A DNA stretch of 64,000 nucleotides from positions 2,599,940-2,663,939 of the forward strand of contig OY282444.1 in the NCBI GenBank assembly GCA_958296125.1, given 5' to 3'. Every line of letters starts with the position of its first letter. Positions within the stretch are counted from its first letter, which is position 1. The DNA comes from an uncultured Poribacteria bacterium. GTDB taxonomy: Bacteria; Poribacteria; WGA-4E; PCPOR2b. The notes beneath the pieces are model-generated. The model ran no database searches. It had not been told where the DNA came from and was given only the letters and a program-made list of their open reading frames with translations. Positions 1 to 64,000 of the stretch are shown here, one piece after another. Made by a program: the position numbers and the translations under genes.

Positions 1-1
1 G

Positions 2-943
2 CATCGGGAGCGGGAAATTCTCTCTCGGTTGGAAATGCGGAACCGAGGGCAATTCCCGTCCGATGCCCTACATACAATTTATACTGAAATTATCTCTGCC
101 TGTCGTGCGCTCGAAAGGCCGTTATCCATTGCCTTCCTCGGGCCCGTTGGTAGTTTCGGTCACACGGTGAGTTCGCACCTCTTTGGTCAGTCAGTAAAGT
201 TTATCGCGGTGGTGCCCCAACCCGACATCTTTGCGACGGTGGAATCCGGTCGAGCGGATTATGGTGTTGTCGCGATCGAAAACTCTAGGCATGGAACGGT
301 CCGTGATGTTTTAGATATGTTTCAGTACACATCCCTTCAAATTTGCGGGGAGTGCTTCTTGCCGATTAAGCAGCATCTCCTCTCAAAATCCCCCCTCGCA
401 CAGATTAAAAAGATCTATTCCCATCCACAGGCTTTCGCCCAATGTCGTCAATGGCTCAGTCAAAATATGCCAGGTGTACAACAGATTGAGGTTTCCAGCA
501 CATCAGAAGCGGCGGAACTGGCAACCAATGAGCCAAATACAGCAGCAATAGCGAGTCAATTCGCCGGCGAGATTTATGGACTGCGTATGGTGGGAGAATC
601 AATAATGGACGGACCCAATAACACGACGCGCTTCCTTGTTATTGGGAGTCACTCGGCGGCACGCACTGGAAACGACCGAACCTCTATCCTTTTCGCGGTT
701 AAGGATAAGGTTGGCGCATTATGGGAGGTGCTGCAGGTTTTGAAAAACTATGAGGTCAATATGAGCAAGATTGAATCCCTGCCATCTCGTACCAAAGCGT
801 GGGAGTATGTTTTCTTTGTAGATTTGGAGGGGCACGCGGAGGATGAAAATGTCCGAAAAGCACTTACAGAAACTGAAGAGTTTTGCGTACTCGTGAAAAT
901 CTTGGGGACTTATCCGGCTGGGGATCAGAGCGAGGGGTTTTAA
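2..943 (+). CDS. pheA: Bifunctional chorismate mutase / prephenate dehydratase, 5' partial
   Basis: Converts chorismate to prephenate and prephenate to phenylpyruvate in phenylalanine synthesis. The reading frame is open to the left edge of the window, and its first codons, including the conserved EIISACRALE segment, match the end of a chorismate mutase helix bundle, so the start lies outside. A TTG at 29 could be read as a start but would cut that domain. The prephenate dehydratase domain follows (AFLGPVGSFGH, then VAIENSRHGTV, and NNTTRFLVIG with the catalytic-type T-R-F). The C-terminal ACT domain (from TSILFAVKDKVGALWEVL, with the ESLPSR motif) is the usual phenylalanine-binding regulatory module. 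Family membership is clear; only the N-terminus is missing. Confidence 0.93.
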   Translation, partial: HREREILSRLEMRNRGQFPSDALHTIYTEIISACRALERPLSIAFLGPVGSFGHTVSSHLFGQSVKFIAVVPQPDIFATVESGRADYGVVAIENSRHGTVRDVLDMFQYTSLQICGECFLPIKQHLLSKSPLAQIKKIYSHPQAFAQCRQWLSQNMPGVQQIEVSSTSEAAELATNEPNTAAIASQFAGEIYGLRMVGESIMDGPNNTTRFLVIGSHSAARTGNDRTSILFAVKDKVGALWEVLQVLKNYEVNMSKIESLPSRTKAWEYVFFVDLEGHAEDENVRKALTETEEFCVLVKILGTYPAGDQSEGF

Positions 944-967
944 ATTCTATCAATTGAACCCTTGCAT

Positions 968-2032
968 TCAGTAAATCAGGATTAAAATCAAGTTTACCAA
1001 GCTATGCGTGATTATGCACGGGATTAGCGATTTCGTCCGAATGTATAGCCACGCGAGGGCAAGCCCCATGATAAATATTGGAATCCCTCCAAAAACCAAC
1101 GGCACGAAAGCCCGGATGTATCCATGGAGCACCGCAAAAAGGAGTGCACTGAGTAGTATTCCTTTAGTTTGACCAAATCGACCGGCGAGACTGATATACG
1201 CAATTCCCCGAAATAGAATCTCTTCCCCTACTGGCATTAGAATTAACATCACGAAACTGATAAGAATTACTGTGCTATCTCCGAAGTTTTCTGGCATACC
1301 GATCGACCATTGCTGCTGCTCCCACTGAGCCAAAGCTTCTAGCTCTCCTAAAGACATGTGTCCGCTGAACCAGTCTATCCCTTGCTGAAAACCTACCGAA
1401 ACAAAGGCTAAAGCAGGTGCGAGTAATAGAGGCAGTCCAAAGTCGGCAAGGTTGCCGCTGTATTCCAACCCAATAGATTTCACAGTCCTGCGATAACGCC
1501 CAGTTATGCACAAAAGAGATAGCCAAATCAGCACATTTCCAATGACTAGCTTAACGATCCAAAAGTGAGAAGCTGGAAGCGTATACGCAGCTAAGTTTGT
1601 TGATGTAAGGACATCAAACCCTTCCGCCGCTAAAATTGCGACATAACGCGCGACCTCTTGAAATAAAAAGGTTACCAAAAAAATAACCACCGGATCTGAT
1701 GGATTCAGATAGCCGTGCAGTCTTGCAACTGTTTCTTCCACTGTGTAGAATTGATCGCAGTGTCCACATTTACGCGACCATGCCCGGTTATCCCGTTGGC
1801 ACTTAGGGCAGGTCCAGATGAGTTCGGGCATCTGATTCCAAAAGTAAAGTGGGAAGCATGCGTACGGAAGGAAAAAAGTCCCCAAAGCCCAAAACCCAGA
1901 TCGCTCTTGCAGTCTACTATCAGTGTATACCCAAAGGGCAAGAGCACCGTTGATAACTGCGTTCAAAAATAGTGCGTATACCTCTTGCATTGGCAGATTC
2001 CATGGCTCCACTAAAGATAATTTGGAGCGCAT
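968..2032 (-). CDS. CPBP (CAAX-type) intramembrane metalloprotease with zinc ribbon
   Basis: Predicted polytopic membrane protein of 354 residues. It carries the CPBP/Abi motifs: GEEILFRG near residues 269-276, FAVLH with the histidine near 303, and HSLVN near 343. A four-cysteine zinc ribbon (CPKC...CGHC) lies between the first hydrophobic segments and the core, which is an uncommon addition. CPBP proteins include prenyl-protein proteases and bacteriocin self-immunity proteins; the substrate cannot be read here. I chose the ATG at 2032; a TTG at 2059 is in frame and an ATG at 1990 is a shorter option, and none has a strong ribosome binding site. The gene ends 25 bases from the convergent pheA stop. 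Confidence 0.8.
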   Translation of the reverse strand: MRSKLSLVEPWNLPMQEVYALFLNAVINGALALWVYTDSRLQERSGFWALGTFFLPYACFPLYFWNQMPELIWTCPKCQRDNRAWSRKCGHCDQFYTVEETVARLHGYLNPSDPVVIFLVTFLFQEVARYVAILAAEGFDVLTSTNLAAYTLPASHFWIVKLVIGNVLIWLSLLCITGRYRRTVKSIGLEYSGNLADFGLPLLLAPALAFVSVGFQQGIDWFSGHMSLGELEALAQWEQQQWSIGMPENFGDSTVILISFVMLILMPVGEEILFRGIAYISLAGRFGQTKGILLSALLFAVLHGYIRAFVPLVFGGIPIFIMGLALAWLYIRTKSLIPCIITHSLVNLILILIY

Positions 2033-2081
2033 GGTAGCATATCCAAACTCCCTTGTCAATGGTCATCAACCATTTTGTAGA

Positions 2082-2236
2082 GCTACTTAGTTCTCCGTTT
2101 TTTGACCGATTTTGGCAGGTAGTCCGTGCCAACCCCCCTGGTCTGTCCGTGCCGAGACCCCCGCGAACGGGACAGGCAGGCGGAACGGACGATCTATCGG
2201 GGAGACCAGGGACGGACCGAAGAATTAAATGACCCT
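2082..2236. repeat. Dispersed GC-rich palindromic repeat, copy A
   Basis: A segment beginning near 2082 (TTAGTTCTCCG, TTTTGACCGATTTTGG, GTAGTCCGTGCC) and ending with GAAGAATTAAATGACCC matches 54805-54903 at both ends. The middle is different: it contains several copies of a TCCGTGCC/GAGACC/GGGGAGACCAGG vocabulary also present at 19113-19200. It sits between divergent genes, immediately before the promoter of the NHL gene. No protein is encoded; the repeat looks like a modular, miniature dispersed element. Confidence 0.7.
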
Positions 2237-2249
2237 AGCTATTTTGATC

Positions 2250-2279
2250 TTCACATCGTTGCGACAGGTGTGTTATAAT
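2250..2279 (+). promoter_or_regulatory. Sigma-70-like promoter for the NHL propeller gene
   Basis: TTCACA at 2250-2255 and a perfect TATAAT at 2274-2279 are separated by 18 bases. Transcription would start near 2286, a few bases before a GGAGG at about 2299 and the ATG at 2310. The -10 is strong and the -35 only moderate. The element directly abuts dispersed repeat copy A. Confidence 0.6.
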
Positions 2280-2309
2280 CAATTCTATCTGATTCTACCG
2301 GAGGAAAAA

Positions 2310-3263
2310 ATGGTCACTTTAGGTGCTGGAGATTTTACGTATCAAGTATCGGGAGAAGACTGGGGTAACATACCCGAAGATTGGACTTATAAAGAAGCCA
2401 CTGCCGTTGCTGTTGACTCGGATGATAATGTTTACGTCTTTAATCGTGGGACACATCCGATGGTTATTTTCAACGCTGATGGCGATGTGCTTCGGACATG
2501 GGGGGATGGCATATTCGCCAATCCACACGGTGTAACTATTGGTCCTGATGGATCGGTTTACTGTGTTGATAACGGAGACCACACCGTTCGTCAGTTCACG
2601 CCCGATGGGAAACTCTTGATGACTCTCGGTCAAGCCCACCAAGCTGCATCCCCGATGAGCGGCGAACCATTCAACCGTCCAACGCATTTGGCAATCGATC
2701 CGCGTACCGGCGACCTATATGTGGCTGATGGGTACAGCAACGCGCGGGTTCACAAATTTACGCCCGACGGACGACACCTGTTCTCTTGGGGAGAGTCAGG
2801 GACAGCGGAAGGACAATTCAACATTGTCCACAACATCACAACCGATAAAGATGGATGGGTATACATTGCAGACCGTGAGAACCATCGGGTACAGGTATTC
2901 TCTCCTGATGGCAAGTACGAAACGCAGTGGTTGAACCTGTCTAGGGCTGCCTGTATCTGTCTGGACACCAGAGCTGAACCCTTAGTTTACGTGGGTGAGT
3001 ATTTCGGGGGTATTGAATCGAATGCAATAGGCACAAACCTTGGACCCCGGGTCAGCATCATGGATACCAAGGGAAATGTATTGGCACAACTGAGTGATGC
3101 GTCCTATGGAGATGAGCCCGGGCGCTTCTACTCACCGCACGGAATTGCTGTTGACTCCAAGGGAAGTATCTATGTCGCTGAAGTTTCTTGGAGTGACTAT
3201 GGCAGCCGGATGGATCCGCCCAGAGAACTTCGTTCACTCCAGAAGTTGGTCAAGGAGAGTTAA
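2310..3263 (+). CDS. NHL-repeat six-bladed beta-propeller protein
   Basis: A 317-residue protein built of NHL-type blades: repeated patterns of A-V-D-S-D-D-N-V-Y-V-F and F-x-P-D-G-x-x-L, for example FTPDGKLLMTLG and FTPDGRHLFSWG. It is closest in style to the peptidyl-alpha-hydroxyglycine alpha-amidating lyase (PAL)-like NHL proteins that are common in poribacterial and planctomycete genomes. Such proteins often act as ligand-binding scaffolds, and enzymatic activity cannot be inferred. No signal peptide is visible from the chosen ATG, which has GGAGG about six bases upstream; longer in-frame starts lack this. Its own promoter lies at 2250-2279. Confidence 0.8.
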   Translation: MVTLGAGDFTYQVSGEDWGNIPEDWTYKEATAVAVDSDDNVYVFNRGTHPMVIFNADGDVLRTWGDGIFANPHGVTIGPDGSVYCVDNGDHTVRQFTPDGKLLMTLGQAHQAASPMSGEPFNRPTHLAIDPRTGDLYVADGYSNARVHKFTPDGRHLFSWGESGTAEGQFNIVHNITTDKDGWVYIADRENHRVQVFSPDGKYETQWLNLSRAACICLDTRAEPLVYVGEYFGGIESNAIGTNLGPRVSIMDTKGNVLAQLSDASYGDEPGRFYSPHGIAVDSKGSIYVAEVSWSDYGSRMDPPRELRSLQKLVKES

Positions 3264-3439
3264 GTCCCCCTGGGGCTTTGTTTAGGTGGTAACTGGGGTT
3301 ACTTTATGATATCTTAGTTTTACTGGAAGTCTGTATATTTCTATATCTTCCATTTTTGCTTGACCAACCTCTCTTCCGGTGATATGATTATGGAATCTCG
3401 GAATCTTTGATTGAGGCAGGATGGAACCTCTGCTCAAAA

Positions 3440-4045
3440 ATGGCAAGACGCAAGCGCAGAAAATGGCAGGCACCATTGCCAAAAATCGCCAAGGCTCCAA
3501 TGGTGGATAAGCCGCCTCATGATTGGGCCGAGGGGCCTTACCGTATTCGGCCCTACGGCGATCTGGTACTTCGAGAAAAAGCACTCCCCGTTCAAGAAAT
3601 CACAGATGTTGAACGAAAACTTGCAGCGGATATGCTGACCATGATGTATGCTTCACCGATTGGAGTGGGGTTGGCGGCACCGCAGGTTGGGGTTTTGAAA
3701 CGACTAATTGTGATTGATGTGGACCGAAATGACCCAGAGGGCTCTCCATTGGTGCTGTTTAACCCTAAAATTCAAAGCATGGAGGGCGAAACCATCAAGG
3801 AGGAAGGGTGCTTGAGTTTCCCCAATATTACCGCCAATGTCAAGCGGGCGGCGAAGGTAGTGGTGACAGCGCAAAATATCGACGGTGAGCCGATTCGCGT
3901 CGAAGGGGAAGCTTTACTCGCTCGCGCCCTGCAGCATGAAATCGATCATCTTGATGGAATATTGTTCATTGATTACGTTAGCGGTTTGAAGCGACAACTC
4001 CTCCGTGGAAAACTTAGAAAACTTCAGCAGCAATCGCAACAGTGA
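3440..4045 (+). CDS. def: Peptide deformylase
   Basis: Removes the N-formyl group from nascent proteins. All three family motifs are present in order: GVGLAAPQVG (motif 1), EGCLSFP (motif 2, metal-binding Cys) and QHEIDHLDG (motif 3, HExxH with the catalytic Glu). The 201-residue form from the ATG at 3440 carries an extra basic N-terminal stretch (about 30 residues, rich in R and K) compared with typical deformylases; the ATG at 3500 would give a more standard protein, so the exact start is uncertain. The stop codon overlaps a GTG that could start the following larE, and the two genes are probably co-transcribed. Confidence 0.92.
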   Translation: MARRKRRKWQAPLPKIAKAPMVDKPPHDWAEGPYRIRPYGDLVLREKALPVQEITDVERKLAADMLTMMYASPIGVGLAAPQVGVLKRLIVIDVDRNDPEGSPLVLFNPKIQSMEGETIKEEGCLSFPNITANVKRAAKVVVTAQNIDGEPIRVEGEALLARALQHEIDHLDGILFIDYVSGLKRQLLRGKLRKLQQQSQQ

Positions 4046-4065
4046 AAATCAGAAAGGTCAAACAG

Positions 4066-4917
4066 ATGCCGGAAACAGAAAAATATCCAGATATTGGTCA
4101 GAAGCTAAATCGGCTCGATAGTTTATTAAAATCTTACGGAAAAGTCATCGTTGCATTCTCTGGTGGAGTCGATAGCACCTTTCTGGCGGAAGCCGCAAAA
4201 CGGGCGTTGGGAGCCAATGCCCTGGCTGTCACAGCGGTCTCTGACTCCTACCCGGAGCGCGAAATGAAAGCAGCGCAGGACATCGCCAAACAGATTCGCA
4301 TCCGTTATGAAACGATAAACACCGACGAATTGGAAACCGAGGGGTACGCGAGTAACCCGACCAATCGCTGCTATTTCTGCAAAACCGAACTTTTTGAACA
4401 GATCCGTCCGATTGCTGAACAGTATAAGATTGGCACGACCGTCTACGGGGCTATCCCTGACGATGTGGGTGATCACCGTCCTGGTATGGATGCCGCCAAA
4501 CAGATGGGTATTCAGGCACCGCTCATCGATGTGAATCTGACAAAGGCGGAGATCCGCGAAGTTTCAAAGCGTTGGGGGCTGCCGACGTGGGACAAACCTG
4601 CCTTTGCCTGCCTCTCCTCCCGTTTCCCCTACGGCACACGGATTACCCGTGAGAACCTACGCCTCGTTGATCGGGCAGAACAGTTTTTGTTCGATTTAGG
4701 GATTCGTCAGTTCCGTGTGCGTCATCATGATACGCTCGCACGCATTGAGGTCGGTCCGCAGGAGATTGAGTTCATTGCTGCCAAATCCATCCGCATCCAG
4801 ATTAACGAGAAATTCAAATCACTTGGGTATCAGCATGTCGCTCTTGATTTACAGGGGTATAGATCTGGGAGTTTGAATGAAGGGTTGCTGAATGTTTCAA
4901 AATTAGTATCCCATTAG
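4066..4917 (+). CDS. larE: ATP-dependent sacrificial sulfur transferase LarE
   Basis: LarE supplies sulfur to the pyridinium dithiocarboxylate nickel pincer cofactor of lactate racemase-type enzymes. The PP-loop AFSGGVDST binds ATP and activates the precursor. NPTNRCYFCKTELF is a conserved LarE segment, and the motif FACLSSRFPYG carries the cysteine that in studied LarE proteins loses its sulfur atom. The 283-residue length is normal. The ATG at 4066 has AGAAAGG upstream; a GTG at 4042 overlapping the def stop is an alternative. No larB, larC or larA is present in this window, so the partner genes must be elsewhere or the protein serves another sulfur transfer. Confidence 0.87.
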   Translation: MPETEKYPDIGQKLNRLDSLLKSYGKVIVAFSGGVDSTFLAEAAKRALGANALAVTAVSDSYPEREMKAAQDIAKQIRIRYETINTDELETEGYASNPTNRCYFCKTELFEQIRPIAEQYKIGTTVYGAIPDDVGDHRPGMDAAKQMGIQAPLIDVNLTKAEIREVSKRWGLPTWDKPAFACLSSRFPYGTRITRENLRLVDRAEQFLFDLGIRQFRVRHHDTLARIEVGPQEIEFIAAKSIRIQINEKFKSLGYQHVALDLQGYRSGSLNEGLLNVSKLVSH

Positions 4918-5175
4918 AAGGTATTGGACACACACTCTCCGCAAAAATATGTCCTGCCTCTCCACTTTGTTCAAGAGTTCATTAGTTGATTTAGCTGACC
5001 ATTTAGATATCACGTTTCACACACTGAAGCCATATCTTCAAGTTAAGCCGAAAAGCGAGGTGTGATCGGAGGCGGAGAGATATTATGTACAAGATGGAGG
5101 GTAGAGGAGGTTGGCGCAATTAAACGCGCCGCTGAAGCGAAGGGACGTGAGCCGTAAGGCAGTAGGAACAAAAAA

Positions 5176-6513
5176 ATGCAACAGCCACAAACTCAACCAG
5201 ATCCACAGACTAACCCCCTTATCGGGGCAGAATTTTTTAGCTGGAACAAATGGGATGCTTGTACTCACTGCGGGCTATGCCTGCCAACCTGTCCAACTTA
5301 CCGCGAGTTAGGACTGGAGACAGATTCGCCGCGTGGAAGGCTCTATCTGATGGGGACGGCATTCAGGGATCAAAACCCGATGCCGATCAACGACGATTGG
5401 GCAAAATATATCTACCGCTGTCTGGACTGCCGCGCCTGTGAAACGGCATGTCCTTCCGGTGTACATTTTGGCGAGGTTATCGAAGAAGCCCGAGCGATCT
5501 ATGAACTGAATGCCGAGCGTCCAATCGAACAGCGGTTTTGGAGGCGTTTGGCTTTTAAGGAACTCCTACCCAACAAAGATCGCTTAGACCTCGTTTTTGA
5601 AATGATGTGGCTATATCAACGCCTTGGGATTCGTTGGCTGGTGCAAAAACTGGGGATACTCAAACTGATGGGGAAGCTAGGTGAGATGGAATCGTTACTG
5701 CCCGACATTCCTAATCCGTTCCTCAAGCACAATATACGCGAATTTACCCCCGCCAAAGGAAAGGCAAGGCATCGGGTCGGATTTATCTCTGGGTGTGTGA
5801 TGAATCAGGTGTTCACCGAAACCAATCTGGCGACGATTCGCGTCTTGACAGAAAACGGCTGCGATGTAATCACACCGGCACAGCAGATGTGCTGTGGGGC
5901 GTTGCACGTCCATAACGGGGTCCGAGACACGGCATTAGCACTTGCCCGAAAAAATATCGATGTCTTTGAAGCCGAAGATGTGGAGGCGATCATCATTAAC
6001 TCCGCAGGTTGTGGGGCGACCCTGAAAGAGTATGAAGCCTTGATGGAACACGATCCGGTCTATGCCGAAAGGGCAAAAACTTTTAGCAGCAAAATGCGGG
6101 ACATCAGCGAGTTTCTCGCGGAGATTGAAATGATACCTCCCAAAGGAGAAATTAAGCGGCGCGTGACGTATGATGAACCGTGTCACCTCGTCCATGGGCA
6201 AAAGGTTCAACTTCAACCCCGCACAATCCTCCAATCAATTCCAGGGCTAGAGCTCATCGAGCTCACCGAATCGGAATGGTGCTGTGGCAGTGCTGGCATC
6301 TACAATATCACGCAGCCAGAGATGTCGCGTGAAATTCTGGAACGTAAGATAAAGCACATCGCCGAAACAGATGCTGAAATTGTTGCGACGGGGAACCCGG
6401 GGTGTATTCTACAGATCCAACTCGGCGTTAAAGCGCATAGACTACCTATGAAAGTGATGCACCCAATCGAACTGCTTGACCGTTCATATTGGGGTATTGA
6501 TCCGCTTGGCTAG
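5176..6513 (+). CDS. glcF: (Fe-S)-binding protein, glycolate oxidase GlcF-like
   Basis: A 445-residue electron-transfer subunit with an N-terminal pair of [4Fe-4S] clusters (CTHCGLCLPTCP near residue 30 and CLDCRACETACPSG near residue 85). Two C-terminal CCG domains follow (SGCVMNQVF...MCCGALHVH and DEPCHLVHG...WCCGSAGIY). This architecture is that of GlcF and related lactate/glycolate dehydrogenase Fe-S subunits. The flavin subunit (GlcD/E) is not adjacent, so the substrate is inferred. The 258 bases before it hold no recognisable gene; the start is the ATG at 5176 within an A-rich leader, with no strong ribosome binding site. Confidence 0.85.
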   Translation: MQQPQTQPDPQTNPLIGAEFFSWNKWDACTHCGLCLPTCPTYRELGLETDSPRGRLYLMGTAFRDQNPMPINDDWAKYIYRCLDCRACETACPSGVHFGEVIEEARAIYELNAERPIEQRFWRRLAFKELLPNKDRLDLVFEMMWLYQRLGIRWLVQKLGILKLMGKLGEMESLLPDIPNPFLKHNIREFTPAKGKARHRVGFISGCVMNQVFTETNLATIRVLTENGCDVITPAQQMCCGALHVHNGVRDTALALARKNIDVFEAEDVEAIIINSAGCGATLKEYEALMEHDPVYAERAKTFSSKMRDISEFLAEIEMIPPKGEIKRRVTYDEPCHLVHGQKVQLQPRTILQSIPGLELIELTESEWCCGSAGIYNITQPEMSREILERKIKHIAETDAEIVATGNPGCILQIQLGVKAHRLPMKVMHPIELLDRSYWGIDPLG

Positions 6514-6521
6514 ACAGCGAT

Positions 6522-6599
6522 ATGGTCGCAGGTTGGCTATTTATCCTTGGACTCATGATATATGCGGCGTTACTTGATATTGGCAGATTCATCGCCTAA
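6522..6599 (+). CDS. Possible 25-residue single-pass membrane micropeptide
   Basis: A short open frame begins eight bases after the glcF stop and fills the gap up to the next gene. The predicted peptide starts MVAGWLFILGL, is hydrophobic throughout except for a D-x-x-R near the end, and would form one transmembrane helix. There is no good ribosome binding site and no known family comes to mind. It may be a genuine small membrane protein translated by coupling to glcF, or chance. Confidence 0.3.
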   Translation: MVAGWLFILGLMIYAALLDIGRFIA

Positions 6600-6621
6600 T
6601 CAATGACAGGAGACAATCGTG

Positions 6622-7584
6622 ATGATTCGCGTGATTAAGCCAGAGGGCTTCGGCAATATTCAGTTAGAGGAGGCACCTATTCCTGAAATCAACAACCGTC
6701 AAGTTTTGGTGCGGACGGAAAGGACGTTGATTAGCCGTGGTTCTGAACTGTTTCGCCGTTATATCAGTGAGGAAGCACTTCCCCATTCGATTATGGGGTA
6801 TTCCCTCACCGGCACCGTCGAGCAGCTCGGAGATGATGTCACCGAGTATCAAATTGGACAACGGGTGATGGTCGCTGCACCCCACGCACAATATGCCATC
6901 GGCGATGTGGATTCGACGCGGGGACATTTAGTCCCCCTCCCCAATGATGTTTCCTTCGAGGCGGGAACGTTCCTCCTGCTTTCAACAGAGGCAACGGCCT
7001 GGGCGGCATCGTCAGGGGCACAAGCGGGGGATACGATTGTCATTCTGGGGCAGGGGGTTGTGGGGAGCTTGATGCTGCAGATTTTGCGGGGATATGAACC
7101 TACCAGAATCATCACGGTTGACGCGCTCCCGTTACGCTGTCAACTGTCGGATGAATTGGGGGCAGATGTGGTCATTGATGCTTCAAAAGAGGACCCTATT
7201 GAGGCGGTGCATCGTTTAACCGATGGGAAAGGTGCCGATCTCGTCGTCGACTGTGTTGGTGGACATGCGGGTGTCAAATCGTTTGAGCAGGCACAAGATA
7301 TGGTCCGCAGGGGAGGCACCATCCAGTTAATCGCGTTATATCAGGGTGCCCCGCTGCCGTTGCATTCATCAAAAATTATGCATAAGCGGCTTGTGGCAGG
7401 TATTCTCATCGACGAGCCGCTCTCACAAACAGCGTTTCGAGCACTGGAGAAGATTCGCACCGGAAAGATTCAAGCCAGTCGGATGATCACCCACCGTTTC
7501 CCCTACGCACGGGCAAAGGAGGCGTTTGATTTCTTGTGGAATACGCCGGACGAAGCACTTGCGGTCTTGCTGGTTTGGAGGTAA
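6622..7584 (+). CDS. Zinc-independent MDR-family alcohol dehydrogenase-like protein
   Basis: A 320-residue medium-chain dehydrogenase/reductase. The GroES-like N-terminal half contains MGYSLTGTVEQLG and GQRVMVAAPHAQYA, and the Rossmann half contains the NAD(P)-binding GQGVVGSLML and later GADLVVDCVGG. The usual catalytic zinc Cys/His pattern is not obvious, as in the bi-domain oxidoreductases related to BchC or threonine dehydrogenase-like proteins. AGGAG at 6608-6612 supports the ATG at 6622 (a GTG at 6619 is equally spaced). Substrate unknown. Confidence 0.8.
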   Translation: MIRVIKPEGFGNIQLEEAPIPEINNRQVLVRTERTLISRGSELFRRYISEEALPHSIMGYSLTGTVEQLGDDVTEYQIGQRVMVAAPHAQYAIGDVDSTRGHLVPLPNDVSFEAGTFLLLSTEATAWAASSGAQAGDTIVILGQGVVGSLMLQILRGYEPTRIITVDALPLRCQLSDELGADVVIDASKEDPIEAVHRLTDGKGADLVVDCVGGHAGVKSFEQAQDMVRRGGTIQLIALYQGAPLPLHSSKIMHKRLVAGILIDEPLSQTAFRALEKIRTGKIQASRMITHRFPYARAKEAFDFLWNTPDEALAVLLVWR

Positions 7585-7617
7585 TCGTTAATTTCTCGAT
7601 TGAGTGGTCTCTGGCAC

Positions 7618-8340
7618 TCAGCTGAGTTCATACATCACCGATGCGACACCAACGATTGCGGCGGTCTCCGTGCGCAAGATGTTGTCGCCAAGCGTTGCAG
7701 ATAGACAACCGTTTTGAAGTACCAACTCCACCTCTTCGTCTGAAAACCCGCCTTCGGGGCCGACAAAAAGTCCAACTGCCTTTGCCGCTTGATGATTCCG
7801 TAATATTCCCTTGAGTGCCTGCCGATTTTCACCTTCCCACAAAAGGATTAATAGATCGAAACGGCTTGCCTCCCCAAGACACACCTCCATCCCCTGAAGT
7901 GCGCGCACGTGGACGAAGTGGGGACGTTTACACTGTTTGGCGGCTTCGTTTGCAATCCGTTGCCAGCGCGTCACCCGCTTCTGCTGAACGACCGATTTCG
8001 GTATCGAATACTGACAAATCATCGGCGCGATTTCATTCACACCGATCTCCGTCGTCTTCTGCACGATGAGATCCATTTTGTCAAATTTGGGTAAGCCTTG
8101 AAACAGGGTAATATACGGCGGGGTATGGGGGTGAAATTGATGCTGGTGGATTTTCGCCTGTAGAGGGGAAGCGCGCGTATCACAGAGCGAGGCAACATAA
8201 CGGTTGCCATCCCCGTCAAAGACTTCAATTTGCTCGCTAGCCCTTAGGCGCAGCACGTTGAGTAGGTGATGCCGCTCGGATTCGCTGATACGGATGGTGT
8301 CTTTGGTGATTTGCGCGGGTGGAACATAACAACTGTGCAT
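7618..8340 (-). CDS. rsmE: 16S rRNA (uracil1498-N3)-methyltransferase
   Basis: RsmE methylates U1498 of 16S rRNA. The protein (240 residues) shows the N-terminal PUA-like part (SESERHHLLNVLRLRASE, then EVFDGDGNRYVA) and the SPOUT knot: FVGPEGGFSDEEVEL followed by LGDNILRTETA, the SAM-binding loops of the family. It converges with the MDR gene, whose stop is 34 bases away; a weak GAGTG/CACTC hairpin lies in between. Length and motifs are typical. Confidence 0.93.
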   Translation of the reverse strand: MHSCYVPPAQITKDTIRISESERHHLLNVLRLRASEQIEVFDGDGNRYVASLCDTRASPLQAKIHQHQFHPHTPPYITLFQGLPKFDKMDLIVQKTTEIGVNEIAPMICQYSIPKSVVQQKRVTRWQRIANEAAKQCKRPHFVHVRALQGMEVCLGEASRFDLLILLWEGENRQALKGILRNHQAAKAVGLFVGPEGGFSDEEVELVLQNGCLSATLGDNILRTETAAIVGVASVMYELS

Positions 8341-8385
8341 GGGTCAGTTGTACCGAAGATTAGAGCGTGTTAACGAATCAGCCTT

Positions 8386-8880
8386 TTATATCTGCCCGAA
8401 ATGCTCTTTGATTGCCTCCCCCCCAAAGTCGAAAACTTGCCTGGTAATCTCTAAGAGATCGGGCGCAAAGCGAGAATTTGCAACGGCTTGTTTAACTCCC
8501 TCTCCGCCAAAGTGATCCAACAATAGGAGGAAACATCCGATCAAAATGGTGCTAGACACCACTCCAAAAGCACCCCCAACGATGTGATTGACCCACCCTA
8601 AGACCCCACGCTCCACGACTTTCTGAATGTGACTAAATATCATATCGATCACGATGCTTACAGCGGCGACGACAGCGATAATGCTAATCCATTTAGCGAG
8701 CGACTCATGCTTTATGAAGCGCAGAACGAAGGGTATAATATCCCGCCATACTTGGCTGGCTACGAAGGCACCCGCAGACATCGCAGCAATTCCCCAGACG
8801 CTCCGTGTAAAGCCCGCCCGCAGGCAGCTCAGCCCACCTAATCCAACGATGACTATCATAGCAATATCGAGTTTTCCCAT
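8386..8880 (-). CDS. CvpA family membrane protein
   Basis: A 164-residue protein with four hydrophobic segments and the family-typical opening (LDIAMIVIVGLGGLSCLRAGFTRSVWGIAAM). CvpA-family proteins were named for colicin V production and are now linked to envelope homeostasis; the exact role is unknown. The ATG at 8880 is preceded by AGGAGGG at ideal spacing; a longer frame exists upstream, but it overlaps the preceding gene and is not supported. The start lies 11 bases after the stop of the upstream TPR gene, which suggests one transcript. Confidence 0.78.
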   Translation of the reverse strand: MGKLDIAMIVIVGLGGLSCLRAGFTRSVWGIAAMSAGAFVASQVWRDIIPFVLRFIKHESLAKWISIIAVVAAVSIVIDMIFSHIQKVVERGVLGWVNHIVGGAFGVVSSTILIGCFLLLLDHFGGEGVKQAVANSRFAPDLLEITRQVFDFGGEAIKEHFGQI

Positions 8881-8891
8881 GGCTAACCCTC

Positions 8892-9923
8892 CTAAACGGT
8901 GATGTAATTCTCCGCGCTTGAAGCGGTGACAATTTCTTCCTCTACCTTCCCAAAAACCTCTTGAAATGCAGTATCGGTCGATTTTCCGTCGCCGAGTCGT
9001 TTGAGAACATCGCGTAGAGCGGAAACACTGAACTGTTGTATCAGGTAGTTGGTAATTGCGTAGGACTGAAGGTATGCTAAACGACGTTGCTTCCCCGGAA
9101 GGTGCCAAAACGGTTTTTGCAGGAGGTGGAGGGGTAAGAAATGATTGTCTTGACTTGCCTGCTGTAAGAATGCCTTCTCCGAGTTCATCAGCGGGCGTGC
9201 CATGAATTGAGCGAGTCCTTCGTCAAGCCAGTTGGGACATCGTCCCCTCGCGAGTAGATCAACAAGGAGATGCGTCCATTCGTGGCGAATGACTGCATAC
9301 AAAACGCCGACGCTGGAATCGCTGTAAGGACGATAAGTAAGCCGAATGCTCCCATTATTATAGCACGCTACGGCCCATTGTGGGAGAGAAGCACCTGAAG
9401 ATGATGTGTGAGTAACCCCTCCAATTCGAGATTTTGCGTCGTCAGCCGGATTGGCAGCTTCAATGAAAATTGGAACTTTGTGTTGCGGGTAGCATTGGAA
9501 AACTTTGCCAACCTCATGATAGGTGTGTTCGACGAGTTGGGATAGGACCGATAATAACTTCTGTGGGATTGTGCACCCACAGGTGAGGGTGAAAAATTCG
9601 CGTTCGTCGGCGGCATCAAGGGCTAAATTCAGTTCATCGGTTAAGCTATCATAAACACTTTTCTCTTCAAGAATGCGTTGCTTGCGCCGAAGGGCAGTTG
9701 GGTAACCGGGACGTAGCCGTAGTGCAACTTCCAGCGATTCAATCGCTTGATTCCAACACCCTAGCATTTCATACGCCTTTGCCAAGTCGGCATACGCTTC
9801 CACGCACATCGGATCGATTTCTAAACCCGCCAGATAGTCCTGAATAGCTTGGGTATAGCATACTTGCCGATAAAGATTTCCAGCACGGTTAAAATAGGCA
9901 AATGCAGCTTGTCTCTGACTCAT
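8892..9923 (-). CDS. TPR protein with MA-like gluzincin peptidase domain
   Basis: The first about 110 residues are TPR-type helical pairs (AYADLAKAYEMLGCWNQAIESLEVALRL is one unit, given here only by its pattern). The rest carries HEWTH, an HExxH zinc motif, followed by WLDEGLAQF with the distal glutamate of gluzincins. This is the peptidase MA-like arrangement. No signal peptide is evident, so a cytoplasmic or unassigned location remains open. It is followed closely by the CvpA-like gene. The substrate is unknown. Confidence 0.75.
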   Translation of the reverse strand: MSQRQAAFAYFNRAGNLYRQVCYTQAIQDYLAGLEIDPMCVEAYADLAKAYEMLGCWNQAIESLEVALRLRPGYPTALRRKQRILEEKSVYDSLTDELNLALDAADEREFFTLTCGCTIPQKLLSVLSQLVEHTYHEVGKVFQCYPQHKVPIFIEAANPADDAKSRIGGVTHTSSSGASLPQWAVACYNNGSIRLTYRPYSDSSVGVLYAVIRHEWTHLLVDLLARGRCPNWLDEGLAQFMARPLMNSEKAFLQQASQDNHFLPLHLLQKPFWHLPGKQRRLAYLQSYAITNYLIQQFSVSALRDVLKRLGDGKSTDTAFQEVFGKVEEEIVTASSAENYITV

Positions 9924-10225
9924 GGGTATGATGAAGGTTAAACCTAAATGGTCAGACTGTAGGGCAGGATTCTATTCTGTCGTCCCGTTGGGGCTTTAGT
10001 TAGAATTAACGGAACGGAGATCCCTGTTCCCTACGGTTAGGAGTTTATTATCAGTTCATTACGACATCGTTATATCCTACACATAATGAAAAAGCTGCGA
10101 GGATTATGTAGATTCGGTTTTTCTATAGACTCGGTTTTTCTATAGACCTAGGCCTATTGCACTCGACTTTAAGTGACAACCTAGGTTATTATACCTTAGA
10201 CTGTTAAAAATTCAAATAGAAAAAA
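9924..10225. other. Non-coding stretch with short repeats and a hairpin
   Basis: About 300 bases without a convincing gene. It contains two tandem copies of a CTCGGTTTTTCTATAGA-like unit between 10111 and 10148. A structured segment follows: ACCTAGG near 10146 pairs with CCTAGGT near 10182, and the enclosed sequence has an inner CACT/AGTG pairing. A GTTCCCTACG motif near 10025 resembles one arm of the palindrome at 59983-60010. No promoter could be fixed with confidence. Confidence 0.5.
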
Positions 10226-10273
10226 ATACCGCATCCCTCTCTCCGCTCGATAGCGGGAAGAAAAATGCGGTAT
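10226..10273 (-). terminator. Rho-independent-type terminator after the sigma/FHA operon
   Basis: ATACCGCAT (10226-10234) pairs perfectly with ATGCGGTAT (10265-10273), and a nested CCGCT/AGCGG stem (10243-10247 with 10252-10256) sits inside. Read on the minus strand the outer stem is followed by a run of seven T residues. It lies about 50 bases after the stop of the FHA gene. Confidence 0.7.
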
Positions 10274-10324
10274 GGTGTTGACATACGTTATGCTGCATCA
10301 CGAAATCACAGCTTAACCCGGCGG

Positions 10325-11431
10325 CTAAATGTGTTCAATAGCTATGACTTCACAGACAACTCCGCTGAACGCAATGCGCGTGTCTTGCTCAATAACGGTT
10401 GGTTCCTCTATGCGAAACCCATCAACGTAAGTCCCGTTTTTGCTACCCAGATCGGTAAGGTACACCTCACCGTTTTTCAGATTAAACCGGGCATGCAGGC
10501 GAGAGAGGGTGCCTGTTGAATCAGCAAATTTGATTTGCGCCGCTGCGCTGCGTCCCACTGTCATTTCTTTGAAATATGCCCAGTAAACCTGTCCGACATC
10601 TGGGCCCTCGACAACTTCAAAGGAGACACCGAGGACACTAGCATCTCGCCGAAACGCGGCCACTTCAAGCAACTGCCCACCAATTTGCACCGTAGAGGCA
10701 ACATGTAGTGGTGTTGGCTCAGTGATCCGAACTCCATCAACGAGCGTCCCGATCCTGCTGTCAAGATTCGTGATAAACACCTCGTCGTTATCAATAGTGA
10801 ACAACGCATGACGCTGTGATACAGCGGCGTTGGCATTCAATTGGAGAGCTGCTTCAACCCCATGTCCAATCATCATGGGTTGAAAAGAGATGTCATACTC
10901 ACGTCCAGCTTCGTCGCCCTGGACAACTTTTAATTTCAGGTGACACGCCTCTTCTACTAATGGAAACATTACCGATTCGACATTTTCATCGTCAAGGATG
11001 ACCGTCTCATTAAGCGGATCCACTCCTTGAAGCGGCGGCGGAAGGTCACTGGAAAGATGTGGCAGGGCAAGTTCGCTATCACTTCCGACCGGATCAGGAC
11101 TGTAAGCTGGTTGCAAACCGAGTTCATCTCCTAGCAGCACATCATCTTCCGCAGCATCACGACTAATTAGCTTCATCAAATCGTTAGCGATTCGTCGTTT
11201 CGCCTCGGGAAGTGGAGTGACGTTTTCTTTTTCTTCAAAACGGTGATGTGCGAAATCAATGAGCTCCTTCAAAGGGTCCAATTCCGGATATTGCTCGCTC
11301 GCCTTTAACAGCCGCGTCTGCTTGCGGGATAGCCTCTCTCCCCCGATTCGGCGCGTATGAATCTCTAGCATCTCCGCTTTTTTTGCCTCATCTTTACCGA
11401 AATTTTGCGTTGGTTTTTTCCAAAATTTCAT
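10325..11431 (-). CDS. Tandem FHA-domain protein
   Basis: A 368-residue protein with two C-terminal forkhead-associated domains, which bind phosphothreonine peptides. The first is degenerate (VSQRHALF...DSRIGTLVDG, with GHG in place of the GRS loop). The second is canonical (VGRSAAAQI...LSRLHARF...DLGSKNGTYVDG). The first about 170 residues are charged, predicted helical and without a known domain. The ATG at 11431 has GGGGGAG just upstream. It starts 17 bases after the stop of the ECF sigma gene, so the two are almost certainly co-transcribed and may act together. No kinase gene is adjacent. Confidence 0.85.
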   Translation of the reverse strand: MKFWKKPTQNFGKDEAKKAEMLEIHTRRIGGERLSRKQTRLLKASEQYPELDPLKELIDFAHHRFEEKENVTPLPEAKRRIANDLMKLISRDAAEDDVLLGDELGLQPAYSPDPVGSDSELALPHLSSDLPPPLQGVDPLNETVILDDENVESVMFPLVEEACHLKLKVVQGDEAGREYDISFQPMMIGHGVEAALQLNANAAVSQRHALFTIDNDEVFITNLDSRIGTLVDGVRITEPTPLHVASTVQIGGQLLEVAAFRRDASVLGVSFEVVEGPDVGQVYWAYFKEMTVGRSAAAQIKFADSTGTLSRLHARFNLKNGEVYLTDLGSKNGTYVDGFRIEEPTVIEQDTRIAFSGVVCEVIAIEHI

Positions 11432-11448
11432 TTTATCTCCCCCAATTA

Positions 11449-12057
11449 TTAAACCCATTTTAGACCTTTTCTGGTAAGAATTTGGCGCAATTCCTCTGTG
11501 CAACGAAAGATCCAAATCTTCACGGTCCCTTCCTTGCGCTGGAGGGTTTGCGAAATCTCGGCAATACTACACCCTTCCAGATGGCGTAAAATCCAAGCCA
11601 CTCGGTGGTTCGGCTTTTTCACCATTTGGAGTGCCCATTCAAGAATCTCTTGAGCTTCTCGGGATTCGACCTGCTTGTCAGGCGTTGGTCGCTGGTCTTG
11701 GTATTCAACAAGTGGCAATTCAGATTCATCCTCCATACTTAAAAGTACTTCACGAATCCTTTCTTTCTTGCGGATTGCATCAATTATTGTGTTCTTTGCA
11801 ACAACGTTCAACCACGCTTGAAAACTGCCTTGAACAGTATCCCACTTCTCAATCTTCTGCCACACTTTCATAAAGATGTCTAAGGATACTTCCTCGGTAT
11901 CCTGATGATTGCATAGCATTCGATATGTTTTACTATAAACCCAGTTGTAATGTTTATCATACAACGATCTAAAGGCAGTCTCGTTCCCTGCCTTTGTCAG
12001 CGTTGCTAATTGTATGTCTTCTTGATCTGATACGGCATCGATCATCTTATCTGTCAC
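11449..12057 (-). CDS. ECF-type RNA polymerase sigma factor
   Basis: A 202-residue sigma-70 family protein of the extracytoplasmic-function class. Region 2 is visible (ETAFRSLYDKHYNWVYSKTYRM, EEVSLDIFMKVWQ, GSFQAWLNVVAKN). Region 4 follows a charged linker (HLEGCSIAEISQTLQRKEGTVK is the helix-turn-helix, cited by its ends). The GTG at 12057 is eight bases from GGAGG. No anti-sigma factor with a zinc or transmembrane domain follows; instead the next gene encodes an FHA protein, suggesting control through phospho-signalling. A TGAAAC-17-CGTTTA element lies upstream. Confidence 0.87.
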   Translation of the reverse strand: MTDKMIDAVSDQEDIQLATLTKAGNETAFRSLYDKHYNWVYSKTYRMLCNHQDTEEVSLDIFMKVWQKIEKWDTVQGSFQAWLNVVAKNTIIDAIRKKERIREVLLSMEDESELPLVEYQDQRPTPDKQVESREAQEILEWALQMVKKPNHRVAWILRHLEGCSIAEISQTLQRKEGTVKIWIFRCTEELRQILTRKGLKWV

Positions 12058-12103
12058 AATAGGCACCTCCTTGTCCCTATCGTTTACAAGATCGTACTAC
12101 ATC

Positions 12104-12132
12104 TAAACGCCTTCAGGGGAGAATCTGTTTCA
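12104..12132 (-). promoter_or_regulatory. Candidate ECF-type autoregulatory promoter
   Basis: On the minus strand TGAAAC (12132-12127) and CGTTTA (12109-12104) are 17 bases apart, upstream of the ECF sigma gene. ECF promoters often have a GAAC/TGAAAC-like -35 and a CGT-containing -10, and many of these factors control their own gene. The match is suggestive, not proof. Confidence 0.4.
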
Positions 12133-12162
12133 AAAATTATCGAATTTAAATAAAGGCGGGCT

Positions 12163-12717
12163 TTATGCCGCCATTAATAACGCGACCGCCGTCCTCAAAG
12201 CATCTTGCTCTATCTTCAGTTTCGCAAGTTCAACCTCACGCTCCACATATAAGACCGTGTTCTCAAGGTTCATCGGACCCGCGATCTCTTGGATGATTTT
12301 ATGCAAGCGTTTGATATCCGTTTTCTTGAGACTTGTCTGCTTTTCCACCTCGGTATATAGCCCGGCGTTATCGGGTGATGCTTGTTGCTGTGAGGATTTT
12401 TTCTTCGTCGTTGGTATGTTCTGCTGTAAGGTTCGGGTAGATCGCTTTCGCGGCACCGGTTTTTTAATTTTCCCGGCTTCGATCGCGTTTATCCCACAAT
12501 CTTTGCATAACTTTGCGGTCACCGGCTCAATCGTCATCGTCACAACCAGATCGGTAATTGAGCCGCAAATTTCGCATTCAGTAAGGGCTTCAATATGCGT
12601 GAAGATTGCCGCTTGCAGCTTTAGTAGTTTTGCCTTGTCCGCTTTGTTAGTTCGTTTTTGCTCACAGATCTGGATAATATCCTGCGCTGCTGTTGCAATC
12701 TGTTGTAAACCTATCAT
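12163..12717 (-). CDS. Small protein with treble-clef-like CxxC pairs and coiled coil
   Basis: A 184-residue protein of unknown function. Residues about 48-80 carry CEIC and CKDC, spaced like a zinc-binding knuckle. The middle is basic and rich in P, R, K, S and Q (linker-like), and the C-terminal about 60 residues are predicted coiled coil (charged heptads around LENTVLYVEREVELAKLKIEQ, mentioned by its ends). AGGAGG precedes the ATG at 12717. It has its own strong promoter overlapped by a perfect inverted repeat at 12746-12770, so expression is probably tightly controlled. No homologue is recognised. Confidence 0.65.
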   Translation of the reverse strand: MIGLQQIATAAQDIIQICEQKRTNKADKAKLLKLQAAIFTHIEALTECEICGSITDLVVTMTIEPVTAKLCKDCGINAIEAGKIKKPVPRKRSTRTLQQNIPTTKKKSSQQQASPDNAGLYTEVEKQTSLKKTDIKRLHKIIQEIAGPMNLENTVLYVEREVELAKLKIEQDALRTAVALLMAA

Positions 12718-12745
12718 GTGGAACCTCCTGTTAATTTAATTTCCG

Positions 12746-12787
12746 AATTGTTATACATATTATAACAATTAGAAGCGTCCCCGTCAA
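12746..12787 (-). promoter_or_regulatory. Strong promoter overlapped by a palindromic operator
   Basis: On the minus strand TTGACG (12787-12782) and TATAAT (12764-12759) are 17 bases apart. A perfect 10-bp inverted repeat, AATTGTTATA and TATAACAATT separated by five bases (12746-12770), covers the -10 and the start region. This geometry is that of a repressor operator. The controlled gene is the CxxC coiled-coil protein starting at 12717. Confidence 0.7.
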
Positions 12788-12907
12788 GAATTAAGACTGA
12801 TTTAAGATTGAGCCTCCTCATGGTGTGCCGAGCGGGAAGGGTAGATGATTCTTCCGAACTTCTCTATTTTCTCTTTTTCCCAGTTAGGAATCGTCACGCA
12901 CCACGTT

Positions 12908-14476
12908 TTATGCCTCACGACTATCTTTGTAGAGCTTATACTCCAAGCTATCAATGAGGGCTTCCCAGCTTGCCTGTATGATGTTTTCCGATACGCCAAC
13001 CGTTCCCCAATGCTCTCGCCCATCACTTGCCTCGATTAGCACCCGCACTTTCGCGCCGGTGCCGGCTTGAGTGTCCAAAACGCGCACCTTATAGTCGGTC
13101 AGATGGACATCCTGTAGCGAAGGATAAAAACGCTCAAGGGCTTTGCGTAGGGCCCTGTCGAGGGCATTGACGGGCCCATCTCCATCAGCGGCGGTGTGTT
13201 CGACCTCACCACCGGGTGCCATCACTTTAATCGTCGCTTCAGACCGTATGCTATGGTCTTTGACTTTCTCGATAATCACGCGAAATCCGAGTAGATCGAA
13301 AAATGGCTGATAGCCGTTCAGGACTGTGCGGGTCAGCAGTTCAAAGGATGCATCGGCGGCCTCATACTGATAGCCTTCATTTTCTGCCTCCTTCAACCGA
13401 TCAAAAAGCGCAATGACTTCCGGTGAATTTTTATCGTCATTTGGATAGCGTCTTTCAATCTTTTTCAGGATAGCACTTTTACCCGCCTGATCTGAAATCA
13501 AGATACGTTGTTCATTGCCAACCAGCTCTGGATCGATATGTTCAAAGGTGCGTGGATTCTTGCACACAGCGTCGATGTGCATGCCGCCTTTGTGGGCGAA
13601 AGCAGAGCTGCCGACGTAAGGTTGACGCTCGTCGTGCGGCAGATTTGCCAATTCACTGATGAGACGTGATGTTTCCATCAGTTGGCTGAGTCCATCCTCG
13701 CTGATGCAGTCAATCCCCAGCTTGAGTTTGAGCGTCGGGATAATAGAAGCGAGATTTGCATTACCGCAGCGTTCACCGTAGCCGTTGAACGTCCCCTGCA
13801 CATGAGCCGCCCCCGCTTGCACAGCTAGCACGGCGTTTGCGACTCCCATTCCAGCGTCGTTATGGGGGTGGATGCCAACCGGCAGATTAATCTCCGCCAT
13901 GACGGCTCGCACCCCTTCCTGAATTTCCAGAGGCAATCGTCCTCCGTTAGTGTCGCATAACACGACGCATCTGGCACCGGCTCGGGCTGCGGCTTTGAGT
14001 GTTTGAAGGGCGTAATCCGGTTGGTCGTCATAACCATCAAAGAAATGCTCCGCGTCGTAGATGACCTCGCGTCCGTTCTCGACTAGAAAACGGACTGAAC
14101 TTTCGATGAGTTCGATATTCTCCTGTGCTGTGACACGAAGCACGTCTGTAGCGTGGAGTTCCCAGCTTTTTCCGAAAATTGTGACCGTGCGAGCACCTGT
14201 ATCCAGTAAGGCTAACAGATTGGGGTCCGCGCTGGGCTGATAACGTGGATGCCGCGTGCTGCCGAAAGGCACAATCGCCGCCTGCTGAAGTTCAAGTGCC
14301 TCCGCACTTTTGAAGAGTTCCATATCTTTCGGATTTGAGCCGGGGTATCCACCCTCAATGTAATGGATGCCCAGATGGTCAAGGGCTTTGATAATGAGCA
14401 GCTTGTCCTCAACTGAGAAAGCGACCCCTTCCCCCTGGTTTCCGTCTCTGAGTGTTGTATCGTAAAGTTCAAGCAT
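12908..14476 (-). CDS. cimA: Citramalate synthase (2-isopropylmalate synthase family)
   Basis: Condenses pyruvate and acetyl-CoA to (R)-citramalate, the first step of the threonine-independent isoleucine route. The 522-residue protein opens with LYDTTLRDGNQGEGV (catalytic DTTLRDG motif of the HMGL-like TIM barrel) and has HPHNDAGMGVANA with the metal-binding HxH-type histidines. The C-terminal LeuA-type allosteric domain starts near residue 390. Length and the GNQGEG variant fit the long CimA subfamily and not LeuA or NifV. It follows a small TPR gene by 45 bases. Confidence 0.88.
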   Translation of the reverse strand: MLELYDTTLRDGNQGEGVAFSVEDKLLIIKALDHLGIHYIEGGYPGSNPKDMELFKSAEALELQQAAIVPFGSTRHPRYQPSADPNLLALLDTGARTVTIFGKSWELHATDVLRVTAQENIELIESSVRFLVENGREVIYDAEHFFDGYDDQPDYALQTLKAAARAGARCVVLCDTNGGRLPLEIQEGVRAVMAEINLPVGIHPHNDAGMGVANAVLAVQAGAAHVQGTFNGYGERCGNANLASIIPTLKLKLGIDCISEDGLSQLMETSRLISELANLPHDERQPYVGSSAFAHKGGMHIDAVCKNPRTFEHIDPELVGNEQRILISDQAGKSAILKKIERRYPNDDKNSPEVIALFDRLKEAENEGYQYEAADASFELLTRTVLNGYQPFFDLLGFRVIIEKVKDHSIRSEATIKVMAPGGEVEHTAADGDGPVNALDRALRKALERFYPSLQDVHLTDYKVRVLDTQAGTGAKVRVLIEASDGREHWGTVGVSENIIQASWEALIDSLEYKLYKDSREA

Positions 14477-14521
14477 GTTGCTTGTGTTTCCTCCTCGTTT
14501 GCCTATTTGCAGAAGGTACCA

Positions 14522-14839
14522 TTATGTTCCCAGTTGTAACTGCTGCGATTTTGCCATTGCGTCTTCCGCCTCCTGAATCATTCCTTTACGCTGGTAACAG
14601 ATTGACAAGCTGGTGTAATTAAGCGGATCTTTTGGGTCAACCTCAATCGCTTTTTTGATCGCCTCAATCGCCTCATCATATCTGCTCATCCGTTCGTATG
14701 TGTGTCCAAGCCCAATATGCCCGTCCACATAATCAGGGTACTGTTCAAGGAGCACATTGAACGCAGCAACCGCCGCCTCAAGATCGTCATTTCCAAAATG
14801 TGTTAAAGCCTGATCGTAAAGTTCCTCTTTTGTTGGCAT
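14522..14839 (-). CDS. Small TPR protein
   Basis: A 105-residue protein made almost wholly of three tetratricopeptide repeats (units around FGNDDLEAAVAAFNVLLEQY, HIGLGHTYERMSRYDEAIEA and YTSLSICYQRKGMIQEAEDA, each cut here to its core). Such proteins mediate protein contacts. There is no signal peptide. It is placed just upstream of cimA and may share its transcript. Confidence 0.75.
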   Translation of the reverse strand: MPTKEELYDQALTHFGNDDLEAAVAAFNVLLEQYPDYVDGHIGLGHTYERMSRYDEAIEAIKKAIEVDPKDPLNYTSLSICYQRKGMIQEAEDAMAKSQQLQLGT

Positions 14840-14901
14840 GTTTTTTTCTCGCTTTCGATTGAATGATACCAGCTTCCTGTTCCGTCCGAAAGCTGTTTAG
14901 T

Positions 14902-17900
14902 TTATTTCAAAATCAACATCCGCCGTGTCGCTGTGAATTCGTCCGCTGTCAGTGTGTAAAAATAGAGACCACTAGCGACAGGCTCACCCAACTGATTCCG
15001 ACCGTCCCAATAGGCTGCACGATTTCGACTCTGATACATACCCGCCGCTTGATGCCCCACCGCCAAACGCCGAACGACTCCCCCGTTCATATCATAAATT
15101 GTCAGCGTTACCTCTGCCGACTCCGCCAACTGATACGGTATCCATGTCTCCGGGTTAAACGGATTCGGATAGTTTGCCAACAACGCAGTCTCTTCAGGAA
15201 TCAGCGAGGCTAGCAGGTTCTGAAGATTCTCAATACCCCGTTTGAAGGCAAGCGAACCCTCATCTGCCAAGCGTGCCTGCGCTATCCACGCCTCTATCGT
15301 CGCAGCATCTACGCTTTCTGCTCCAACCGCGGGCGCAGCGGGTGATTCGGCAATCCCTTGTGACACAAGAATAAGGTCAAGAATGCTGACCACACCATCG
15401 CGGTTAATATCCACCGGGGAGTCGGCGGATACCCTTTTGCCCAACTGCTGTGCGACGAGAATCAGATCCAAAATGCTCACCCGTCCATCCCGATTCACAT
15501 CCCCAACGGCAAGGCCTCCCTCTACAAGGATGCGGATTTGATGCGGGCCTGCAGGGATGTTTTCTCCGGTGCCGGTGCCAAACTCGAACTTCTGTAATGC
15601 CAACTCTGTTTCACCGCCCGATTTCGCCTTGAACCTCACCTGAAGTAGGGTGCCGGTGCCATTCACACCTTGAGAGGACAGCCGCGCCGCACTAAGTCCT
15701 GCGATTTTACCCGCTGCGTTATCAATGCTCCCCCCCTGAAAGAAGGTCGTGCCGCCATCGGTCTTCAGGAAACCGCCTTCGGTCACGTTGATAGCTTCAA
15801 GGGCGGCAGGGTCGAAAGCAACATCAAACTGCCATCCTGCTAAGTCGGTGACAGTTTCTGCGCGGATGTCGAGGGTAAAGGTATCGTCACGGTGAATTGG
15901 CATCTCGGAGAAAGCGTACCCAACGCCGGCGGGGGTCAACACTGTATATTCCGCATCCGGTTCAAACCCAAAAAAGCCGTAAGCATGGGTGAGGACTGCA
16001 ACTAACAGAACATTTCTTCCTTCCTTCAGTATGACCGGAAAAAATTCGGTGTAATCCTCTGGGCCGCCTTGCCAACTGAGCTCTTGGTGAACCAAAGTCC
16101 CGTTGAGCCAAACCTTTATCCTGTCGTCGCTGCCGACGTACATTGTTGTCTCCTGTTTACTTGGTGAATACAGGGCCACAGAGCCATAGATGATTCTGCC
16201 ATCAATAGAACGTTTCAGCATATCTGCAATGTTGTCCGTTCCTGTAGGTGGAAGTCTATAGGAGGTCCACACGCTATCTCCGACAGAATCCCCTTTTATC
16301 GCCCCATGAGTGGCAATCTCCATCTCTGTCACCGTACCCCCACTCACTTTTAATAGCAAATCCGTATCGTCCTCTAGTAGTCGTCTAGTGTCTGGTAAAA
16401 CGACCCATAACCACGGTCCTTCTATTTTTGGCCCCCCTTTTGGGAACCCCGGATTGCTGTGCCAAACGAACGTCGTTATATTTTTGCGGACCCCCTCCAG
16501 AGGCGAGATGTCGGCGATATCATTGCCATCGATCTTTAGCCATCTCAAGTTGGTTAACCCCGCAAGCGGAGATACATCCGAGATATGATTAACTGAAAGA
16601 GTTAGACGATTTAACTTGGTTAACCCCGCAAGGGGGGATATATCCGATATATTGTTGACGTGAAGGTGCAACGCTGTCAAATTGGCTAAACCTGCCACAG
16701 GCGTTAGGTCTGATATCTCTGCGCCGGCAACCTCTAGATAATCAAGTTTTGTTAATCCGGCTACGGGTGATAAATCGGATATAGGGCTGCCCCACGTAAG
16801 AATCCATTCTAGGTTGATTAATCCCGTAACCGGCGATAGATCGGATATACTCTTACTAGAAAAAGCGAAACCTCTCAGGTTGATTAATCCTGAAATCGGT
16901 GACAGGTCGGATACGGGAGCACCGTAAAAGTGTAACCACTCCAAGTTGATCAATCCCGCAATAGGCGATAGGTCGGATACCGAAGTTAGCCCAAAACTTA
17001 GTTCATACAGATTTTTTAAGCCCCTCACGGAAGATAGATTGGATACAGGGTTGTTCCAAAGGTTCAATACTCTCAGATTGATTAAGTCTGCTATCGGTGA
17101 GAGGTCGGAAATTTGATTGTTGTTGAGAGCTAATTCGTTGTTGCTGAGAACTAATTCGTTCAGGTTTGTTGCAAACTGAAGTCCTGTCAAATCTTGAATA
17201 CCCTTGTTCCGTGCCTCAAGGCTTCCCAATCCTTCCATCTCCTCCACAGTAATCGGGGCATTGAGGCTTTTACCAAGTGATTCCGCAATCGCGGCACGCA
17301 GGTTCGGGTCAGGGATATGAACAACCGCACCCGGTAGACGCTCCGGCTGCGATGGGCTATCAACCTCCGTCTCCGGGAAGTCCAATGCGTAAATCATTGC
17401 ATTAAAACTCGATGTCCACGCGTCCCGTTTCATACTCCCATTCTCACCCTCTAACACCAGTAAGCCTGTGTTCTGTAGCCCTATATTCTCACGTATCTTC
17501 TCTTGGAAGGCTGCGGTCTCTAACCCAACCACCGCGGCGGCATAAGCCGCGTCCACCGATCCCTCAAACGCCTCATGAAATCGTGAAATCGGCTCAATAT
17601 CACCAAACGCACCGCCCGTCGCTGCCAGTGCCTCCCTGTATCTATCCATGTCTTCTTGAACAAGCGCGTCCATCGCGGACTGTTCAACGTATAGGCGTAG
17701 GGCTTGGGCTTTGTCATACGCCGGGGTGGCATTGCTCTCTATCACTGAACGGACTTGGTCCTCAAAGGTTTTCATCCCTTCCGTGTGGCACCCCAAACAG
17801 GACAACCCATTCCGCACCGTCGGATCACTCGCAGCGGGATTGGAAACAATGTTTATCGGTGCGTCATCTAAACGAAAACCGGACGCGTTGGCAAGGTAAT

Positions 17901-19041
17901 ACCCCTGTAACCCATTGGGTAGGTTGAAGATAACCTCTCCACCATCATGCGTGAAATTGAGGGGGTGGGTGAAGATGTTCTGTGTGCCAACACTCCCAGC
18001 GAAGTCGTAACTCTTCCAATACGCGCCATATCGGGAGGTGTGTCGTTCTATCACCCTATTGTGATTGGAGACACCGGAATCGTTGGTGCCTGCCCGCCAG
18101 ACACGCACCCCCGGCGCATTGCGTAGGTTACGGACCACATCCACTTCCAATCGGGTCTCTAGCTCCCGATTCGTCAAGGGCAGAGAGAGCAGCTCGTGGT
18201 ATAGCGGTGGTAAAGATGCCGTTGCCAAGAACCAATCGGCATGAACCGATGGTATATCACTCTTCATCTCCGTCTGTAATCGCCCGAGTTGGTCACGCAG
18301 CGCGGTCTGTGTTGGCGCATTAAACGCGATGTGATAGGGATACGCCGCTTCTATCTGCGTCCACGCGTCATTGACATCCCATTCATAGTGTCTCAGGTCG
18401 ATGTAGAGGATTGTTCCTTGTGGGTCAATGGGTTGTGGGTTGGTGACGGTGCTTCCCCATGAGAGGCTGTTGACCAGTTTGGAGAGTCCGTTGCGATATT
18501 CTTGGAGTCTCCTCGGTGTCTCCCCTGCGTTATAGAGGTGTGTCATTGTGAAATAACGGGCAAACGCACGGTCAAACGGTGTGAGCGACATCAGATGATT
18601 CTCAATGGTATTGAGCACCTCACCGGGGGAGATGAACTGACTATCGGAGACGGAGGTTGCCGCCCAATCGGGTGCGCCTGCTAAAATCCAGTTTCGGATG
18701 GTGTCAATCGCTTGGGTGGATAGTTGGGGTTGTGCGAGCGGCATCCGTTTGGCTAGGTCAGTGGTTAGGAGTCGGTTATACAGTTCGGAGGCATCGGGGT
18801 TTCCCGGGACAACGGTCCCCTCTTCGATGAGCGCGTTGTGTTCAATTAAGAGGGTCTCCCGATAGGCACCGTCGGGGCCGTGGCAGATGAGACAACTCCG
18901 TTCAAAGATAGCATAGGCATCTTGGGCTATCTGCTGTTGGGCGGATACATTTTGAGAACCGACAATGAACATCAATAGGCCGATGAGTGCGATGCGATAT
19001 TGAGCCTTAATCAAATAGGATATGACATGACGGTTAAACAC
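14902..19041 (-). CDS. Large secreted cytochrome c / LRR / cohesin / dockerin protein
   Basis: A 1379-residue mosaic protein. An N-terminal signal segment (about residues 14-35) ends in SAQ. A planctomycete-type cytochrome domain follows, with a CLICH heme site at residues 50-54; a second heme-type motif, CLGCH, lies near residue 417. Residues about 580-860 are internalin-like leucine-rich repeats of roughly 22 residues (LSPIAGLINLEWL type). A beta-sandwich region follows, then a cohesin-like domain (TLDIRAETVTDLAGWQFDV). Two dockerin-type calcium repeats come next (GDVNRDGRVSILDLILVAQQ and DINRDGVVSILDLILVSQ). The C-terminus is a FlgD-like domain (NYPNPFNPETWIPYQL to the end) of the type used as a sorting tag in T9SS-like systems. 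Its function is unknown; the parts suggest surface display and redox chemistry. Confidence 0.85.
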   Translation of the reverse strand: MFNRHVISYLIKAQYRIALIGLLMFIVGSQNVSAQQQIAQDAYAIFERSCLICHGPDGAYRETLLIEHNALIEEGTVVPGNPDASELYNRLLTTDLAKRMPLAQPQLSTQAIDTIRNWILAGAPDWAATSVSDSQFISPGEVLNTIENHLMSLTPFDRAFARYFTMTHLYNAGETPRRLQEYRNGLSKLVNSLSWGSTVTNPQPIDPQGTILYIDLRHYEWDVNDAWTQIEAAYPYHIAFNAPTQTALRDQLGRLQTEMKSDIPSVHADWFLATASLPPLYHELLSLPLTNRELETRLEVDVVRNLRNAPGVRVWRAGTNDSGVSNHNRVIERHTSRYGAYWKSYDFAGSVGTQNIFTHPLNFTHDGGEVIFNLPNGLQGYYLANASGFRLDDAPINIVSNPAASDPTVRNGLSCLGCHTEGMKTFEDQVRSVIESNATPAYDKAQALRLYVEQSAMDALVQEDMDRYREALAATGGAFGDIEPISRFHEAFEGSVDAAYAAAVVGLETAAFQEKIRENIGLQNTGLLVLEGENGSMKRDAWTSSFNAMIYALDFPETEVDSPSQPERLPGAVVHIPDPNLRAAIAESLGKSLNAPITVEEMEGLGSLEARNKGIQDLTGLQFATNLNELVLSNNELALNNNQISDLSPIADLINLRVLNLWNNPVSNLSSVRGLKNLYELSFGLTSVSDLSPIAGLINLEWLHFYGAPVSDLSPISGLINLRGFAFSSKSISDLSPVTGLINLEWILTWGSPISDLSPVAGLTKLDYLEVAGAEISDLTPVAGLANLTALHLHVNNISDISPLAGLTKLNRLTLSVNHISDVSPLAGLTNLRWLKIDGNDIADISPLEGVRKNITTFVWHSNPGFPKGGPKIEGPWLWVVLPDTRRLLEDDTDLLLKVSGGTVTEMEIATHGAIKGDSVGDSVWTSYRLPPTGTDNIADMLKRSIDGRIIYGSVALYSPSKQETTMYVGSDDRIKVWLNGTLVHQELSWQGGPEDYTEFFPVILKEGRNVLLVAVLTHAYGFFGFEPDAEYTVLTPAGVGYAFSEMPIHRDDTFTLDIRAETVTDLAGWQFDVAFDPAALEAINVTEGGFLKTDGGTTFFQGGSIDNAAGKIAGLSAARLSSQGVNGTGTLLQVRFKAKSGGETELALQKFEFGTGTGENIPAGPHQIRILVEGGLAVGDVNRDGRVSILDLILVAQQLGKRVSADSPVDINRDGVVSILDLILVSQGIAESPAAPAVGAESVDAATIEAWIAQARLADEGSLAFKRGIENLQNLLASLIPEETALLANYPNPFNPETWIPYQLAESAEVTLTIYDMNGGVVRRLAVGHQAAGMYQSRNRAAYWDGRNQLGEPVASGLYFYTLTADEFTATRRMLILK

Positions 19042-19112
19042 AGAGCGTTTCTCCTTATAGATGGTTTTGTTGATCGATTCTAAAATCTTCTTTTGAAAAG
19101 TAAAATTACAGG

Positions 19113-19200
19113 GTTAGACCGAACGCTGTCCGTTCCGCCTGTGTCCGTTCCGCCTGTGTCCGTTCCGAGACCAGGCCCGCTTGCGGGGAGACCAGGCAAG
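19113..19200. repeat. Dispersed GC-rich repeat with tandem TCCGTTCCGCCTG units
   Basis: Three head-to-tail copies of a TGTCCGTTCCGCCTG-like 15-base unit (the last diverged) are followed by GAGACCAGGCCCGC and GGGGAGACCAGGC. The same words occur in copy A at 2082-2236 and partly in copy B at 54805-54903. It lies between the divergent LRR and aldolase genes. Confidence 0.6.
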
Positions 19201-19292
19201 CATTGAGATTGTTTTTAGTCTCTTTCATTATACTTTTGGTTTATAAGAATGTCAAGAAGGGAACGATGAATCTAGAAATATGAGGTGACCAT

Positions 19293-19321
19293 TTGACTCA
19301 AATCGGTAACTATGCTATAAT
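19293..19321 (+). promoter_or_regulatory. Sigma-70 promoter for the aldolase gene cluster
   Basis: TTGACT (19293-19298) and TATAAT (19316-19321) are separated by exactly 17 bases, giving a near-consensus promoter. The start codon is about 150 bases downstream, leaving a long untranslated leader. The leader includes a GCGATT/AATCGC inverted repeat near 19420; no known riboswitch was recognised. Confidence 0.7.
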
Positions 19322-19475
19322 CTTCCACCAAGTTTCCACCTCTGTTTACATATCGTCCAGGGGTGTCGAAAAGCGTCCCGGTACGCTATCGCATTTGTAT
19401 TGATGAATCTCGTTATTTGTTGAGCGATTGAAATCGCCACGACAAACCAATTACTTTTTGTAAGAGAGGTTAATT

Positions 19476-20420
19476 ATGCCAAAGCGAGTCAACAAAGCAA
19501 TTGAGTTACTTGAGCAAGATCAGCCCGTCTACTATACAGGCAGCCATACAGGTGCCAATCTCACCTATGAAGCTGGTAAAGAGATGGCAACAACATGGGC
19601 GGATTATATCAACATCGGTATGGAACATGGTCCCTTTGACTTGGTGGGTCTGGAGAATTTTATGCGCGGGCTTGTGGACGGTGGACCAACCAACAGCGGT
19701 CATCGGACACCAGCGGTCGTCATAGAATTGCCGGTGGATGGCTCCAGTTCTGATGTCATCCGGGCGAATGCGTGGCAGATCCGGCAGCTATTGGCGATAG
19801 GTGTGCATGGCCTCCTCCTATGCCATGCGGAATCACCAGAGGCGGTGAAGGCATTTGTCGAATGTTGCCGGTATCCGTTCCAGACGATTGGCGTTAGTAC
19901 ACAACAAAACGTCGAACGCAGGGGTTCGCGTTTTGGGCCTCAGATTGATCCCGATCGCTCTGAGACACAACTAAACGTCGGACGCAGGGGTTCAGCGGGA
20001 CAGGGGTCCGCGGCACCTGTTTGGGGTATTTCCGTTGATGAATACTTAGATAAAGCTGACCCTTGGCCCCTTAATCCCGATGGTGAGCTGATGCTTGGGC
20101 TGAAAATCGAGAACGTGCGGGCAATCGCTAACACTGAAATGACGCTTCAGGTGCCCGGTATCGCCTTTGCCGAATGGGGCCCTGGGGACCTCAGTATGTC
20201 GTTCGGTTACAAGAGTGCCCCCCACCCGTTCCCGCCTGAAATGCTTGAGGCAAGAGGCCGGGTATATGCCGCTTGTAAGCAGGCGGGGGTTGCATTCTTG
20301 GAAGGTGGCCCCGCGGAAACAGTCGGCGAGCGGATTGATGGGGGTGTCAGGATTATGGGCGGAAGTCCTGAGATAGCGGCTGCTGGCAGGGCTCATAGTG
20401 GCCGGACCATGCCTGTGTAA
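19476..20420 (+). CDS. HpcH/HpaI aldolase family protein
   Basis: A 314-residue class II pyruvate-type aldolase of the HpcH/HpaI (2,4-dihydroxyhept-2-ene-1,7-dioate) family. Recognisable parts are YYTGSHTGANLTYEAGKEMA, HGPFDLVGLENFMRGLVDGG, LLLCHAESPEAVKAFVECCR and LGLKIENVRAI (metal-binding Glu region), then FAEWGPGDLSMSFGY. The loop near residues 140-172 holds a direct duplication (TQQNVERRGS then TQLNVGRRGS) created by a 66-bp in-frame insertion. GAGAGG precedes the ATG. It heads a plus-strand cluster with two PhyH oxygenases and a glycosidase-like protein, suggesting catabolism of an unidentified organic acid or sugar derivative. Confidence 0.82.
   Translation: MPKRVNKAIELLEQDQPVYYTGSHTGANLTYEAGKEMATTWADYINIGMEHGPFDLVGLENFMRGLVDGGPTNSGHRTPAVVIELPVDGSSSDVIRANAWQIRQLLAIGVHGLLLCHAESPEAVKAFVECCRYPFQTIGVSTQQNVERRGSRFGPQIDPDRSETQLNVGRRGSAGQGSAAPVWGISVDEYLDKADPWPLNPDGELMLGLKIENVRAIANTEMTLQVPGIAFAEWGPGDLSMSFGYKSAPHPFPPEMLEARGRVYAACKQAGVAFLEGGPAETVGERIDGGVRIMGGSPEIAAAGRAHSGRTMPV
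19899..19993 (+). repeat. In-frame 66-bp duplication/insertion inside the aldolase
   Basis: Two 29-base direct copies (19899-19927 and 19965-19993, two mismatches; each starts ACACAAC and ends GCAGGGGTTC) flank 37 bases with CTCAGA (19939-19944) and TCTGAG (19959-19964) as an inverted repeat. The offset is 66 bases, so the frame is kept and 22 codons are added. Confidence 0.75.
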
Positions 20421-20440
20421 GTCAAAGATGTGGATTGCTG

Positions 20441-20471
20441 GACAAGGCGCGTGAGTATACCGCGCCTTGTC
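20441..20471. terminator. Perfect 11-bp hairpin between aldolase and PhyH genes
   Basis: GACAAGGCGCG (20441-20451) pairs with CGCGCCTTGTC (20461-20471) around a nine-base loop. There is no long T-run afterwards, so it may be a partial terminator or an mRNA-stabilising intercistronic hairpin. Confidence 0.5.
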
Positions 20472-20518
20472 ATAATCTGATAACTGTTTCTTAGCGGCAA
20501 TCTGAAGAGGAGGAACAG

Positions 20519-21274
20519 ATGAACAGTGACCTCAAGGCCGCAATTGATTGCTTGACAACCTACGGCTACTGCCTGCTGGAAGATCGCATCCCCGAAGGCA
20601 CGGCACGCCGCATGGCGGAACGGTTTCTCGAATTGCACACCGACCCGAAGTGCCAAATCTACAACACGGGTGATCAGTATTATCAGACGTTGTTTGGCAT
20701 GATGAATCTGGACGATCGCGTCTGGATGTGCGCCAGTCACCCGGACACGGTAGCGATTGCGCGGCATTTTTTGGGACAAAATTGTCGGGTGGTTGAAGCC
20801 TGTTCCAAGCCAACTTGGCCCGGTGCGCCGGGGCAGCATCTGCACGTGGATTCTGCCCGTGAATTCCATGAGGTGCCGGACGTGCCGTGGATTATTAACA
20901 GCATCTGGATGCTGACGGATTTCACGGAAGATAACGGGGCGACGGGTGTGGTGCCAATGAGCCACCGCTCACGTCGGAAGGCCCCACCGCCGGACATCAC
21001 CCCGGACAGCCCGCTGATTAAGCCGATTACCGGCAGCGCAGGCTCGGTGATTATGTGGCATGGCGGCACTTTTCATCAAGCACGCCCAAATATAAGCGAT
21101 CGGATTCGGGTCGGATTGAATATCGCCTACTATCCGCCGTGGTTTAACAACTGGATTGAAGGTGGGCACCAACCGATTTGGCCTGAGACATACGAACGGA
21201 TGCCGCCAGAAATGCAGCAACTATGCCCCGGTCTTTTGGGGCACAACCGTGCGGACAGGTACGAGGCTCTATAG
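20519..21274 (+). CDS. Phytanoyl-CoA dioxygenase (PhyH) family protein, first
   Basis: A 251-residue Fe(II)/2-oxoglutarate-dependent oxygenase. The HxD iron ligand pair is in QHLHVDSAREFHE, and the distal histidine is in MWHGGTFHQARPN, followed by the 2OG-binding arginine in SDRIRVGLN. GAGGAGG lies just before the ATG. PhyH-family enzymes hydroxylate many substrates and the one here is unknown. The immediate neighbour is a second, divergent PhyH gene. Confidence 0.85.
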   Translation: MNSDLKAAIDCLTTYGYCLLEDRIPEGTARRMAERFLELHTDPKCQIYNTGDQYYQTLFGMMNLDDRVWMCASHPDTVAIARHFLGQNCRVVEACSKPTWPGAPGQHLHVDSAREFHEVPDVPWIINSIWMLTDFTEDNGATGVVPMSHRSRRKAPPPDITPDSPLIKPITGSAGSVIMWHGGTFHQARPNISDRIRVGLNIAYYPPWFNNWIEGGHQPIWPETYERMPPEMQQLCPGLLGHNRADRYEAL

Positions 21275-21337
21275 AGCACGACCCGTCCCCATGGTTACGG
21301 CATGCGAAATATGCCGACTACTAGCAACGGAGGATCC

Positions 21338-22150
21338 ATGACTGCACGATGTGAAGACATAGATTTCGATCTAAAGATAGCCGAGTTCAGGATCAACGGC
21401 TATGCGGTGATTGAGGATGTGTTGCCCATCAAGACTGTAGATCGCATCCGAGAGGCGTTCATACCTATGCTGGAACATGTCAGGACGCGCGAAACCGGCT
21501 TCGCTGAGAAAGAGTGGGGAGACCTGCACACAGGCTTTGGTCGCCAACAGGTCATCAACCGCTACACGCTGACCCTCCCGTGGGTGCCGCCGTTCGCCGA
21601 TCCGGAGGTGTACGAGAATCCGGTTATTCTGGAGTTTCTCAAGCGTTATTGGGGCAAGGACGACTTCTACATCAAGTGTCTCCACTCCAATAACCCCTAT
21701 CCGGGAAGCGAGTTTCAGCGTTGGCACCGAGACACCGGACTGGCGCGGGAGATTCCACATGTCGGGCTTGATACCTGTCCGATATTGGGCATCAAGTTTC
21801 CACTCGTGGATACTTCAGAGGAGAATGGTAGCATCGAGGTGTTGCCATCAACGCAGTACATCGCCAATCCCGACCTAGAGGGGCGTTACGATGAAGTGCT
21901 GACGCAAGGGCATTTTCCATCCGCCCGTCGACTCAACATGAAAAAAGGCACGATGTGGATACAGGATGTTCGCACACTGCATCGTGGCACACCCAACACC
22001 TCCAATGGACCGCGCCCCGAAATTGTGGTCTGCTACGGACTGTCGTGGATTAGTATCGGTCATGCGATGAAAGTGCCATCGGAGACGTATGAGGGATTTT
22101 CGGAGCGGGCACAGAAGCTTTTTGAATTTTGCGAAGTTGGCGATTACTAA
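21338..22150 (+). CDS. Phytanoyl-CoA dioxygenase (PhyH) family protein, second
   Basis: A 270-residue Fe(II)/2OG oxygenase. The metal ligands are visible as FQRWHRDTG (HxD) and TLHRGTPN (distal His), with an arginine in NGPRPEIVV that suits 2OG binding. The ATG at 21338 has GGAGG four bases upstream; an earlier in-frame start at 21302 has none. The sequence is clearly different from the preceding PhyH, so this is not a recent duplication. Confidence 0.84.
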   Translation: MTARCEDIDFDLKIAEFRINGYAVIEDVLPIKTVDRIREAFIPMLEHVRTRETGFAEKEWGDLHTGFGRQQVINRYTLTLPWVPPFADPEVYENPVILEFLKRYWGKDDFYIKCLHSNNPYPGSEFQRWHRDTGLAREIPHVGLDTCPILGIKFPLVDTSEENGSIEVLPSTQYIANPDLEGRYDEVLTQGHFPSARRLNMKKGTMWIQDVRTLHRGTPNTSNGPRPEIVVCYGLSWISIGHAMKVPSETYEGFSERAQKLFEFCEVGDY

Positions 22151-22251
22151 GATGCAGCCGGTCCGCCGCCATCAGATAAACACCATAGGTGGTAACTCAG
22201 ATAATTATAGCAGAACGCAAGGTTGATAACCATCAATTTATAGAGGGTAAA

Positions 22252-23622
22252 ATGGCACGACATGGTAATGACAGCACACCTACCCACATCGGCACCGATC
22301 GCCAACTATTCGTGGATGAGTTCTGGATTACTGAGGCGAAAGATGTCACCCGGCGGTTGCATGAGCCGATACGTCGTGAGATTGTAATTGCCGCCGAACA
22401 GCCTTGGGAGCAGGGCGGTGTTTCTTACATGGTGACGTTTCGCGAGGGCGATCGCTTCCGCGCGTGGTATCGCTGCGATCAGGAGATGCCGATTCGGGGT
22501 GAGCGTCAAACGCTTATCGCTTACGCTGAAAGCACGGATGGGGCTCACTGGGAGAAGCCACGACTCGGACTGATTGAATTTCAAGGATCGAAGGACAACA
22601 ACCTTGTTTGGACGGGCCCGGGCAACAACATGGCACCGTTTCTCGATCTCAACCCCGACGCGTCGGACGATGAACGGTATAAAGCCATCGTGCGGACAGG
22701 CGACATACTCGCGTTGGTCTCGCCGGACGGTCTCCGCTGGCAACTGATGCAGGATGAACCTATTCTAACCGAGCGACCCTTCGATTCACACAACATCGCC
22801 TTTTGGGACGCGGAGCGGGAGGAATATGTTGCCTACACGCGGGGGGTGGCAGGTAGGGGCAACTTCAAAAATGGAGTGCGCTGGATTCGACGCACAATCT
22901 CCAAAGACTTCCGCAGTTGGACACCGCTCGAACCGATTGACACCGGCGATGCGCCTTTTGAGCATCTCTACACCAACGCCTGCGTGCCTTATGAGCGTGC
23001 GCCAGGGACGTATCTGATGTTTCCGGCGCGCTTTGTTCCAGAACGCGAGCCGGTTCCGGATTGGGAATATGGTTCGGGCGTGAATGATATTGTGTTTATG
23101 TCCAGTCGCGACGGAATCTACTTCGATCGCAGCTTCATGGAGGCTTTTGTCCGTCCCGGGCTCGATGAAGGCAACTGGCATGAGCGTGGGATTTATATGG
23201 AGCGGGGTATTTTGCAAACATCGCCGGAGGAACTTTCGCTATACAGTATGGCGAATTGGCGGCTGCCGAGTGTCCATATTCGTCGGTTCTCGCTCCGAAC
23301 GGACGGGTTTGTATCGGTCCGCGCAGGATACACCGAGGGTGAGTTCGTCACCCGTCCTCTGATTTTTACAGGGGATAGCCTGAGATTGAACTTTTCGACA
23401 TCAGCGGTGGGATTTGTTCGAGTTGAGATTCAGAATATGGAAGGGCATCCGCAGCCGGGCTTCACGTTAGACGCATGTCCTGAGATATTCGGTGATGAGA
23501 TTGATGGCACGGTCAAGTGGGAGGGTGAGGGGGATCTGCGCTCGCTGGTGGGTCAACCGATGCGGTTACGCTTTGTCCTCAAGGATGCGGATCTGTTTGC
23601 GTTTCGGTTTCAGGAGAGCTGA
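22252..23622 (+). CDS. Glycosidase-like five-bladed propeller protein
   Basis: A 456-residue protein resembling GH32/43/130-type beta-propellers found next to PhyH genes in poribacterial and planctomycete genomes. Propeller-type segments include RQLFVDEFWI, GDRFRAWYRC, LIAYAESTDGAHWEKPRLG and DSHNIAFWDAEREEYVAYTRG. The C-terminal about 90 residues look like a beta-sandwich (GDSLRLNFSTSAVGFVRVEI). No signal peptide is seen from the ATG supported by GAGGG. The catalytic residues and substrate cannot be assigned. Downstream, an ATCGGGG/CCCCGAT hairpin near 23655-23687 could end the transcript. Confidence 0.65.
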   Translation: MARHGNDSTPTHIGTDRQLFVDEFWITEAKDVTRRLHEPIRREIVIAAEQPWEQGGVSYMVTFREGDRFRAWYRCDQEMPIRGERQTLIAYAESTDGAHWEKPRLGLIEFQGSKDNNLVWTGPGNNMAPFLDLNPDASDDERYKAIVRTGDILALVSPDGLRWQLMQDEPILTERPFDSHNIAFWDAEREEYVAYTRGVAGRGNFKNGVRWIRRTISKDFRSWTPLEPIDTGDAPFEHLYTNACVPYERAPGTYLMFPARFVPEREPVPDWEYGSGVNDIVFMSSRDGIYFDRSFMEAFVRPGLDEGNWHERGIYMERGILQTSPEELSLYSMANWRLPSVHIRRFSLRTDGFVSVRAGYTEGEFVTRPLIFTGDSLRLNFSTSAVGFVRVEIQNMEGHPQPGFTLDACPEIFGDEIDGTVKWEGEGDLRSLVGQPMRLRFVLKDADLFAFRFQES

Positions 23623-23760
23623 TCACTGTTTCGGTGTTATTGCCTCGATACTTTGATCGGGGCTCACAGCACCGTGAACCCCCGATTGCGACTTAGTCTC
23701 CCCCTGACAAGAGGGCCGGGGGGTTGGACGGAGAGTATGTCAAACATTGGAGATATTATC

Positions 23761-24906
23761 ATGCGCTTTGTTTTATCAACCATCGGAACAAGCAGCCTGA
23801 CCAACCAGATTCGTAATGAGGATCCCAGGGAATGGCGGCTGCTGCTGCGCGATTCGGCAAACCATAAAATGGAGGAGCTGCAGTCGGAGGCGAAAGCGGC
23901 GATCGATACACTCGCTGACCGGGCACTTGAGAAACTCCTGCAAGAGGACCCCCAGCTAAACCGTCGAATCAGTGCTGAACTGAACGGCATCTACGGCATC
24001 TATAACGGCAGATTGCCGCAAAATAGTCCTGACCAGCACTGCCTCATCTGTACGGATACCGCACAGGGACAAAAGACGGGCGAACTGATTCGGGACTTCC
24101 TTGCGGATCGGGGGTTTAGTGTATCCATCTACACGCCTGAAGGGCTTTCGACAAAGGATACCGCTGCTTTCACCGCAGGGACAAAGGCACTCATTCGGTG
24201 GCTGGAGGAGAATATACCGTGGCGACGTGACAGCAGCTATCGCGTGATTTTTAATCTCGTTGGTGGCTTCAAAAGTTTGCAAGGCTACATGAATACTTTC
24301 GGGGCGTTCTACGCCGATGAGGTAATCTACATTTTTGAGGCGGAAACTGCGGACTTAATCACGATTCCGCGCCTGCCAATTCAGATTGATACCACTGTAA
24401 TTCGGAAATATCGGACGGAATTTATGTTGATGGCTGCTGGAAAGCTGTATCCGCGCCGAGAGCTTGAAGGCATCCCAGAGACACTGCTTGAATTTCTGGA
24501 GGAAGGCGACGACGAAACGGATACAGGATTATCGGCGTGGGGAACCTTGATTTGGAACCGAGCCAAAGTGGATTTGTTGGGAAAAGAGCTATTGTCATTC
24601 CCACGATTGGCGTACGCGAGAAGTTTCCAGAGTGACTTCAAACGTGAGAAAGATCTCAAGGCACGTCTCAAACTGCAAGAAACCTTAGCAATGGTCGCCT
24701 ATACCCTTGAAAAAGATGGGGGGCATACCAGCGGTCTTACAGGGGGTGCACTGAACTATGAAAAGATTCGGGGGGCAGAAGGAAAAGCTGGTATCCACAC
24801 GTTCCGTGTTACCGAAGCCATCCGTGTCAGTTGCACGGTTGCTGAAGGAGGTGGATTGACCCTTCAGCACTATGGGGGTCATGACCACGTGTACAAAAAT
24901 CCGTAG
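23761..24906 (+). CDS. CARF-domain CRISPR effector with RelE-like C-terminal domain (Cami1-like)
   Basis: A 381-residue protein. The N-terminal about 220 residues look like a CARF domain of the APE2256-type family: the opening FVLSTIGTSSLTN and the segment NLVGGFKSLQGYMNTFGAFY are the cyclic-oligoadenylate-binding landmarks. The C-terminal about 85 residues (HTFRVTEAIRVSCTV, then LTLQHYGGHDHVY) have the shape of RelE/ParE-superfamily ribonucleases. The CARF-RelE combination is known from Cami1, a type III effector that cleaves ribosome-bound mRNA when activated. GGAG eight bases upstream fixes the ATG. The gene lies beyond the leader-distal end of the array and converges with it, sharing the terminator. 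The RelE assignment rests on sequence pattern only. Confidence 0.68.
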   Translation: MRFVLSTIGTSSLTNQIRNEDPREWRLLLRDSANHKMEELQSEAKAAIDTLADRALEKLLQEDPQLNRRISAELNGIYGIYNGRLPQNSPDQHCLICTDTAQGQKTGELIRDFLADRGFSVSIYTPEGLSTKDTAAFTAGTKALIRWLEENIPWRRDSSYRVIFNLVGGFKSLQGYMNTFGAFYADEVIYIFEAETADLITIPRLPIQIDTTVIRKYRTEFMLMAAGKLYPRRELEGIPETLLEFLEEGDDETDTGLSAWGTLIWNRAKVDLLGKELLSFPRLAYARSFQSDFKREKDLKARLKLQETLAMVAYTLEKDGGHTSGLTGGALNYEKIRGAEGKAGIHTFRVTEAIRVSCTVAEGGGLTLQHYGGHDHVYKNP

Positions 24907-24957
24907 TATTGAGGAAACTGTCTATCTCAAACCATTCTATAGCTTACAATAAAAAGA

Positions 24958-24992
24958 GCCGATGGAACTCTCCTGTTCCATCGGCTTTTTTT
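24958..24992. terminator. Bidirectional rho-independent terminator between CARF gene and CRISPR array
   Basis: GCCGATGGAAC (24958-24968) and GTTCCATCGGC (24975-24985) form a perfect 11-bp stem with the loop TCTCCT. On the plus strand seven T residues follow, ending the CARF-RelE transcript. On the minus strand TCTTTTT follows, ending the CRISPR precursor. The plus-strand T-run directly touches the last, degenerate repeat. Confidence 0.88.
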
Positions 24993-27900
24993 GTTTCGGT
25001 TCCATACTGGTTCGATTAAAAGTATGTATAGTGGATCGGATGTTACAACCAAGGCAGCGTTTCAATTCCACACTGGTTCGATTAAAAGGAGAATCGCGAC
25101 GAGCTGGACAAGCCAAACGAAAATGTTTCAATTCCACACTGGTTCGATTAAAAGAGGGGATAGGGGGTTCGCTTCCAAGACAGTATGCAGGTTTCAATTC
25201 CACACTGGTTCGATTAAAAGGGAGACGAGGAGTACATCTCCGAATCCACCTGCGAGTTTCAATTCCATACTGGTTCGATTAAAAGAAGAGTTGAAACCGT
25301 TCATCAACAAAAACGGTTGGGAGTTTCAATTCCACACTGGTTCGATTAAAAGTAAGCAGACGGCCGACGCTGGTGTGTATGAGCCCTAGTTTCAATTCCA
25401 TACTGGTTCGATTAAAAGCAAGGTCCGGACTCCGGAATGGTGTAGCCGCGAAGTGTTTCAATTCCACACTGGTTCGATTAAAAGGGTTGAACACATTAAG
25501 GTTCTCACGATCCGGATGGTGTTTCAATTCCACACTGGTTCGATTAAAAGGGAAACTGAAGAAACCAAACGGACTTGGACAATCACGTTTCAATTCCACA
25601 CTGGTTCGATTAAAAGCGGATGGATTGAAGATGACGGCATCAATCAATCATAAGTTTCAATTCCACACTGGTTCGATTAAAAGAGATACAATGGACATGA
25701 TGAACGCGATGTATATCATGTTTCAATTCCACACTGGTTCGATTAAAAGCAGACATAATGTCGGTAGAGTTTATCTTACCAGAGAAGTTTCAATTCCACA
25801 CTGGTTCGATTAAAAGCCGACAGATTAGAGAAACTGACAGGAGATGATAAAACGTTTCAATTCCACACTGGTTCGATTAAAAGACTGTGGACGGAGTGCC
25901 TCTGCGATCGGTGTTACGCGTTTCAATTCCACACTGGTTCGATTAAAAGGTATAAATTCTGCGATGAATTTCCAACATCAATCATGTTTCAATTCCACAC
26001 TGGTTCGATTAAAAGTTGACCAATACGGTACAATACAATGCGACAGGACGAGAGTTTCAATTCCACACTGGTTCGATTAAAAGCCGATCAACCCAGACGC
26101 AACGATAGAGGAGACTAAGTTTCAATTCCACACTGGTTCGATTAAAAGTTTCACGCGCGTGGGGATACGTCGCTGATACTAAATTGTTTCAATTCCACAC
26201 TGGTTCGATTAAAAGGATTGAGCGGGAAGCAACGATCGCTCGAATTTACAAGTTTCAATTCCACACTGGTTCGATTAAAAGTTAGAGATTCAGAAATACA
26301 ATATCAAGTCGACCTTGTTTCAATTCCACACTGGTTCGATTAAAAGAAAAATGTGAGGGTCAGGAGACTCAGGTCTACACACTGTTTCAATTCCACACTG
26401 GTTCGATTAAAAGCAAGGTGGCCGAAATTGATGTGGATATCCACATCGTGTTTCAATTCCACACTGGTTCGATTAAAAGGTATAAGCGAGGCATTGGAAA
26501 CGCTTCAATAGCCATGTTTCAATTCCACACTGGTTCGATTAAAAGCCCGGAAGAAGCAGCTAATGAGATAGTAAGTCTCATGTTTCAATTCCACACTGGT
26601 TCGATTAAAAGGATCGCCTACGGGTCTGAAGTTCACATTGATGTGACTGCGTTTCAATTCCACACTGGTTCGATTAAAAGGAGCCGCCGGAGTAATAATC
26701 GAAACGCTCCCCGCCCCCGTTTCAATTCCACACTGGTTCGATTAAAAGCTGCCCAGACGCCCGATTCCGAGGGCAGGGTTGTAAGTTTCAATTCCACACT
26801 GGTTCGATTAAAAGTAATACCAGCAATAATCGTAACCATCTACGCTATTTCGTTTCAATTCCACACTGGTTCGATTAAAAGATGTCCTAAGTGATGCTCA
26901 TCTGTTAGCTACGGGTAGTTTCAATTCCACACTGGTTCGATTAAAAGAGATCGGCACCCACTAAAAAAGCCCCTCTGTTTCAGTTTCAATTCCACACTGG
27001 TTCGATTAAAAGTTCAAGAAACCGCCTCCCGTCCATCACGAGTCCCTAGTTTCAATTCCACACTGGTTCGATTAAAAGAAGAAGTGCAGGAGTGTTGCGC
27101 TTATATCAGACCACGTTTCAATTCCACACTGGTTCGATTAAAAGGCGGGGATGGACGATGATAAAATTGCCTCGCGAGTTGCGTTTCAATTCCACACTGG
27201 TTCGATTAAAAGCCGTGAGCTCATCGAAGTACCAATTTCAGAGTATCAGTTTCAATTCCACACTGGTTCGATTAAAAGGCATATGATCAAGCGCCCGACA
27301 AGAGCGTCCAGATTAGTTTCAATTCCACACTGGTTCGATTAAAAGACGACTAAACGAAAGGGAAGAGCTCGGCACGGAGCTTCGTTTCAATTCCACACTG
27401 GTTCGATTAAAAGGAGCGTCCTCCGCTGTTGCCGTTTTCATAATCTCATGTTTCAATTCCACACTGGTTCGATTAAAAGCGGGGCTGCCGACATGCAACC
27501 CCCAGAACTCGTCGGTTTCAATTCCACACTGGTTCGATTAAAAGGCAAGGTTCACCAGATCCACCCGTCCCGTCCGAATGGTTTCAATTCCACACTGGTT
27601 CGATTAAAAGTGTTTGTTTGATTGAATACAACGAAAGGAGAAAACAGTTTCAATTCCACACTGGTTCGATTAAAAGGATGGAAAAGCTGGGGTTCGAGGA
27701 AGCCCACATCAGGTTTCAATTCCACACTGGTTCGATTAAAAGTCGATGCGGCATCGATCTAATAGAAGAGATTTAACCGTTTCAATTCCACACTGGTTCG
27801 ATTAAAAGAGATCAAAAGGTTGCAAGCCCAAAAGAAGCGCGCGGGTTTCAATTCCACACTGGTTCGATTAAAAGTCGGCACGGGCGTGGATATGCGGTTA

Positions 27901-29862
27901 GATCCTGTGTTTCAATTCCACACTGGTTCGATTAAAAGTGCGGCAGCAATCTCCATCGATGGACAGATTCACCCGTTTCAATTCCACACTGGTTCGATTA
28001 AAAGGAGAGCACCAGACGATGAAAGATGAATCATTTTCGTGTTTCAATTCCACACTGGTTCGATTAAAAGTCATGTCGATACTCATTAGAATCTCCTTAT
28101 TACATAAGTTTCAATTCCACACTGGTTCGATTAAAAGCGAGACGAGAGGGGATATGTAACTTCCTTTAAGTTGTTTCAATTCCACACTGGTTCGATTAAA
28201 AGTCGTTTGTTTGGGGATGGGGACGAGAAGATATCAAGTTTCAATTCCACACTGGTTCGATTAAAAGACCCACAGTGACCTACAGAAAAGCGAGCCCGAG
28301 CCCGGTTTCAATTCCACACTGGTTCGATTAAAAGATAACGTCATTTGGAGCGTACCGGTACGTAGAAATTAGTTTCAATTCCACACTGGTTCGATTAAAA
28401 GTTGGGGTTTCGTTAAAACGTCGATTGACGTTAGCACGTTTCAATTCCACACTGGTTCGATTAAAAGAATGCGAATTCTAATAACAGGTGATAAGGGGTT
28501 TGTGTTTCAATTCCACACTGGTTCGATTAAAAGGCGGCGGAAATTAGGGCAGTTTACACCTACGTCCGGTTTCAATTCCACACTGGTTCGATTAAAAGTC
28601 GGGTTGCTAGCAGCGCAGCGACAACAGGAATCTGAGTTTCAATTCCACACTGGTTCGATTAAAAGTAATATCTGAAGATGCCGATTTTATTACAGTCCAA
28701 GGTTTCAATTCCACACTGGTTCGATTAAAAGAGGATTAACAATGACGAAACAACAACACCCCCAAGAGTTTCAATTCCACACTGGTTCGATTAAAAGTGA
28801 TTCACCCCTTAGTGAAAAATTAGCTTCACCAACGTTTCAATTCCACACTGGTTCGATTAAAAGTTGCTAACAACGCAAGCAAGGAGATGAAGATGAAAGG
28901 TTTCAATTCCACACTGGTTCGATTAAAAGCTGGATCGAGTATGTAAACCACATAACCATAGCTATGTTTCAATTCCACACTGGTTCGATTAAAAGGTAAT
29001 GCAGACGGATAACCAGACAAGAGGTCAGATAAGTTTCAATTCCACACTGGTTCGATTAAAAGTCGGTTGTATATCGGCAATTCGTATCAGACATACATGT
29101 TTCAATTCCACACTGGTTCGATTAAAAGGAAAAACGTTTACAAACATCTTCTAATCCGAACGAAGTTTCAATTCCACACTGGTTCGATTAAAAGTGAGGT
29201 CATCGCCTCACCATCAGGGGACGCAAGGTTTGTTTCAATTCCACACTGGTTCGATTAAAAGAAGCGTGCCAAGGAAACAATCAAAGCCTTCTCCCCATGT
29301 TTCAATTCCACACTGGTTCGATTAAAAGGCAAACCCGTCGTACCCAGAACCACATTCAGTTCAGTTTCAATTCCACACTGGTTCGATTAAAAGGCCTCAA
29401 ACATCACGAAAACTAAATGGGAATCCAATGTTTCAATTCCACACTGGTTCGATTAAAAGGTCCTAAACTCGGCAGTTATAACGAGTTACGGAATGTATGT
29501 TTCAATTCCACACTGGTTCGATTAAAAGACAGTTGCGATCGGTGGACGACTTACGAACTCTATCGTTTCAATTCCACACTGGTTCGATTAAAAGTTAAAT
29601 TTCATGCACTTTATTCCATATCCCAAACCGGTTTCAATTCCACACTGGTTCGATTAAAAGGCTGATGGAAAACCCCTATCAGAGAGGTGGGAGACCATGT
29701 TTCAATTCCACACTGGTTCGATTAAAAGCAGTAAGATTAGAAAAAGGTCGCTTCCGTATTTATTCGTTTCAATTCCACACTGGTTCGATTAAAAGCCCCC
29801 ACTGCATCGCCCGGGACGTACGTCGAAAGTTCGTTTCAATTCCACACTGGTTCGATTAAAAG
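24993..29862 (-). CRISPR. CRISPR array, 74 repeats and 73 spacers
   Basis: A 30-base repeat recurs 74 times. On the plus strand it begins GTTTCAATTCC, continues ACACTGG and ends TTCGATTAAAAG. On the minus strand it ends ATTGAAAC, the typical 8-base 5' handle of type I-B and III crRNAs, so the array is read on the minus strand like the cas genes. Spacers are 34-39 bases, mostly 36. Nearly all repeats are identical. The terminal one at 24993-25022 has three changes, and those at 25256 and 25389 share its C-to-T change. The degenerate end is therefore leader-distal and new spacers enter at 29862. No exact match of a spacer inside the window was noticed by eye. Confidence 0.99.
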
Positions 29863-30116
29863 CCCGAAAAATCAATAAAAATATTATACCAAACCCGCAC
29901 TATTTCTGCAAGGGGAAAACTGTCTTCAGCTTCAAAAGTCGTCAACGTCTGGTTGTGCAAAATTGACGGGGAGTTGACGACATAGCGTGGTTACGTTTCA
30001 AATCCATAATAGTAGGGCAAAAAAGTAACCTTATGGGCTCAGAATTTGCCTCAGAAATTGAGGTTGACGACTCACCATCCGTGCAAAAACGCCTTCAATC
30101 CGTTGTCGCAGTGCCG
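29863..30116 (-). promoter_or_regulatory. CRISPR leader with promoter and inverted repeat
   Basis: The AT-rich leader lies between cas2 and the first repeat. On the minus strand TTGCAG (29911-29906) and TATAAT (29888-29883) are 17 bases apart; transcription would start near 29876, about 14 bases before the first repeat. A perfect 9-bp inverted repeat, GTCGTCAAC (29938-29946) and GTTGACGAC (29973-29981), is followed by a third copy at 30063-30071. A repeat-like relic, GTTTCAAATCCATAATAG, is at 29995-30012 (14 of 18 matches to the repeat). Confidence 0.8.
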
Positions 30117-30380
30117 TCATAAGAGATTCGTTACCGGATTTTTTTCGATGCCGATCACCTGCTTGTCCATCCACTTTTCATGGCGCATTTGGTAGATGAG
30201 CACTGAATCTTTGCTGTCGTCAACGATTGTCAAAAGCCCTGATTTGACTCTCGCGAGTTGAGCCTTTGTCAACGCGCCTTCAAAGACGGAGTTTTGTACC
30301 CAGTTGAGGTGTTGACGTAAGTATTTGCAGACTTTCGCTACCCGTTTCACGTCAATGTCGTAAACGATAATAACATACAT
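30117..30380 (-). CDS. cas2: CRISPR-associated endoribonuclease/adaptation protein Cas2
   Basis: An 87-residue protein starting MYVIIVYDID, the canonical Cas2 beta-1 strand with the conserved Asp. HLNWVQNSVFEG and SVLIYQMRHEKW complete the ferredoxin-like fold. Cas2 dimers join Cas1 in spacer integration. The start at 30380 matches family alignments; an in-frame ATG 15 bases upstream is possible. It is separated from cas1 by an unusual 160-base gap containing repeats derived from the cas1 3' end. Confidence 0.95.
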   Translation of the reverse strand: MYVIIVYDIDVKRVAKVCKYLRQHLNWVQNSVFEGALTKAQLARVKSGLLTIVDDSKDSVLIYQMRHEKWMDKQVIGIEKNPVTNLL

Positions 30381-30411
30381 TATAATTTTCACCATATAAA
30401 CACAGGTTTCG

Positions 30412-30433
30412 GGTCGGGCTAGGAAGCCCGACC
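30412..30433. repeat. Perfect hairpin in the cas1-cas2 gap
   Basis: GGTCGGGCT (30412-30420) and AGCCCGACC (30425-30433) form a 9-bp stem around AGGA. It resembles short mobile palindromes and could also act as a processing or pausing site between cas1 and cas2. Confidence 0.55.
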
Positions 30434-30437
30434 TACG

Positions 30438-30551
30438 GTTTTACCACCAAGAAAACCCGGCTGCTTGTGGGAGAGGCATCCTTGCCTCGACCATTGGGAA
30501 AGGTTTTACCACCAAGAACACCCCTTATAACCTTTTGTCGTTTTACCACCA
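30438..30551 (-). repeat. Three copies of the cas1 3' terminus
   Basis: The dodecamer GTTTTACCACCA occurs at 30540-30551, where on the minus strand it is the TGG TGG TAA end of cas1, and again at 30503-30514 and 30438-30449. The last two share a longer context (GGTTTTACCACCAAGAA). This is non-coding duplication of the gene end inside the intergenic gap. Confidence 0.75.
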
Positions 30552-31538
30552 TGCCCGAAATGCCTGATAGGTTTCCATGCCTGTCAAATGCTTAATCAAC
30601 TTGTAGCATTCGAGGCGAATGAGGCGTTGGTAAGATACTTTTCGGTTCAATTTTCGATGGTCAATGGTCTGCTTGAGTTGGTCATCGAAGGCTTGGAGAA
30701 ACAGTCGTCTCCCCCTTTCGTTCAAATAGCAGCCCTCCATCTCGGTTTCAAAGTGTTTCGCCTCTTTGAGTTGGCCCCGGTTGAATAGCCGGAAAATCAC
30801 TCGATCAATAAGAATCGGTTTGAAGATTTCCGCCAGATCGAGGCTCAGAGAGAATCGACGTTCTCCCGGTTCATGCAGGAAGCTAATCGTCGGATTCAGT
30901 TGCGTTCGATAGATTTCGGTTAGGCAGGCAGTATACATCAGCGAATTCCCGAACGAAATCGCGGCGTTGATGGGGTTATCGGGTGGTTGGCGGACGCGCT
31001 TCTCAAACGGGGTTTGTAGGTTGATGATGGCGTTGAAGGCGCGGTAGTAGGTTTCGCGGATATTCCCCTCATATCCCATCAGTTCATCCACCCGCTGCGC
31101 GTGCGCGATTTCAGTTTTTATCGCCTCAATGATGCTAAGTTGCTCGGAGCAATCGCTGTTACGATTGGCACGGTAACGCAGGTTTCGCAGGATATTCGCC
31201 ACCGCCGCCGAAACAAATTCGCGGGCAATCGGCAGCCGTTTCGACTTCCGTTCATAGTGCTGCACCTGCTTGACGGTAAGGAATCCAGAGTTTAGGTATT
31301 CTCGCGGATAGTAGGTGCCGGAATAGTAGCCGTAGTAGTTGAAGATGTGAATGGGCACCTGCTTTTGTGCCATGAAGTTGAGAATCCGTGTGTTGAGGTC
31401 CAGTTCGCCATAGAGGTAGAATGCGTCCACATCCTCGATCGGAATCGGCACACGCGACTGGTCCTCTTTTTCAAGATAGATGGTGTTATCCTTGCGGCGC
31501 AATCTACCCGCCTGGCTGATGTAGTAATTGCGAGACAT
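30543..31538 (-). CDS. cas1: CRISPR-associated endonuclease Cas1, type I-B
   Basis: The integrase of spacer acquisition, 331 residues. The N-terminal beta-sandwich (YYISQAGRLRRKDNTIYLE) is followed by the alpha-helical catalytic domain. The metal-binding residues lie in NSLMYTACLTEI, FLHEPGERRFSLSLDLAEIF (conserved His and Asp). The style (long AREFVSAAVANILRNLRYRA helix, cited by its ends) fits type I-B Cas1 proteins. The ATG at 31538 follows cas4 by 13 bases. It is the only cas1 in the window, so both interference modules depend on it. Confidence 0.96.
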   Translation of the reverse strand: MSRNYYISQAGRLRRKDNTIYLEKEDQSRVPIPIEDVDAFYLYGELDLNTRILNFMAQKQVPIHIFNYYGYYSGTYYPREYLNSGFLTVKQVQHYERKSKRLPIAREFVSAAVANILRNLRYRANRNSDCSEQLSIIEAIKTEIAHAQRVDELMGYEGNIRETYYRAFNAIINLQTPFEKRVRQPPDNPINAAISFGNSLMYTACLTEIYRTQLNPTISFLHEPGERRFSLSLDLAEIFKPILIDRVIFRLFNRGQLKEAKHFETEMEGCYLNERGRRLFLQAFDDQLKQTIDHRKLNRKVSYQRLIRLECYKLIKHLTGMETYQAFRAWW

Positions 31539-31551
31539 AATTTCCTCCGTG

Positions 31552-32061
31552 TTAGCTCCAACAGAGCTCTTGATAGCTACAAGACTTGCAGATCTTCATA
31601 TATTCGGCGTGGGGTGGTGCGGGTAACGCGGCAATCTCGATCACTTTTTCGATAGCGGTTTCCAATTCGCGTTCCCTTTCGGGAGTCAGTTCGACCTCGG
31701 TCGTCCGCCGTTGGCGTGGGTAGTTGATAACACCTTTGCGGTTGGATACCCCTTTCTGTTTGAGCAGATAGAGATAGTAGAGAATTTGCATTTCGTGCGC
31801 CTTCTCCATCGCGGGCCCGGACTTGACATCGTGCAGGATGCCGTCTTTGTCAACAAAGTCGATGCTGATGAGGTCGTCGATCGAGCGTTCCTTCCGCTTT
31901 TCGCGCCCGTAACTCTCCTCGTGTAGCAGTTTCCCCATGGAAACGAGGTCTGAGGTGTGTTCCATTTCAATGTGGTTCTGAAAGAACCAGAGCTGGCGTG
32001 GGCAGACGTAAAGGTAGTGGATCATTGTGCCGGTGATGCGGGGTTGGGTTAGGTTTTGCAT
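31552..32061 (-). CDS. cas4: CRISPR-associated exonuclease Cas4
   Basis: A 169-residue RecB-like nuclease with a [4Fe-4S] cluster that trims prespacers and selects PAM. The cluster cysteines are C20 (VCPRQLWF) and the C-terminal trio C158, C161 and C167 (CKSCSYQELC). The nuclease core shows GKLLHEESYGREKRK, SIDFVDKDGILHDVKSG and EMQILYYLYLLKQKG, with D, E and K residues in the expected order. It sits between cas3 and cas1, as is typical of type I-B. Confidence 0.94.
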   Translation of the reverse strand: MQNLTQPRITGTMIHYLYVCPRQLWFFQNHIEMEHTSDLVSMGKLLHEESYGREKRKERSIDDLISIDFVDKDGILHDVKSGPAMEKAHEMQILYYLYLLKQKGVSNRKGVINYPRQRRTTEVELTPERERELETAIEKVIEIAALPAPPHAEYMKICKSCSYQELCWS

Positions 32062-32120
32062 TGATTCTCTCCCTATAGATGCAGGTAGATATGAACGACC
32101 TCCGCCCTTGCAAGTTACGG

Positions 32121-34370
32121 TTACAGGATGTTCGTGCTCTGTTCATCTACGAGCAGCCCGAGTGTTTCATCATAGGTAACTTTTACGAACCACTGACCTA
32201 AGCGTTCATTTTCATAGAGTTGCCCATCTCGGTGCAGTCGGACAAATTGGCTATAACTAATTTGGGCGACGTAAGCTCGGGCTTCATAATACTGGCGTGC
32301 GGTAACTTCCGCTAAGAAATCCTCTTCGTAGACGGCCGGAACAACTTCAACGCTCTTGAAGAGTTGGTTAAATTCTTTGCGGTTTGATGCATCTTCAATG
32401 AAAGGGACGACGCTTTGTAAATGCCGTTCAAAGGCGCGTCTTGCGTTATTAAACTTGTCCTGTTCTTTTTCATCGTAGCCGTGACAATAGACTTCATCGA
32501 TTAGGCTCTGAATTTTCGATTCGTACAGGACATCAATAGGCGCGAGGGCGCGTAAAGTTCGTCGAATCTTGGCACTGGAATAGATGAAGTGATCGCTTTC
32601 ACCACCCTCACGGCAGATGCAGACATCGCAGAGGCCTTTTTCGCGTTTTCGGTTGATTCGTCCGAAGCGTTGGATAAGGGCATCTATTGGTGCCGGTTCT
32701 GAAAAGAGGCAGTCAAAATCAATGTCAAGTGAAACCTCAACTGCCTGTGTGCCAACGAGTAAATCTGCGTCGTCAAGTCCCTTTTCAATTCGCTCGCGGT
32801 CGCGGAGAATAAATCGGCTGTGAAGCAGTTTGGGATTTTCCGCGACATATTGCAATTCCTTAAACACGGTCTGTGTTTGGCGAACGGTATTGCAAACAAC
32901 TAACACCCGTTGCTCCTGCGCTAGTTGTTCCTCAATCAACGAAATTGCATCGTGAATGTTTCCATCAAGCAATCGAATTCGGTGCCGAGTGAATTGGTCC
33001 CGCTCGGTGGCTGGCATTTCAACGTGTGACATCTCACCGAGGACTTGGTCAAACATCTGCTTGAGAAACTGCGGCATTGTGGCAGTCATAATGCAGAATT
33101 TGGCATCATAATCGTAGTGTAGGCGTTCCAGCATTGTCAGGATCAGCGCGGTCATGTGCGGGTCATAGGCGTGGATTTCGTCAAAGATAAAGAGCCCTTT
33201 GGACATCTCTGCCTTCTGCATCTCAAAACCGCGGATACCGAAAAAGGCTTTCAGGAGTTGAAAGGGAGTCAACACCTTGTAGGGACGACAAATTTTCCGG
33301 GTCAGATCTTGTTCCCTCCGGGCCAATGCGGCGGCATCTTGAGGTGCGTAATCCTTGTCAACGAGTACTTGATACACAAAGTAGGTAGCTTTGCCGTGCA
33401 GCACACCGATTTTCTCATCGGAGACCAGCTCTGTTAGCCGCTTATACATTGCATTAATACTGGCGGTATAGGGTAAAACGTAAAAGACCCGATTCCCCAG
33501 GGTTTCCATTTGATTGTTAGCTGACCAGAGGAGGGCAGCCTCCGTTTTTCCGGATCCGGTAGGGGCTGAGAGCATCAGCTGACCTGTGATTTTTCCAGAC
33601 GTTTCTTGAAAGCGTTCCCATCCGCGAAAGTGCCTACCCTGCCCTTTTGCCCTTTCTTCAACGAATTGAGATAACCGGTTTTCCATGTTTCCAAGAGCGG
33701 TGGGGATTTCGTTTTTTCCGGCGGATGCAAGATGGTCACAGGCAATCGTACACCCGCGGAGAAGCATTCCGTAGGTGCCGTGCAAGGGGGTTAATTCGTT
33801 GTCCTCAAAATTGTTCCAATAGGACAGCAGAAAATCGCGATAGCTATTCATGAGTTTCTCTACTGAGGTTACAGGTGTCCAAAGGCATTCCTCAGTGGGG
33901 CACCAGTGAGATACTTGTTCCTGAATCGCCATCAAAGCTTCCCAATTCGGTTCTAGCTCTGCAATTCGCTCTTTCCATGTTTGGAAGCCGGGGTTACTTT
34001 CAGGCCAGCATGGATATTTATCCACAAGCGTCTCAATATCCTTGTGATGCGTTAAAATTGAGAGTGCAACTGCCTGTTTTGCCGCCAACGGGAGTTGGAG
34101 ACTGACTACGAACCCTGCGGACAAGATTTCGTGACGATAGTTCCACCGGGTACTGGTGGTGAGTTGGCGTTGGAAACCAACAGCGGCTTTTCCGAAATCG
34201 TGAAGGGCGACGGTGTAGAAGAGGTGTTCAAAGAAATCAGGCTCTTTCGCAACCTCGGCTAAAAACGGCATCCGCTCCCGGAGGCTATCATATACCGCGA
34301 GGCAATTTTCTGTATGTTCGCGAAGTGTTTCCGTCGGGTCGCTTTTGGCGAGTAAAGGGGGCATGTTCAC
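32121..34370 (-). CDS. cas3: CRISPR-associated helicase-nuclease Cas3
   Basis: A 749-residue single-chain Cas3 with an N-terminal HD nuclease (VALHDFGKA, H57 and D58, plus downstream LTHHKD) and a superfamily 2 helicase. The Walker A motif is APTGSGKTEAALLW, the Walker B is FDEIHAYD (DEIH in place of DEAH), motif III is TATMP and motif VI is QRFGRINRK. Cas3 unwinds and degrades target DNA after recruitment by the type I-B Cascade. The start overlaps the cas5 stop by four bases, showing translational coupling. Confidence 0.96.
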   Translation of the reverse strand: MNMPPLLAKSDPTETLREHTENCLAVYDSLRERMPFLAEVAKEPDFFEHLFYTVALHDFGKAAVGFQRQLTTSTRWNYRHEILSAGFVVSLQLPLAAKQAVALSILTHHKDIETLVDKYPCWPESNPGFQTWKERIAELEPNWEALMAIQEQVSHWCPTEECLWTPVTSVEKLMNSYRDFLLSYWNNFEDNELTPLHGTYGMLLRGCTIACDHLASAGKNEIPTALGNMENRLSQFVEERAKGQGRHFRGWERFQETSGKITGQLMLSAPTGSGKTEAALLWSANNQMETLGNRVFYVLPYTASINAMYKRLTELVSDEKIGVLHGKATYFVYQVLVDKDYAPQDAAALARREQDLTRKICRPYKVLTPFQLLKAFFGIRGFEMQKAEMSKGLFIFDEIHAYDPHMTALILTMLERLHYDYDAKFCIMTATMPQFLKQMFDQVLGEMSHVEMPATERDQFTRHRIRLLDGNIHDAISLIEEQLAQEQRVLVVCNTVRQTQTVFKELQYVAENPKLLHSRFILRDRERIEKGLDDADLLVGTQAVEVSLDIDFDCLFSEPAPIDALIQRFGRINRKREKGLCDVCICREGGESDHFIYSSAKIRRTLRALAPIDVLYESKIQSLIDEVYCHGYDEKEQDKFNNARRAFERHLQSVVPFIEDASNRKEFNQLFKSVEVVPAVYEEDFLAEVTARQYYEARAYVAQISYSQFVRLHRDGQLYENERLGQWFVKVTYDETLGLLVDEQSTNIL

Positions 34371-35119
34371 TCTCCAGTCAACTCAAGGCCGGAGAGTAAC
34401 ATTTGCTCTTCGGCCATATCAGCAACTTCAAAATCCACGTCAACCTGATTTCTAATTCGTGGGCTTTGCTCGGTTGGGATTGGAAAATCTCCCGGGATGC
34501 GTTCGTGCAAATAGACACCCCAATTCTTCTCCGAATCGTGTAAAGCCTCACCGTGGTAGTCAATCTTTTCTGTTAAGAGGCAGTAGGCACGGATACCACA
34601 AGGCCGGCGCGGAATTTCCGCCGTGAAATGGGTAGGCAGGGCTTGAATCTGTCCATAAATCTGCGGGTGAGGAAAAGGGAGTAATGTATCTTGAAAGGTT
34701 GTTTGTGATACGGTCTCCAGTTCAATTTCCTCTATTGATGTCACCGTTGCCAAATCTGTAGAACGCCCCAAGAGCAACGGATACCGCGGTCGCTCAAATG
34801 CTTCCTTCAACCACATATCGGGTGTATAGAGATAGAGCTGCGGTTTAACAAGAAACTCGCGTCTATTGATGTTCGACTTGGCATCTAATTTTCCTGCGAA
34901 CTCGTAGACGGTTTCTAAGTCAATGGCTTTTCCGCTACTCTGAAAGACATACCCAACAGCGACATCGTGTGGTGTTACCCAATCCCCTTTTGCAGCGGTT
35001 AGGAGGCCGTAGATTGCCGAAAGGGGAGGCATAGAAAGCGTAGGTTGGAATCCGCTAATAAATAGCGGATTCCGAAACGACGTAACCCAGCCGGTAATGT
35101 GAGCACGAATCACCTTCAT
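34367..35119 (-). CDS. cas5: Cascade subunit Cas5 (type I-B, Cas5t-like)
   Basis: A 250-residue RAMP protein that binds the crRNA 5' handle in Cascade. The N-terminus VIRAHITGWVTSFRNP and LSMPPLSAIYGLLTAAKGDW match the Cas5t group of Tneap-type I-B systems. It overlaps cas7 and cas3 by four bases on each side (ATGA junctions). Its own sequence shows no nuclease motif, as expected where a separate cas6 exists. Confidence 0.9.
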   Translation of the reverse strand: MKVIRAHITGWVTSFRNPLFISGFQPTLSMPPLSAIYGLLTAAKGDWVTPHDVAVGYVFQSSGKAIDLETVYEFAGKLDAKSNINRREFLVKPQLYLYTPDMWLKEAFERPRYPLLLGRSTDLATVTSIEEIELETVSQTTFQDTLLPFPHPQIYGQIQALPTHFTAEIPRRPCGIRAYCLLTEKIDYHGEALHDSEKNWGVYLHERIPGDFPIPTEQSPRIRNQVDVDFEVADMAEEQMLLSGLELTGE

Positions 35120-36147
35120 GGTGCATCTCCGATGTGTTCTTCCAACTTTTGTGCGAGTTGGGCAATTACCCTGTTTGGCGAATCGTAAACAACTTCGCCC
35201 GGCAGGGTTGTGTCGCTTGCTAGCTCACTTAGTTTTTCATGCAAATCGTCCATGAACCCGCTACGTCTCCCGATGTAAATGGAATCAAGGAACCGGTCAG
35301 CATAGTCCTCCATGACTTCGCGTAGTGCCGAGAGGCTTAGCTGCCCGACTCCGTCCTGTTCAACCATCAGGTTCATGAAGGGATGATTCCCACCATCAAG
35401 GACTGACAGAATAATCAGCTTAGGCGTAACATCGGTGAGGTGCGATGTCAGTTTCGCGCCGCCGCTGAGGAGTGGGAGGGCTTTAAGCGTCTGGCGGCAT
35501 CGCCGGAGGCGGATGTCCTTCGGAAGGACCCATGTTGATCTTTCATCTTCCCTTGTGCCGCCTGCGTCCTGAATCTTCGGAATATAACTGGCGGCGATGT
35601 TTTTATAGCCCGTTCTGTTGACATCTGAAAACATGCCAACTGCGCCGAGGTCAAGGGAGAAGATGCCCTGTAGGACACAGGAATAAAATTGGTGTTCATA
35701 AGGCACCGGATCGCCCTCTTGGCGCGCCATGACTCCCCAATCGTTCGTTGGAATTTGCGGAGCAGTAGCAATCAGCGGTGAACACTTGAGAGGCGATAAA
35801 CGGGTCACCGTCACATTAACCTTTTTCTTACCTTGCATCTCACTTTGTGCACGCATATATCCAAAGACATCGTCGTCGTCGTACATCACTGGATCCGCGG
35901 CGGTAAACGCGATTTTTTTCTCCCGCTCTATAGGGGAGCTTTCCCAGGCATCAAACTCCTGTTCAAGTGTAGTACGCCACCAATTTCGCCATGCTTGGCC
36001 GGAGACATAAGGATAGGTATTTCGCCCTTTCTGAAGCTTCTTGACAACAACTATATTTTCTGTTGCTTGCGAGGCTTCTGTACCGGCGTTGTTTAGGGCG
36101 GAATGCGGCGCATCGATCAGGGCTAATCCGATAAGGTGCTTGGACAT
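35116..36147 (-). CDS. cas7: Cascade backbone subunit Cas7 (Cst2/DevR family)
   Basis: A 343-residue RAMP protein that forms the crRNA-bound backbone of Cascade. The opening LIGLALIDAPHSALNNAG and VKKLQKGRNTYPYVSGQAWRNWWR (start and core cited) are characteristic of the DevR/Cst2 family, as is FSLDLGAVGMFSDVNRTGYKN. It follows cas8b by two bases and overlaps cas5 by four. Confidence 0.92.
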   Translation of the reverse strand: MSKHLIGLALIDAPHSALNNAGTEASQATENIVVVKKLQKGRNTYPYVSGQAWRNWWRTTLEQEFDAWESSPIEREKKIAFTAADPVMYDDDDVFGYMRAQSEMQGKKKVNVTVTRLSPLKCSPLIATAPQIPTNDWGVMARQEGDPVPYEHQFYSCVLQGIFSLDLGAVGMFSDVNRTGYKNIAASYIPKIQDAGGTREDERSTWVLPKDIRLRRCRQTLKALPLLSGGAKLTSHLTDVTPKLIILSVLDGGNHPFMNLMVEQDGVGQLSLSALREVMEDYADRFLDSIYIGRRSGFMDDLHEKLSELASDTTLPGEVVYDSPNRVIAQLAQKLEEHIGDAP

Positions 36148-36149
36148 GA

Positions 36150-37559
36150 TTAATCCTCCTTGGGGAGATCGGTTTCAGACAAGTCATCGTCAACCGATGC
36201 AGTATCTTCATCAAAATCAACCAAACCTTGCTCTTGTAGCCATCCGTGGAGTTTCTCGTAGATACGAAAGAGCAACAGGTCGCGAGTCTCACTCCAAAAC
36301 GTAACGTTATTACTTGCGGGAAAGAGATGCTCAACATAATCCTCCAACGAGAAGAGAGGTTCTTGAGCACCTTGCGATATTCTTTCTCGAATGACGAACC
36401 GGAGCACATTACGACATTCGCGGTAACTTTTCGCACGTTCTAATTGCGTAAGTCGCCGATCTCGTCCGGATACACGGATACTATCCGCAATGAAATCACC
36501 AACATCTTTGATTTTATTAAGTCGTGCTTGATCCATATTTCTAACCTCCTTTAAGTACAGGGAAAGCAATTCCCAGTTTCCGCGCGGTTTTTGGGCGGGC
36601 CGGTTTAAAAAGTACCGGAGGATTGAGCGGTCTTCCAACAGGTTCTCATACACTCGGTTGGTGCGGTTCTTGTAATCCTCCTCGGATTTAACTTTAGCCC
36701 AGTTGACTTTTGAGTAACCGCTTCGGACAATTTGTTGCCATGCAATTTTAAACTCGCTTTGATGGACGATGCGTAAAAATCGGAAGACGGGGGCTGGCAT
36801 GTAAAAGATTTCAAGTTCAGGTCCCTGTCCGAAGTTTGTGAAGCAGTAGACCTGTAGGGAGATATCTTCATCCCATCGCATCTCCCCAAACTCAACCATT
36901 TCCCGAGTCATGTAGAACAAGCCGTTGCGTGGATTTGCATAACCGGGGTTAAAACATCCAGAAATTTCCAGTCGAATCCGTTGAAGCTGAATATCTTCGA
37001 GGCATTTTCGAGTCCAAGCTCTCAGGGCGTTCCACGAATTGGAGTGAAGCATGAGAAACCGTCCACCAGTTGCAACAAGAGCCAAGGGCGATAGTTGGAT
37101 GGCAAAAGCGCAGGCGGAACAGTAGCCAACTCCCTCAGCAAAGGTTGGAAAGAAGTTGCGCAACTTCCCAGAGCCAGTTAGTGGTACGCCCGTTCTCGAA
37201 AGCCATATGTTTGCATCGCGTCTGCCGCATCCTATACAATCCCCACTTTGACTCAGGTTCTCCGCATTAGCAATATGGTTAAGGAGTGCTTCTTTAAAGC
37301 CTGCAGCGCGGTCGCCTTTTTTAGAAGGATGTGTTAACGGATGGTTGGTTGTGAAAATCGAAACCCAATTCTTCCAACCGTGTGCTTCAGGTTTCTTTTT
37401 GTCAAACGGTCGCAGGATAGGAACAACTTCCGTAACAACCTTCTCAAGGTCAGTGGTAGTAATCTGTTCCGGTTGCACACCACGCCCTAACCATTCACAG
37501 ATTCCACAGATACCCGTATCAACAAACGGGTTGCCCATCAGTTTTTCATAGATTGCCAT
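36150..37559 (-). CDS. cas8b: Cascade large subunit Cas8b, Cst1 (CXXC-CXXC) type
   Basis: A 469-residue protein. The pairs CIGCGRRDANIWLSRTG and GYCSACAFAIQLSPLAL are the CXXC...CXXC signature of Cst1, the large subunit of Tneap-type I-B systems, thought to recognise the PAM. The ATG at 37559 has GGAGGG six bases upstream, so the longer in-frame extension is rejected. An LYLKEVRN region and an acidic C-terminus follow. It lies between cas6 and cas7. Confidence 0.88.
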   Translation of the reverse strand: MAIYEKLMGNPFVDTGICGICEWLGRGVQPEQITTTDLEKVVTEVVPILRPFDKKKPEAHGWKNWVSIFTTNHPLTHPSKKGDRAAGFKEALLNHIANAENLSQSGDCIGCGRRDANIWLSRTGVPLTGSGKLRNFFPTFAEGVGYCSACAFAIQLSPLALVATGGRFLMLHSNSWNALRAWTRKCLEDIQLQRIRLEISGCFNPGYANPRNGLFYMTREMVEFGEMRWDEDISLQVYCFTNFGQGPELEIFYMPAPVFRFLRIVHQSEFKIAWQQIVRSGYSKVNWAKVKSEEDYKNRTNRVYENLLEDRSILRYFLNRPAQKPRGNWELLSLYLKEVRNMDQARLNKIKDVGDFIADSIRVSGRDRRLTQLERAKSYRECRNVLRFVIRERISQGAQEPLFSLEDYVEHLFPASNNVTFWSETRDLLLFRIYEKLHGWLQEQGLVDFDEDTASVDDDLSETDLPKED

Positions 37560-37624
37560 CTTTATCCCTCCTGCTTTGAAACCTAAAATCATACAACTAT
37601 ACGAGTGTTAAGTCAACATAGATT

Positions 37625-38392
37625 TCATATATTCTTTCTTACAACCTCCACCATCCCAAACCCCATGCTATTTTTATCCCCGAATCCGCATGCGTAGCCG
37701 ACGTGGATTAACTCCGGGGCACCGATGACATGAAACGGAGAGAGGATGCCGCGAATTTTGGTGCCTTTGAAATCAACCAAGCGGGTCACACGTCCCCCTT
37801 TTTTGTCGATGTACGCCGGATCGAAGGTCATTGCAAACGATTGCTCTTGCGGCGGCTGTCGGTACACCGCTTCGTATTTCCGAATCAGGTTTTGTCGAAC
37901 TAACTCGGAGAACTGGGGGTCATCGGGGAGGCAGTAGTGTGTGTCAAGTTTATTGGCTCGCTCTCGCACAGTAGACATCGTAATCGGTGAGAGACACCGA
38001 AAGGTCATCTGTGGCCCGAAGCGGGGTTGGCGCAACACCTCGACATCCTGCACCCGCAACCTGTGATGTTCAATCTGTAGAATTCCGGTCTGCATTAGCG
38101 CGGCGGCGAAGTTTTCTAAAAATGGTTCCTGAGATGAGGAGACACACCATGTCAGCGGCGAACGGAAGTGAATCTGATCGCCTCGGATCTCCCGTTCCTT
38201 TGCCATTAGTTGAGAGAAGGTAAACAGTTTGAAACGCCGCTTCTCCTGTTCATAGCCGCCTTGGTGGAGGAAATGTGCATATTCGGGGTCGGATTCCTTG
38301 AGAAAACGATAGATGGCACCTGTGAGAAAGTAATTGTAGTTGATTGGTAGGCGGATGCCTGTGCCGGTGTCGCACGTAATTTTGATTCGCAT
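37625..38392 (-). CDS. cas6: CRISPR RNA processing endoribonuclease Cas6
   Basis: A 255-residue double-RAMP nuclease. The glycine-rich loop YACGFGDKNSMGFGMVEV near the C-terminus and the segment AHFLHQGGYEQEKRRFKLFTFS near the N-terminus (cited by its ends) are typical; H43 is a candidate catalytic histidine. Cas6 cuts repeats to leave the ATTGAAAC handle. It sits between the csm and cas8b modules and is the only processing enzyme seen, so it probably matures crRNAs for both type I-B and type III-A complexes. Confidence 0.93.
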   Translation of the reverse strand: MRIKITCDTGTGIRLPINYNYFLTGAIYRFLKESDPEYAHFLHQGGYEQEKRRFKLFTFSQLMAKEREIRGDQIHFRSPLTWCVSSSQEPFLENFAAALMQTGILQIEHHRLRVQDVEVLRQPRFGPQMTFRCLSPITMSTVRERANKLDTHYCLPDDPQFSELVRQNLIRKYEAVYRQPPQEQSFAMTFDPAYIDKKGGRVTRLVDFKGTKIRGILSPFHVIGAPELIHVGYACGFGDKNSMGFGMVEVVRKNI

Positions 38393-38424
38393 GAATTCAC
38401 CTCTAGGTAATGAAAATCAATTTT

Positions 38425-39558
38425 TCAGGATGATGTTATTTGCACCCAACCAAGCGGGGACTTCGGTCTCTGGCGGTCATACAGAACCCGACGGGTCTTC
38501 GGAAATTCATCATCATAGTAATCCGTCCGCGAGCGGCTTCTGCCCAGACGGTAGTGCCGTCGCAACTTCATCATCAAATCATCATCGCCTCCGGTTGCCA
38601 GTTGAGTGACCGTTTTCGCAAGATATCCCGCCCCCCAGCCGATTGGCAGGATGAACCCACCGCTCGGTAGATTTTCGATCCGGTTCGAGAGTGATTCATA
38701 GAAATTTGCAAGCTCAGGCAACCTATAATAATTGTAAAATTCTGATTCTTCATCGGCAAGCCCTTTCGCCACGAAGTTGCACGCCTCGGCGAGTTCCTCG
38801 CAGACTACCCGCTCCTGCCGATCGCTATATCCAAGCTCGCGTTTTTCACGCGGGCGGAAGAGGGACTTGTCAATTTTGATTGAGAAATCCAACGTCTGCT
38901 CGGCGCGAATCTGCTCGACAAATGTCTTGTACTCACGATTGCCTTCCCGTTTTTGGACGAGTTTGCCCTCTCGATTGAGTGTAACCGTCCACGCGACACC
39001 CATATCCAAGGCTTCGATCGGAATCGGCGCGGTATCGCTGACCTGCACGACTCGCATCAGATCGTGATTCGGATCTTTTCCAAGCACACGCCTTTCAATC
39101 GGTTGTCCCACCCAACTTCGATTCTGTTTTCGCTGTAGTTGCTCTTTCAAATAGTTGACTGAATACTTAAAGGCTTCTTGGGCTTCTGGATTATCATCAT
39201 CAATGAAACTCCACAGCAGTGCGGTGCGGATTGCGCCTTTGATGCTGCTGCCGGGGATCATCGGGCGACTGAAAGCATCTTTAATTGATTCGCGGATTTC
39301 AGTTTCCCGTGGGTCTTCGGGGCACGGGAGTATGTAAGACGCTGATGCCTGATTTGTCGGAAGGTATCTCCGCCACCCAAAGTCGCGTCGTCCCATCGCA
39401 ATGGTGAGGCGATTTAGTTCAGATTCAGGGATAGCTGCAAGTACCCTATCAAGGTCAACGCGATGCCATTGTCCATTGTCGTAGAAGCCGTCAATTTGGC
39501 TCAATGTTTCACCCGTGCCGATATGGACGGGTGTGATGGTTTTTAGTTGGTATTTCAC
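38425..39558 (-). CDS. csm5: Type III-A subunit Csm5
   Basis: A 377-residue RAMP protein of the Csm complex tip. It starts KYQLKTITPVHIGTGE, with the G-rich motif, followed by IPGSSIKGAIRTALLW as in Csm5 and related RAMPs. I chose a GTG at 39558 because GGGGGG lies just upstream and the homology begins there; the frame can be extended to 39642, but that part looks non-coding. A 210-base gap separates it from csm4, containing a CCTCCGCTCCGGAGG palindrome. Next comes cas6, 32 bases later. Confidence 0.88.
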   Translation of the reverse strand: MKYQLKTITPVHIGTGETLSQIDGFYDNGQWHRVDLDRVLAAIPESELNRLTIAMGRRDFGWRRYLPTNQASASYILPCPEDPRETEIRESIKDAFSRPMIPGSSIKGAIRTALLWSFIDDDNPEAQEAFKYSVNYLKEQLQRKQNRSWVGQPIERRVLGKDPNHDLMRVVQVSDTAPIPIEALDMGVAWTVTLNREGKLVQKREGNREYKTFVEQIRAEQTLDFSIKIDKSLFRPREKRELGYSDRQERVVCEELAEACNFVAKGLADEESEFYNYYRLPELANFYESLSNRIENLPSGGFILPIGWGAGYLAKTVTQLATGGDDDLMMKLRRHYRLGRSRSRTDYYDDEFPKTRRVLYDRQRPKSPLGWVQITSS

Positions 39559-39767
39559 AATTCCCCCCGATTGTATTGGTTGATTGAACTGATGCCTCCT
39601 ACACACTGCGCCCCTCCGGAGCGGAGGTTTCCGTCGCATCATTGGGTTAGGGACTGTTTAACCTGATGAAAACAAGACAGGACGGTGGATACTTCGCTTG
39701 TCTATCCATGTTTTCTGTGTAATCCGTTGAATTCGTGATTCAGACAATAATTATGCACACTCCTCAT

Positions 39768-40781
39768 TTATATCTTCAGGGGCCAAGCGTAGGCGTATCG
39801 CCAGACGGGGTGCGGACACGCATCCGGTGTCAGGTCAACGAGACGACCGACCTGTGTGCCCTTCCCACCCAACACGGAGCCTTCCCCGAACATCCAGACC
39901 TGCTGACGACGCAGGTGGCTCCCCTCAGCAGAACCGATCCAACCGGAGCGTTCCTCCAGCGTATAACCGACATCACCTTGAATGAGTCGGTTTAATTCAT
40001 CGGCATCCCGCGGACAGACCGGCGAGAGCGTGACGAACCGATCCGCCTCCGACTCTGATTCGAGTTGCTTTGAATCCTGATCTGATCGGGGGGTGGCAGG
40101 TTTGCTATCGAACTCAAAGGTGCCGTACCCCGCACTCCGCTCACCGCCAAGACCTGTATCACCGAGTACACGGAGGATTGTTTCAATTTGCGTTTGGGTC
40201 TCCTCTGTCCTGAATTTCGCATCGAACCACAACCCACAACCTTTGTGAAACCTAACAGCTTTCAAGTGCCAGATTTCCGATGCGGATGATTGACGATCCA
40301 GAGTCACGCGAGGTCTCTTGTCAGTCTCCCAAACGGCAGGTAGGCACTTGTCATCGCCGTGAATCCAGAGCTGTCCGTCGTTGATCAGATCTTTGTCCCT
40401 TATTAAATCAGCACGGTCAGAGGCAACCGACTCACTGTTGACAATTTGACGAAAACGCCTCTCGGAGAGGAAGCGAATCTTCTTGAGTTTTTTGCGGTCA
40501 TCGTCCGCATTAACGTTGAGATTGATCAACGGCTTGGGGAAGAATCTGCTATCGCCTGCAAAGGGAAAGGCAGAAGTCAACAGAAACGGTTCACCCGCTT
40601 CGTATTGTGCCAGAAAATCGGTGAGCGGCTCTTCCCCGTAAAACATCCGCCACGTCTGACAAATTGCTGAAAAGAGGGTGTCGGCGGGGATTAAGATTCC
40701 GGTTTCCTCCAATCCAACTCCGCGCCGCCCAAGATGGAGGGGTGATCGGAAGTTAAGATAGTAGGTGACATGTTTTGACAT
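39768..40781 (-). CDS. csm4: Type III-A subunit Csm4
   Basis: A 337-residue RAMP that binds the crRNA 5' handle and contacts Cas10. Typical family features are YLNFRSPLHLGRRGVGLEET, IPADTLFSAICQTWRMFYG, LTSAFPFAGDSRFFPKP and the glycine-rich loop GLGGERSAGYGTFEF. Spacing to csm3 is 11 bases. Nothing unusual was seen. Confidence 0.92.
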   Translation of the reverse strand: MSKHVTYYLNFRSPLHLGRRGVGLEETGILIPADTLFSAICQTWRMFYGEEPLTDFLAQYEAGEPFLLTSAFPFAGDSRFFPKPLINLNVNADDDRKKLKKIRFLSERRFRQIVNSESVASDRADLIRDKDLINDGQLWIHGDDKCLPAVWETDKRPRVTLDRQSSASEIWHLKAVRFHKGCGLWFDAKFRTEETQTQIETILRVLGDTGLGGERSAGYGTFEFDSKPATPRSDQDSKQLESESEADRFVTLSPVCPRDADELNRLIQGDVGYTLEERSGWIGSAEGSHLRRQQVWMFGEGSVLGGKGTQVGRLVDLTPDACPHPVWRYAYAWPLKI

Positions 40782-40792
40782 GAAGCCCCTCC

Positions 40793-41611
40793 CTACGCTT
40801 GCATCGCTGCTGAAATTTGGCTTTGATAATCCGCTTTCCGCAATGCCGAAACGCCATCCCCTTCGGCGAGCGTGGCAATCGGTACTGACTGCGGGTTTTC
40901 ATAATGCTTTCGGGATTTGAAGATTACCTTCAACTTACGGAAGGCAATTTTCCCGGAGCCGCGTGACCCGGAACCGCCGAGGTAGTCATCTTCGATCAGT
41001 TCCATGCCCATCAATACTGTGTCAAAAAGCGCGATTTCACTGTCAACGCTCCCCTCGGAACCGGTGTCGAGGGTGTAGAGGCTGTGGACCATCTCCAGCG
41101 GGCCGAAGGTTGCTTCTGCGGGCACACGCTCGTTTTGGCGTGGCGTTGCCGCCGAAGTGATGCGGTCAATTACGACCTCGGTTTTGACCTCCGTGTACAG
41201 CATATCAGTGTCAATCTCGTTAAAACGCTCCCTCGTCTCGGCGGTCAGAAGCGCGTCGCGGACAATCAGGCGCGTGGGCATCGTGTCTTCCATGTTACGG
41301 CTCGGAGCGATACCGAAAACTTGACAAACTGAACACTCCTTGTAGTCAGCCAACCTATTACACTCGTGGACGCGAACTTGCGGCCTATCCCGACGAAGGG
41401 GTTTATTTAGGTGCCGGTCTAACAGAGACCGCATCTTGCCGCGCAGCGATGAGCCGGGGATGTACGGCTCACGAGTGAGTGGGTTTCGGATGACGGGTTT
41501 ATCCACACCGCCGATGTCCAACTCGCCCGCGCTTCCACCGATGTGGAGTCCCGTCATCGCTTCGATTTCGCCTATGATAAAGATCTTGCCTTGAAGTTGA
41601 ATACTTGCCAT
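40793..41611 (-). CDS. csm3: Type III-A backbone subunit Csm3 (target RNA nuclease)
   Basis: A 272-residue RAMP that forms the Csm backbone and cuts target RNA every six bases. The motif ELDIGGVDKPVIRNP contains the catalytic-type aspartate (D37, equivalent to D33 of characterised Csm3), followed by YIPGSSLRGKMRSLLDRHL. CNRLADYKECSVCQVFG is the cysteine-containing loop typical of Csm3, and GGSGSRGSGKIAF is the C-terminal glycine-rich loop. RNA cleavage should therefore be active. Confidence 0.95.
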   Translation of the reverse strand: MASIQLQGKIFIIGEIEAMTGLHIGGSAGELDIGGVDKPVIRNPLTREPYIPGSSLRGKMRSLLDRHLNKPLRRDRPQVRVHECNRLADYKECSVCQVFGIAPSRNMEDTMPTRLIVRDALLTAETRERFNEIDTDMLYTEVKTEVVIDRITSAATPRQNERVPAEATFGPLEMVHSLYTLDTGSEGSVDSEIALFDTVLMGMELIEDDYLGGSGSRGSGKIAFRKLKVIFKSRKHYENPQSVPIATLAEGDGVSALRKADYQSQISAAMQA

Positions 41612-41636
41612 TTCTATTCTCCTTTAGTTACACCTA

Positions 41637-42056
41637 CTAATCCTTTCCTCCGGAAGCTTTGTGATAGGCTAAAATTGCCTCAAAGAAATCGACAAAACGA
41701 TTGAATTTCTTTGAATCGTCTCCCACAAGATCAATTGCCTGTGTCAGAACATCCTTCAGCGTATTGACCCCGCCGCCGTGTCGCTTTGCGGCGTATGCGA
41801 GTTTCGGCTTGAGCATCAAGAGTTTGTGTGTGTCAAGTTCGCCACCTTTCATCTGCATCTTCTTGACCGCACCGTAGATATTGCGAATCTGAGATGTCGT
41901 TAGTTTCTGATCCGCTAGTTGCTGCCCTCGCTGCTCTGCCTCTTTTACCAAAATTTCACCACCCTCAGTGATAATTCTAGCATCCAGATTGACTCTCGTA
42001 GAACCGCGATCATCTCTTCCCCGAGGACCGCGATTATCTCTGGAACGTTCTCTCAT
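41637..42056 (-). CDS. csm2: Type III-A small subunit Csm2
   Basis: A 139-residue, largely helical protein. Its N-terminus is basic and R/G/D-rich (RERSRDNRGPRGRDDRGS), followed by the Csm2 core LTTSQIRNIYGAVKKMQ and LLMLKPKLAYAAKRHGGG. The ATG at 42056 has GGGAGG six bases upstream; a longer frame upstream is rejected. The start overlaps the cas10 stop by 23 bases, so translation is coupled. Confidence 0.9.
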   Translation of the reverse strand: MRERSRDNRGPRGRDDRGSTRVNLDARIITEGGEILVKEAEQRGQQLADQKLTTSQIRNIYGAVKKMQMKGGELDTHKLLMLKPKLAYAAKRHGGGVNTLKDVLTQAIDLVGDDSKKFNRFVDFFEAILAYHKASGGKD

Positions 42057-44406
42057 TTTTATCCTCCCTTGTTTGTAAAGTTGTCCAACGTACAATGACG
42101 CGGAGAAATTGAAGGAGTTCACCTGCTTCACTGTGATTGCGAACCAACCCTTGACGCAGGTCATCAATCAGGTCGGTATGGTTTTTGTACATCTGCTTGG
42201 CACGGCCGAGATGATAAATGAGCCGCCACGCCCATTTGCGTTGCTTATGTTCATCACTTTCATAGAGATGGTAAATCTCGCTCAAGCGTGTGAGAAAGCT
42301 ACTTGACAACGGCTTTTCGCCACTGACTGCTTTCAACAGTCGCTTATGCCACCCATCAACTCGGTTGAAATCTTCCCAAGTCATCGCTCTTTGCAGGAAG
42401 CTAAGCGTGTCCTTCTCTTTCCGTAACGCTTTCGCGTTATCAAGCGCATCACCGGCATCGCTAGCCAACTGGTAGAGCGGGTATTTTTTATGCTCGATCG
42501 CGATGCCTCCCGAAAGTGTGACATGCTCGCCGCCGACAAATGCACGAAATTCGTCCCGAATCTGCCGGGCGATTTGGGGTGCGGCACTCCATCCACTGAC
42601 AAGGAATAGGTCATCGCCGCCTGCGTAGATTAACTCCAAAATTTCACGCGTGTGGGTGGCGTTATAATCGCGGCAGAGTTTCGGGATGTAGCCTTCAAAG
42701 AAGAGCCGCATCGATTCGCTCAACGTGGACATCCGCGAAATGGTCGCACTATCACCAAGCCCTTTCTCGAACAGCTGACCCAGATTGTCCACGTCCATCC
42801 GTAACACGCTAAGCCAGTTTGTCCCTTCCGATGCGTCGGCGAGTTGGTCGAAGTCCGCCACCGCTTCGCTGTCCGGTTTGCGTGGGATGACCTGTGGTAG
42901 AGGTCGGAAATCGTAACTCACGGGTAGATCGCCCCACCGGAAGTTACCGAGAGTTTCGTCAGAAAGGAAATCGGTCGAATTAAGTCGATAGACTGTCGCA
43001 CGGGTTGCGTCAGTGGGGGAGGGTGGCTTGGCTTCCGACGTATTGACGAGGTGAAATTCTAACCCAAAGCCGCGGATGATTTCATTCCAATCCGGTCTAT
43101 CGGAAATGGGTTGCTCAGGAATCTCAAAGGCGACAAGATGTTGGGCATCCCGTAATTGCCGCCCAAGTTCCGGGAATCCGTAGTTCTCTGTCTCCCGTTC
43201 ATCGCGGGGTGTGAAAAAAAGGTCAAACATCTTTTCCGAAGGTAACTCCCGCCACTTTGTCTGTTTCTGCCGCTCAATCTCCTCTGAAACGATTTTCCAT
43301 TTCTTGGAAAATTCGTCGAAATTGCTCGCTGTTACAGGGACACCCGCTAGAACGATCGAAAGTTCTTCCCGATGTGCCTGCCATAGTTTTTCGGCAATCT
43401 CGGCACGGAGCGCGTCGATCTCCTCCCTAGCCTTTCTATAGGGCAAAAGCAGGTAGAAATGACCGCCGCTTGCGAGTAGCAGGTTCGTTATCGGCAGGTC
43501 AAACCGCCGCAGGATCCACAACGCAATCGCTTCCGTCAACAGTTGCAGGTAGAATGACCGCCCGCGCAACTCCAGCGATGCCCCATCGGACTTAATCCGG
43601 TAGAGGAAATTCTGGAGTCCCGAAATATCGCCTTTGATCAAGGCGCATAACGGTCGTTCAGGAAACCGCTTGAGGTAGCCATTCAAATCATCAGGGGCAA
43701 TTTCCCGATGGACACACGCTGCGATTGCCGCCGTTGTGCGGAGGTGATCGTAGAGCGAAATATCGGGGACAGTCTGCTCGTGGCCTCCCTCCCAAGGGGT
43801 CGCGGAGGGCATACGGGCGGTGTACTTGTGCAGGAGCGCAACAAGCGTCTGATAGTCTGCGGACTGATAGCCGCGCTCGCCCGCTAATCGCTGCAGCTCT
43901 CGCGTGAATTCATCCCAGAGTTCCTCGTACCTGCTTGGGTCGGCAGATCCAGCTTCTGTTGGAAAAATGGTCTCGCGGCGGATGTTTAACGGATCGAGAT
44001 TATATCGCAATTCCGTTGTCGGCCGCGGTTTGTCGGGGGTTTGTAAACGCGACATAATCGAGACCAATGCGGCGTGGGAGGGTTTTTCCTGCTCACGCTG
44101 TTCGGCCTCGCGCTCTTTGGCGGAGAGTCGGTCTGCCAAAGTTACCTGCTTTTCAATCTCCTTTCTCTGTCTGGGGAAGTTATGGTGGTTTAGAATCGCA
44201 TCGCCCAAATCATCACCGCATGGGTAAAAGAAACCTCCCAAGTCCTCTGTTACAAACTCCCAACCGTGCCTTTCGTGAGGGCGGAAGGGCGGTGTTGCAA
44301 TCGTCCGCTGCCGAAATTTCCCGATGTCGTGGAGCAATGCGGCAAGTTGTAGCCGTTCAATGTCTTGAAACATGTGGGCACCTCTTGAGGTTTGAGATTT
44401 TGACAT
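42034..44406 (-). CDS. cas10: Cas10 (Csm1), HD nuclease and cyclic oligoadenylate synthase
   Basis: The 790-residue signature protein of type III. An N-terminal HD domain contains LLHDIGKF (H26, D27) and ILNHHNF. Palm 1 shows IKGDISGLQNFLY, Palm 2 shows LRMDVDNLG and YAGGDDLFLVSGW with GGDD at residues 596-599, the polymerase site for cyclic oligoadenylates. The DIII helical domain follows. The ATG at 44406 has GGGAGG eight bases upstream. The four-cysteine zinc finger usually found between the palms is missing. Both the ssDNase and the signalling activity look intact, and the two CARF proteins in the locus are the logical receivers. Confidence 0.96.
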   Translation of the reverse strand: MSKSQTSRGAHMFQDIERLQLAALLHDIGKFRQRTIATPPFRPHERHGWEFVTEDLGGFFYPCGDDLGDAILNHHNFPRQRKEIEKQVTLADRLSAKEREAEQREQEKPSHAALVSIMSRLQTPDKPRPTTELRYNLDPLNIRRETIFPTEAGSADPSRYEELWDEFTRELQRLAGERGYQSADYQTLVALLHKYTARMPSATPWEGGHEQTVPDISLYDHLRTTAAIAACVHREIAPDDLNGYLKRFPERPLCALIKGDISGLQNFLYRIKSDGASLELRGRSFYLQLLTEAIALWILRRFDLPITNLLLASGGHFYLLLPYRKAREEIDALRAEIAEKLWQAHREELSIVLAGVPVTASNFDEFSKKWKIVSEEIERQKQTKWRELPSEKMFDLFFTPRDERETENYGFPELGRQLRDAQHLVAFEIPEQPISDRPDWNEIIRGFGLEFHLVNTSEAKPPSPTDATRATVYRLNSTDFLSDETLGNFRWGDLPVSYDFRPLPQVIPRKPDSEAVADFDQLADASEGTNWLSVLRMDVDNLGQLFEKGLGDSATISRMSTLSESMRLFFEGYIPKLCRDYNATHTREILELIYAGGDDLFLVSGWSAAPQIARQIRDEFRAFVGGEHVTLSGGIAIEHKKYPLYQLASDAGDALDNAKALRKEKDTLSFLQRAMTWEDFNRVDGWHKRLLKAVSGEKPLSSSFLTRLSEIYHLYESDEHKQRKWAWRLIYHLGRAKQMYKNHTDLIDDLRQGLVRNHSEAGELLQFLRVIVRWTTLQTREDKNERTFQR

Positions 44407-44482
44407 AAAATATACCTCCCATTTTGAGCATGTTCAAGGATAACAACTCGGTTTTTATCTTAGCAACCCAGTTTTTATCACA

Positions 44483-45631
44483 TTAGTGTAACCGGAGGTG
44501 GATACGGTCTTTGGAAAGTGCTAACCCGTAGCAGGTCTCATCTCGATTTGACGAAGGATTCCATGACTGAATTTGACAGTGAGTAGACTGTGTTTCGGCC
44601 AGCCTCTCTCTAATTTTTCTATTGATATTGGATCGGGTTTGAGAGAAGCGGGCAATCGGATCGCTGTCCCAACCTTTTAACTTCTCTAGGCGGAAGTCGC
44701 GTGCGGAAATTTGAGAGACAATCTCTTTAAGCGCATCCGTTAGCAGCCCCTCCCGAATCTCAGAACGTGAAATGGAGTATCTGTCCTCAGTTTCCTCGTC
44801 CAGATGCTGCTGTGCAAAAAATAGATAGAGTGCGAGTTCAAGGGGGGTGAGCTTGATGGTGACTTCTCCAATTTCCAAGCAACAGGAGCATGTATTAACA
44901 ATGACAGGAGAGATTGCTTGCAACGCATTATACTCCCGTTGAGCAATCTCGATCAATTCCGTGTACCCGGCATCAGTATGTTCGTTGAGAAAAGGGATCT
45001 TCTCCCTAAGTAGTAACAGTGGGATTTCCGCAAGCTCAAGCCGAATCTCCTCCACAGGAATTGTACGTCCATCGCTCAAAACGACATCGGCACCGTTTGG
45101 CGGCGGATAGAAAAACTCCCGATTTTCAAGCGCAGGATTCACTAGAACATGGGAAAGGGAATCGCCCGGTCTGCCGTAAAATTGCATCGCCAGGCCGATA
45201 TAAAGCCCCATCGTTTTGCGCCCGCCTGCGATAGAGGCGTACAGACAAACATCGGGATTGGCTACCAGATTTCGCACGAATGCAAAGATTTGGTCTGCGA
45301 GGACTTCGTTGTCAATTACACTTGAGATATCTTTTAATGGCTGTCCATCTGCGTTTTTCAAGAGATGAATATTCGCCAGATCGAAGTGAATTGGCGGCAG
45401 ATTGTAGTCATCGCAAAGGGACTTTAGTCTCCCGTTATCTCCGAGAAGAGTCTCCTCCAAGGTCTCCTTGCCACGTAATGTAGTCAAGGCAAAAACTTCG
45501 GTGATTGGAACGGGTGGTGAAGCGAGGCACCAGTAGTAGTAGAGGGTTTCCGTGATGACTTGCGGGGCAAGTCCGACAACGCTAATGAGAACGTGCTTGG
45601 GAGTGGTTTGTCGATTGGGTGTTGTGCACAT
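44483..45631 (-). CDS. CARF-wHTH protein, NE0113 family
   Basis: A 382-residue protein at the head of the cas operon. The N-terminal CARF part starts LISVVGLAPQVITETLYYYW and has ASIAGGRKTMGLYIGLAMQFYG (start and core cited), matching the NE0113-type CRISPR-associated family. The C-terminal about 130 residues (LTPLELALYLFFA, then ARFSQTRSNINRKIRERL, then YGLALSKDRIHL) look like a winged helix-turn-helix. The reading is a ligand-controlled DNA-binding regulator that senses cyclic oligoadenylate and adjusts cas expression. GGGAGA precedes the ATG. No HEPN R-x(4-6)-H motif is present, so it is not a Csm6-type RNase. Confidence 0.82.
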   Translation of the reverse strand: MCTTPNRQTTPKHVLISVVGLAPQVITETLYYYWCLASPPVPITEVFALTTLRGKETLEETLLGDNGRLKSLCDDYNLPPIHFDLANIHLLKNADGQPLKDISSVIDNEVLADQIFAFVRNLVANPDVCLYASIAGGRKTMGLYIGLAMQFYGRPGDSLSHVLVNPALENREFFYPPPNGADVVLSDGRTIPVEEIRLELAEIPLLLLREKIPFLNEHTDAGYTELIEIAQREYNALQAISPVIVNTCSCCLEIGEVTIKLTPLELALYLFFAQQHLDEETEDRYSISRSEIREGLLTDALKEIVSQISARDFRLEKLKGWDSDPIARFSQTRSNINRKIRERLAETQSTHCQIQSWNPSSNRDETCYGLALSKDRIHLRLH

Positions 45632-45663
45632 TTTTCCGTTCTCCCTTGCCGCTTGACCGAAAC

Positions 45664-47904
45664 CTATCGAATCACAGCGATTTTTGTGCCCTTTGTCTGG
45701 GATTCACCATCTGCATCGGTTGCGATGATTCGGCAGATGTAGACACCGGGCGTGACAAGATCAAAGAAGGTCCGCCTGCCCTCCCAAGTAAATGCGTCAT
45801 TCGCGCCCAATCGACCGCCGTTGTCTCCCGCCAGAAACACACTTTCAAAGACCTGCTCGCCGACGGTGTCATAAATGGAGACAACGACCTCCGCATCACG
45901 ACTCAGCACATACGTCAACTTGAGAGCAGCCCCTTGCTGATTGAGACGGAGTGGGTTCGGGTAAGCGACGATGTTTTCGATGGTCACGCGCGGATCCGCC
46001 ACGGTCAATTCGGTTTCAATCCGATTGTTGTTAAAATTGGACTCAAAAACACGCGCATCATTGTTCGCTAGGGCACGGAGGGTAAGTACGCCCCATGTGG
46101 TTGGTGTGAAACGAGCACTGACCGTTTTCGGTTGATTGACACCCAGATCTACGCTTTGTTCGGGCAGGGTTTCGGTGGTTCCATCGGGGTTGATAACAAC
46201 GAATTGAACGGTGATGTTCTCAACGGAAACAGGGCCCGCGTTTGTTACATCTGCGGTGATTATAACCTCATCCGCTTTGGTAGGAGATGGGTTGGAAACG
46301 CCGATTCCTTCGGATTCCCAGAAAATATCAGGGTTAAGCGGGGCCCCTGATGAAACGATTGGCCGAGCGAGTTCGGCGAGGGTCGCCACGGCTAACTTGA
46401 TAGCCAATTCCCCCAACAGCGGTATTGAGATCTTTGTCAAGTCATCTTCTTGGCTGTGGATATATGCTGTCGGTTCGTCCGGCGCATCGAGGGACGATTC
46501 CTCCGCCACCATCACCGCCGGAATACCGATGTCCCAAAATGGGGAGTGATCGCTGAAGATAAAACTGGGATCATTTTTCAGGCGCAGATTTATCGGCAAT
46601 CCGTACCGTTCCGCAGCAGTGCCGAAAGCGTTGACGAGCCACTGTGACTGCTCATCACCAAGCACATGGATGTCTAAGCTCCCGTCTGGGTCATGTCCCA
46701 AGAGATCGAAGTTTAAGACACCGGCGATGTCATCTCCACGCTCCTGAACCAACTGCGCGTAATGTTTGCTTCCGAATAGAAATAGCTCTTCCCCCGAAAA
46801 GGCGATAAATCGAATGGTGAAGTCAAAGTCTTGCTGGCTCAGAATGCGCGCGGTCTCTAACATTTCAGCAATGCCTGACGCATTATCAGAGGCACCCGGT
46901 GCTGCCATCCTTCTCCAACCGGTATCCCAACCGGGGGTTTTGGAGGCAATACTGTCGTAATGGCCCGTCATCAAGTAGATTCGATTTTTGTTGGGTCCCT
47001 TACCCGGCAGCGTGGCGACCACATTCCGCATCACGTATTCCCCCACCAAAGCCCCAAGTGCGGATCGACGGCGGTGGTCAAACGGATCGAACTCGACTTC
47101 TAGACCGTAGCTGCGAAACTGTTGGGCGATGTACTCTGCGGAATTATCGCAAGCGTGATCGGGTGTCGGATTGTCATCAAATTGAACGGCATCGCGGACT
47201 CGGAGGGCATATCGGCTTCGGAAAAATTGCCCCGGCCTCCGGAGATCTTCATTCTCGACAAGGGCGACGATCTGCCAAAGCCATCGAAGGCCATCCGCCT
47301 GATCAAGCAGTTCTTGAATGACCGATTGCTGCTGGGGCGACGCGGATATACTCGGGGCGAACGAGGGAGCCTGGAATTCCGGCAGGACAATATTGGCGGG
47401 CAGTTTTGCGCGGTGATGCACTGGCAAGTCTAATAGGACAGATTCAAGATTGGCGTGCAATTTGAGCAGGGACAATCCACCGAACTGGTATAAAATCTCC
47501 CCATATACCTCAATTGCCGCTCGATCCCCCGCTGAAGGGAGCCAGAGGACGTAATAGTTAAAACCGGGTGTCACTGTATCTAAAACTTGTGGGTCTGGCA
47601 GTTCAGTCAACACATTCTGACTCGCCCCGATAGAACCGGAACTCAAAGGGACTTGAATAATGGCAAAATCAGAGGTGCGATAGCGTAACTTGACCCCATG
47701 ATGTGCTTGGAGAAACTGGAGGTGTCGGTTAGAACTTTCGGGAATCTTGATGAGTACCCCCTCTTGGGCAAAGAGGATTGTTGGAATTAAGATCGAAAGA
47801 ATAAGAATGGGGCTAAGTCTTCTAAGCACTTGTAGTTTTTGATTGACCAATGGTTTGAAGAGTAGAGAGTCACTGTATTTGATTAAATGTTTCAGCACTG
47901 CCAA
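45664..47904 (-). CDS. Secreted M28 family aminopeptidase with CARDB and FlgD-like domains
   Basis: A 746-residue zinc peptidase. The M28 core has GHYDS (314-318), PGASDNASG (336-344), FSGEE (369-373), NFDLLGHD and DHSPFW, supplying all metal and catalytic residues. An N-terminal hydrophobic segment ending in FAQ (about 31-47) is a signal peptide. After the peptidase come a CARDB-like Ig fold (ITADVTNAGPVSVENITVQF) and a C-terminal FlgD-like sorting-type domain (AYPNPLRLNQQGAALKLTY...EGRRTFFDLVTPGVYICRI, cited by its ends). The start is uncertain: the frame begins at a TTG at 47904 without a good ribosome binding site. It lies 32 bases upstream of the CARF gene on the same strand. Confidence 0.83.
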   Translation of the reverse strand: MAVLKHLIKYSDSLLFKPLVNQKLQVLRRLSPILILSILIPTILFAQEGVLIKIPESSNRHLQFLQAHHGVKLRYRTSDFAIIQVPLSSGSIGASQNVLTELPDPQVLDTVTPGFNYYVLWLPSAGDRAAIEVYGEILYQFGGLSLLKLHANLESVLLDLPVHHRAKLPANIVLPEFQAPSFAPSISASPQQQSVIQELLDQADGLRWLWQIVALVENEDLRRPGQFFRSRYALRVRDAVQFDDNPTPDHACDNSAEYIAQQFRSYGLEVEFDPFDHRRRSALGALVGEYVMRNVVATLPGKGPNKNRIYLMTGHYDSIASKTPGWDTGWRRMAAPGASDNASGIAEMLETARILSQQDFDFTIRFIAFSGEELFLFGSKHYAQLVQERGDDIAGVLNFDLLGHDPDGSLDIHVLGDEQSQWLVNAFGTAAERYGLPINLRLKNDPSFIFSDHSPFWDIGIPAVMVAEESSLDAPDEPTAYIHSQEDDLTKISIPLLGELAIKLAVATLAELARPIVSSGAPLNPDIFWESEGIGVSNPSPTKADEVIITADVTNAGPVSVENITVQFVVINPDGTTETLPEQSVDLGVNQPKTVSARFTPTTWGVLTLRALANNDARVFESNFNNNRIETELTVADPRVTIENIVAYPNPLRLNQQGAALKLTYVLSRDAEVVVSIYDTVGEQVFESVFLAGDNGGRLGANDAFTWEGRRTFFDLVTPGVYICRIIATDADGESQTKGTKIAVIR

Positions 47905-47916
47905 TCATGATGCTGA

Positions 47917-48639
47917 CTACGCCAAGCCCGCAGGTAGCATTATCAACTCCGGAACATAAGCCCGTGCTGGCAGCGAAGCAACCAACAGACACGCATCGGC
48001 GACATCCTGTGGGTGTAGGGATTTTGCCATCACTTCGGGTGGGGTTGGCACAGGGCGTTTCAGAACGAGTGGCGTATCCGTCAAGCCGGGGAAGAGCATT
48101 GAGGTCCGGATGCCGTTCTCCTTTTCTTCTTGGAACGTGCCGTGAGCGAGGCCGACCATCCCGTGCTTAGTTGCTTGATAGGAGACACCAGATGTATCGG
48201 GACGCTGCACCGCTCCACTGGAGACATAGATAATCACGCCATCCTTTTGATGACGCATCGTTGGCAGAACTGCTTTCGTGCAGTAAAACGCTCCGGTCAG
48301 ATTCGTCTGGATCATCATATCCCACGTTTCGTTGGATAAAACTTCAAGGCTCCGGTCGGGAATGTTTGTGCCGGTGACGTAGACGAGCGCATCGATCCGT
48401 CCAAAGTGTTCCAGCGTTGTTGCAATGAGCGTGTCCACGGCGGTCGCATCTTGAACGTCGGTCGGGCAGGCGATTGCATTCTCGCCAATCTCTTCTGCCA
48501 ACGCTGCGAGTTTATCGGCACTCCGTGCAGCCACCACAACCTTTGCTCCCGCTTCAGCGAAAGTGATTGCGGTTGCCCTTCCCATGCCACTGCTACTTCC
48601 TACTACAATGGCAACCTTATCTGCTAATGAGAAACCCAT
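47917..48639 (-). CDS. Short-chain dehydrogenase/reductase
   Basis: A 240-residue SDR enzyme. The cofactor loop is VGSSSGMGRATA (a variant of TGxxxGxG), the catalytic Tyr-x-x-x-Lys is YQATKHG, and the serine is in YVSSGAVQRP. DVQDATAVDTL near residue 60 and NLTGAFYCTKAV fit classical SDRs. Substrate unknown. Twelve bases separate it from the M28 gene. Confidence 0.88.
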   Translation of the reverse strand: MGFSLADKVAIVVGSSSGMGRATAITFAEAGAKVVVAARSADKLAALAEEIGENAIACPTDVQDATAVDTLIATTLEHFGRIDALVYVTGTNIPDRSLEVLSNETWDMMIQTNLTGAFYCTKAVLPTMRHQKDGVIIYVSSGAVQRPDTSGVSYQATKHGMVGLAHGTFQEEKENGIRTSMLFPGLTDTPLVLKRPVPTPPEVMAKSLHPQDVADACLLVASLPARAYVPELIMLPAGLA

Positions 48640-48735
48640 AAAATAATCTCCCTATTCTCTTAACGTGAAACGTGATAGATGAATGCTAGGCACCTGCCGC
48701 CATGCTGGAGCTTTGGGGGGCAACTCGGATCTCAG

Positions 48736-48969
48736 CTAAGGTCTCAGATACATCAACGCCATTTGAAAATCACGACGTTCAGAGCAGTGTGCACACCACC
48801 ACTGTGATGTTCCATCGGCTTGGTTCACCTCCAAAACCCACAGATGCCTGCAATCCGCCCGTTGCCCCGACTGGGGGATTTGTTCTAGGTTATCCCACTC
48901 ACAATCCAAGCAAAATGCAGATTCGTCTTTAAGCGTTTGTACCTTACCGCCGCATTTGGGACAGATCAA
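48736..48969 (-). CDS. Small double zinc-ribbon protein
   Basis: A 77-residue protein with CPKCGG...CLDC at the N-terminus and C...WWCAHCSERRDF later, two potential zinc knuckles. The TTG at 48969 is eight bases from GGAGG. It has a near-consensus promoter (TTGACA-17-TAAACT) on the minus strand. Function unknown. Confidence 0.6.
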   Translation of the reverse strand: MICPKCGGKVQTLKDESAFCLDCEWDNLEQIPQSGQRADCRHLWVLEVNQADGTSQWWCAHCSERRDFQMALMYLRP

Positions 48970-49016
48970 TGTAAACGCCTCCTCCCACGAACAACTCAGA
49001 ATGGCTGCTGGACTTT

Positions 49017-49106
49017 AGTTTATGAGATTCACTATTCGTTGTCAAGTTTTATCTTTTCAATTCCACTCTCGTTTGCCTTGACTCTGCAAATCCTCTCTGC
49101 TAAACT
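49017..49106. promoter_or_regulatory. Divergent promoter pair
   Basis: Minus strand: TTGACA (49045-49040), 17 bases, TAAACT (49022-49017), driving the zinc-ribbon gene. Plus strand: TTGACT (49078-49083), 17 bases, TAAACT (49101-49106), driving the Gfo/Idh-PhyH genes. The two -35 boxes are about 32 bases apart and face away from each other. A CRISPR-repeat-like segment (49055-49075) lies between them. Confidence 0.65.
49055..49075. repeat. Orphan CRISPR-repeat-like segment
   Basis: TTTCAATTCCAC is identical to bases 2-13 of the array repeat, and the next nine bases differ at only three positions, giving 18 of 21 matches. It stands alone, about 19 kb from the array. Confidence 0.4.
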
Positions 49107-49206
49107 AGAGGGCATAGAGGGGTATTATATGGATTGGATATGTCTATCCAAACCGACCCGTGAGTGATTTATCACGATTTATTTCACAGAGCACTAGGAG
49201 CAGCGT

Positions 49207-50190
49207 ATGAAAGTTGCAGTGATTGGATTAGCAGGTGTTGGCCGCGCCCACGTCGATCGGTGGGCTAAGAGTCCCGATGCCGAGTTGGTCTGCGTCTGCG
49301 ACATTGTCCCGCAAACCGCAGACGATTTCGCGTCACAGTACGGTATCAAGGGGTATACCTCTACGGAGGAGATGCTGGATAGAGAAGACTTAACGGCAAT
49401 CAGCATCTGCACGCCGCCGAAGGTTCATCCGGCGTTAGTGCACATGGCGGCGGCGCGCGGCATCCACGTATTGTGTGAGAAGCCGATGGCCAGCACGGTC
49501 CCAGACTGTCAGGAGATGATTGATGTCTGCAAATCGGCCGGTCTTGTTTTGCAGATTGGGCATAAGAAACGGTTTATCCCGCCGCTCCTACGTTTGAAGG
49601 AACTGACGGAAGGGGAATTTGGACCGATTCATTACATGGTTCACCGATATCCGCATCCGGGAATGTCGAACAAAGATTGGTTCTGGGCAGAGGACGATGG
49701 CGGCGGACCGATTCTTGAAAACGCCGTGCACGCCGCAGACATTCTCGGCTTTTTGATGGGTGATGTCGATCGGGTTTACGCCGAAGGGGGAACCTTCTTT
49801 GCACCTCATCGGAAACCACAGATTGACTGTGCGATGTTTACCCTGCGATTCAAAAACGGTGCGATTGGGATTGTCAACGCCGGAATGGTTTCGATGGGCG
49901 GGTTCAATTTTGAGGATTTCTATGTCGCCAACGAAAACGGTGTCGCTGAAGTAACAGGCGGGTTTGATCGCGCGGAGACTTTGCGTTACTCTTTCCGAAA
50001 TGATCCGGAAACCTTGCAGGTGGAAAACTATCCGAATTTTGATTCTTTCCAAGCGGAGATCGCACACTTCATCGAGTGCATTCGGACGGGAAACGAACCG
50101 CGGGCAAACGGTGAAGCGGGCATGAAAGCGGTAGCGATTTGTCGTGCGGTGAAGCGGTCAGCAGAGATTGGAGAGCCGGTTACGTTGTAG
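49207..50190 (+). CDS. Gfo/Idh/MocA family oxidoreductase
   Basis: A 327-residue NAD(P)-dependent oxidoreductase. The Rossmann part starts VAVIGLAGVGRAHVDRWAK, followed by CTPPKVHPALVHMAAARGIHVLCEKPMA (cited by its ends) with the EKP signature; the C-terminal domain has HKKRFIPPLLRLKEL and ENAVHAADILGFL. Members act on sugars, inositols and related compounds. AGGAG precedes the ATG, and a promoter lies 100 bases upstream. The next gene is a PhyH dioxygenase, a common pairing in poribacterial genomes. Confidence 0.88.
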   Translation: MKVAVIGLAGVGRAHVDRWAKSPDAELVCVCDIVPQTADDFASQYGIKGYTSTEEMLDREDLTAISICTPPKVHPALVHMAAARGIHVLCEKPMASTVPDCQEMIDVCKSAGLVLQIGHKKRFIPPLLRLKELTEGEFGPIHYMVHRYPHPGMSNKDWFWAEDDGGGPILENAVHAADILGFLMGDVDRVYAEGGTFFAPHRKPQIDCAMFTLRFKNGAIGIVNAGMVSMGGFNFEDFYVANENGVAEVTGGFDRAETLRYSFRNDPETLQVENYPNFDSFQAEIAHFIECIRTGNEPRANGEAGMKAVAICRAVKRSAEIGEPVTL

Positions 50191-50247
50191 AATTCGGAAG
50201 GGGGACTATGTTGAAGCGGTGTTCATAATTGAAAAATCAAGGAGAAT

Positions 50248-51015
50248 ATGATGAAACTCACGTCACAACAGGTCGAACAGTTTCAACAGAAAGGGTATCT
50301 CAACATTCCACATCGCCTCATCGCAGAGGATCACCTTGACTTGCTGCGCGAGCATTACGACGCGTTGTTTGCGAAAAAACGTGGGACAAGCGGTGAAGGA
50401 TTGCGTAACCTTGCCATCGCCGGTGAGTCGGAGCAAGACGAAACCGCAGATCGTTCGGAGGAAATGTTGCAGATTGTGGAAATGTGGCGCTACGACGAGG
50501 TGTACCGCCAGCTGCTCTATCACACGCCGTTGTTGGACATCGCGGAGAGCTTGATTGGTCCTAATATCCAGTTGTTCCACGATCAAGCCCTGTATAAACC
50601 TGCCCGTCACGGTGGCGAAGTGCCGTGGCACCAGGACAACGGATACTGGTGCTGTACACCGTCCAACCTCGTGAGTATCTGGATCGCACTCGACAACGCC
50701 GATGAAGAGAACGGGGGCATGAATGTCATCCCCGGTAGCCATTTGGAAAGTGCACCAAATCACGACCGCGCCGTATCAGAGAAAGGGAAACTTCCTGCGT
50801 TGTTGCAAGCAAATGTGGATGAAAACCGGGCGGCACCTGTACCGCTCAAAGCGGGATACGCGATGGTGCATCACTGTTTGATGCTGCATCAGACCAATCC
50901 GAATCGGTCCCAGCGTAGGCGGCGGGCGATGGTTATTCACTATATGCCCTCCGGTACGCGCAACGGTAAGGGTGAGGTGATGGATGACCATTTGGTGCTG
51001 CGTGGGGAGTTGTAG
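50248..51015 (+). CDS. Phytanoyl-CoA dioxygenase (PhyH) family protein, third
   Basis: A 255-residue Fe(II)/2OG oxygenase. The HxD pair is in VPWHQDNGYWCC, and the distal His is in VHHCLMLHQTNPNRS with a nearby Arg (QRRRRAMVIHY) for 2OG. GGAG precedes two adjacent ATGs (50248 and 50251). It follows the Gfo/Idh gene by 57 bases and probably shares its transcript. It differs from the two PhyH proteins near 21 kb. Confidence 0.88.
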   Translation: MMKLTSQQVEQFQQKGYLNIPHRLIAEDHLDLLREHYDALFAKKRGTSGEGLRNLAIAGESEQDETADRSEEMLQIVEMWRYDEVYRQLLYHTPLLDIAESLIGPNIQLFHDQALYKPARHGGEVPWHQDNGYWCCTPSNLVSIWIALDNADEENGGMNVIPGSHLESAPNHDRAVSEKGKLPALLQANVDENRAAPVPLKAGYAMVHHCLMLHQTNPNRSQRRRRAMVIHYMPSGTRNGKGEVMDDHLVLRGEL

Positions 51016-51062
51016 GATATTGCACGGTGACTTTTCGGGCAATTCGCGTCAATGAGCGACAC

Positions 51063-52106
51063 CTATCCGGGACATGCCTCCGCAAACACCCGCAGATGAT
51101 TTTCCCCAAGAATCTTCCGGATCGACACCGGCGAATAGTCCCGTTCCAGTAGCCCTTCGGTAATTTTGGGAAACTCTGTCGCATCTTTGAGTTGTTCGCC
51201 GCCACCATCGAAGTCGGATCCGATGCCAACGTGGTCATCACCGACCAGATTGACGATGTGATCGATATGGTCAAGATAACGGGAAAACGAGGGGGCATCT
51301 TCGTCAATGAACCATGTCACGAAGGTCGCACCGATGACACCACCGTTTTCGGCGATGCGTTTAATCTGTTTGTCGGTCAGATTGCGTGGATGGCCGCAGA
51401 GTGCCTTACAATTGCTGTGGGAAGCGATTACAGGGCGTTCGGCAATTTCCAGCACGTCCCAAAAGCCGCGCTCACTGATGTGGGAGACATCAACAAGCAT
51501 CCCTAGCCGATTCATCTCTTTCACCAGTTGAACCCCAAATCGCGTGAGTCCGCCGCCGCTATCTGTTTCGGCGTTGCCGGCCGCCGCCCATGAGGTAGGG
51601 TCGTGGGTCAGTCCAATAGATCGGACACCGAGATGGTGGAGGCTTTTCAGGATGTTCAGGCTTCGCTCCACACCGTCGCTGTTCTCAATGACCAAAATCG
51701 CAGCAAGTTTGCCCGCCGCTTTTGCTTCCCGCACATCTTCCGCCGTCCTTGAGATGATGATTTCATCGGCGTGGGTCTCGACTTCCGCCTTAAAAAAGCC
51801 GATGGCATCTAAGGCGTAACTAAGATGATTCTTCCACGCCCGCGTTACGTCAATTGCAAAAAAGGCAGCGTCAACACCGCCCTGACGCATCTTCGGCAGA
51901 TTGATCTGGACATCCATCTGGCTGGCTGCGGAATCGAGAGGGCCGCGCATATAGGCAATCGTTCCGTCATGCCGGACGCGGTCGGGGGACTTCTGATCTG
52001 AAATACTAATATTCCCTCGACGGATATGTCCGACAATTGTATCGTTGTGAGAATCAATGACGAGGGCTTCGTTATGAAGGTCTATGGACGACAATTCTGA
52101 TGTCAA
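51063..52106 (-). CDS. Membrane dipeptidase, peptidase family M19
   Basis: A 347-residue renal-dipeptidase-like zinc enzyme. Zinc-binding motifs are VIDSHNDT near residue 17, the bridging-type Glu region and IASHSNCKALCGHPRNLTDK (His pair) plus VDVSHISERGFWDVLE. GIGSDFDGGG carries the last aspartate. It cleaves dipeptides, often with a D-residue. The start is a TTG with AGGAG nine bases upstream. There is no signal peptide, so it is probably cytoplasmic. It converges with the PhyH gene. Confidence 0.88.
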   Translation of the reverse strand: MTSELSSIDLHNEALVIDSHNDTIVGHIRRGNISISDQKSPDRVRHDGTIAYMRGPLDSAASQMDVQINLPKMRQGGVDAAFFAIDVTRAWKNHLSYALDAIGFFKAEVETHADEIIISRTAEDVREAKAAGKLAAILVIENSDGVERSLNILKSLHHLGVRSIGLTHDPTSWAAAGNAETDSGGGLTRFGVQLVKEMNRLGMLVDVSHISERGFWDVLEIAERPVIASHSNCKALCGHPRNLTDKQIKRIAENGGVIGATFVTWFIDEDAPSFSRYLDHIDHIVNLVGDDHVGIGSDFDGGGEQLKDATEFPKITEGLLERDYSPVSIRKILGENHLRVFAEACPG

Positions 52107-52153
52107 AGCTATGGTCTCCTTATGCTAGAAGAGGCTCCAGTTGAATCTCGATA

Positions 52154-52183
52154 TTGACGATTTGCCTGTCAAAATAGTATAGT
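52154..52183 (+). promoter_or_regulatory. Promoter for a 29-codon ORF
   Basis: TTGACG (52154-52159) and TATAGT (52178-52183) are 18 bases apart, about 40 bases upstream of a small ORF with a purine-rich ribosome binding site. Confidence 0.5.
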
Positions 52184-52222
52184 AGTAACCATTTTAATAT
52201 CTAACTGAAGGGGGAAAGAATT

Positions 52223-52312
52223 ATGCCAACCGTTGAACCAATTAACTATAAAGCAGTCATCGAAATTATTCGAGGCTGGACACCAGCGGAAGTGTTGACC
52301 CAACTTCATTGA
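52223..52312 (+). CDS. Small ORF of 29 codons, possible remnant
   Basis: The peptide begins MPTVEPINYKAVIEIIRGW and ends TQLH. It has a purine-rich GGGGAAAG ribosome binding site and an upstream promoter, so it is probably expressed. It has no recognised family and could be the N-terminal remnant of a longer short protein of the antitoxin type that has lost its 3' part. It is convergent with the ABC-F gene, 30 bases away. Confidence 0.45.
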   Translation: MPTVEPINYKAVIEIIRGWTPAEVLTQLH

Positions 52313-52342
52313 GGCGCACAGATCTGATGGTGACAATCCCCA

Positions 52343-54088
52343 TCACACATCAGCCACGCGCTGTGCTTTTATCCGCCGCTTTTTCTTGGATCGCTTTGAA
52401 GTCGAAGCGACTCGCAACCTCTCCTTCTGCTGTTTTTCCCGCCGCTCTACCTTTCTCGCTTTCTCCGTTTCCTCCTTCACTTGCAGCGCACTCCGCTTTT
52501 GCTCTCGGACATGCGCTTCATATTCGGCGTAAGTTCCGACAAATAGCTTCGCCGTTCCATTCTCAAAGACCAACAGTTTGGTGACGAGCTTGTTCAGGAA
52601 ATAACGGTCATGCGAAATCATAAAAATGGTTGCTGGATATTCTGCTAGTGCCTCCTCAAGGACTTCACGCGACGGTATGTCTAGGTGGTTTGTCGGTTCG
52701 TCAAGCAGGAGAACATTGGCATTTTCTAAGAGTAACTTGGCAAGCATGACGCGGCTCTGCTCGCCGCCGCTGAGCGCACCAATCCATTTGAAAACCTCAT
52801 CATCAGAAAACAGGAACCGTCCGAGAAAACTGCGAATCTCCCCTTGTTTTTGTGTCGGACGCAACGCCCAAATCTCATCAATAACTGTGTTGTCTCGGTT
52901 GAGTCCGGCAAGCTCCTGATCGTAATATCCAAAATGGAGGTTGTGACCAAGCTTCAACTCCCCCGAAGTTGGCAGGTCGTCGCCCAGAATCATCCGGAAC
53001 AACGTCGTCTTTCCGACACCGTTGGCACCAATGATACCGACAACATCTTGACGATAGACCTCCAGATTCAGGCCTTCAAAGATCTGCTTGTCACCATATC
53101 GCTTTCCCAAATCCTGACATTGCAAAATGTCGTTCCCGCCCCGCACCTCCGGCGTGAAGCGGAGTTTGATTGTTTTCTCAACGGTTTCTGGCTTTTCTAT
53201 CCGTTCAAGCCGATTGAGTAACTTCTGCCGTCCTTGTGCCTCCCGCGTGCGTTGCCCAGCCATATTGCGACGGATAAAGTCCTCCTCATGGGCGATATAC
53301 TGTTGTTGCTTTTTATATCCCCGTTCCTGCGTCAGCCTTTCGGTTCGTCTGATCTCAAGATATTTTGTGTAGTTTCCGGGGTACTCTTTGAGTTTGTGGT
53401 TTCGTAACTCGACAATTTTGCGGGCAACGCGATCCAAAAAGTAGCGGTCATGGGAGACAATGATGACCCCTCCTCGATATTCAGTATTCAAGAAGTTTTC
53501 CAACCACTCAATCGCTTTGATATCCAGATGGTTGGTGGGTTCGTCAAGCAACAACAGATCCGGATCTTCGAGCAGCAATTTGGCGAGTGCGGCACGACTT
53601 TTCTGTCCACCGCTCAACACACCAATCCTCAAATTAAAATCGCTATCACGAAATCCTAACCCACCCAGCGTCCGATTGGTTTGATATTCATAATCGTAAC
53701 CGCCCATTCGCTCGTGCTGCTCTTGCAACCGAGCATACTTGTCGAGTAGATTGGGATCTTCTGCCATCCCTTCACTCAGCAGAAGCATCTCATCTTCAAG
53801 GTCTCGTCGCTCCCGGAAGACTTTGAGCATTTCTTGCCGGAGTGAACAATCGGCCTCCAAATCGGGCTCTTGGCTGAGATACCCGATTTGGAGTCGCTTC
53901 ACATACCCAACGTTCCCTTTGAAATCCTCAATGACACCAGCGATAATTTCAATTAGTGTCGTTTTACCGGTCCCATTCTTCCCAATGAGTCCAATCCGAT
54001 CGCCATGTTCAATTGACAAAGAGACCTCATCCAGAATGAGGTAAGGGTCATACGATTTTGTGACTTGGTCTAATCTGACTAATGACAT
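52343..54088 (-). CDS. ABC-F family ATPase (Uup/EttA type)
   Basis: A 581-residue protein with two ABC modules and no transmembrane segments. Walker A motifs are GKNGTGKTTL and GANGVGKTTL, signatures LSGGQKSR and LSGGEQSR, and Walker B LLLDEPTNHLD occurs twice. The linker and a charged C-terminal coiled coil ending KKKRRIKAQRV follow. ABC-F proteins act on the ribosome E-site, in translation control or antibiotic protection. The ATG at 54088 has GAAGGA upstream, and the homology starts SLVRLDQVTKSYD. A 190-base gap without a recognised feature separates it from the gcvH-like gene. Confidence 0.92.
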   Translation of the reverse strand: MSLVRLDQVTKSYDPYLILDEVSLSIEHGDRIGLIGKNGTGKTTLIEIIAGVIEDFKGNVGYVKRLQIGYLSQEPDLEADCSLRQEMLKVFRERRDLEDEMLLLSEGMAEDPNLLDKYARLQEQHERMGGYDYEYQTNRTLGGLGFRDSDFNLRIGVLSGGQKSRAALAKLLLEDPDLLLLDEPTNHLDIKAIEWLENFLNTEYRGGVIIVSHDRYFLDRVARKIVELRNHKLKEYPGNYTKYLEIRRTERLTQERGYKKQQQYIAHEEDFIRRNMAGQRTREAQGRQKLLNRLERIEKPETVEKTIKLRFTPEVRGGNDILQCQDLGKRYGDKQIFEGLNLEVYRQDVVGIIGANGVGKTTLFRMILGDDLPTSGELKLGHNLHFGYYDQELAGLNRDNTVIDEIWALRPTQKQGEIRSFLGRFLFSDDEVFKWIGALSGGEQSRVMLAKLLLENANVLLLDEPTNHLDIPSREVLEEALAEYPATIFMISHDRYFLNKLVTKLLVFENGTAKLFVGTYAEYEAHVREQKRSALQVKEETEKARKVERREKQQKERLRVASTSKRSKKKRRIKAQRVADV

Positions 54089-54278
54089 AGAAATCCTTCG
54101 TATCACAGGAGGAGAATGGAGATTCTATTTAAGGCGGGGAGTGTAGCAGCAGATTTTTGAGGCTCTATCCTCCAGCGGCGTTCTCGGCGGACGGGTACGT
54201 TTGACGTGATGGTGCATCATTTTCTAACGATGGTGATCCGCGAAAAGATCTAGTTCGGATATAGGTAGATTAACGCAG

Positions 54279-54713
54279 TCAATAAGCCTCATCATCGTCG
54301 TAAAAATCTTCCTCATCCATGTATTCATCGTCGAGCTCTTCTTCCTCATAGTCATTGTAGGCATCGGCATCCATCAATATATCGAGCTCCCTAGGACTCT
54401 CAATGCTTATCCGACAGATCCAGCCATCCCCTTCAGGGGAATGATTAATCAGATCCGGATCTTCCTCCAGAGTGGTGTTGATTTCTTTAATCTCCCCGGT
54501 TGCTGGCGCATGGATAGGAAAAGTGTTACCATCAGTCACCTCTACCCTGCCAAGTGGATCGTCTTGCTCATATTCGTCGCCAACTACGGGCAGCTCAACA
54601 AAAACGATATCACCATACTCTATTTGGATGCGTTCGGTGATCCCAACGACCCCGTCGCTGGCACCAACTTCAATCCATTCATGTGTAGTTGTGAATTTTT
54701 TGCCCTCGCTCAA
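54279..54713 (-). CDS. GcvH-like lipoyl-domain protein lacking the lipoyl-lysine
   Basis: A 144-residue protein with the glycine cleavage H fold: THEWIEVGASDGVVGITERI, YGDIVFVELPVVGDEYE, IHAPATGEIKEINTTLEEDPDLIN. In normal GcvH the loop reads ESVKAVSDIYAP with the lipoylated Lys; here the loop (residues 57-70) is VEVTDGNTFPIHAP and no Lys is present. The C-terminus has an extra, very acidic tail (D/E/Y-rich, about 30 residues). I chose the TTG at 54713 because GGGAGG lies seven bases upstream; the frame opens at 54728. No gcvP or gcvT is nearby, so a role in glycine cleavage is doubtful. Confidence 0.75.
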   Translation of the reverse strand: MSEGKKFTTTHEWIEVGASDGVVGITERIQIEYGDIVFVELPVVGDEYEQDDPLGRVEVTDGNTFPIHAPATGEIKEINTTLEEDPDLINHSPEGDGWICRISIESPRELDILMDADAYNDYEEEELDDEYMDEEDFYDDDEAY

Positions 54714-54804
54714 GATGATTCCTCCCATATTTCTTAATCTCTACACACTCAAGATTTGAAACCAATAGATTATACAGTTACAGGATCAACCCCGTCAATA
54801 TCTA

Positions 54805-54903
54805 GGGCTATTTAGTTTTCCGCTTTTTGACCGATTTTGGCGGGTAGTCCGTGCCGAGACCAGGGACGGAAGATTGCCCGCCCGAAGAATTAAATGACCC
54901 CAC
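54805..54903. repeat. Dispersed repeat copy B, forming the yigZ 3' end
   Basis: Matches copy A at both ends (TTAGTTTTCCG, TTTTTGACCGATTTTGG, GTAGTCCGTGCC; GAAGAATTAAATGACCC), with a shorter middle. It encodes the last 30 residues and stop codon of the adjacent YigZ/IMPACT protein on the minus strand. Confidence 0.75.
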
Positions 54904-55494
54904 ATCAATATCAGAGTTGATTCCTCGCAGATTTTCTTGAAAGTTTTCAACCTCTCGTTGGCGAATCTGCAAATGTGCGGTTGCACGTTGACCATATTCG
55001 ACGTTTATCACCTTGCCTCCCAATCTGTTACATAGTTTGAGGACCGATCCAATCTGTTCATAAGGTATCCGCACCTGTAGCCTCTTGTAAAAAATCTGAG
55101 TTTCAATTTTTGCACTTGCTAAACATTCCCTCGCACATTGACCGTACGCCCGAATCAGTCCACCGATACCAAGATTGATACCACCGTAATAGCGTACAAC
55201 AACACAGATAACATTCGAGAGTCCAGAAGCCGTCACAGCTGCTAAAATTGGGGGACCTGCGGAGTTTCTCGGCTCGCCGGCATCAGTAGCATATTCGCAC
55301 TTCTCACGCCCCCATCCGATACTGTATGCGTAGCAGCCGTGTGAGGCGTTGGAGTATTTTTCTTGGACGAGTGCGAGAAATCTCTTTGACCCTTGTATCG
55401 TGTCAACAGACATTGCAAACCCAAAAAAGCGTGATTTTTTAACGACTAACTTCGATTCTGCCATCCCAACAATGGTTTTGTATTCGTCTGACAT
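54808..55494 (-). CDS. YigZ/IMPACT family protein
   Basis: A 228-residue member of UPF0029/IMPACT. Landmarks are KKSRFFGFAM, the SHGCYAYSIG segment, TDAGEPRNSAGPPILAA and VVVRYYGGINLGIGGLIRAYG. YigZ-type proteins have ribosome- or translation-linked roles that are not well defined. The conserved part ends around residue 198; the last 30 residues (starting GSFNSSGGQ and ending KKRKTK) are encoded by a dispersed repeat and are probably not functional. The ATG at 55494 fits the family start. Confidence 0.86.
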   Translation of the reverse strand: MSDEYKTIVGMAESKLVVKKSRFFGFAMSVDTIQGSKRFLALVQEKYSNASHGCYAYSIGWGREKCEYATDAGEPRNSAGPPILAAVTASGLSNVICVVVRYYGGINLGIGGLIRAYGQCARECLASAKIETQIFYKRLQVRIPYEQIGSVLKLCNRLGGKVINVEYGQRATAHLQIRQREVENFQENLRGINSDIDVGSFNSSGGQSSVPGLGTDYPPKSVKKRKTK

Positions 55495-55675
55495 AGTGGA
55501 CGTGGTACGTGAAAAGCAAGGCGTAATACGATAGAGAACCACGGTTTGTGCAGGTTAATCTACTATTTTGGTGCTATCGACTTTCTCGATTGTATCCAGT
55601 ATTTTATCATAATAGGATTGCATGTACGGTCTATTACCCACAATGTGTTGCCATCTCTACTTTCTGTATTTCCCT

Positions 55676-56827
55676 TCAGAGACGCTGCCCGATTGAAAAT
55701 GAGTATACAGATCTACCAGTTTCGATGCGAATCTGCTCTCCATCATTTTCCATCGGTCGCATCTGTGGCGTATAGGCTGCGTTTATATAAATCCCACGAA
55801 CCTGTAAGCCAAGCCCCAGGGTCAACCCTTCAGCCTTCCAGAGTCTATCCTCAAACTCAATTTGTCCTGTTTCGAGGCTGAGGATTGAACCAAACCGTTT
55901 TTCGGTGTGACGCAGATACCCTATTCTGCCACCGACGAAACCACGATACCAGATAGTGCTACCAAAGTTGGTTTGAATACCATTTTCAAAGGGTGGATTC
56001 AAATCGAAACCGATCTGAATATCTACATCTTTATGATTGAGTTGGTATCCTCCACCAAAAAGGATGTTTCGATGGACGCGATCGGGGATAGAATTATCGG
56101 TGAATGACAATCCGTTGCTCAAGTTCCGAATCACGCCACCGACGCGGAGGTGTTCGCCCAGTTGCTGAATCAACCCTAAATTATAGGCGTAGCCGTGTCC
56201 AATATGCCTCTCGTTTTCAGCATCCTGTACTTTAGATCGCAGCCACCTAGCATTAGCACCGAATGCCAATCCTCGAAACAGCTTCACCCCATAACCGACT
56301 CCAACCGCGAAGTCGGTTTCCGGGAAACTATTCGTCGCTTTCCCAAGGGAGTTGACGCGACTAAATCGCCCCGCATGTCCCACCGCGAAATCAAACCCAA
56401 TGCCTCCCGCTCCCCCCAGGGGCATACTATAGTTTATAAATTCAAGCCCCGATGCGTGAAGAGCATACTGATTGTGGTCTTCATATCGTTCAACATCGTT
56501 CGGTTTTGCAATTACGGCAACAGTACGCGGAAACCGTGAAACGTGACTGACGAAGCGGTTGCTGTCAATGAAGCTGAGTCCGGCAGGATTGCTGTTGAGA
56601 GCATTGATTCCCGAAATCGAACTGACAAAGTTGCCTCCCAGCCTCAGGTGTTCTGCTGAAGTGAGCCTCCTGAGGAATGCGTCTGCCGATGCCCGAAAAT
56701 CTTCGTTGATAGCTTGCGCCGATGCGAGATCCCCCCCACCGAGAAGCAGTAACAGTGGGACGAACGTGACCGCGAAGCTGCGTATTGTGTAAAACGTGCA
56801 ACGTAAAAAATAGTACGATTTGCTCAT
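55676..56827 (-). CDS. PorV/PorQ-like outer-membrane beta-barrel protein
   Basis: A 383-residue protein with an N-terminal signal segment (hydrophobic VTFVPLLLLLGGG, cleavage near SAQA) and alternating hydrophobic beta strands. HLRLGGNFVSSISGINALNSNPAGL (start and core cited) is the N-P-A-G motif of the UPF0164/PorV/PorQ family. The C-terminus ends YSFSIGQRL, typical of outer-membrane barrels. PorV carries T9SS substrates in other phyla, and the FlgD-like C-terminal tags of two proteins in this window make such a role worth testing. Part of the signal peptide is encoded by an ACGTTT-type repeat. Confidence 0.75.
   Translation of the reverse strand: MSKSYYFLRCTFYTIRSFAVTFVPLLLLLGGGDLASAQAINEDFRASADAFLRRLTSAEHLRLGGNFVSSISGINALNSNPAGLSFIDSNRFVSHVSRFPRTVAVIAKPNDVERYEDHNQYALHASGLEFINYSMPLGGAGGIGFDFAVGHAGRFSRVNSLGKATNSFPETDFAVGVGYGVKLFRGLAFGANARWLRSKVQDAENERHIGHGYAYNLGLIQQLGEHLRVGGVIRNLSNGLSFTDNSIPDRVHRNILFGGGYQLNHKDVDIQIGFDLNPPFENGIQTNFGSTIWYRGFVGGRIGYLRHTEKRFGSILSLETGQIEFEDRLWKAEGLTLGLGLQVRGIYINAAYTPQMRPMENDGEQIRIETGRSVYSFSIGQRL
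56778..56815 (-). repeat. ACGTTT/ACG-rich repeat in a signal-peptide region
   Basis: On the minus strand TTTTTTACGTTGCACGTTTTACACAATACG-like units (cited from the start; each unit is about 7 bases, T-rich with ACG) encode residues about 5-17 of the PorV-like protein. Similar tracts occur at 61038-61065 and 62823-62868. Confidence 0.5.
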
Positions 56828-56996
56828 TTGTTCTTATGCCTATTTATAGCTGCCTACAAGGAAGGTATTCGCACACAGACTTGCGGCACGTTGACCTCAA
56901 CAATGTCAATACCAATGCCTATAATCAATTTTCGTTTGTTGTGCTTTTGATTCGTTGTGCGTAGACAATCGAATCTTCAGTTCTTCAGGAGGGATT

Positions 56997-57833
56997 TTAA
57001 TCTGTGCGACGATGAATTGCATCTGTCATTTGGGCAACGTGACACATTGCCTTTACATCATGGACACGAACGATGTCTGCGCCGTGAGCAATCGCCCACG
57101 CGACCGTCGCAGCAGTGCCTTCCAACCGATCGGCCGGATTGGGTAGATTGAGAATCTTCCCAATGAACGACTTTCTGGAAGAACCAATAAGGAGGGGTTT
57201 ATCTAGGCTCCGAAATTGATCAAGACAGCGTAAAATCTCCAGATTGTGCTCGGCGGTTTTACCAAATCCGATCCCGGGGTCAATCATAATCTGATCGGGG
57301 CAAATTCCTTTTGCTTGTGCCTTGCCGATCCGTTGTTGAAGAAACGTCAGAATTTCAGGGATTAGATTGCGATAAACCGGCGAGCGATGCATTGTACGAG
57401 GAATCCCCTTCATGTGCATGAGGATTAGTCCGGCATCCATCTCCGCAACAACTCGCGCCATCTCTGCGTCACCTAACGCCGTAATATCGTTGACAATATG
57501 AGCCCCTGCTTGCAGTGCACTGCGTGCAACAGCGGATTTATAAGTGTCAATCGAGATAAGTGTTGCTGTCCCGTTTGCAAGTTCTTCAATCACTGGCAAC
57601 ACACGGGCTAACTCTTCATCTGTGGGGACTGGTAAGGCTCCTGGGCGAGAAGATTCGCCGCCGATGTCAATAATATCTGCTCCATCCTCAACCATCTTGT
57701 AGGCGTAGGCAATCGCACGGTCAACATCAAGATAACGACCACCGTCAGAGAATGAGTCTGGGGTGACGTTTAGGATACCCATGATCCGCGTGCGCTGCCC
57801 GAAAGTAAGCGACTTGCCTCGGCAGTTCATCAT
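56997..57833 (-). CDS. folP: Dihydropteroate synthase
   Basis: Makes 7,8-dihydropteroate from pterin pyrophosphate and p-aminobenzoate in folate synthesis. The 278-residue TIM barrel shows MGILNVTPDSFSDGG, DIIDIGGESSRPGA, SIDTYKSAVARSALQAGAHIVND (start and core), MIDPGIGFGKTAEHNLE and LLIGSSRKSFIG, then the final RVHDV. The ATG overlaps the ftsH stop as ATGA, so the two genes are translationally coupled. Confidence 0.95.
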   Translation of the reverse strand: MMNCRGKSLTFGQRTRIMGILNVTPDSFSDGGRYLDVDRAIAYAYKMVEDGADIIDIGGESSRPGALPVPTDEELARVLPVIEELANGTATLISIDTYKSAVARSALQAGAHIVNDITALGDAEMARVVAEMDAGLILMHMKGIPRTMHRSPVYRNLIPEILTFLQQRIGKAQAKGICPDQIMIDPGIGFGKTAEHNLEILRCLDQFRSLDKPLLIGSSRKSFIGKILNLPNPADRLEGTAATVAWAIAHGADIVRVHDVKAMCHVAQMTDAIHRRTD

Positions 57834-59713
57834 GAAATCGCAGAAATTGGGGGACGGGGTCCAAGTATATTCTCAATATCTTCCGTGATGAGTGTTTCGC
57901 GTTCAAGTAGCTCATCAGCCAACTTCTTCAACCCATCAATATTTGTTTCAATGAGGTGCCTCGCCCTATTATAGCATTCCATAATAATGCCATGGACCGC
58001 TTCATCAATGTCAATCGCCGTCTTGTTGCTATAATCTTGGTGATGTGCAATCTCTTTGCCCAAAAAGACCTGCTCTTCACGTCGACCGAAGGAGAGCGGG
58101 CCAAGATCGCTCATGCCCCATTGCGTGACCATCTTACGCGCTATATCGGTTGCCTGTTCAAAATCATTTTGCGCGCCCGTGGTTAATTCACCAAAGATGA
58201 GTTCTTCAGCAACCCGGCCGCCGAGTGCCGTGGTAATACTGCCGAGGAGATATCTTCTGTTGAAGTTCCGACGTTCTTGGATGGGAAGTGCTACCGAAAC
58301 ACCAAGCGAGCGACCCCGAGGAATAATGGTGGCTTTATAGTTCGGGTCATTTTCAGGAATAACATGTCGTAACAGGGCATGTCCAGCTTCGTGATAGGCG
58401 GTGACTCGCCTATCGTCGTCACTAATAACGAGGCTACGGCGTTCAGGTCCCATCAGCACTCGGTCTTTGGCTTCATCAAAGAAAATCATTTCAACGGAAT
58501 CTTTGTCCTCCTTGGCTGCCAGCAATGCGGCTTCGTTCACCATATTTTCGATGTCCGCCCCCGAAAAGTAGGGTGTCGCCTTTGCTAGAATTTCTAAGTC
58601 CACATCTGGGTCCGTTTCAATGTTCTTCGTGTGAACTTTGAAAATATCTTCACGCCCTTTGACATCGGGGAGATCAACGACAATTTGGCGATCGAAGCGC
58701 CCTGGACGGAGGAGGGCAGGATCTAACACATCGGGGCGGTTTGTTGCAGCAATGAGAATAACGCCCTCAGAAGTATCAAACCCATCCATTTCGACGAGAA
58801 GTTGGTTTAAGGTCTGCTCGCGTTCATCATGACCCCCACCGATGCCTGCGCCACGATGTCGCCCAACCGCATCCAGTTCATCAATAAAGATGATACACGG
58901 CGCATTCTTCTTCCCTGTCTCAAATAGATCTCGGACTCGGGAAGCCCCAACACCGACAAACATTTCAACAAAATCAGATCCACTGATACTGTAAAATGGA
59001 ACATTCGCTTCCCCGGCAACGGCGCGGGCAAGTAAGGTTTTTCCGGTCCCCGGTGGTCCCATTAATAGGACCCCTTTTGGAATCCGTCCACCGAGTCGTT
59101 GAAATTTCTTCGGATCTTTCAGGAACTGAATTACCTCCTCCAACCCTTCTTTCGCCTCATCACAACCAGCGACATTCGCAAAGGTAATTTTCAATTCACT
59201 TTCAGAGTGCAGTCGAGCGCGGCTTTTTCCAAATGATAACGCCCGATTACCCGTGCCTTGCATCTGCCTTGAGATAAAGATCATGATCCCGAGAAAGAGC
59301 AGAATTGGCAAGACCGTTGTGCCAAAAATCACGATCCACTGAGGGACCGGCGATGAACGCTCGTTATCAAAGGGAATTTGATACTCAATTAGTTTTTCTT
59401 GAAGTGGGTACTCGGAGTAAACATCACGGCTTGTCCGAAATTCCTGAAACGTTGTTAGCTCCCTTCCGCCTCTGTCGATCTCATCTAAAATGGATTGCGG
59501 CTCCCTGAATTTTCCTTTAATCCACTCTTTACCGATTTCGATTTTTCCTTCAAATAGGTCTTTGCTATTGTCTTGTCGAAGATACGCATAAAATTCTGAT
59601 GCCGCAAGTTGATGGACCTTTCCCTTACCTGAGCTTAACAAGTAATACATGGCATAAGCAACGAATGATGCCATAATCAACCACACCACAATGCTTTTCG
59701 CACTCTTATTCAC
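57830..59713 (-). CDS. ftsH: ATP-dependent zinc metalloprotease FtsH
   Basis: A 627-residue membrane AAA+ protease for quality control of membrane proteins and short-lived regulators. Two transmembrane segments (about 8-26 and 127-146) flank a periplasmic region. The AAA module has [31 protein letters not shown] and SRH-type [20 protein letters not shown] (cited by its ends). [10 protein letters not shown] is the zinc site. The start is a GTG with GAGAGG upstream. It is the first gene of a short operon with folP. Confidence 0.95.
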
Positions 59714-60058
59714 AGCACTTAACCTCTCTTCTATGTCTACAAAAAAATCCGAATTGATACTTGGGTAGTTAACGTTTCTCGACGACTAATCATTTTATCA
59801 CTCCGCGCAGTTGAAGTATACCAAATCTACTTTCAAATATCAAATGAAATTAGTAGGATTTACGCAGTTGAACGCTCAAAGCTTTATAGTTCGGCAATTT
59901 AGCACCGCACAACATAACTCACCACGCCTGATAAATCAGGCAACGACAGTCAATCCTGAGGCATCGGTTCTGCAATGTTTCAGTAGGGAACAACGATTGT
60001 TGTTCCCTACGTTTTGGATTTTAGATCTAAAGGAAATTTTGATAAGCTCGATAACCCC
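59714..60058. other. Non-coding stretch with a perfect palindrome
   Basis: About 345 bases between ftsH and the BNR propeller. It contains a GTAGGATTTACGCAGTTGAA motif near 59850, reminiscent of dispersed repeats, and the hairpin at 59983-60010. No gene or clear promoter was found. Confidence 0.5.
59983..60010. repeat. Perfect 12-bp inverted repeat
   Basis: GTAGGGAACAAC (59983-59994) and GTTGTTCCCTAC (59999-60010) around GATT. No T-run follows on either side, so it is better read as a small dispersed palindrome than as a terminator; a GTTCCCTACG fragment recurs near 10025. Confidence 0.6.
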
Positions 60059-61027
60059 TTATGGTACAATCGCTAGGGCACGGACTTCGCCAAACTCATG
60101 GGCAAGCTTGGACCACGACGCTCCATCATCGGTGCTGCGGAAAAGCTGACCGTTAACACTACAAGCGAACAGCCAACCGGGCGCCGCCGGCTGACGTGCC
60201 AAACACCAGATCGTGCTGTTGGCTGTCAGTCCGAGATCCGCTCGTTCCCACGATTTACCTAGGTTATCGGTGTAGAAAAGCCCGCCTTCATCTCCGGGGG
60301 GACCATTTCCCGCACCAATATAGACCCGCCCTGTACCATTCATGGGGACATACATCGCCGCCCGACAGTAGGGCCACGGGAACCCCTCTCCGACACTGAG
60401 CGGCATCCACTCGTTCAGGTCTGTCGTGACACACACATCGTTATTTGTCGCCGCAACGAGTGCCTTGGGAGCACCGGGGACAACAGTCAACCCATGAATG
60501 TCGAGGCTGCTTAGTCCCTCACTGCGTTCTACCCACGTTTCACCGCCATCGGTGCTGAGACGTAGCCCATCAATCTCAATCCCCGCATAGACCGTCTGAT
60601 CATCTTCCGGGTCGATTGAGATTGATGTCACGCGCGGTATGATTGGCACGCCCTCACACTCTTCAGCGAGCTCAACATCAAGCTGCTTCCATGTATCTCC
60701 ACCATCATTCGATTTGAAAAGAGCGGACGGACAGGTGCCTACATAGAGGACATCGGGATTGTTGGGATTGATTGCAATCGCCCAGATTTGCAGTCCATCC
60801 ATCGGGGAATTGATTTGTTCCCAACTATCCCCACCGTTCTTTGTGTGGAAAATGCCGGCTTCTGTCCCGGCAAAGAGGATTGACGAATCGTTTGGATTTG
60901 CAGCGAGGGCACGAATATCCGCTTCCGGGAACATTCCGGTGCTTGCTCGAGCCCACGAATCACCACCATCTTTGCTGCGCCATACGCTTTGACCCACTGT
61001 TCCTGCGTAAAAGGTTGGTGTTGCCAT
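60059..61027 (-). CDS. BNR/Asp-box repeat propeller protein
   Basis: A 322-residue protein of repeated blades with Asp boxes (SKDGGDSW, TKNGGDSW, SNDGGDTW, STDGGETW, STDDGASW). This is the sialidase/Vps10/Ycf48-like propeller fold, common in poribacterial genomes. No signal peptide is visible and no catalytic sialidase residues could be placed, so an enzymatic role is unproven. GGAGG lies just before the ATG, next to an ACGTTT-type repeat. Confidence 0.8.
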   Translation of the reverse strand: MATPTFYAGTVGQSVWRSKDGGDSWARASTGMFPEADIRALAANPNDSSILFAGTEAGIFHTKNGGDSWEQINSPMDGLQIWAIAINPNNPDVLYVGTCPSALFKSNDGGDTWKQLDVELAEECEGVPIIPRVTSISIDPEDDQTVYAGIEIDGLRLSTDGGETWVERSEGLSSLDIHGLTVVPGAPKALVAATNNDVCVTTDLNEWMPLSVGEGFPWPYCRAAMYVPMNGTGRVYIGAGNGPPGDEGGLFYTDNLGKSWERADLGLTANSTIWCLARQPAAPGWLFACSVNGQLFRSTDDGASWSKLAHEFGEVRALAIVP

Positions 61028-61037
61028 GTGTGACCTC

Positions 61038-61065
61038 CTTAAAACTAAAACGTGATGCGTAATGC
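61038..61065 (-). repeat. ACGTTT/ACG-rich repeat in a 5' leader
   Basis: On the minus strand a TTTCACGCATTACGCATC tract lies directly upstream of the ribosome binding site of the BNR gene. It is the same family as 56778-56815 and 62823-62868. Confidence 0.5.
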
Positions 61066-61131
61066 GTGAAATTAACGATAAAGCGTTTTATGGGCTTCAT
61101 CAGCCATGAAAATAGCGTTGGACTGATGAAC

Positions 61132-62895
61132 TTATTCTTTTTGCAGTTCACCGGAGCTAACCCGCTCCCCTAAGAAGAAAATCTCCCACCGGACGCTTTC
61201 AGGGGGGACCTCCGGAGAGAGATGAAGCGAATATGTGTAAATGGACCCATCCTGCACGGCTTTCATTGGGATTGCTGATATAATGGGTGCTGCACCGTGC
61301 ACAACCGTGATCTGTGGCGGACTTGCTCCAATCGAATGGTTTGGGACAGCGATGATGTCCCAATATCTTGGATGAACGGGATTGGGCAAAACTGTTGCGT
61401 GAAATTCTAACTCTTCAAAAACCTGCTGTGCACGATAAGCGTAAGATGATTTGCTGCGTCCTGGTAACTCGCGTTCGGATTGCACACTTGGGATGAGAGT
61501 AACCTTCTCGGTATTCTGCCCAAAGTTCAGGATAAGCAGACTCCCCTTTCCCATCTCAGTCAGCGACATATCGTGTATTGCTGTCGGCTGTCCACCTCGA
61601 AACTCAATTGCCTTGACATCATAAGGTCGCTTTGAATCCCGATCCGATTGGGGCTGACGATTATCGCCATCAAAGGTGAGACTCAGACTACCATTTCCGG
61701 TATTGGGGTAGAAGGAGATATAGTCTGTCGCATAGCTGGCAAGTACGTTGTTTTCAACGGACACTGGGTATGAACGATGCTCACGGCGAGGCCGGAGACT
61801 TAATTGCTCATTCTGATAGCCGTACCGCCCATTGGCAAATTCGTTATCATCCAGATAGTTTGCTACCTTCCAATCAGCATAAATAACGGGGAAGGTCTCT
61901 TTCACACCGCGCAAGCGCAAGGCACTATTGACCCCGGCGATTCCGTTCGTTCGATCTTTGACGATTGCAGCGATCGTTTGTGAGCCACCGTAGTGTTCGT
62001 GGAGATAAAGCATCCACAAATACACCGCGCCGTAGTGAGCAAGTTGATTGTGTGTCCCTTCTGGCCAATTGACTAGCGAGATGTGCGGATTTTGTTGAAA
62101 CGGTGAGACATGGTCTCTTACTTGGTATCCACAGATGAACGTAGCATACTCGGCGCAGCCTTCATTGACCCAAACTGTTTCGTCTGCATCACGCCGCCAA
62201 TGGATGAGATGCTGAAATTCGTGGGCAAGCACACCGAGTGCCTTCAGGCTTCCTGCATTTTGGGGATGGGTATCAATATAGAGCATGTCAAGTTCATTAC
62301 TACGAACCGGAATACCTAGCTTCGGGTGTCTGAGAACGCCACGTTGCTGATTCACTGGACTGAAAAATCCTGCGACGAAACCCCCGCCTCTCGTTCCCTT
62401 GTCACGAATGTCCAACAGAAGTAGAAAAATCCGCTTATCGCCATCAATATCAGGAGGTGCCCCAAAAAGTTCTGTTTCGATCTCGTAGATTCCACGGTTC
62501 AAATCAGCCGGTGTCACGTCATCAAATGCACGACGCACCGAATTCACCGTTCCCTCATGCACCGTCCGTCGCCACTGTGAATCCTCAACGAAGATGTAAC
62601 AGAACTTCCCAATCGCTCGCAATGTGGACTGAACGATATATTGTTCATGGGTGTTAAAATTGACCGAAAAGAAGTCCTTGCGCTCCCCAAGTGCCAGTTG
62701 AGGTGCATTGGGTTGGGCAGGCGCGGAGGGCACTTCAGAAACAGCTTTGAGGATAGGGCCAAAGTGTTCATAAAAATAGGGAGTGCCATCGATCCAACCA
62801 TGAGTGGTTGAGACTCCCAGCAGAACGTAAAATGTAATGCGTAAAACATGAAACGTGAAACACGAAGCAGATCGTCTATTCCACACGCCCTTCAT
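61132..62895 (-). CDS. Secreted gluzincin metallopeptidase-like protein
   Basis: A 587-residue protein with a hydrophobic N-terminal segment (FHVLRITFYVLLGVSTTHG) that would act as a signal peptide. LAHEFQHLIHWRRD is an HExxH zinc motif and WVNEGCAEYATF the distal Glu, as in gluzincins. IFLLLLDIRDKGTRGGGFVAG and NQLAHYGAVYLWMLYLHEHYG surround it. The C-terminal about 200 residues form beta-rich domains. The start is uncertain (62895 or 62922). Part of the signal segment is encoded by an ACGTTT-type repeat. Confidence 0.75.
   Translation of the reverse strand: MKGVWNRRSASCFTFHVLRITFYVLLGVSTTHGWIDGTPYFYEHFGPILKAVSEVPSAPAQPNAPQLALGERKDFFSVNFNTHEQYIVQSTLRAIGKFCYIFVEDSQWRRTVHEGTVNSVRRAFDDVTPADLNRGIYEIETELFGAPPDIDGDKRIFLLLLDIRDKGTRGGGFVAGFFSPVNQQRGVLRHPKLGIPVRSNELDMLYIDTHPQNAGSLKALGVLAHEFQHLIHWRRDADETVWVNEGCAEYATFICGYQVRDHVSPFQQNPHISLVNWPEGTHNQLAHYGAVYLWMLYLHEHYGGSQTIAAIVKDRTNGIAGVNSALRLRGVKETFPVIYADWKVANYLDDNEFANGRYGYQNEQLSLRPRREHRSYPVSVENNVLASYATDYISFYPNTGNGSLSLTFDGDNRQPQSDRDSKRPYDVKAIEFRGGQPTAIHDMSLTEMGKGSLLILNFGQNTEKVTLIPSVQSERELPGRSKSSYAYRAQQVFEELEFHATVLPNPVHPRYWDIIAVPNHSIGASPPQITVVHGAAPIISAIPMKAVQDGSIYTYSLHLSPEVPPESVRWEIFFLGERVSSGELQKE
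62823..62868 (-). repeat. ACGTTT/ACG-rich repeat encoding part of a signal peptide
   Basis: On the minus strand CGTGTTTCACGTTTCATG then TTTTACGCATTACATTTT continue for about 45 bases and encode FHVLRITFYVL in the peptidase. Same family as 56778-56815 and 61038-61065. Confidence 0.55.
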
Positions 62896-63090
62896 GAAGG
62901 TGTCATATCCCCATCTTCTCATGGCCCCATTCCCTCATTTTAATGACCCGGCAGGGACAAAGCCCATTGAACAACCCAGCAAGAACGAAGCACCTTACTT
63001 GGCACAGCGGATGACAGCCGGATGAACGGCATCGTGTCAGGTCTCTCTCAGCGGATCCGGGCAAGCTGCGCCACCCAGTGCCGGGTCTCC

Positions 63091-64000
63091 TCAATCTTGT
63101 CGATGTTTTTTCAGCTTCTCCAGAATCTCGGTATTACCCGGTGATAGTTGAATCGCCTTTTGCCACGCTGAAACTGCTTCCTTCTTGAGTCCTTTTTTTA
63201 GATAGACTTCCCCCAGATGGTCTTGGACTTCCATGCTATCCGGCATGTAGAAAACCGCTTTTTCAAGTTGTTTCAATGCGTCATTTAGCTTGCCCTGCTT
63301 GAAATACGCCCAACCTAAGCTATCCAAATAAGCACCATTTGCTGGAGATTTTTTCAGGGCTTTCCGGATCAGCTTCACAGCTTCGTCCAAGTTCGTTCCA
63401 TGTTCGGCAAGAAGATAACCGAGTGCATTATGGGCTTTTTCATGATCGGGTGAAAGCGTAATTGTTTTCCTCAGATAAAATTCTGCTCTTTCAAAACGCT
63501 CAAGGGCCTGATAGGCACTACCCATCCAGTAGTTCGCCTCTACATGGTTTGGATCGGTTGCTAAGACCTGTTCCAACACAGCAACTACCTCTTCATATTT
63601 CTCAAGGAGAAAATAAAGATGGGCGACCCGTTCAGGGACATGTGCAATCGCTTTCTTAAGATAGGGCGCGGCTTTTTCAAAATTCCCCAACTCTTGATGG
63701 GCGATACCCATCCAACAGTTCGCATCAATGTCGTTAGGATCGGTTGCTAACACCTGTTCCAACACAGCGATTGCCTCATTTTCTCGTTGAAGGATAACGT
63801 AAAGACTTCCAAGACGTGCCCGAAAATGTGCCAGCCAATCATTGTCGTGTTTGTGATTAGCGGGTGAGGCAAGTCGTCGCAGTTCAGAATAAGAATGAAT
63901 TGCTTTCCGGAGGTTTTCTGCCGCATGCTCCAACCGATCTTCTTTATAAAGTTGATTAAACTGCTCAATGCACAATTTCCACAGTGCCTCATGCGCTCGC
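63091..64000 (-). CDS. TPR-repeat protein, 5' partial
   Basis: At least 300 residues of tetratricopeptide repeats (units with AVLEQVLATDPN twice, AIAHVPERVAHLYFLLEKY, NALGYLLAEHGTNLDEAVKL, LGEVYLKKGLKKEAVSAWQK). The frame stays open to the right edge of the window, so the start lies beyond it; a TTG at 63975 is only an internal option. Two units are nearly identical (VLATDPND and VLATDPNH), suggesting recent duplication. It probably acts as a scaffold for protein contacts. The 195 bases after it hold nothing recognised. Confidence 0.78.
   Translation of the reverse strand, partial: RAHEALWKLCIEQFNQLYKEDRLEHAAENLRKAIHSYSELRRLASPANHKHDNDWLAHFRARLGSLYVILQRENEAIAVLEQVLATDPNDIDANCWMGIAHQELGNFEKAAPYLKKAIAHVPERVAHLYFLLEKYEEVVAVLEQVLATDPNHVEANYWMGSAYQALERFERAEFYLRKTITLSPDHEKAHNALGYLLAEHGTNLDEAVKLIRKALKKSPANGAYLDSLGWAYFKQGKLNDALKQLEKAVFYMPDSMEVQDHLGEVYLKKGLKKEAVSAWQKAIQLSPGNTEILEKLKKHRQD

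Follow-up and report, generated by a model that had tools for sequence, protein, structure and literature searches.

The genome of a sponge-associated member of the Poribacteria was found to encode two types of CRISPR effector, a type III-A (Csm) complex and a type I-B complex, in a single string of genes. With a probability that we place near 0.85, this string represents a III-A cassette set in front of an ordinary I-B operon, with one Cas6 and one array feeding both effectors. The locus lies within a 64,000-nucleotide stretch of the genome (the window), to whose first letter positions refer unless they are given in Mb or with a locus label.

An earlier note, made from the sequence of the window, had reported 14 genes on the same strand that carry complete Csm and I-B effectors together with one cas6 and one cas4-cas1-cas2 set, and profile searches have borne this out. 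Fourteen consecutive ORFs occupy positions 30117-45631, all on the minus strand and all intact, and each family call rests on a match to an NCBIfam or Pfam profile exceeding its curated cut-off. The first gene of the operon encodes a CARF protein of the NE0113 family (44483..45631; TIGR02584, PF09623; PADLOC CARF5). It is followed by cas10 (csm1; 42034..44406; TIGR02578), csm2 (41637..42167; TIGR01870, PF03750), csm3 (40793..41611; TIGR02582), csm4 (39768..40781; TIGR01903), and csm5 (38425..39642; TIGR01899). Next is cas6 (37625..38392; TIGR01877, PF01881), which encodes the single crRNA-processing endoribonuclease of the operon, and then the I-B genes cas8b1 (Cst1; 36150..37592; TIGR01908, PF09706), cas7 (Cst2/DevR; 35116..36147; TIGR02585), cas5 (Cas5t; 34367..35119; TIGR01895), and cas3 (HD nuclease and helicase; 32121..34370; TIGR01587/TIGR01596). 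The adaptation genes cas4 (31552..32061; TIGR00372, PF01930), cas1 (Cas1b; 30543..31538; TIGR03641), and cas2 (30117..30395; TIGR01573) complete the set. The real start of csm2 is probably downstream of the TTG, for example at the ATG at 42056.

The earlier note had conceded that a broken key subunit would count against it; none was found. Cas10 has both its HD (HDIGK) and GGDD palm motifs and Csm3 its invariant catalytic Asp within GGVDKP, which with Csm2, Csm4, and Csm5 makes up a type III-A effector. The I-B effector is of the Tneap/Cst kind, comprising Cas8b1/Cst1, Cas7/Cst2, Cas5t, Cas3, and Cas6, all above the NCBIfam cut-offs; the motifs HDFGK, GSGKT, DEIH, and QRFGR were found in Cas3, and FLHQGGY with a Gly-rich loop in Cas6. 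The gaps between csm5 and cas6 and between cas6 and cas8b1 are both 32 bp, and the remaining intergenic distances range from -134 to 147 bp. No terminator-like sites lie within the two gaps around cas6, and their total was below that in shuffled sequences; promoter-like matches were at chance level, and internal promoters are not claimed. We infer that the 14 genes are co-transcribed.

The 74-repeat array described in the earlier note was likewise recovered (24993..29862, minus strand). Its repeats, CTTTTAATCGAACCAGTGTGGAATTGAAAC, are exact in 71 of the 74 copies and separated by spacers of 34-39 nt, and a degenerate unit with three mismatches stands at the far 24993 end, distal to cas2. In the leader (29863..30116, minus strand), a TATAAT box with a TG ahead of it, approximately 20 nt upstream of the first repeat, would constitute the array promoter. 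The predicted crRNA handle is the 8-nt ATTGAAAC; it varies among relatives, the joined locus of one of them (G053) having ATCGAAAC. Searches with the whole array returned no protospacer from phages, from plasmids (the one weak match spanned repeats), or from 85 Poribacteria genomes (the short matches checked among those listed were arrays or single repeats), and 12 of the 73 spacers, combined two at a time into six exact patterns, gave no match in IMG/VR.

That only one array is present, as had also been claimed, holds for the window; genome-wide, there are two others with other repeats. The window repeat matches the genome (G000, a single contig of 5,156,246 bp) 74 times, always within the window array. 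Elsewhere, the genome carries two more I-B loci, each with its own cas1, cas6, and array, and a Cmr (III-B) locus. Locus A (3.66-3.67 Mb) encodes Cas2, a Cas4-Cas1 fusion, its own Cas6, a Cas3-like helicase, and PADLOC Cas7b and Cas8b; its array has 36 repeats ending GATTGAAAC and thus also ends in ATTGAAAC. The effectors of this locus (3.661-3.674 Mb; L013, L014) were missed by both NCBIfam and Pfam, and an assignment to type I-G, suggested by the Cas4-Cas1 fusion, was dropped for I-B given the PADLOC calls. Locus B (1.237-1.254 Mb) comprises cas6, a cas8b1-like gene, cas7, cas5, cas3, cas1, cas2, and cas4, with an array of about 60 repeats ending ACTGAAAG. Hence, the extra arrays do not pair exclusively with one module of the window, a finding that the earlier note had held would speak against it; each adjoins a complete I-B module of its own. 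None of the other Cas6 proteins of the genome matched that of the window at E<=1e-10. Locus D (0.709-0.719 Mb; L025, L026) is a III-B cluster of Cmr1, Cmr3-6, and a Cas10-like palm; neither cas6, cas1, nor an array was present in the 40 kb read, and the Cmr complex probably borrows crRNAs from elsewhere in the genome. This locus also encodes a CARF-HEPN protein and has a second CARF gene. A cas1 match at 4.88 Mb was rejected as noise (54 positions, 27.5 bits, an internal stop, and no array or cas genes nearby).

The wider context was provided by mapping all cas genes and repeats in 85 Poribacteria genomes, the source genome and 84 others; the relatives named here are Candidatus Poribacteria MAGs. 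Cas10 of the window type occurs in 21 of the 85 (two of the 21 being distant), Cas7 of the window kind in 26, and DNA matching the window array in 56. The ordinary I-B operon of the lineage has the order cas6-cas8b1-cas7-cas5-cas3-cas4-cas1-cas2-array (G079, G035, G052, G065:C79, G066:C125, G081 contig 1, G023); cas6 is its normal first gene, and the Csm cassette of the window immediately precedes it. A strict order within one operon, hinged on cas6, which the earlier note had singled out, was therefore overstated. The search of related genomes for this order that it recommended produced a single example, in the same genus (G021), where the order runs from the CARF gene through cas1, at which point the contig ends; the exact order is thus confined to one genus. 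Other Poribacteria present at least three further joined orders, and the Csm cassette is found between cas3 and cas4 (G028), between cas6 and cas8b1 (G053), after cas2, beside another kind of I-B module (G037, G038, G047), or alone with Cas6 and arrays (G080 and G081 contig 2). Within the genus of the window, G018 has a different Cas8 after cas6, where its contig ends. In another relative, G019, cas6 is broken. G020, of the same genus as the window and syntenic with it, retains near-full-length cas10 and csm genes, cas6, and arrays, but between cas6 and the arrays only a stub of cas4 is left; the I-B and adaptation genes were deleted from this locus. In a Cas10 tree, the genus of the window forms a clade separate from the other joined loci, and so I-B and Csm were probably joined more than once or repeatedly rearranged.

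The proposal that the same crRNAs enter both complexes had been argued partly from the handle, said to suit both effectors. The ATTGAAAC end was dropped as evidence of sharing since the locus A array has the same end and the handle does not discriminate. The comparison with the 84 other genomes is more informative. The window locus has one repeat type and one cas4-cas1-cas2 set, the two other cas1 loci of the genome being I-B modules with other repeats. Loci of relatives with the window repeat family and Cas6 include some with I-B only (G079, G035, G052, G023, G066:C125) and others where Csm stands without I-B (G080, G020, G081 contig 2). G065 has identical repeats in its Csm-side and I-B-side arrays, and the joined locus of G028 has 259 repeats whose sequence is exactly that of the window. 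In a Cas6 tree, sequences from I-B-only, Csm-only, and joined loci are intermixed. With this Cas6 and repeat family common to all three kinds of locus, such guides can evidently support either effector, and crRNA sharing in the window is thus the natural conclusion. Both window effectors probably read the same guides, which is the best reading of the locus and one strengthened by the comparison. The stronger claim of identical guide pools was not upheld; the pools of Csm and I-B may differ because the locus A array also yields the ATTGAAAC end.

That same end leaves room for the view that the modules are mere neighbors, Csm using mainly other guides, such as those of locus A, or both pools, while the window array feeds mainly I-B. 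Type III complexes do accept crRNAs that other systems have produced (PMC5576922), and the Csm genes stand at the 5' end of the operon, apart from the array. However, the locus A array has its own Cas6, Cas7b, Cas8b, and cas4-cas1, Csm has persisted in G020 after the loss of I-B with only the window Cas6 and repeat family, and Csm cassettes in other genera lie between arrays of this family, all of which makes this view improbable. Still less credence can be given to the idea that the operon is a recombination accident in which one half is a decaying passenger, with Csm or I-B being lost as in G020 and G019. The I-B deletion and the broken cas6 of these relatives, together with the restriction of the joined order to the lineage, are what such decay might leave, yet none of the 14 window genes is interrupted, the catalytic motifs are present, and in G021 the same 13 genes are retained, with proteins 60-92% identical, up to the point at which the contig ends.

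If the two effectors share guides as favored here, the leader would drive a single pre-crRNA, and the sole Cas6 of the operon would cut it to crRNAs bearing the ATTGAAAC handle. Part of these would be loaded into a Cas8b1-Cas7-Cas5 Cascade that destroys PAM-bearing DNA with Cas3, and the remainder would enter Cas10-Csm, probably after 3' trimming. Cas10-Csm is predicted to bind transcripts, to cut RNA and target DNA, and to make cyclic oligoadenylate (cOA), which would activate a CARF-RelE protein encoded across the array. As adaptation is by a Cas4-Cas1-Cas2 set of the I-B type, newly acquired spacers would come with a PAM and be usable by Cascade; those among them that match transcripts would serve Csm as well, and hence a PAM-mutant phage would remain detectable. 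Such a backup of I-B against PAM escapers is inferred by analogy, having been established in another system (PMC5576922).

The gene for the CARF-RelE protein (23653..24906, plus strand) is convergent with the array and lies just outside the 24993-45631 range. Its product, a predicted cOA-activated mRNA interferase resembling Cami1, contains both CARF and RelE domains; the PADLOC CARF7-RelE profile (427 bits) covers residues 38-412, and the alignment with PDB 8phb/8phj spans residues 85-303 only. Homologs occur directly after csm5 in G037 and G038 (L062, L063), and it is plausible that this gene encodes the effector of the type III arm. The first gene of the operon (44483-45631) encodes an N-terminal CARF fold and a C-terminal domain that, by alignment, is without a HEPN motif. 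The C-terminal half is predicted to form strands, three helices, and then a hairpin; it looks like a winged-helix DNA-binding domain, and the protein is thus a candidate cOA-responsive regulator of the joint operon. A same-genus relative has a cluster of type III effectors beyond its arrays (L051:14231-16999, minus strand), consisting of CARF-PDDEXK, CARF-HEPN, and a CARF-RelE remnant. A small ORF after csm5 in G047 (L058:9983-10372, plus strand; MILLLNSAVMPTEGVY...) recurs in several relatives and may resemble the DUF1874 ring nucleases.

Among known systems, genes for I-B, III-A, and III-B lie in one cluster in Thermotoga maritima, in agreement with the TM18xx names in the titles of Csm families. 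A Symbiobacterium sp. MAG (L178) has cas10-csm3-csm4-CARF-RelE-cas8b-cas7-cas5-cas3 on one strand; it belongs to a different phylum, its Cas10 is far diverged, and csm2, csm5, and cas6 were undetected with the profiles used. Seventy-one I-B/III genomes share repeats and acquisition machinery, with a PAM and coding-strand bias (category 3 of Vink et al., 2021; PMC8482600). Like these, the window combines DNA- and RNA-targeting effectors with one adaptation set, one repeat type, and a type III module lacking its own cas1-cas2; unlike them, it has both effectors, cas6, adaptation genes, and array uninterrupted in one string, and in an uncultured phylum. In Marinomonas mediterranea, a III-B system employs I-F crRNAs to act on phage that escape by PAM mutation (Silas et al., 2017; PMC5576922). 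The window Csm is similarly predicted to draw on type I guides and intercept PAM-escape mutants, with one repeat, one Cas6, and one locus, whereas the Marinomonas systems are separate and differ in repeats and processing. Also close are the other joined loci of the phylum (G028, G053, G054, G037, G038, G047, G018), which share with the window a homologous Csm cassette, Cas6, Cas4-Cas1-Cas2, the repeat family, and an adjoining I-B module, and differ in the position of the cassette (cas3|cas4, cas6|cas8b, or after cas2) or in having another I-B module (with a Cas8 like PADLOC PDLC01594). The window is accordingly a well-formed example, with unusually good comparative support, of an arrangement known from dozens of genomes, and not a new design. 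Its layout is among the cleanest natural tests of whether one guide pool can serve a DNA nuclease that requires a PAM as well as an RNA sensor that does not, for which the natural deletions within the phylum (Csm only, I-B only) are comparative controls.

Stand-alone Csm cassettes of relatives were found to be flanked by direct CRISPR repeats of the same family in operon orientation, on both sides in G018, G061, G065, G080, and G081 and on one or the visible side in G054, G062, and G066 (for example, L050:2967-3212 and L050:9600-9770; also L059, L061, L064, L057, and L105). As a rule, the repeats or mini-arrays ahead of cas10 are healthy and those behind the cassette are degenerate; when the repeat pattern was shuffled, an equally stringent search of the 593 kb examined found nothing. 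The distance from csm5 to the next repeats or type I gene is about 1.6-1.9 kb in G061, G065, G066, G080, G028, G047, and G053, suggesting that the extent of the cassette is fixed. The joined cassettes (window, G021, G028, G053, G037, G038, G047) have no border repeats, nor does that of G020, where I-B was lost; even with up to seven mismatches allowed, neither the window nor G021 showed repeat scars at either border of the Csm cassette. It is possible, if on balance doubtful, that the Poribacteria Csm is a mobile cassette that moves by CRISPR-repeat recombination and docks at several positions of I-B operons, the window being its scar-free docked state with one array for both effectors. If so, repeat homology would provide both the docking site and a guarantee of guide compatibility, and the bracketing pattern, if it holds, hints at how type III modules enter hosts whose guides they can already read. 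No report of repeat-bracketed Csm cassettes was found in the open-access literature; loss of the Marinomonas III-B operon through recombination between flanking arrays has been proposed (PMC5576922), and the exchange of CRISPR modules is well recognized (PMC4390879). Poribacteria also have another, diverged I-B module (L101:7586-9301, L050:198-2054), which uses the Cas6, adaptation genes, and repeat family seen in the window. Its Cas8 has no NCBIfam or Pfam match and a weak one to PADLOC Cas8b; in L050, it follows cas6 at the joint occupied by cas8b1 in the window.

Follow-up and report, generated by a model that had tools for sequence, protein, structure and literature searches.

A conserved 44-bp palindrome in the leaders of bacterial type I-B CRISPR arrays and its probable role in spacer integration

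The window analyzed here, a 64-kb stretch of DNA from an uncultured Poribacteria bacterium, contains a CRISPR array of 74 repeats, counted within 3 mismatches (24993-29862, minus strand), which is adjoined by the adaptation genes cas2, cas1 and cas4 (30117-32061, minus strand; cas2 itself at 30117-30395, minus strand). The operon runs cas2, cas1, cas4, cas3, cas5b, cas7b, cas8b, cas6, followed by III-A genes, and the presence of cas3, cas5b, cas7b, cas8b and cas6 together with cas1, cas2 and cas4 next to the array assigns the locus to type I-B. Because the most degenerate repeats lie at the low-coordinate end of the array, and because the minus-strand repeat terminates in ATTGAAAC, the leader is the segment at the high-coordinate end, between the first repeat and cas2 (29863-30116), read on the minus strand. 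Along this strand, the leader presents a distal half-site (D), a proximal half-site (P1), an inverted half-site (P2), a -35 box and a -10 box before the first repeat is reached. The pre-crRNA promoter TTGCAG-17-TATAAT of the original prediction was located as proposed, with its -35 box at 29906-29911, 26 bp after P2, and its -10 box at 29883-29888, separated by a 17-bp spacer (both minus strand); boxes resembling TTGACA-17-TATAAT occupy the equivalent place in related leaders. Judging from the usual promoter spacing, transcription would start some 14-15 bp before the first repeat. A relic repeat, which had been proposed at 29995-30012 (plus strand), did not hold up: this 18-mer matches the repeat at 14/18 positions, yet 3 of 200 shuffles reached an equally good match, both congeneric leaders have a differing sequence there, and it is probably no functional relic.

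Exact searching recovered all three GTTGACGAC half-sites of the original prediction, two of them as a perfect inverted pair, as well as a fourth copy (GTCGTCAAC, 30216-30224, plus strand) that had been omitted, and that lies within the cas2 open reading frame and is probably incidental; these four are the only copies of the 9-mer in the whole 64 kb. P1 (29973-29981, minus strand) is the array-distal arm and P2 (29938-29946, minus strand) the array-proximal arm of the pair, inverted relative to P1 and 75 bp before the first repeat, while D (30063-30071, minus strand) has the direction of P1 and lies 90 bp from it. P1 and P2 together delimit a 44-bp palindrome, GTCGTCAAC-N26-GTTGACGAC (29938-29981, minus strand), with 9-bp arms around a conserved, asymmetric 26-bp centre; it has the core GTCR-N30-YGAC between cas2 and the first repeat and a leader-like centre, and thus belongs to the family of leader palindromes described below. 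Three half-sites within 254 bp are far more than expected from 2000 dinucleotide shuffles (mean 0.0015, maximum 1) or from the genome-wide rate of the 9-mer (66 copies in 5.16 Mb, which predicts 0.003 per 254-bp leader). Some 9-mer with a multiplicity of at least 3 nevertheless arose in 11 of 500 shuffles of the leader, so that the count of half-sites is by itself only moderately surprising, and it is conservation that decides.

The original prediction had made its motif depend on conservation in leaders with the same repeat, and this was found: the 44-bp element is present in 25/25 different same-repeat leaders of Candidatus Poribacteria, which were cut from Cas1 and motif loci (L020 was dropped as a duplicate of the window leader). 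D begins 87-88 bp before the element in 24 of these leaders and 97 bp before it in L046; between P2 and the first repeat lie 87-88 bp in 21 of them, while the other 4 have 75-77 bp. A model built from 26 palindrome copies gave matches at E<=1 in 52/84 genomes, and 27 of 30 loci from this search have a repeat of I-B-like or IscB type no more than 260 bp away, with two of the three others running to contig ends. Viral contigs yielded 0 copies of the phylum palindrome consensus. The core is not present at every array: a second cas1 region of the window's genome (L219, G000:C1:3660000-3672000), whose array has the repeat TTTCAATCTCATTATTGAGAG..., was found to lack the strict core on the strand examined. 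In another genome, G006, two arrays that use a further repeat (GTTTCAATCCCTCATAGG...) each adjoin a near-identical palindrome, in reversed orientation (L098, L099).

For the comparison with other phyla, a single Cas1 scan of named genomes provided 80 loci, including 65 from phyla other than Poribacteria. The strict core GTCR-N30-YGAC was found in the leaders of 37/65 type I-B Cas1 loci of other phyla (35/65 without L150 and L161, whose matches look like chance near cas2), against 0/65 equally long cas1 control stretches and a mean of 0.6 (maximum 5) in mononucleotide shuffles; it is missing from the remaining 28/65. Other gaps between 10 and 60 were found in 0-4 loci each, except for 33 and 36, which are explained by GTCGTC arms. 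The palindrome model scores high between cas2 and the array in loci of Aminicenantes, Aquificales, Listeria, Clostridiales and Nitrospirae, the Bacillota centres having the opposite orientation, and D-like half-sites occur at 85-102 bp in 12/35 core-positive loci. Searching each leader de novo for a palindrome reached p<=0.05 in 17/61 only, in some cases (e.g., L152 and L179) at other sites. With the pattern fixed beforehand, new Cas1 loci were then drawn from two families. Among Listeriaceae, the core was found in 6/7 loci; each of these six has an array, whose repeat is 145-147 bp away. Among Cyclobacteriaceae, it was found in 15/23 loci, or 14/22 without L250, whose palindrome is that of L198 from the earlier set and which probably represents the same organism; where an array was located, the core lies 74-76 bp from the repeat (L255 and L261 have core matches with no located array), and L257 matches again at 161 bp. 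The pattern alone is not specific genome-wide, since a stricter version occurred at 11 places in a Listeria genome and a control pattern at 19. All three places with a leader-like centre in that genome lie 145 bp from an array, and both leader-like places in Terrilactibacillus are at arrays. A short element of fixed geometry thus spans Listeriaceae to Bacteroidota and Poribacteria. From these sequence comparisons, we consider it likely that the inverted pair forms one operator-like element of 44 bp belonging to the leaders of bacterial type I-B systems, often accompanied by a third, distal half-site some 85-102 bp out.

The position of the element relative to the first repeat is stepped. The 25 distances below 90 bp fall at 53-56, 64-66, 74-77 and 85 bp, with a best period of 10.7 bp (R 0.81, 0/5000 uniform simulations as high); thinning the set to 20, a selection of our own that removes relatedness only partly, gave R 0.83, again with 0/5000 simulations as high. 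Helical phase relative to the repeat is therefore conserved for distances below 90 bp, and is poorer with those of 132-146 bp, which fit a 10.5-bp phase badly and lower R to 0.59 when included. The Cas1 tree, in which labels were set partly by hand (L122, L127, L128 and L161 as present, L126 and L150 as absent), L147 was scored as lacking the core although one was displayed there, and the negatives L159, L163, L175 and L176 are too short to judge, contains one supported clade with 0/9 for the core and places Bacillota on both sides, which suggests that presence of the core tracks Cas1 lineage rather than host.

The element is also shared by arrays of different kinds within one genome. Among the 66 genomic copies of the 9-mer, two pairs have the inverted layout with the 26-bp gap; the second pair lies at a cas-less array with the repeat GTTGCAACGCTAACATGCTCAAGCTCAAAC, adjoining an IscB gene (RRXRR and HNH domains). 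Oriented alike with respect to the array, the centres of the two pairs agree, with two mismatches to the joint pattern, so that two arrays with unrelated repeats share both the arm geometry and the asymmetric centre. We examined 13 IscB loci from 8/84 genomes (split matches give the IscB search more rows than loci), 7 of which have an array by a k-mer test. Model matches were found beside L200, L204, L205 and L209, weakly beside L214, and beside a single repeat in L208; no element was found by the model at L201 and L203. At L102, L105, L117 and L118, 46 bp separate the palindrome from the repeat, compared to 64 bp in the window's genome. A close I-B Cas1 is encoded in 4/5 genomes with palindrome-bearing IscB arrays (G000, G026, G027 and G046), and G082, a single contig, has a palindrome before an IscB array and no Cas1 match. 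At L009 (G000:C1:4743000-4752000), L102, L105, L117 and L118, the IscB genes are divergent from cas-less arrays with GTTGCAAC-type repeats, and the IscB-side sequence before the palindrome resembles, by eye, an inverted copy of the repeat, possibly an anti-repeat.

Three features together favour a role in the placement of new spacers: the element is conserved along the Cas1 lineage, it keeps a fixed distance from the repeat, and arrays whose repeats are unrelated have it in common. We infer that the element probably serves in docking or folding of the leader for spacer integration by Cas1-Cas2. The palindrome would be gripped by a protein assembly of two-fold symmetry, for which the Cas1-Cas2(-Cas4) integrase, or an adaptor that accompanies it, is the likeliest candidate; the leader would fold while the palindrome is held, seating the integrase on the leader-repeat junction, and new spacers would thereby be directed to the leader end. 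The half-sites are spaced by 35 bp, which is near spacer length and would suit a two-fold symmetric integrase. The original prediction had offered the inverted pair as the site of either a protein that bends the leader for integration or a CARF-wHTH protein. An integration site is the better supported of the two, given the cross-phylum geometry, the roughly helical steps and the arrays with unrelated repeats. Against docking stand the off-array copies in family f3 (see below), the palindromes of G024, G025 and G082 in genomes without a Cas1 match, and the 28/65 loci and one Cas1 clade without the strict core.

The strongest alternative, which we consider unlikely but a serious competitor, is an operator function: a transcription factor would bind the palindrome and control pre-crRNA promoters, and in f3 also other promoters, with integration uninvolved. 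The distance of the palindrome upstream of the -35 box is 26 bp in the window leader and, judged by eye, about 36 bp in a relative, a difference of about one helical turn. Of 34 further places with a match that we examined, 14 are at arrays or array remnants and 20 elsewhere, and 19/20 of the off-array copies are in f3 genomes (L080-L084 and L086-L091 in G023; L092-L094 and L111-L115 in G024 and G025). These dispersed copies have shared flanks, and several adjoin promoter-like sequence of other genes; in G023 the shared flank with the promoter-like sequence lies between genes. The copies are possibly mobile promoter segments. Binding sites for a transcription factor, or promoter segments that move, would have this appearance, and the copies keep an operator function under consideration. 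In one copy, L091, the centre is reversed relative to the flank, as if inverted between the arms, and from the flanking open reading frames a link of the G023 copies to a diversity-generating retroelement or an FGE gene was considered.

Archaeal CARF-wHTH proteins are precedents for factors that bind leaders. In Sulfolobus islandicus I-A, a leader-distal motif is bound by Csa3a, a Cas1 partner, and is needed for efficient acquisition (excerpt of PMC9456107); MM_0565 binds the I-B and III-C leaders of Methanosarcina mazei, the excerpt of PMC7465815 giving no distinct binding motif. The former shares with our leader a motif away from the leader-repeat junction, and the latter is comparable in that one protein, according to the same excerpt, binds leaders belonging to two CRISPR systems of the same genome. 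The window, however, is bacterial I-B, and no Csa3-like or other CARF-wHTH gene was found among its scanned open reading frames. Its sole CARF protein (44483-45631) matches Csx1/CARF5 models, has no HTH and occurs in 6/84 genomes, compared to 52/84 with a motif match, and hence cannot be the general binder; this part of the original prediction is dropped. Further evidence against an operator is that conservation across phyla tracks the lineage of Cas1, whereas a factor supplied by the host should vary between them, and that IscB arrays have the palindrome 46 bp from the repeat with, by eye, no clear promoter between.

We consider it very unlikely that the palindrome works as an extruded cruciform or hairpin recognized by shape. 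Its alignment has 12-bp arms with 82.7% of cells paired, and Cas1 prefers a leader stem-loop in S. islandicus (excerpt of PMC9456107). The 18-20 nt centre, though, would give a loop of considerable length, and its sequence is conserved too; pairing is broken at columns 13/44 (8/26 rows), 9/48 (11/26) and 18/39 (11/26), as expected if each arm need only match GTCRAC; we therefore rejected a DNA hairpin, and arms that do not match each other exactly are what protein half-sites would lead one to expect. That the palindrome reflects shared ancestry only, as a functionless part of leader segments copied between arrays, is hardly credible, since the core geometry persists across phyla although the surrounding leader, the arm letters and even the orientation vary, notwithstanding that congeneric leaders are similar overall and that the f3 copies show the sequence can spread.

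Integration docking thus remains our preferred reading, and it has parallels in known systems. IHF-dependent leaders of types I-F and I-E resemble the window leader in having an element at a fixed helical phase from the first repeat, and differ from it in motif sequence and spacing. In the window, an IHF site between the upstream motif and the first repeat was looked for and not found: the leader has no exact match to the IHF consensus, and the one site with 1 mismatch (29874-29886) is at chance level. A phasing survey in Current Biology (2021) reportedly described motifs in types I-C, I-E, I-F and II-C. On seven viral contigs with the C. difficile repeat (L220-L226), GTCR-N30-YGAC was found in 0/7 of the C. 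difficile-type leaders; other inverted repeats, TTTTGCAGTG ... CACTGCAAA, are present there. Identity of our motif with the inverted repeats of C. difficile, where an I-B strain has two such motifs upstream of every array (excerpt of PMC8406132, 2021), is thus unsupported. In type I-F, Cas2 contacts conserved inverted repeats of the leader (excerpt of PMC12259127). No description of the leader palindrome was found in the literature searched, which included few subscription papers.

How spacers are placed at the leader end where no IHF-type factor is known is described as an open question (excerpt of PMC9456107), and the palindrome offers a direct handle on it, as it lends itself to mutation, to shifting and to use as bait. 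With it, predictions can also be made as to which arrays without cas genes are open to extension in trans. More tentatively, the integration machinery of bacterial I-B systems may generally use the palindrome for docking, with the IscB arrays of Poribacteria carrying it for extension in trans by the host's I-B Cas1-Cas2. If so, a transposon-type nuclease would borrow the memory writer of another system through a common leader signal.
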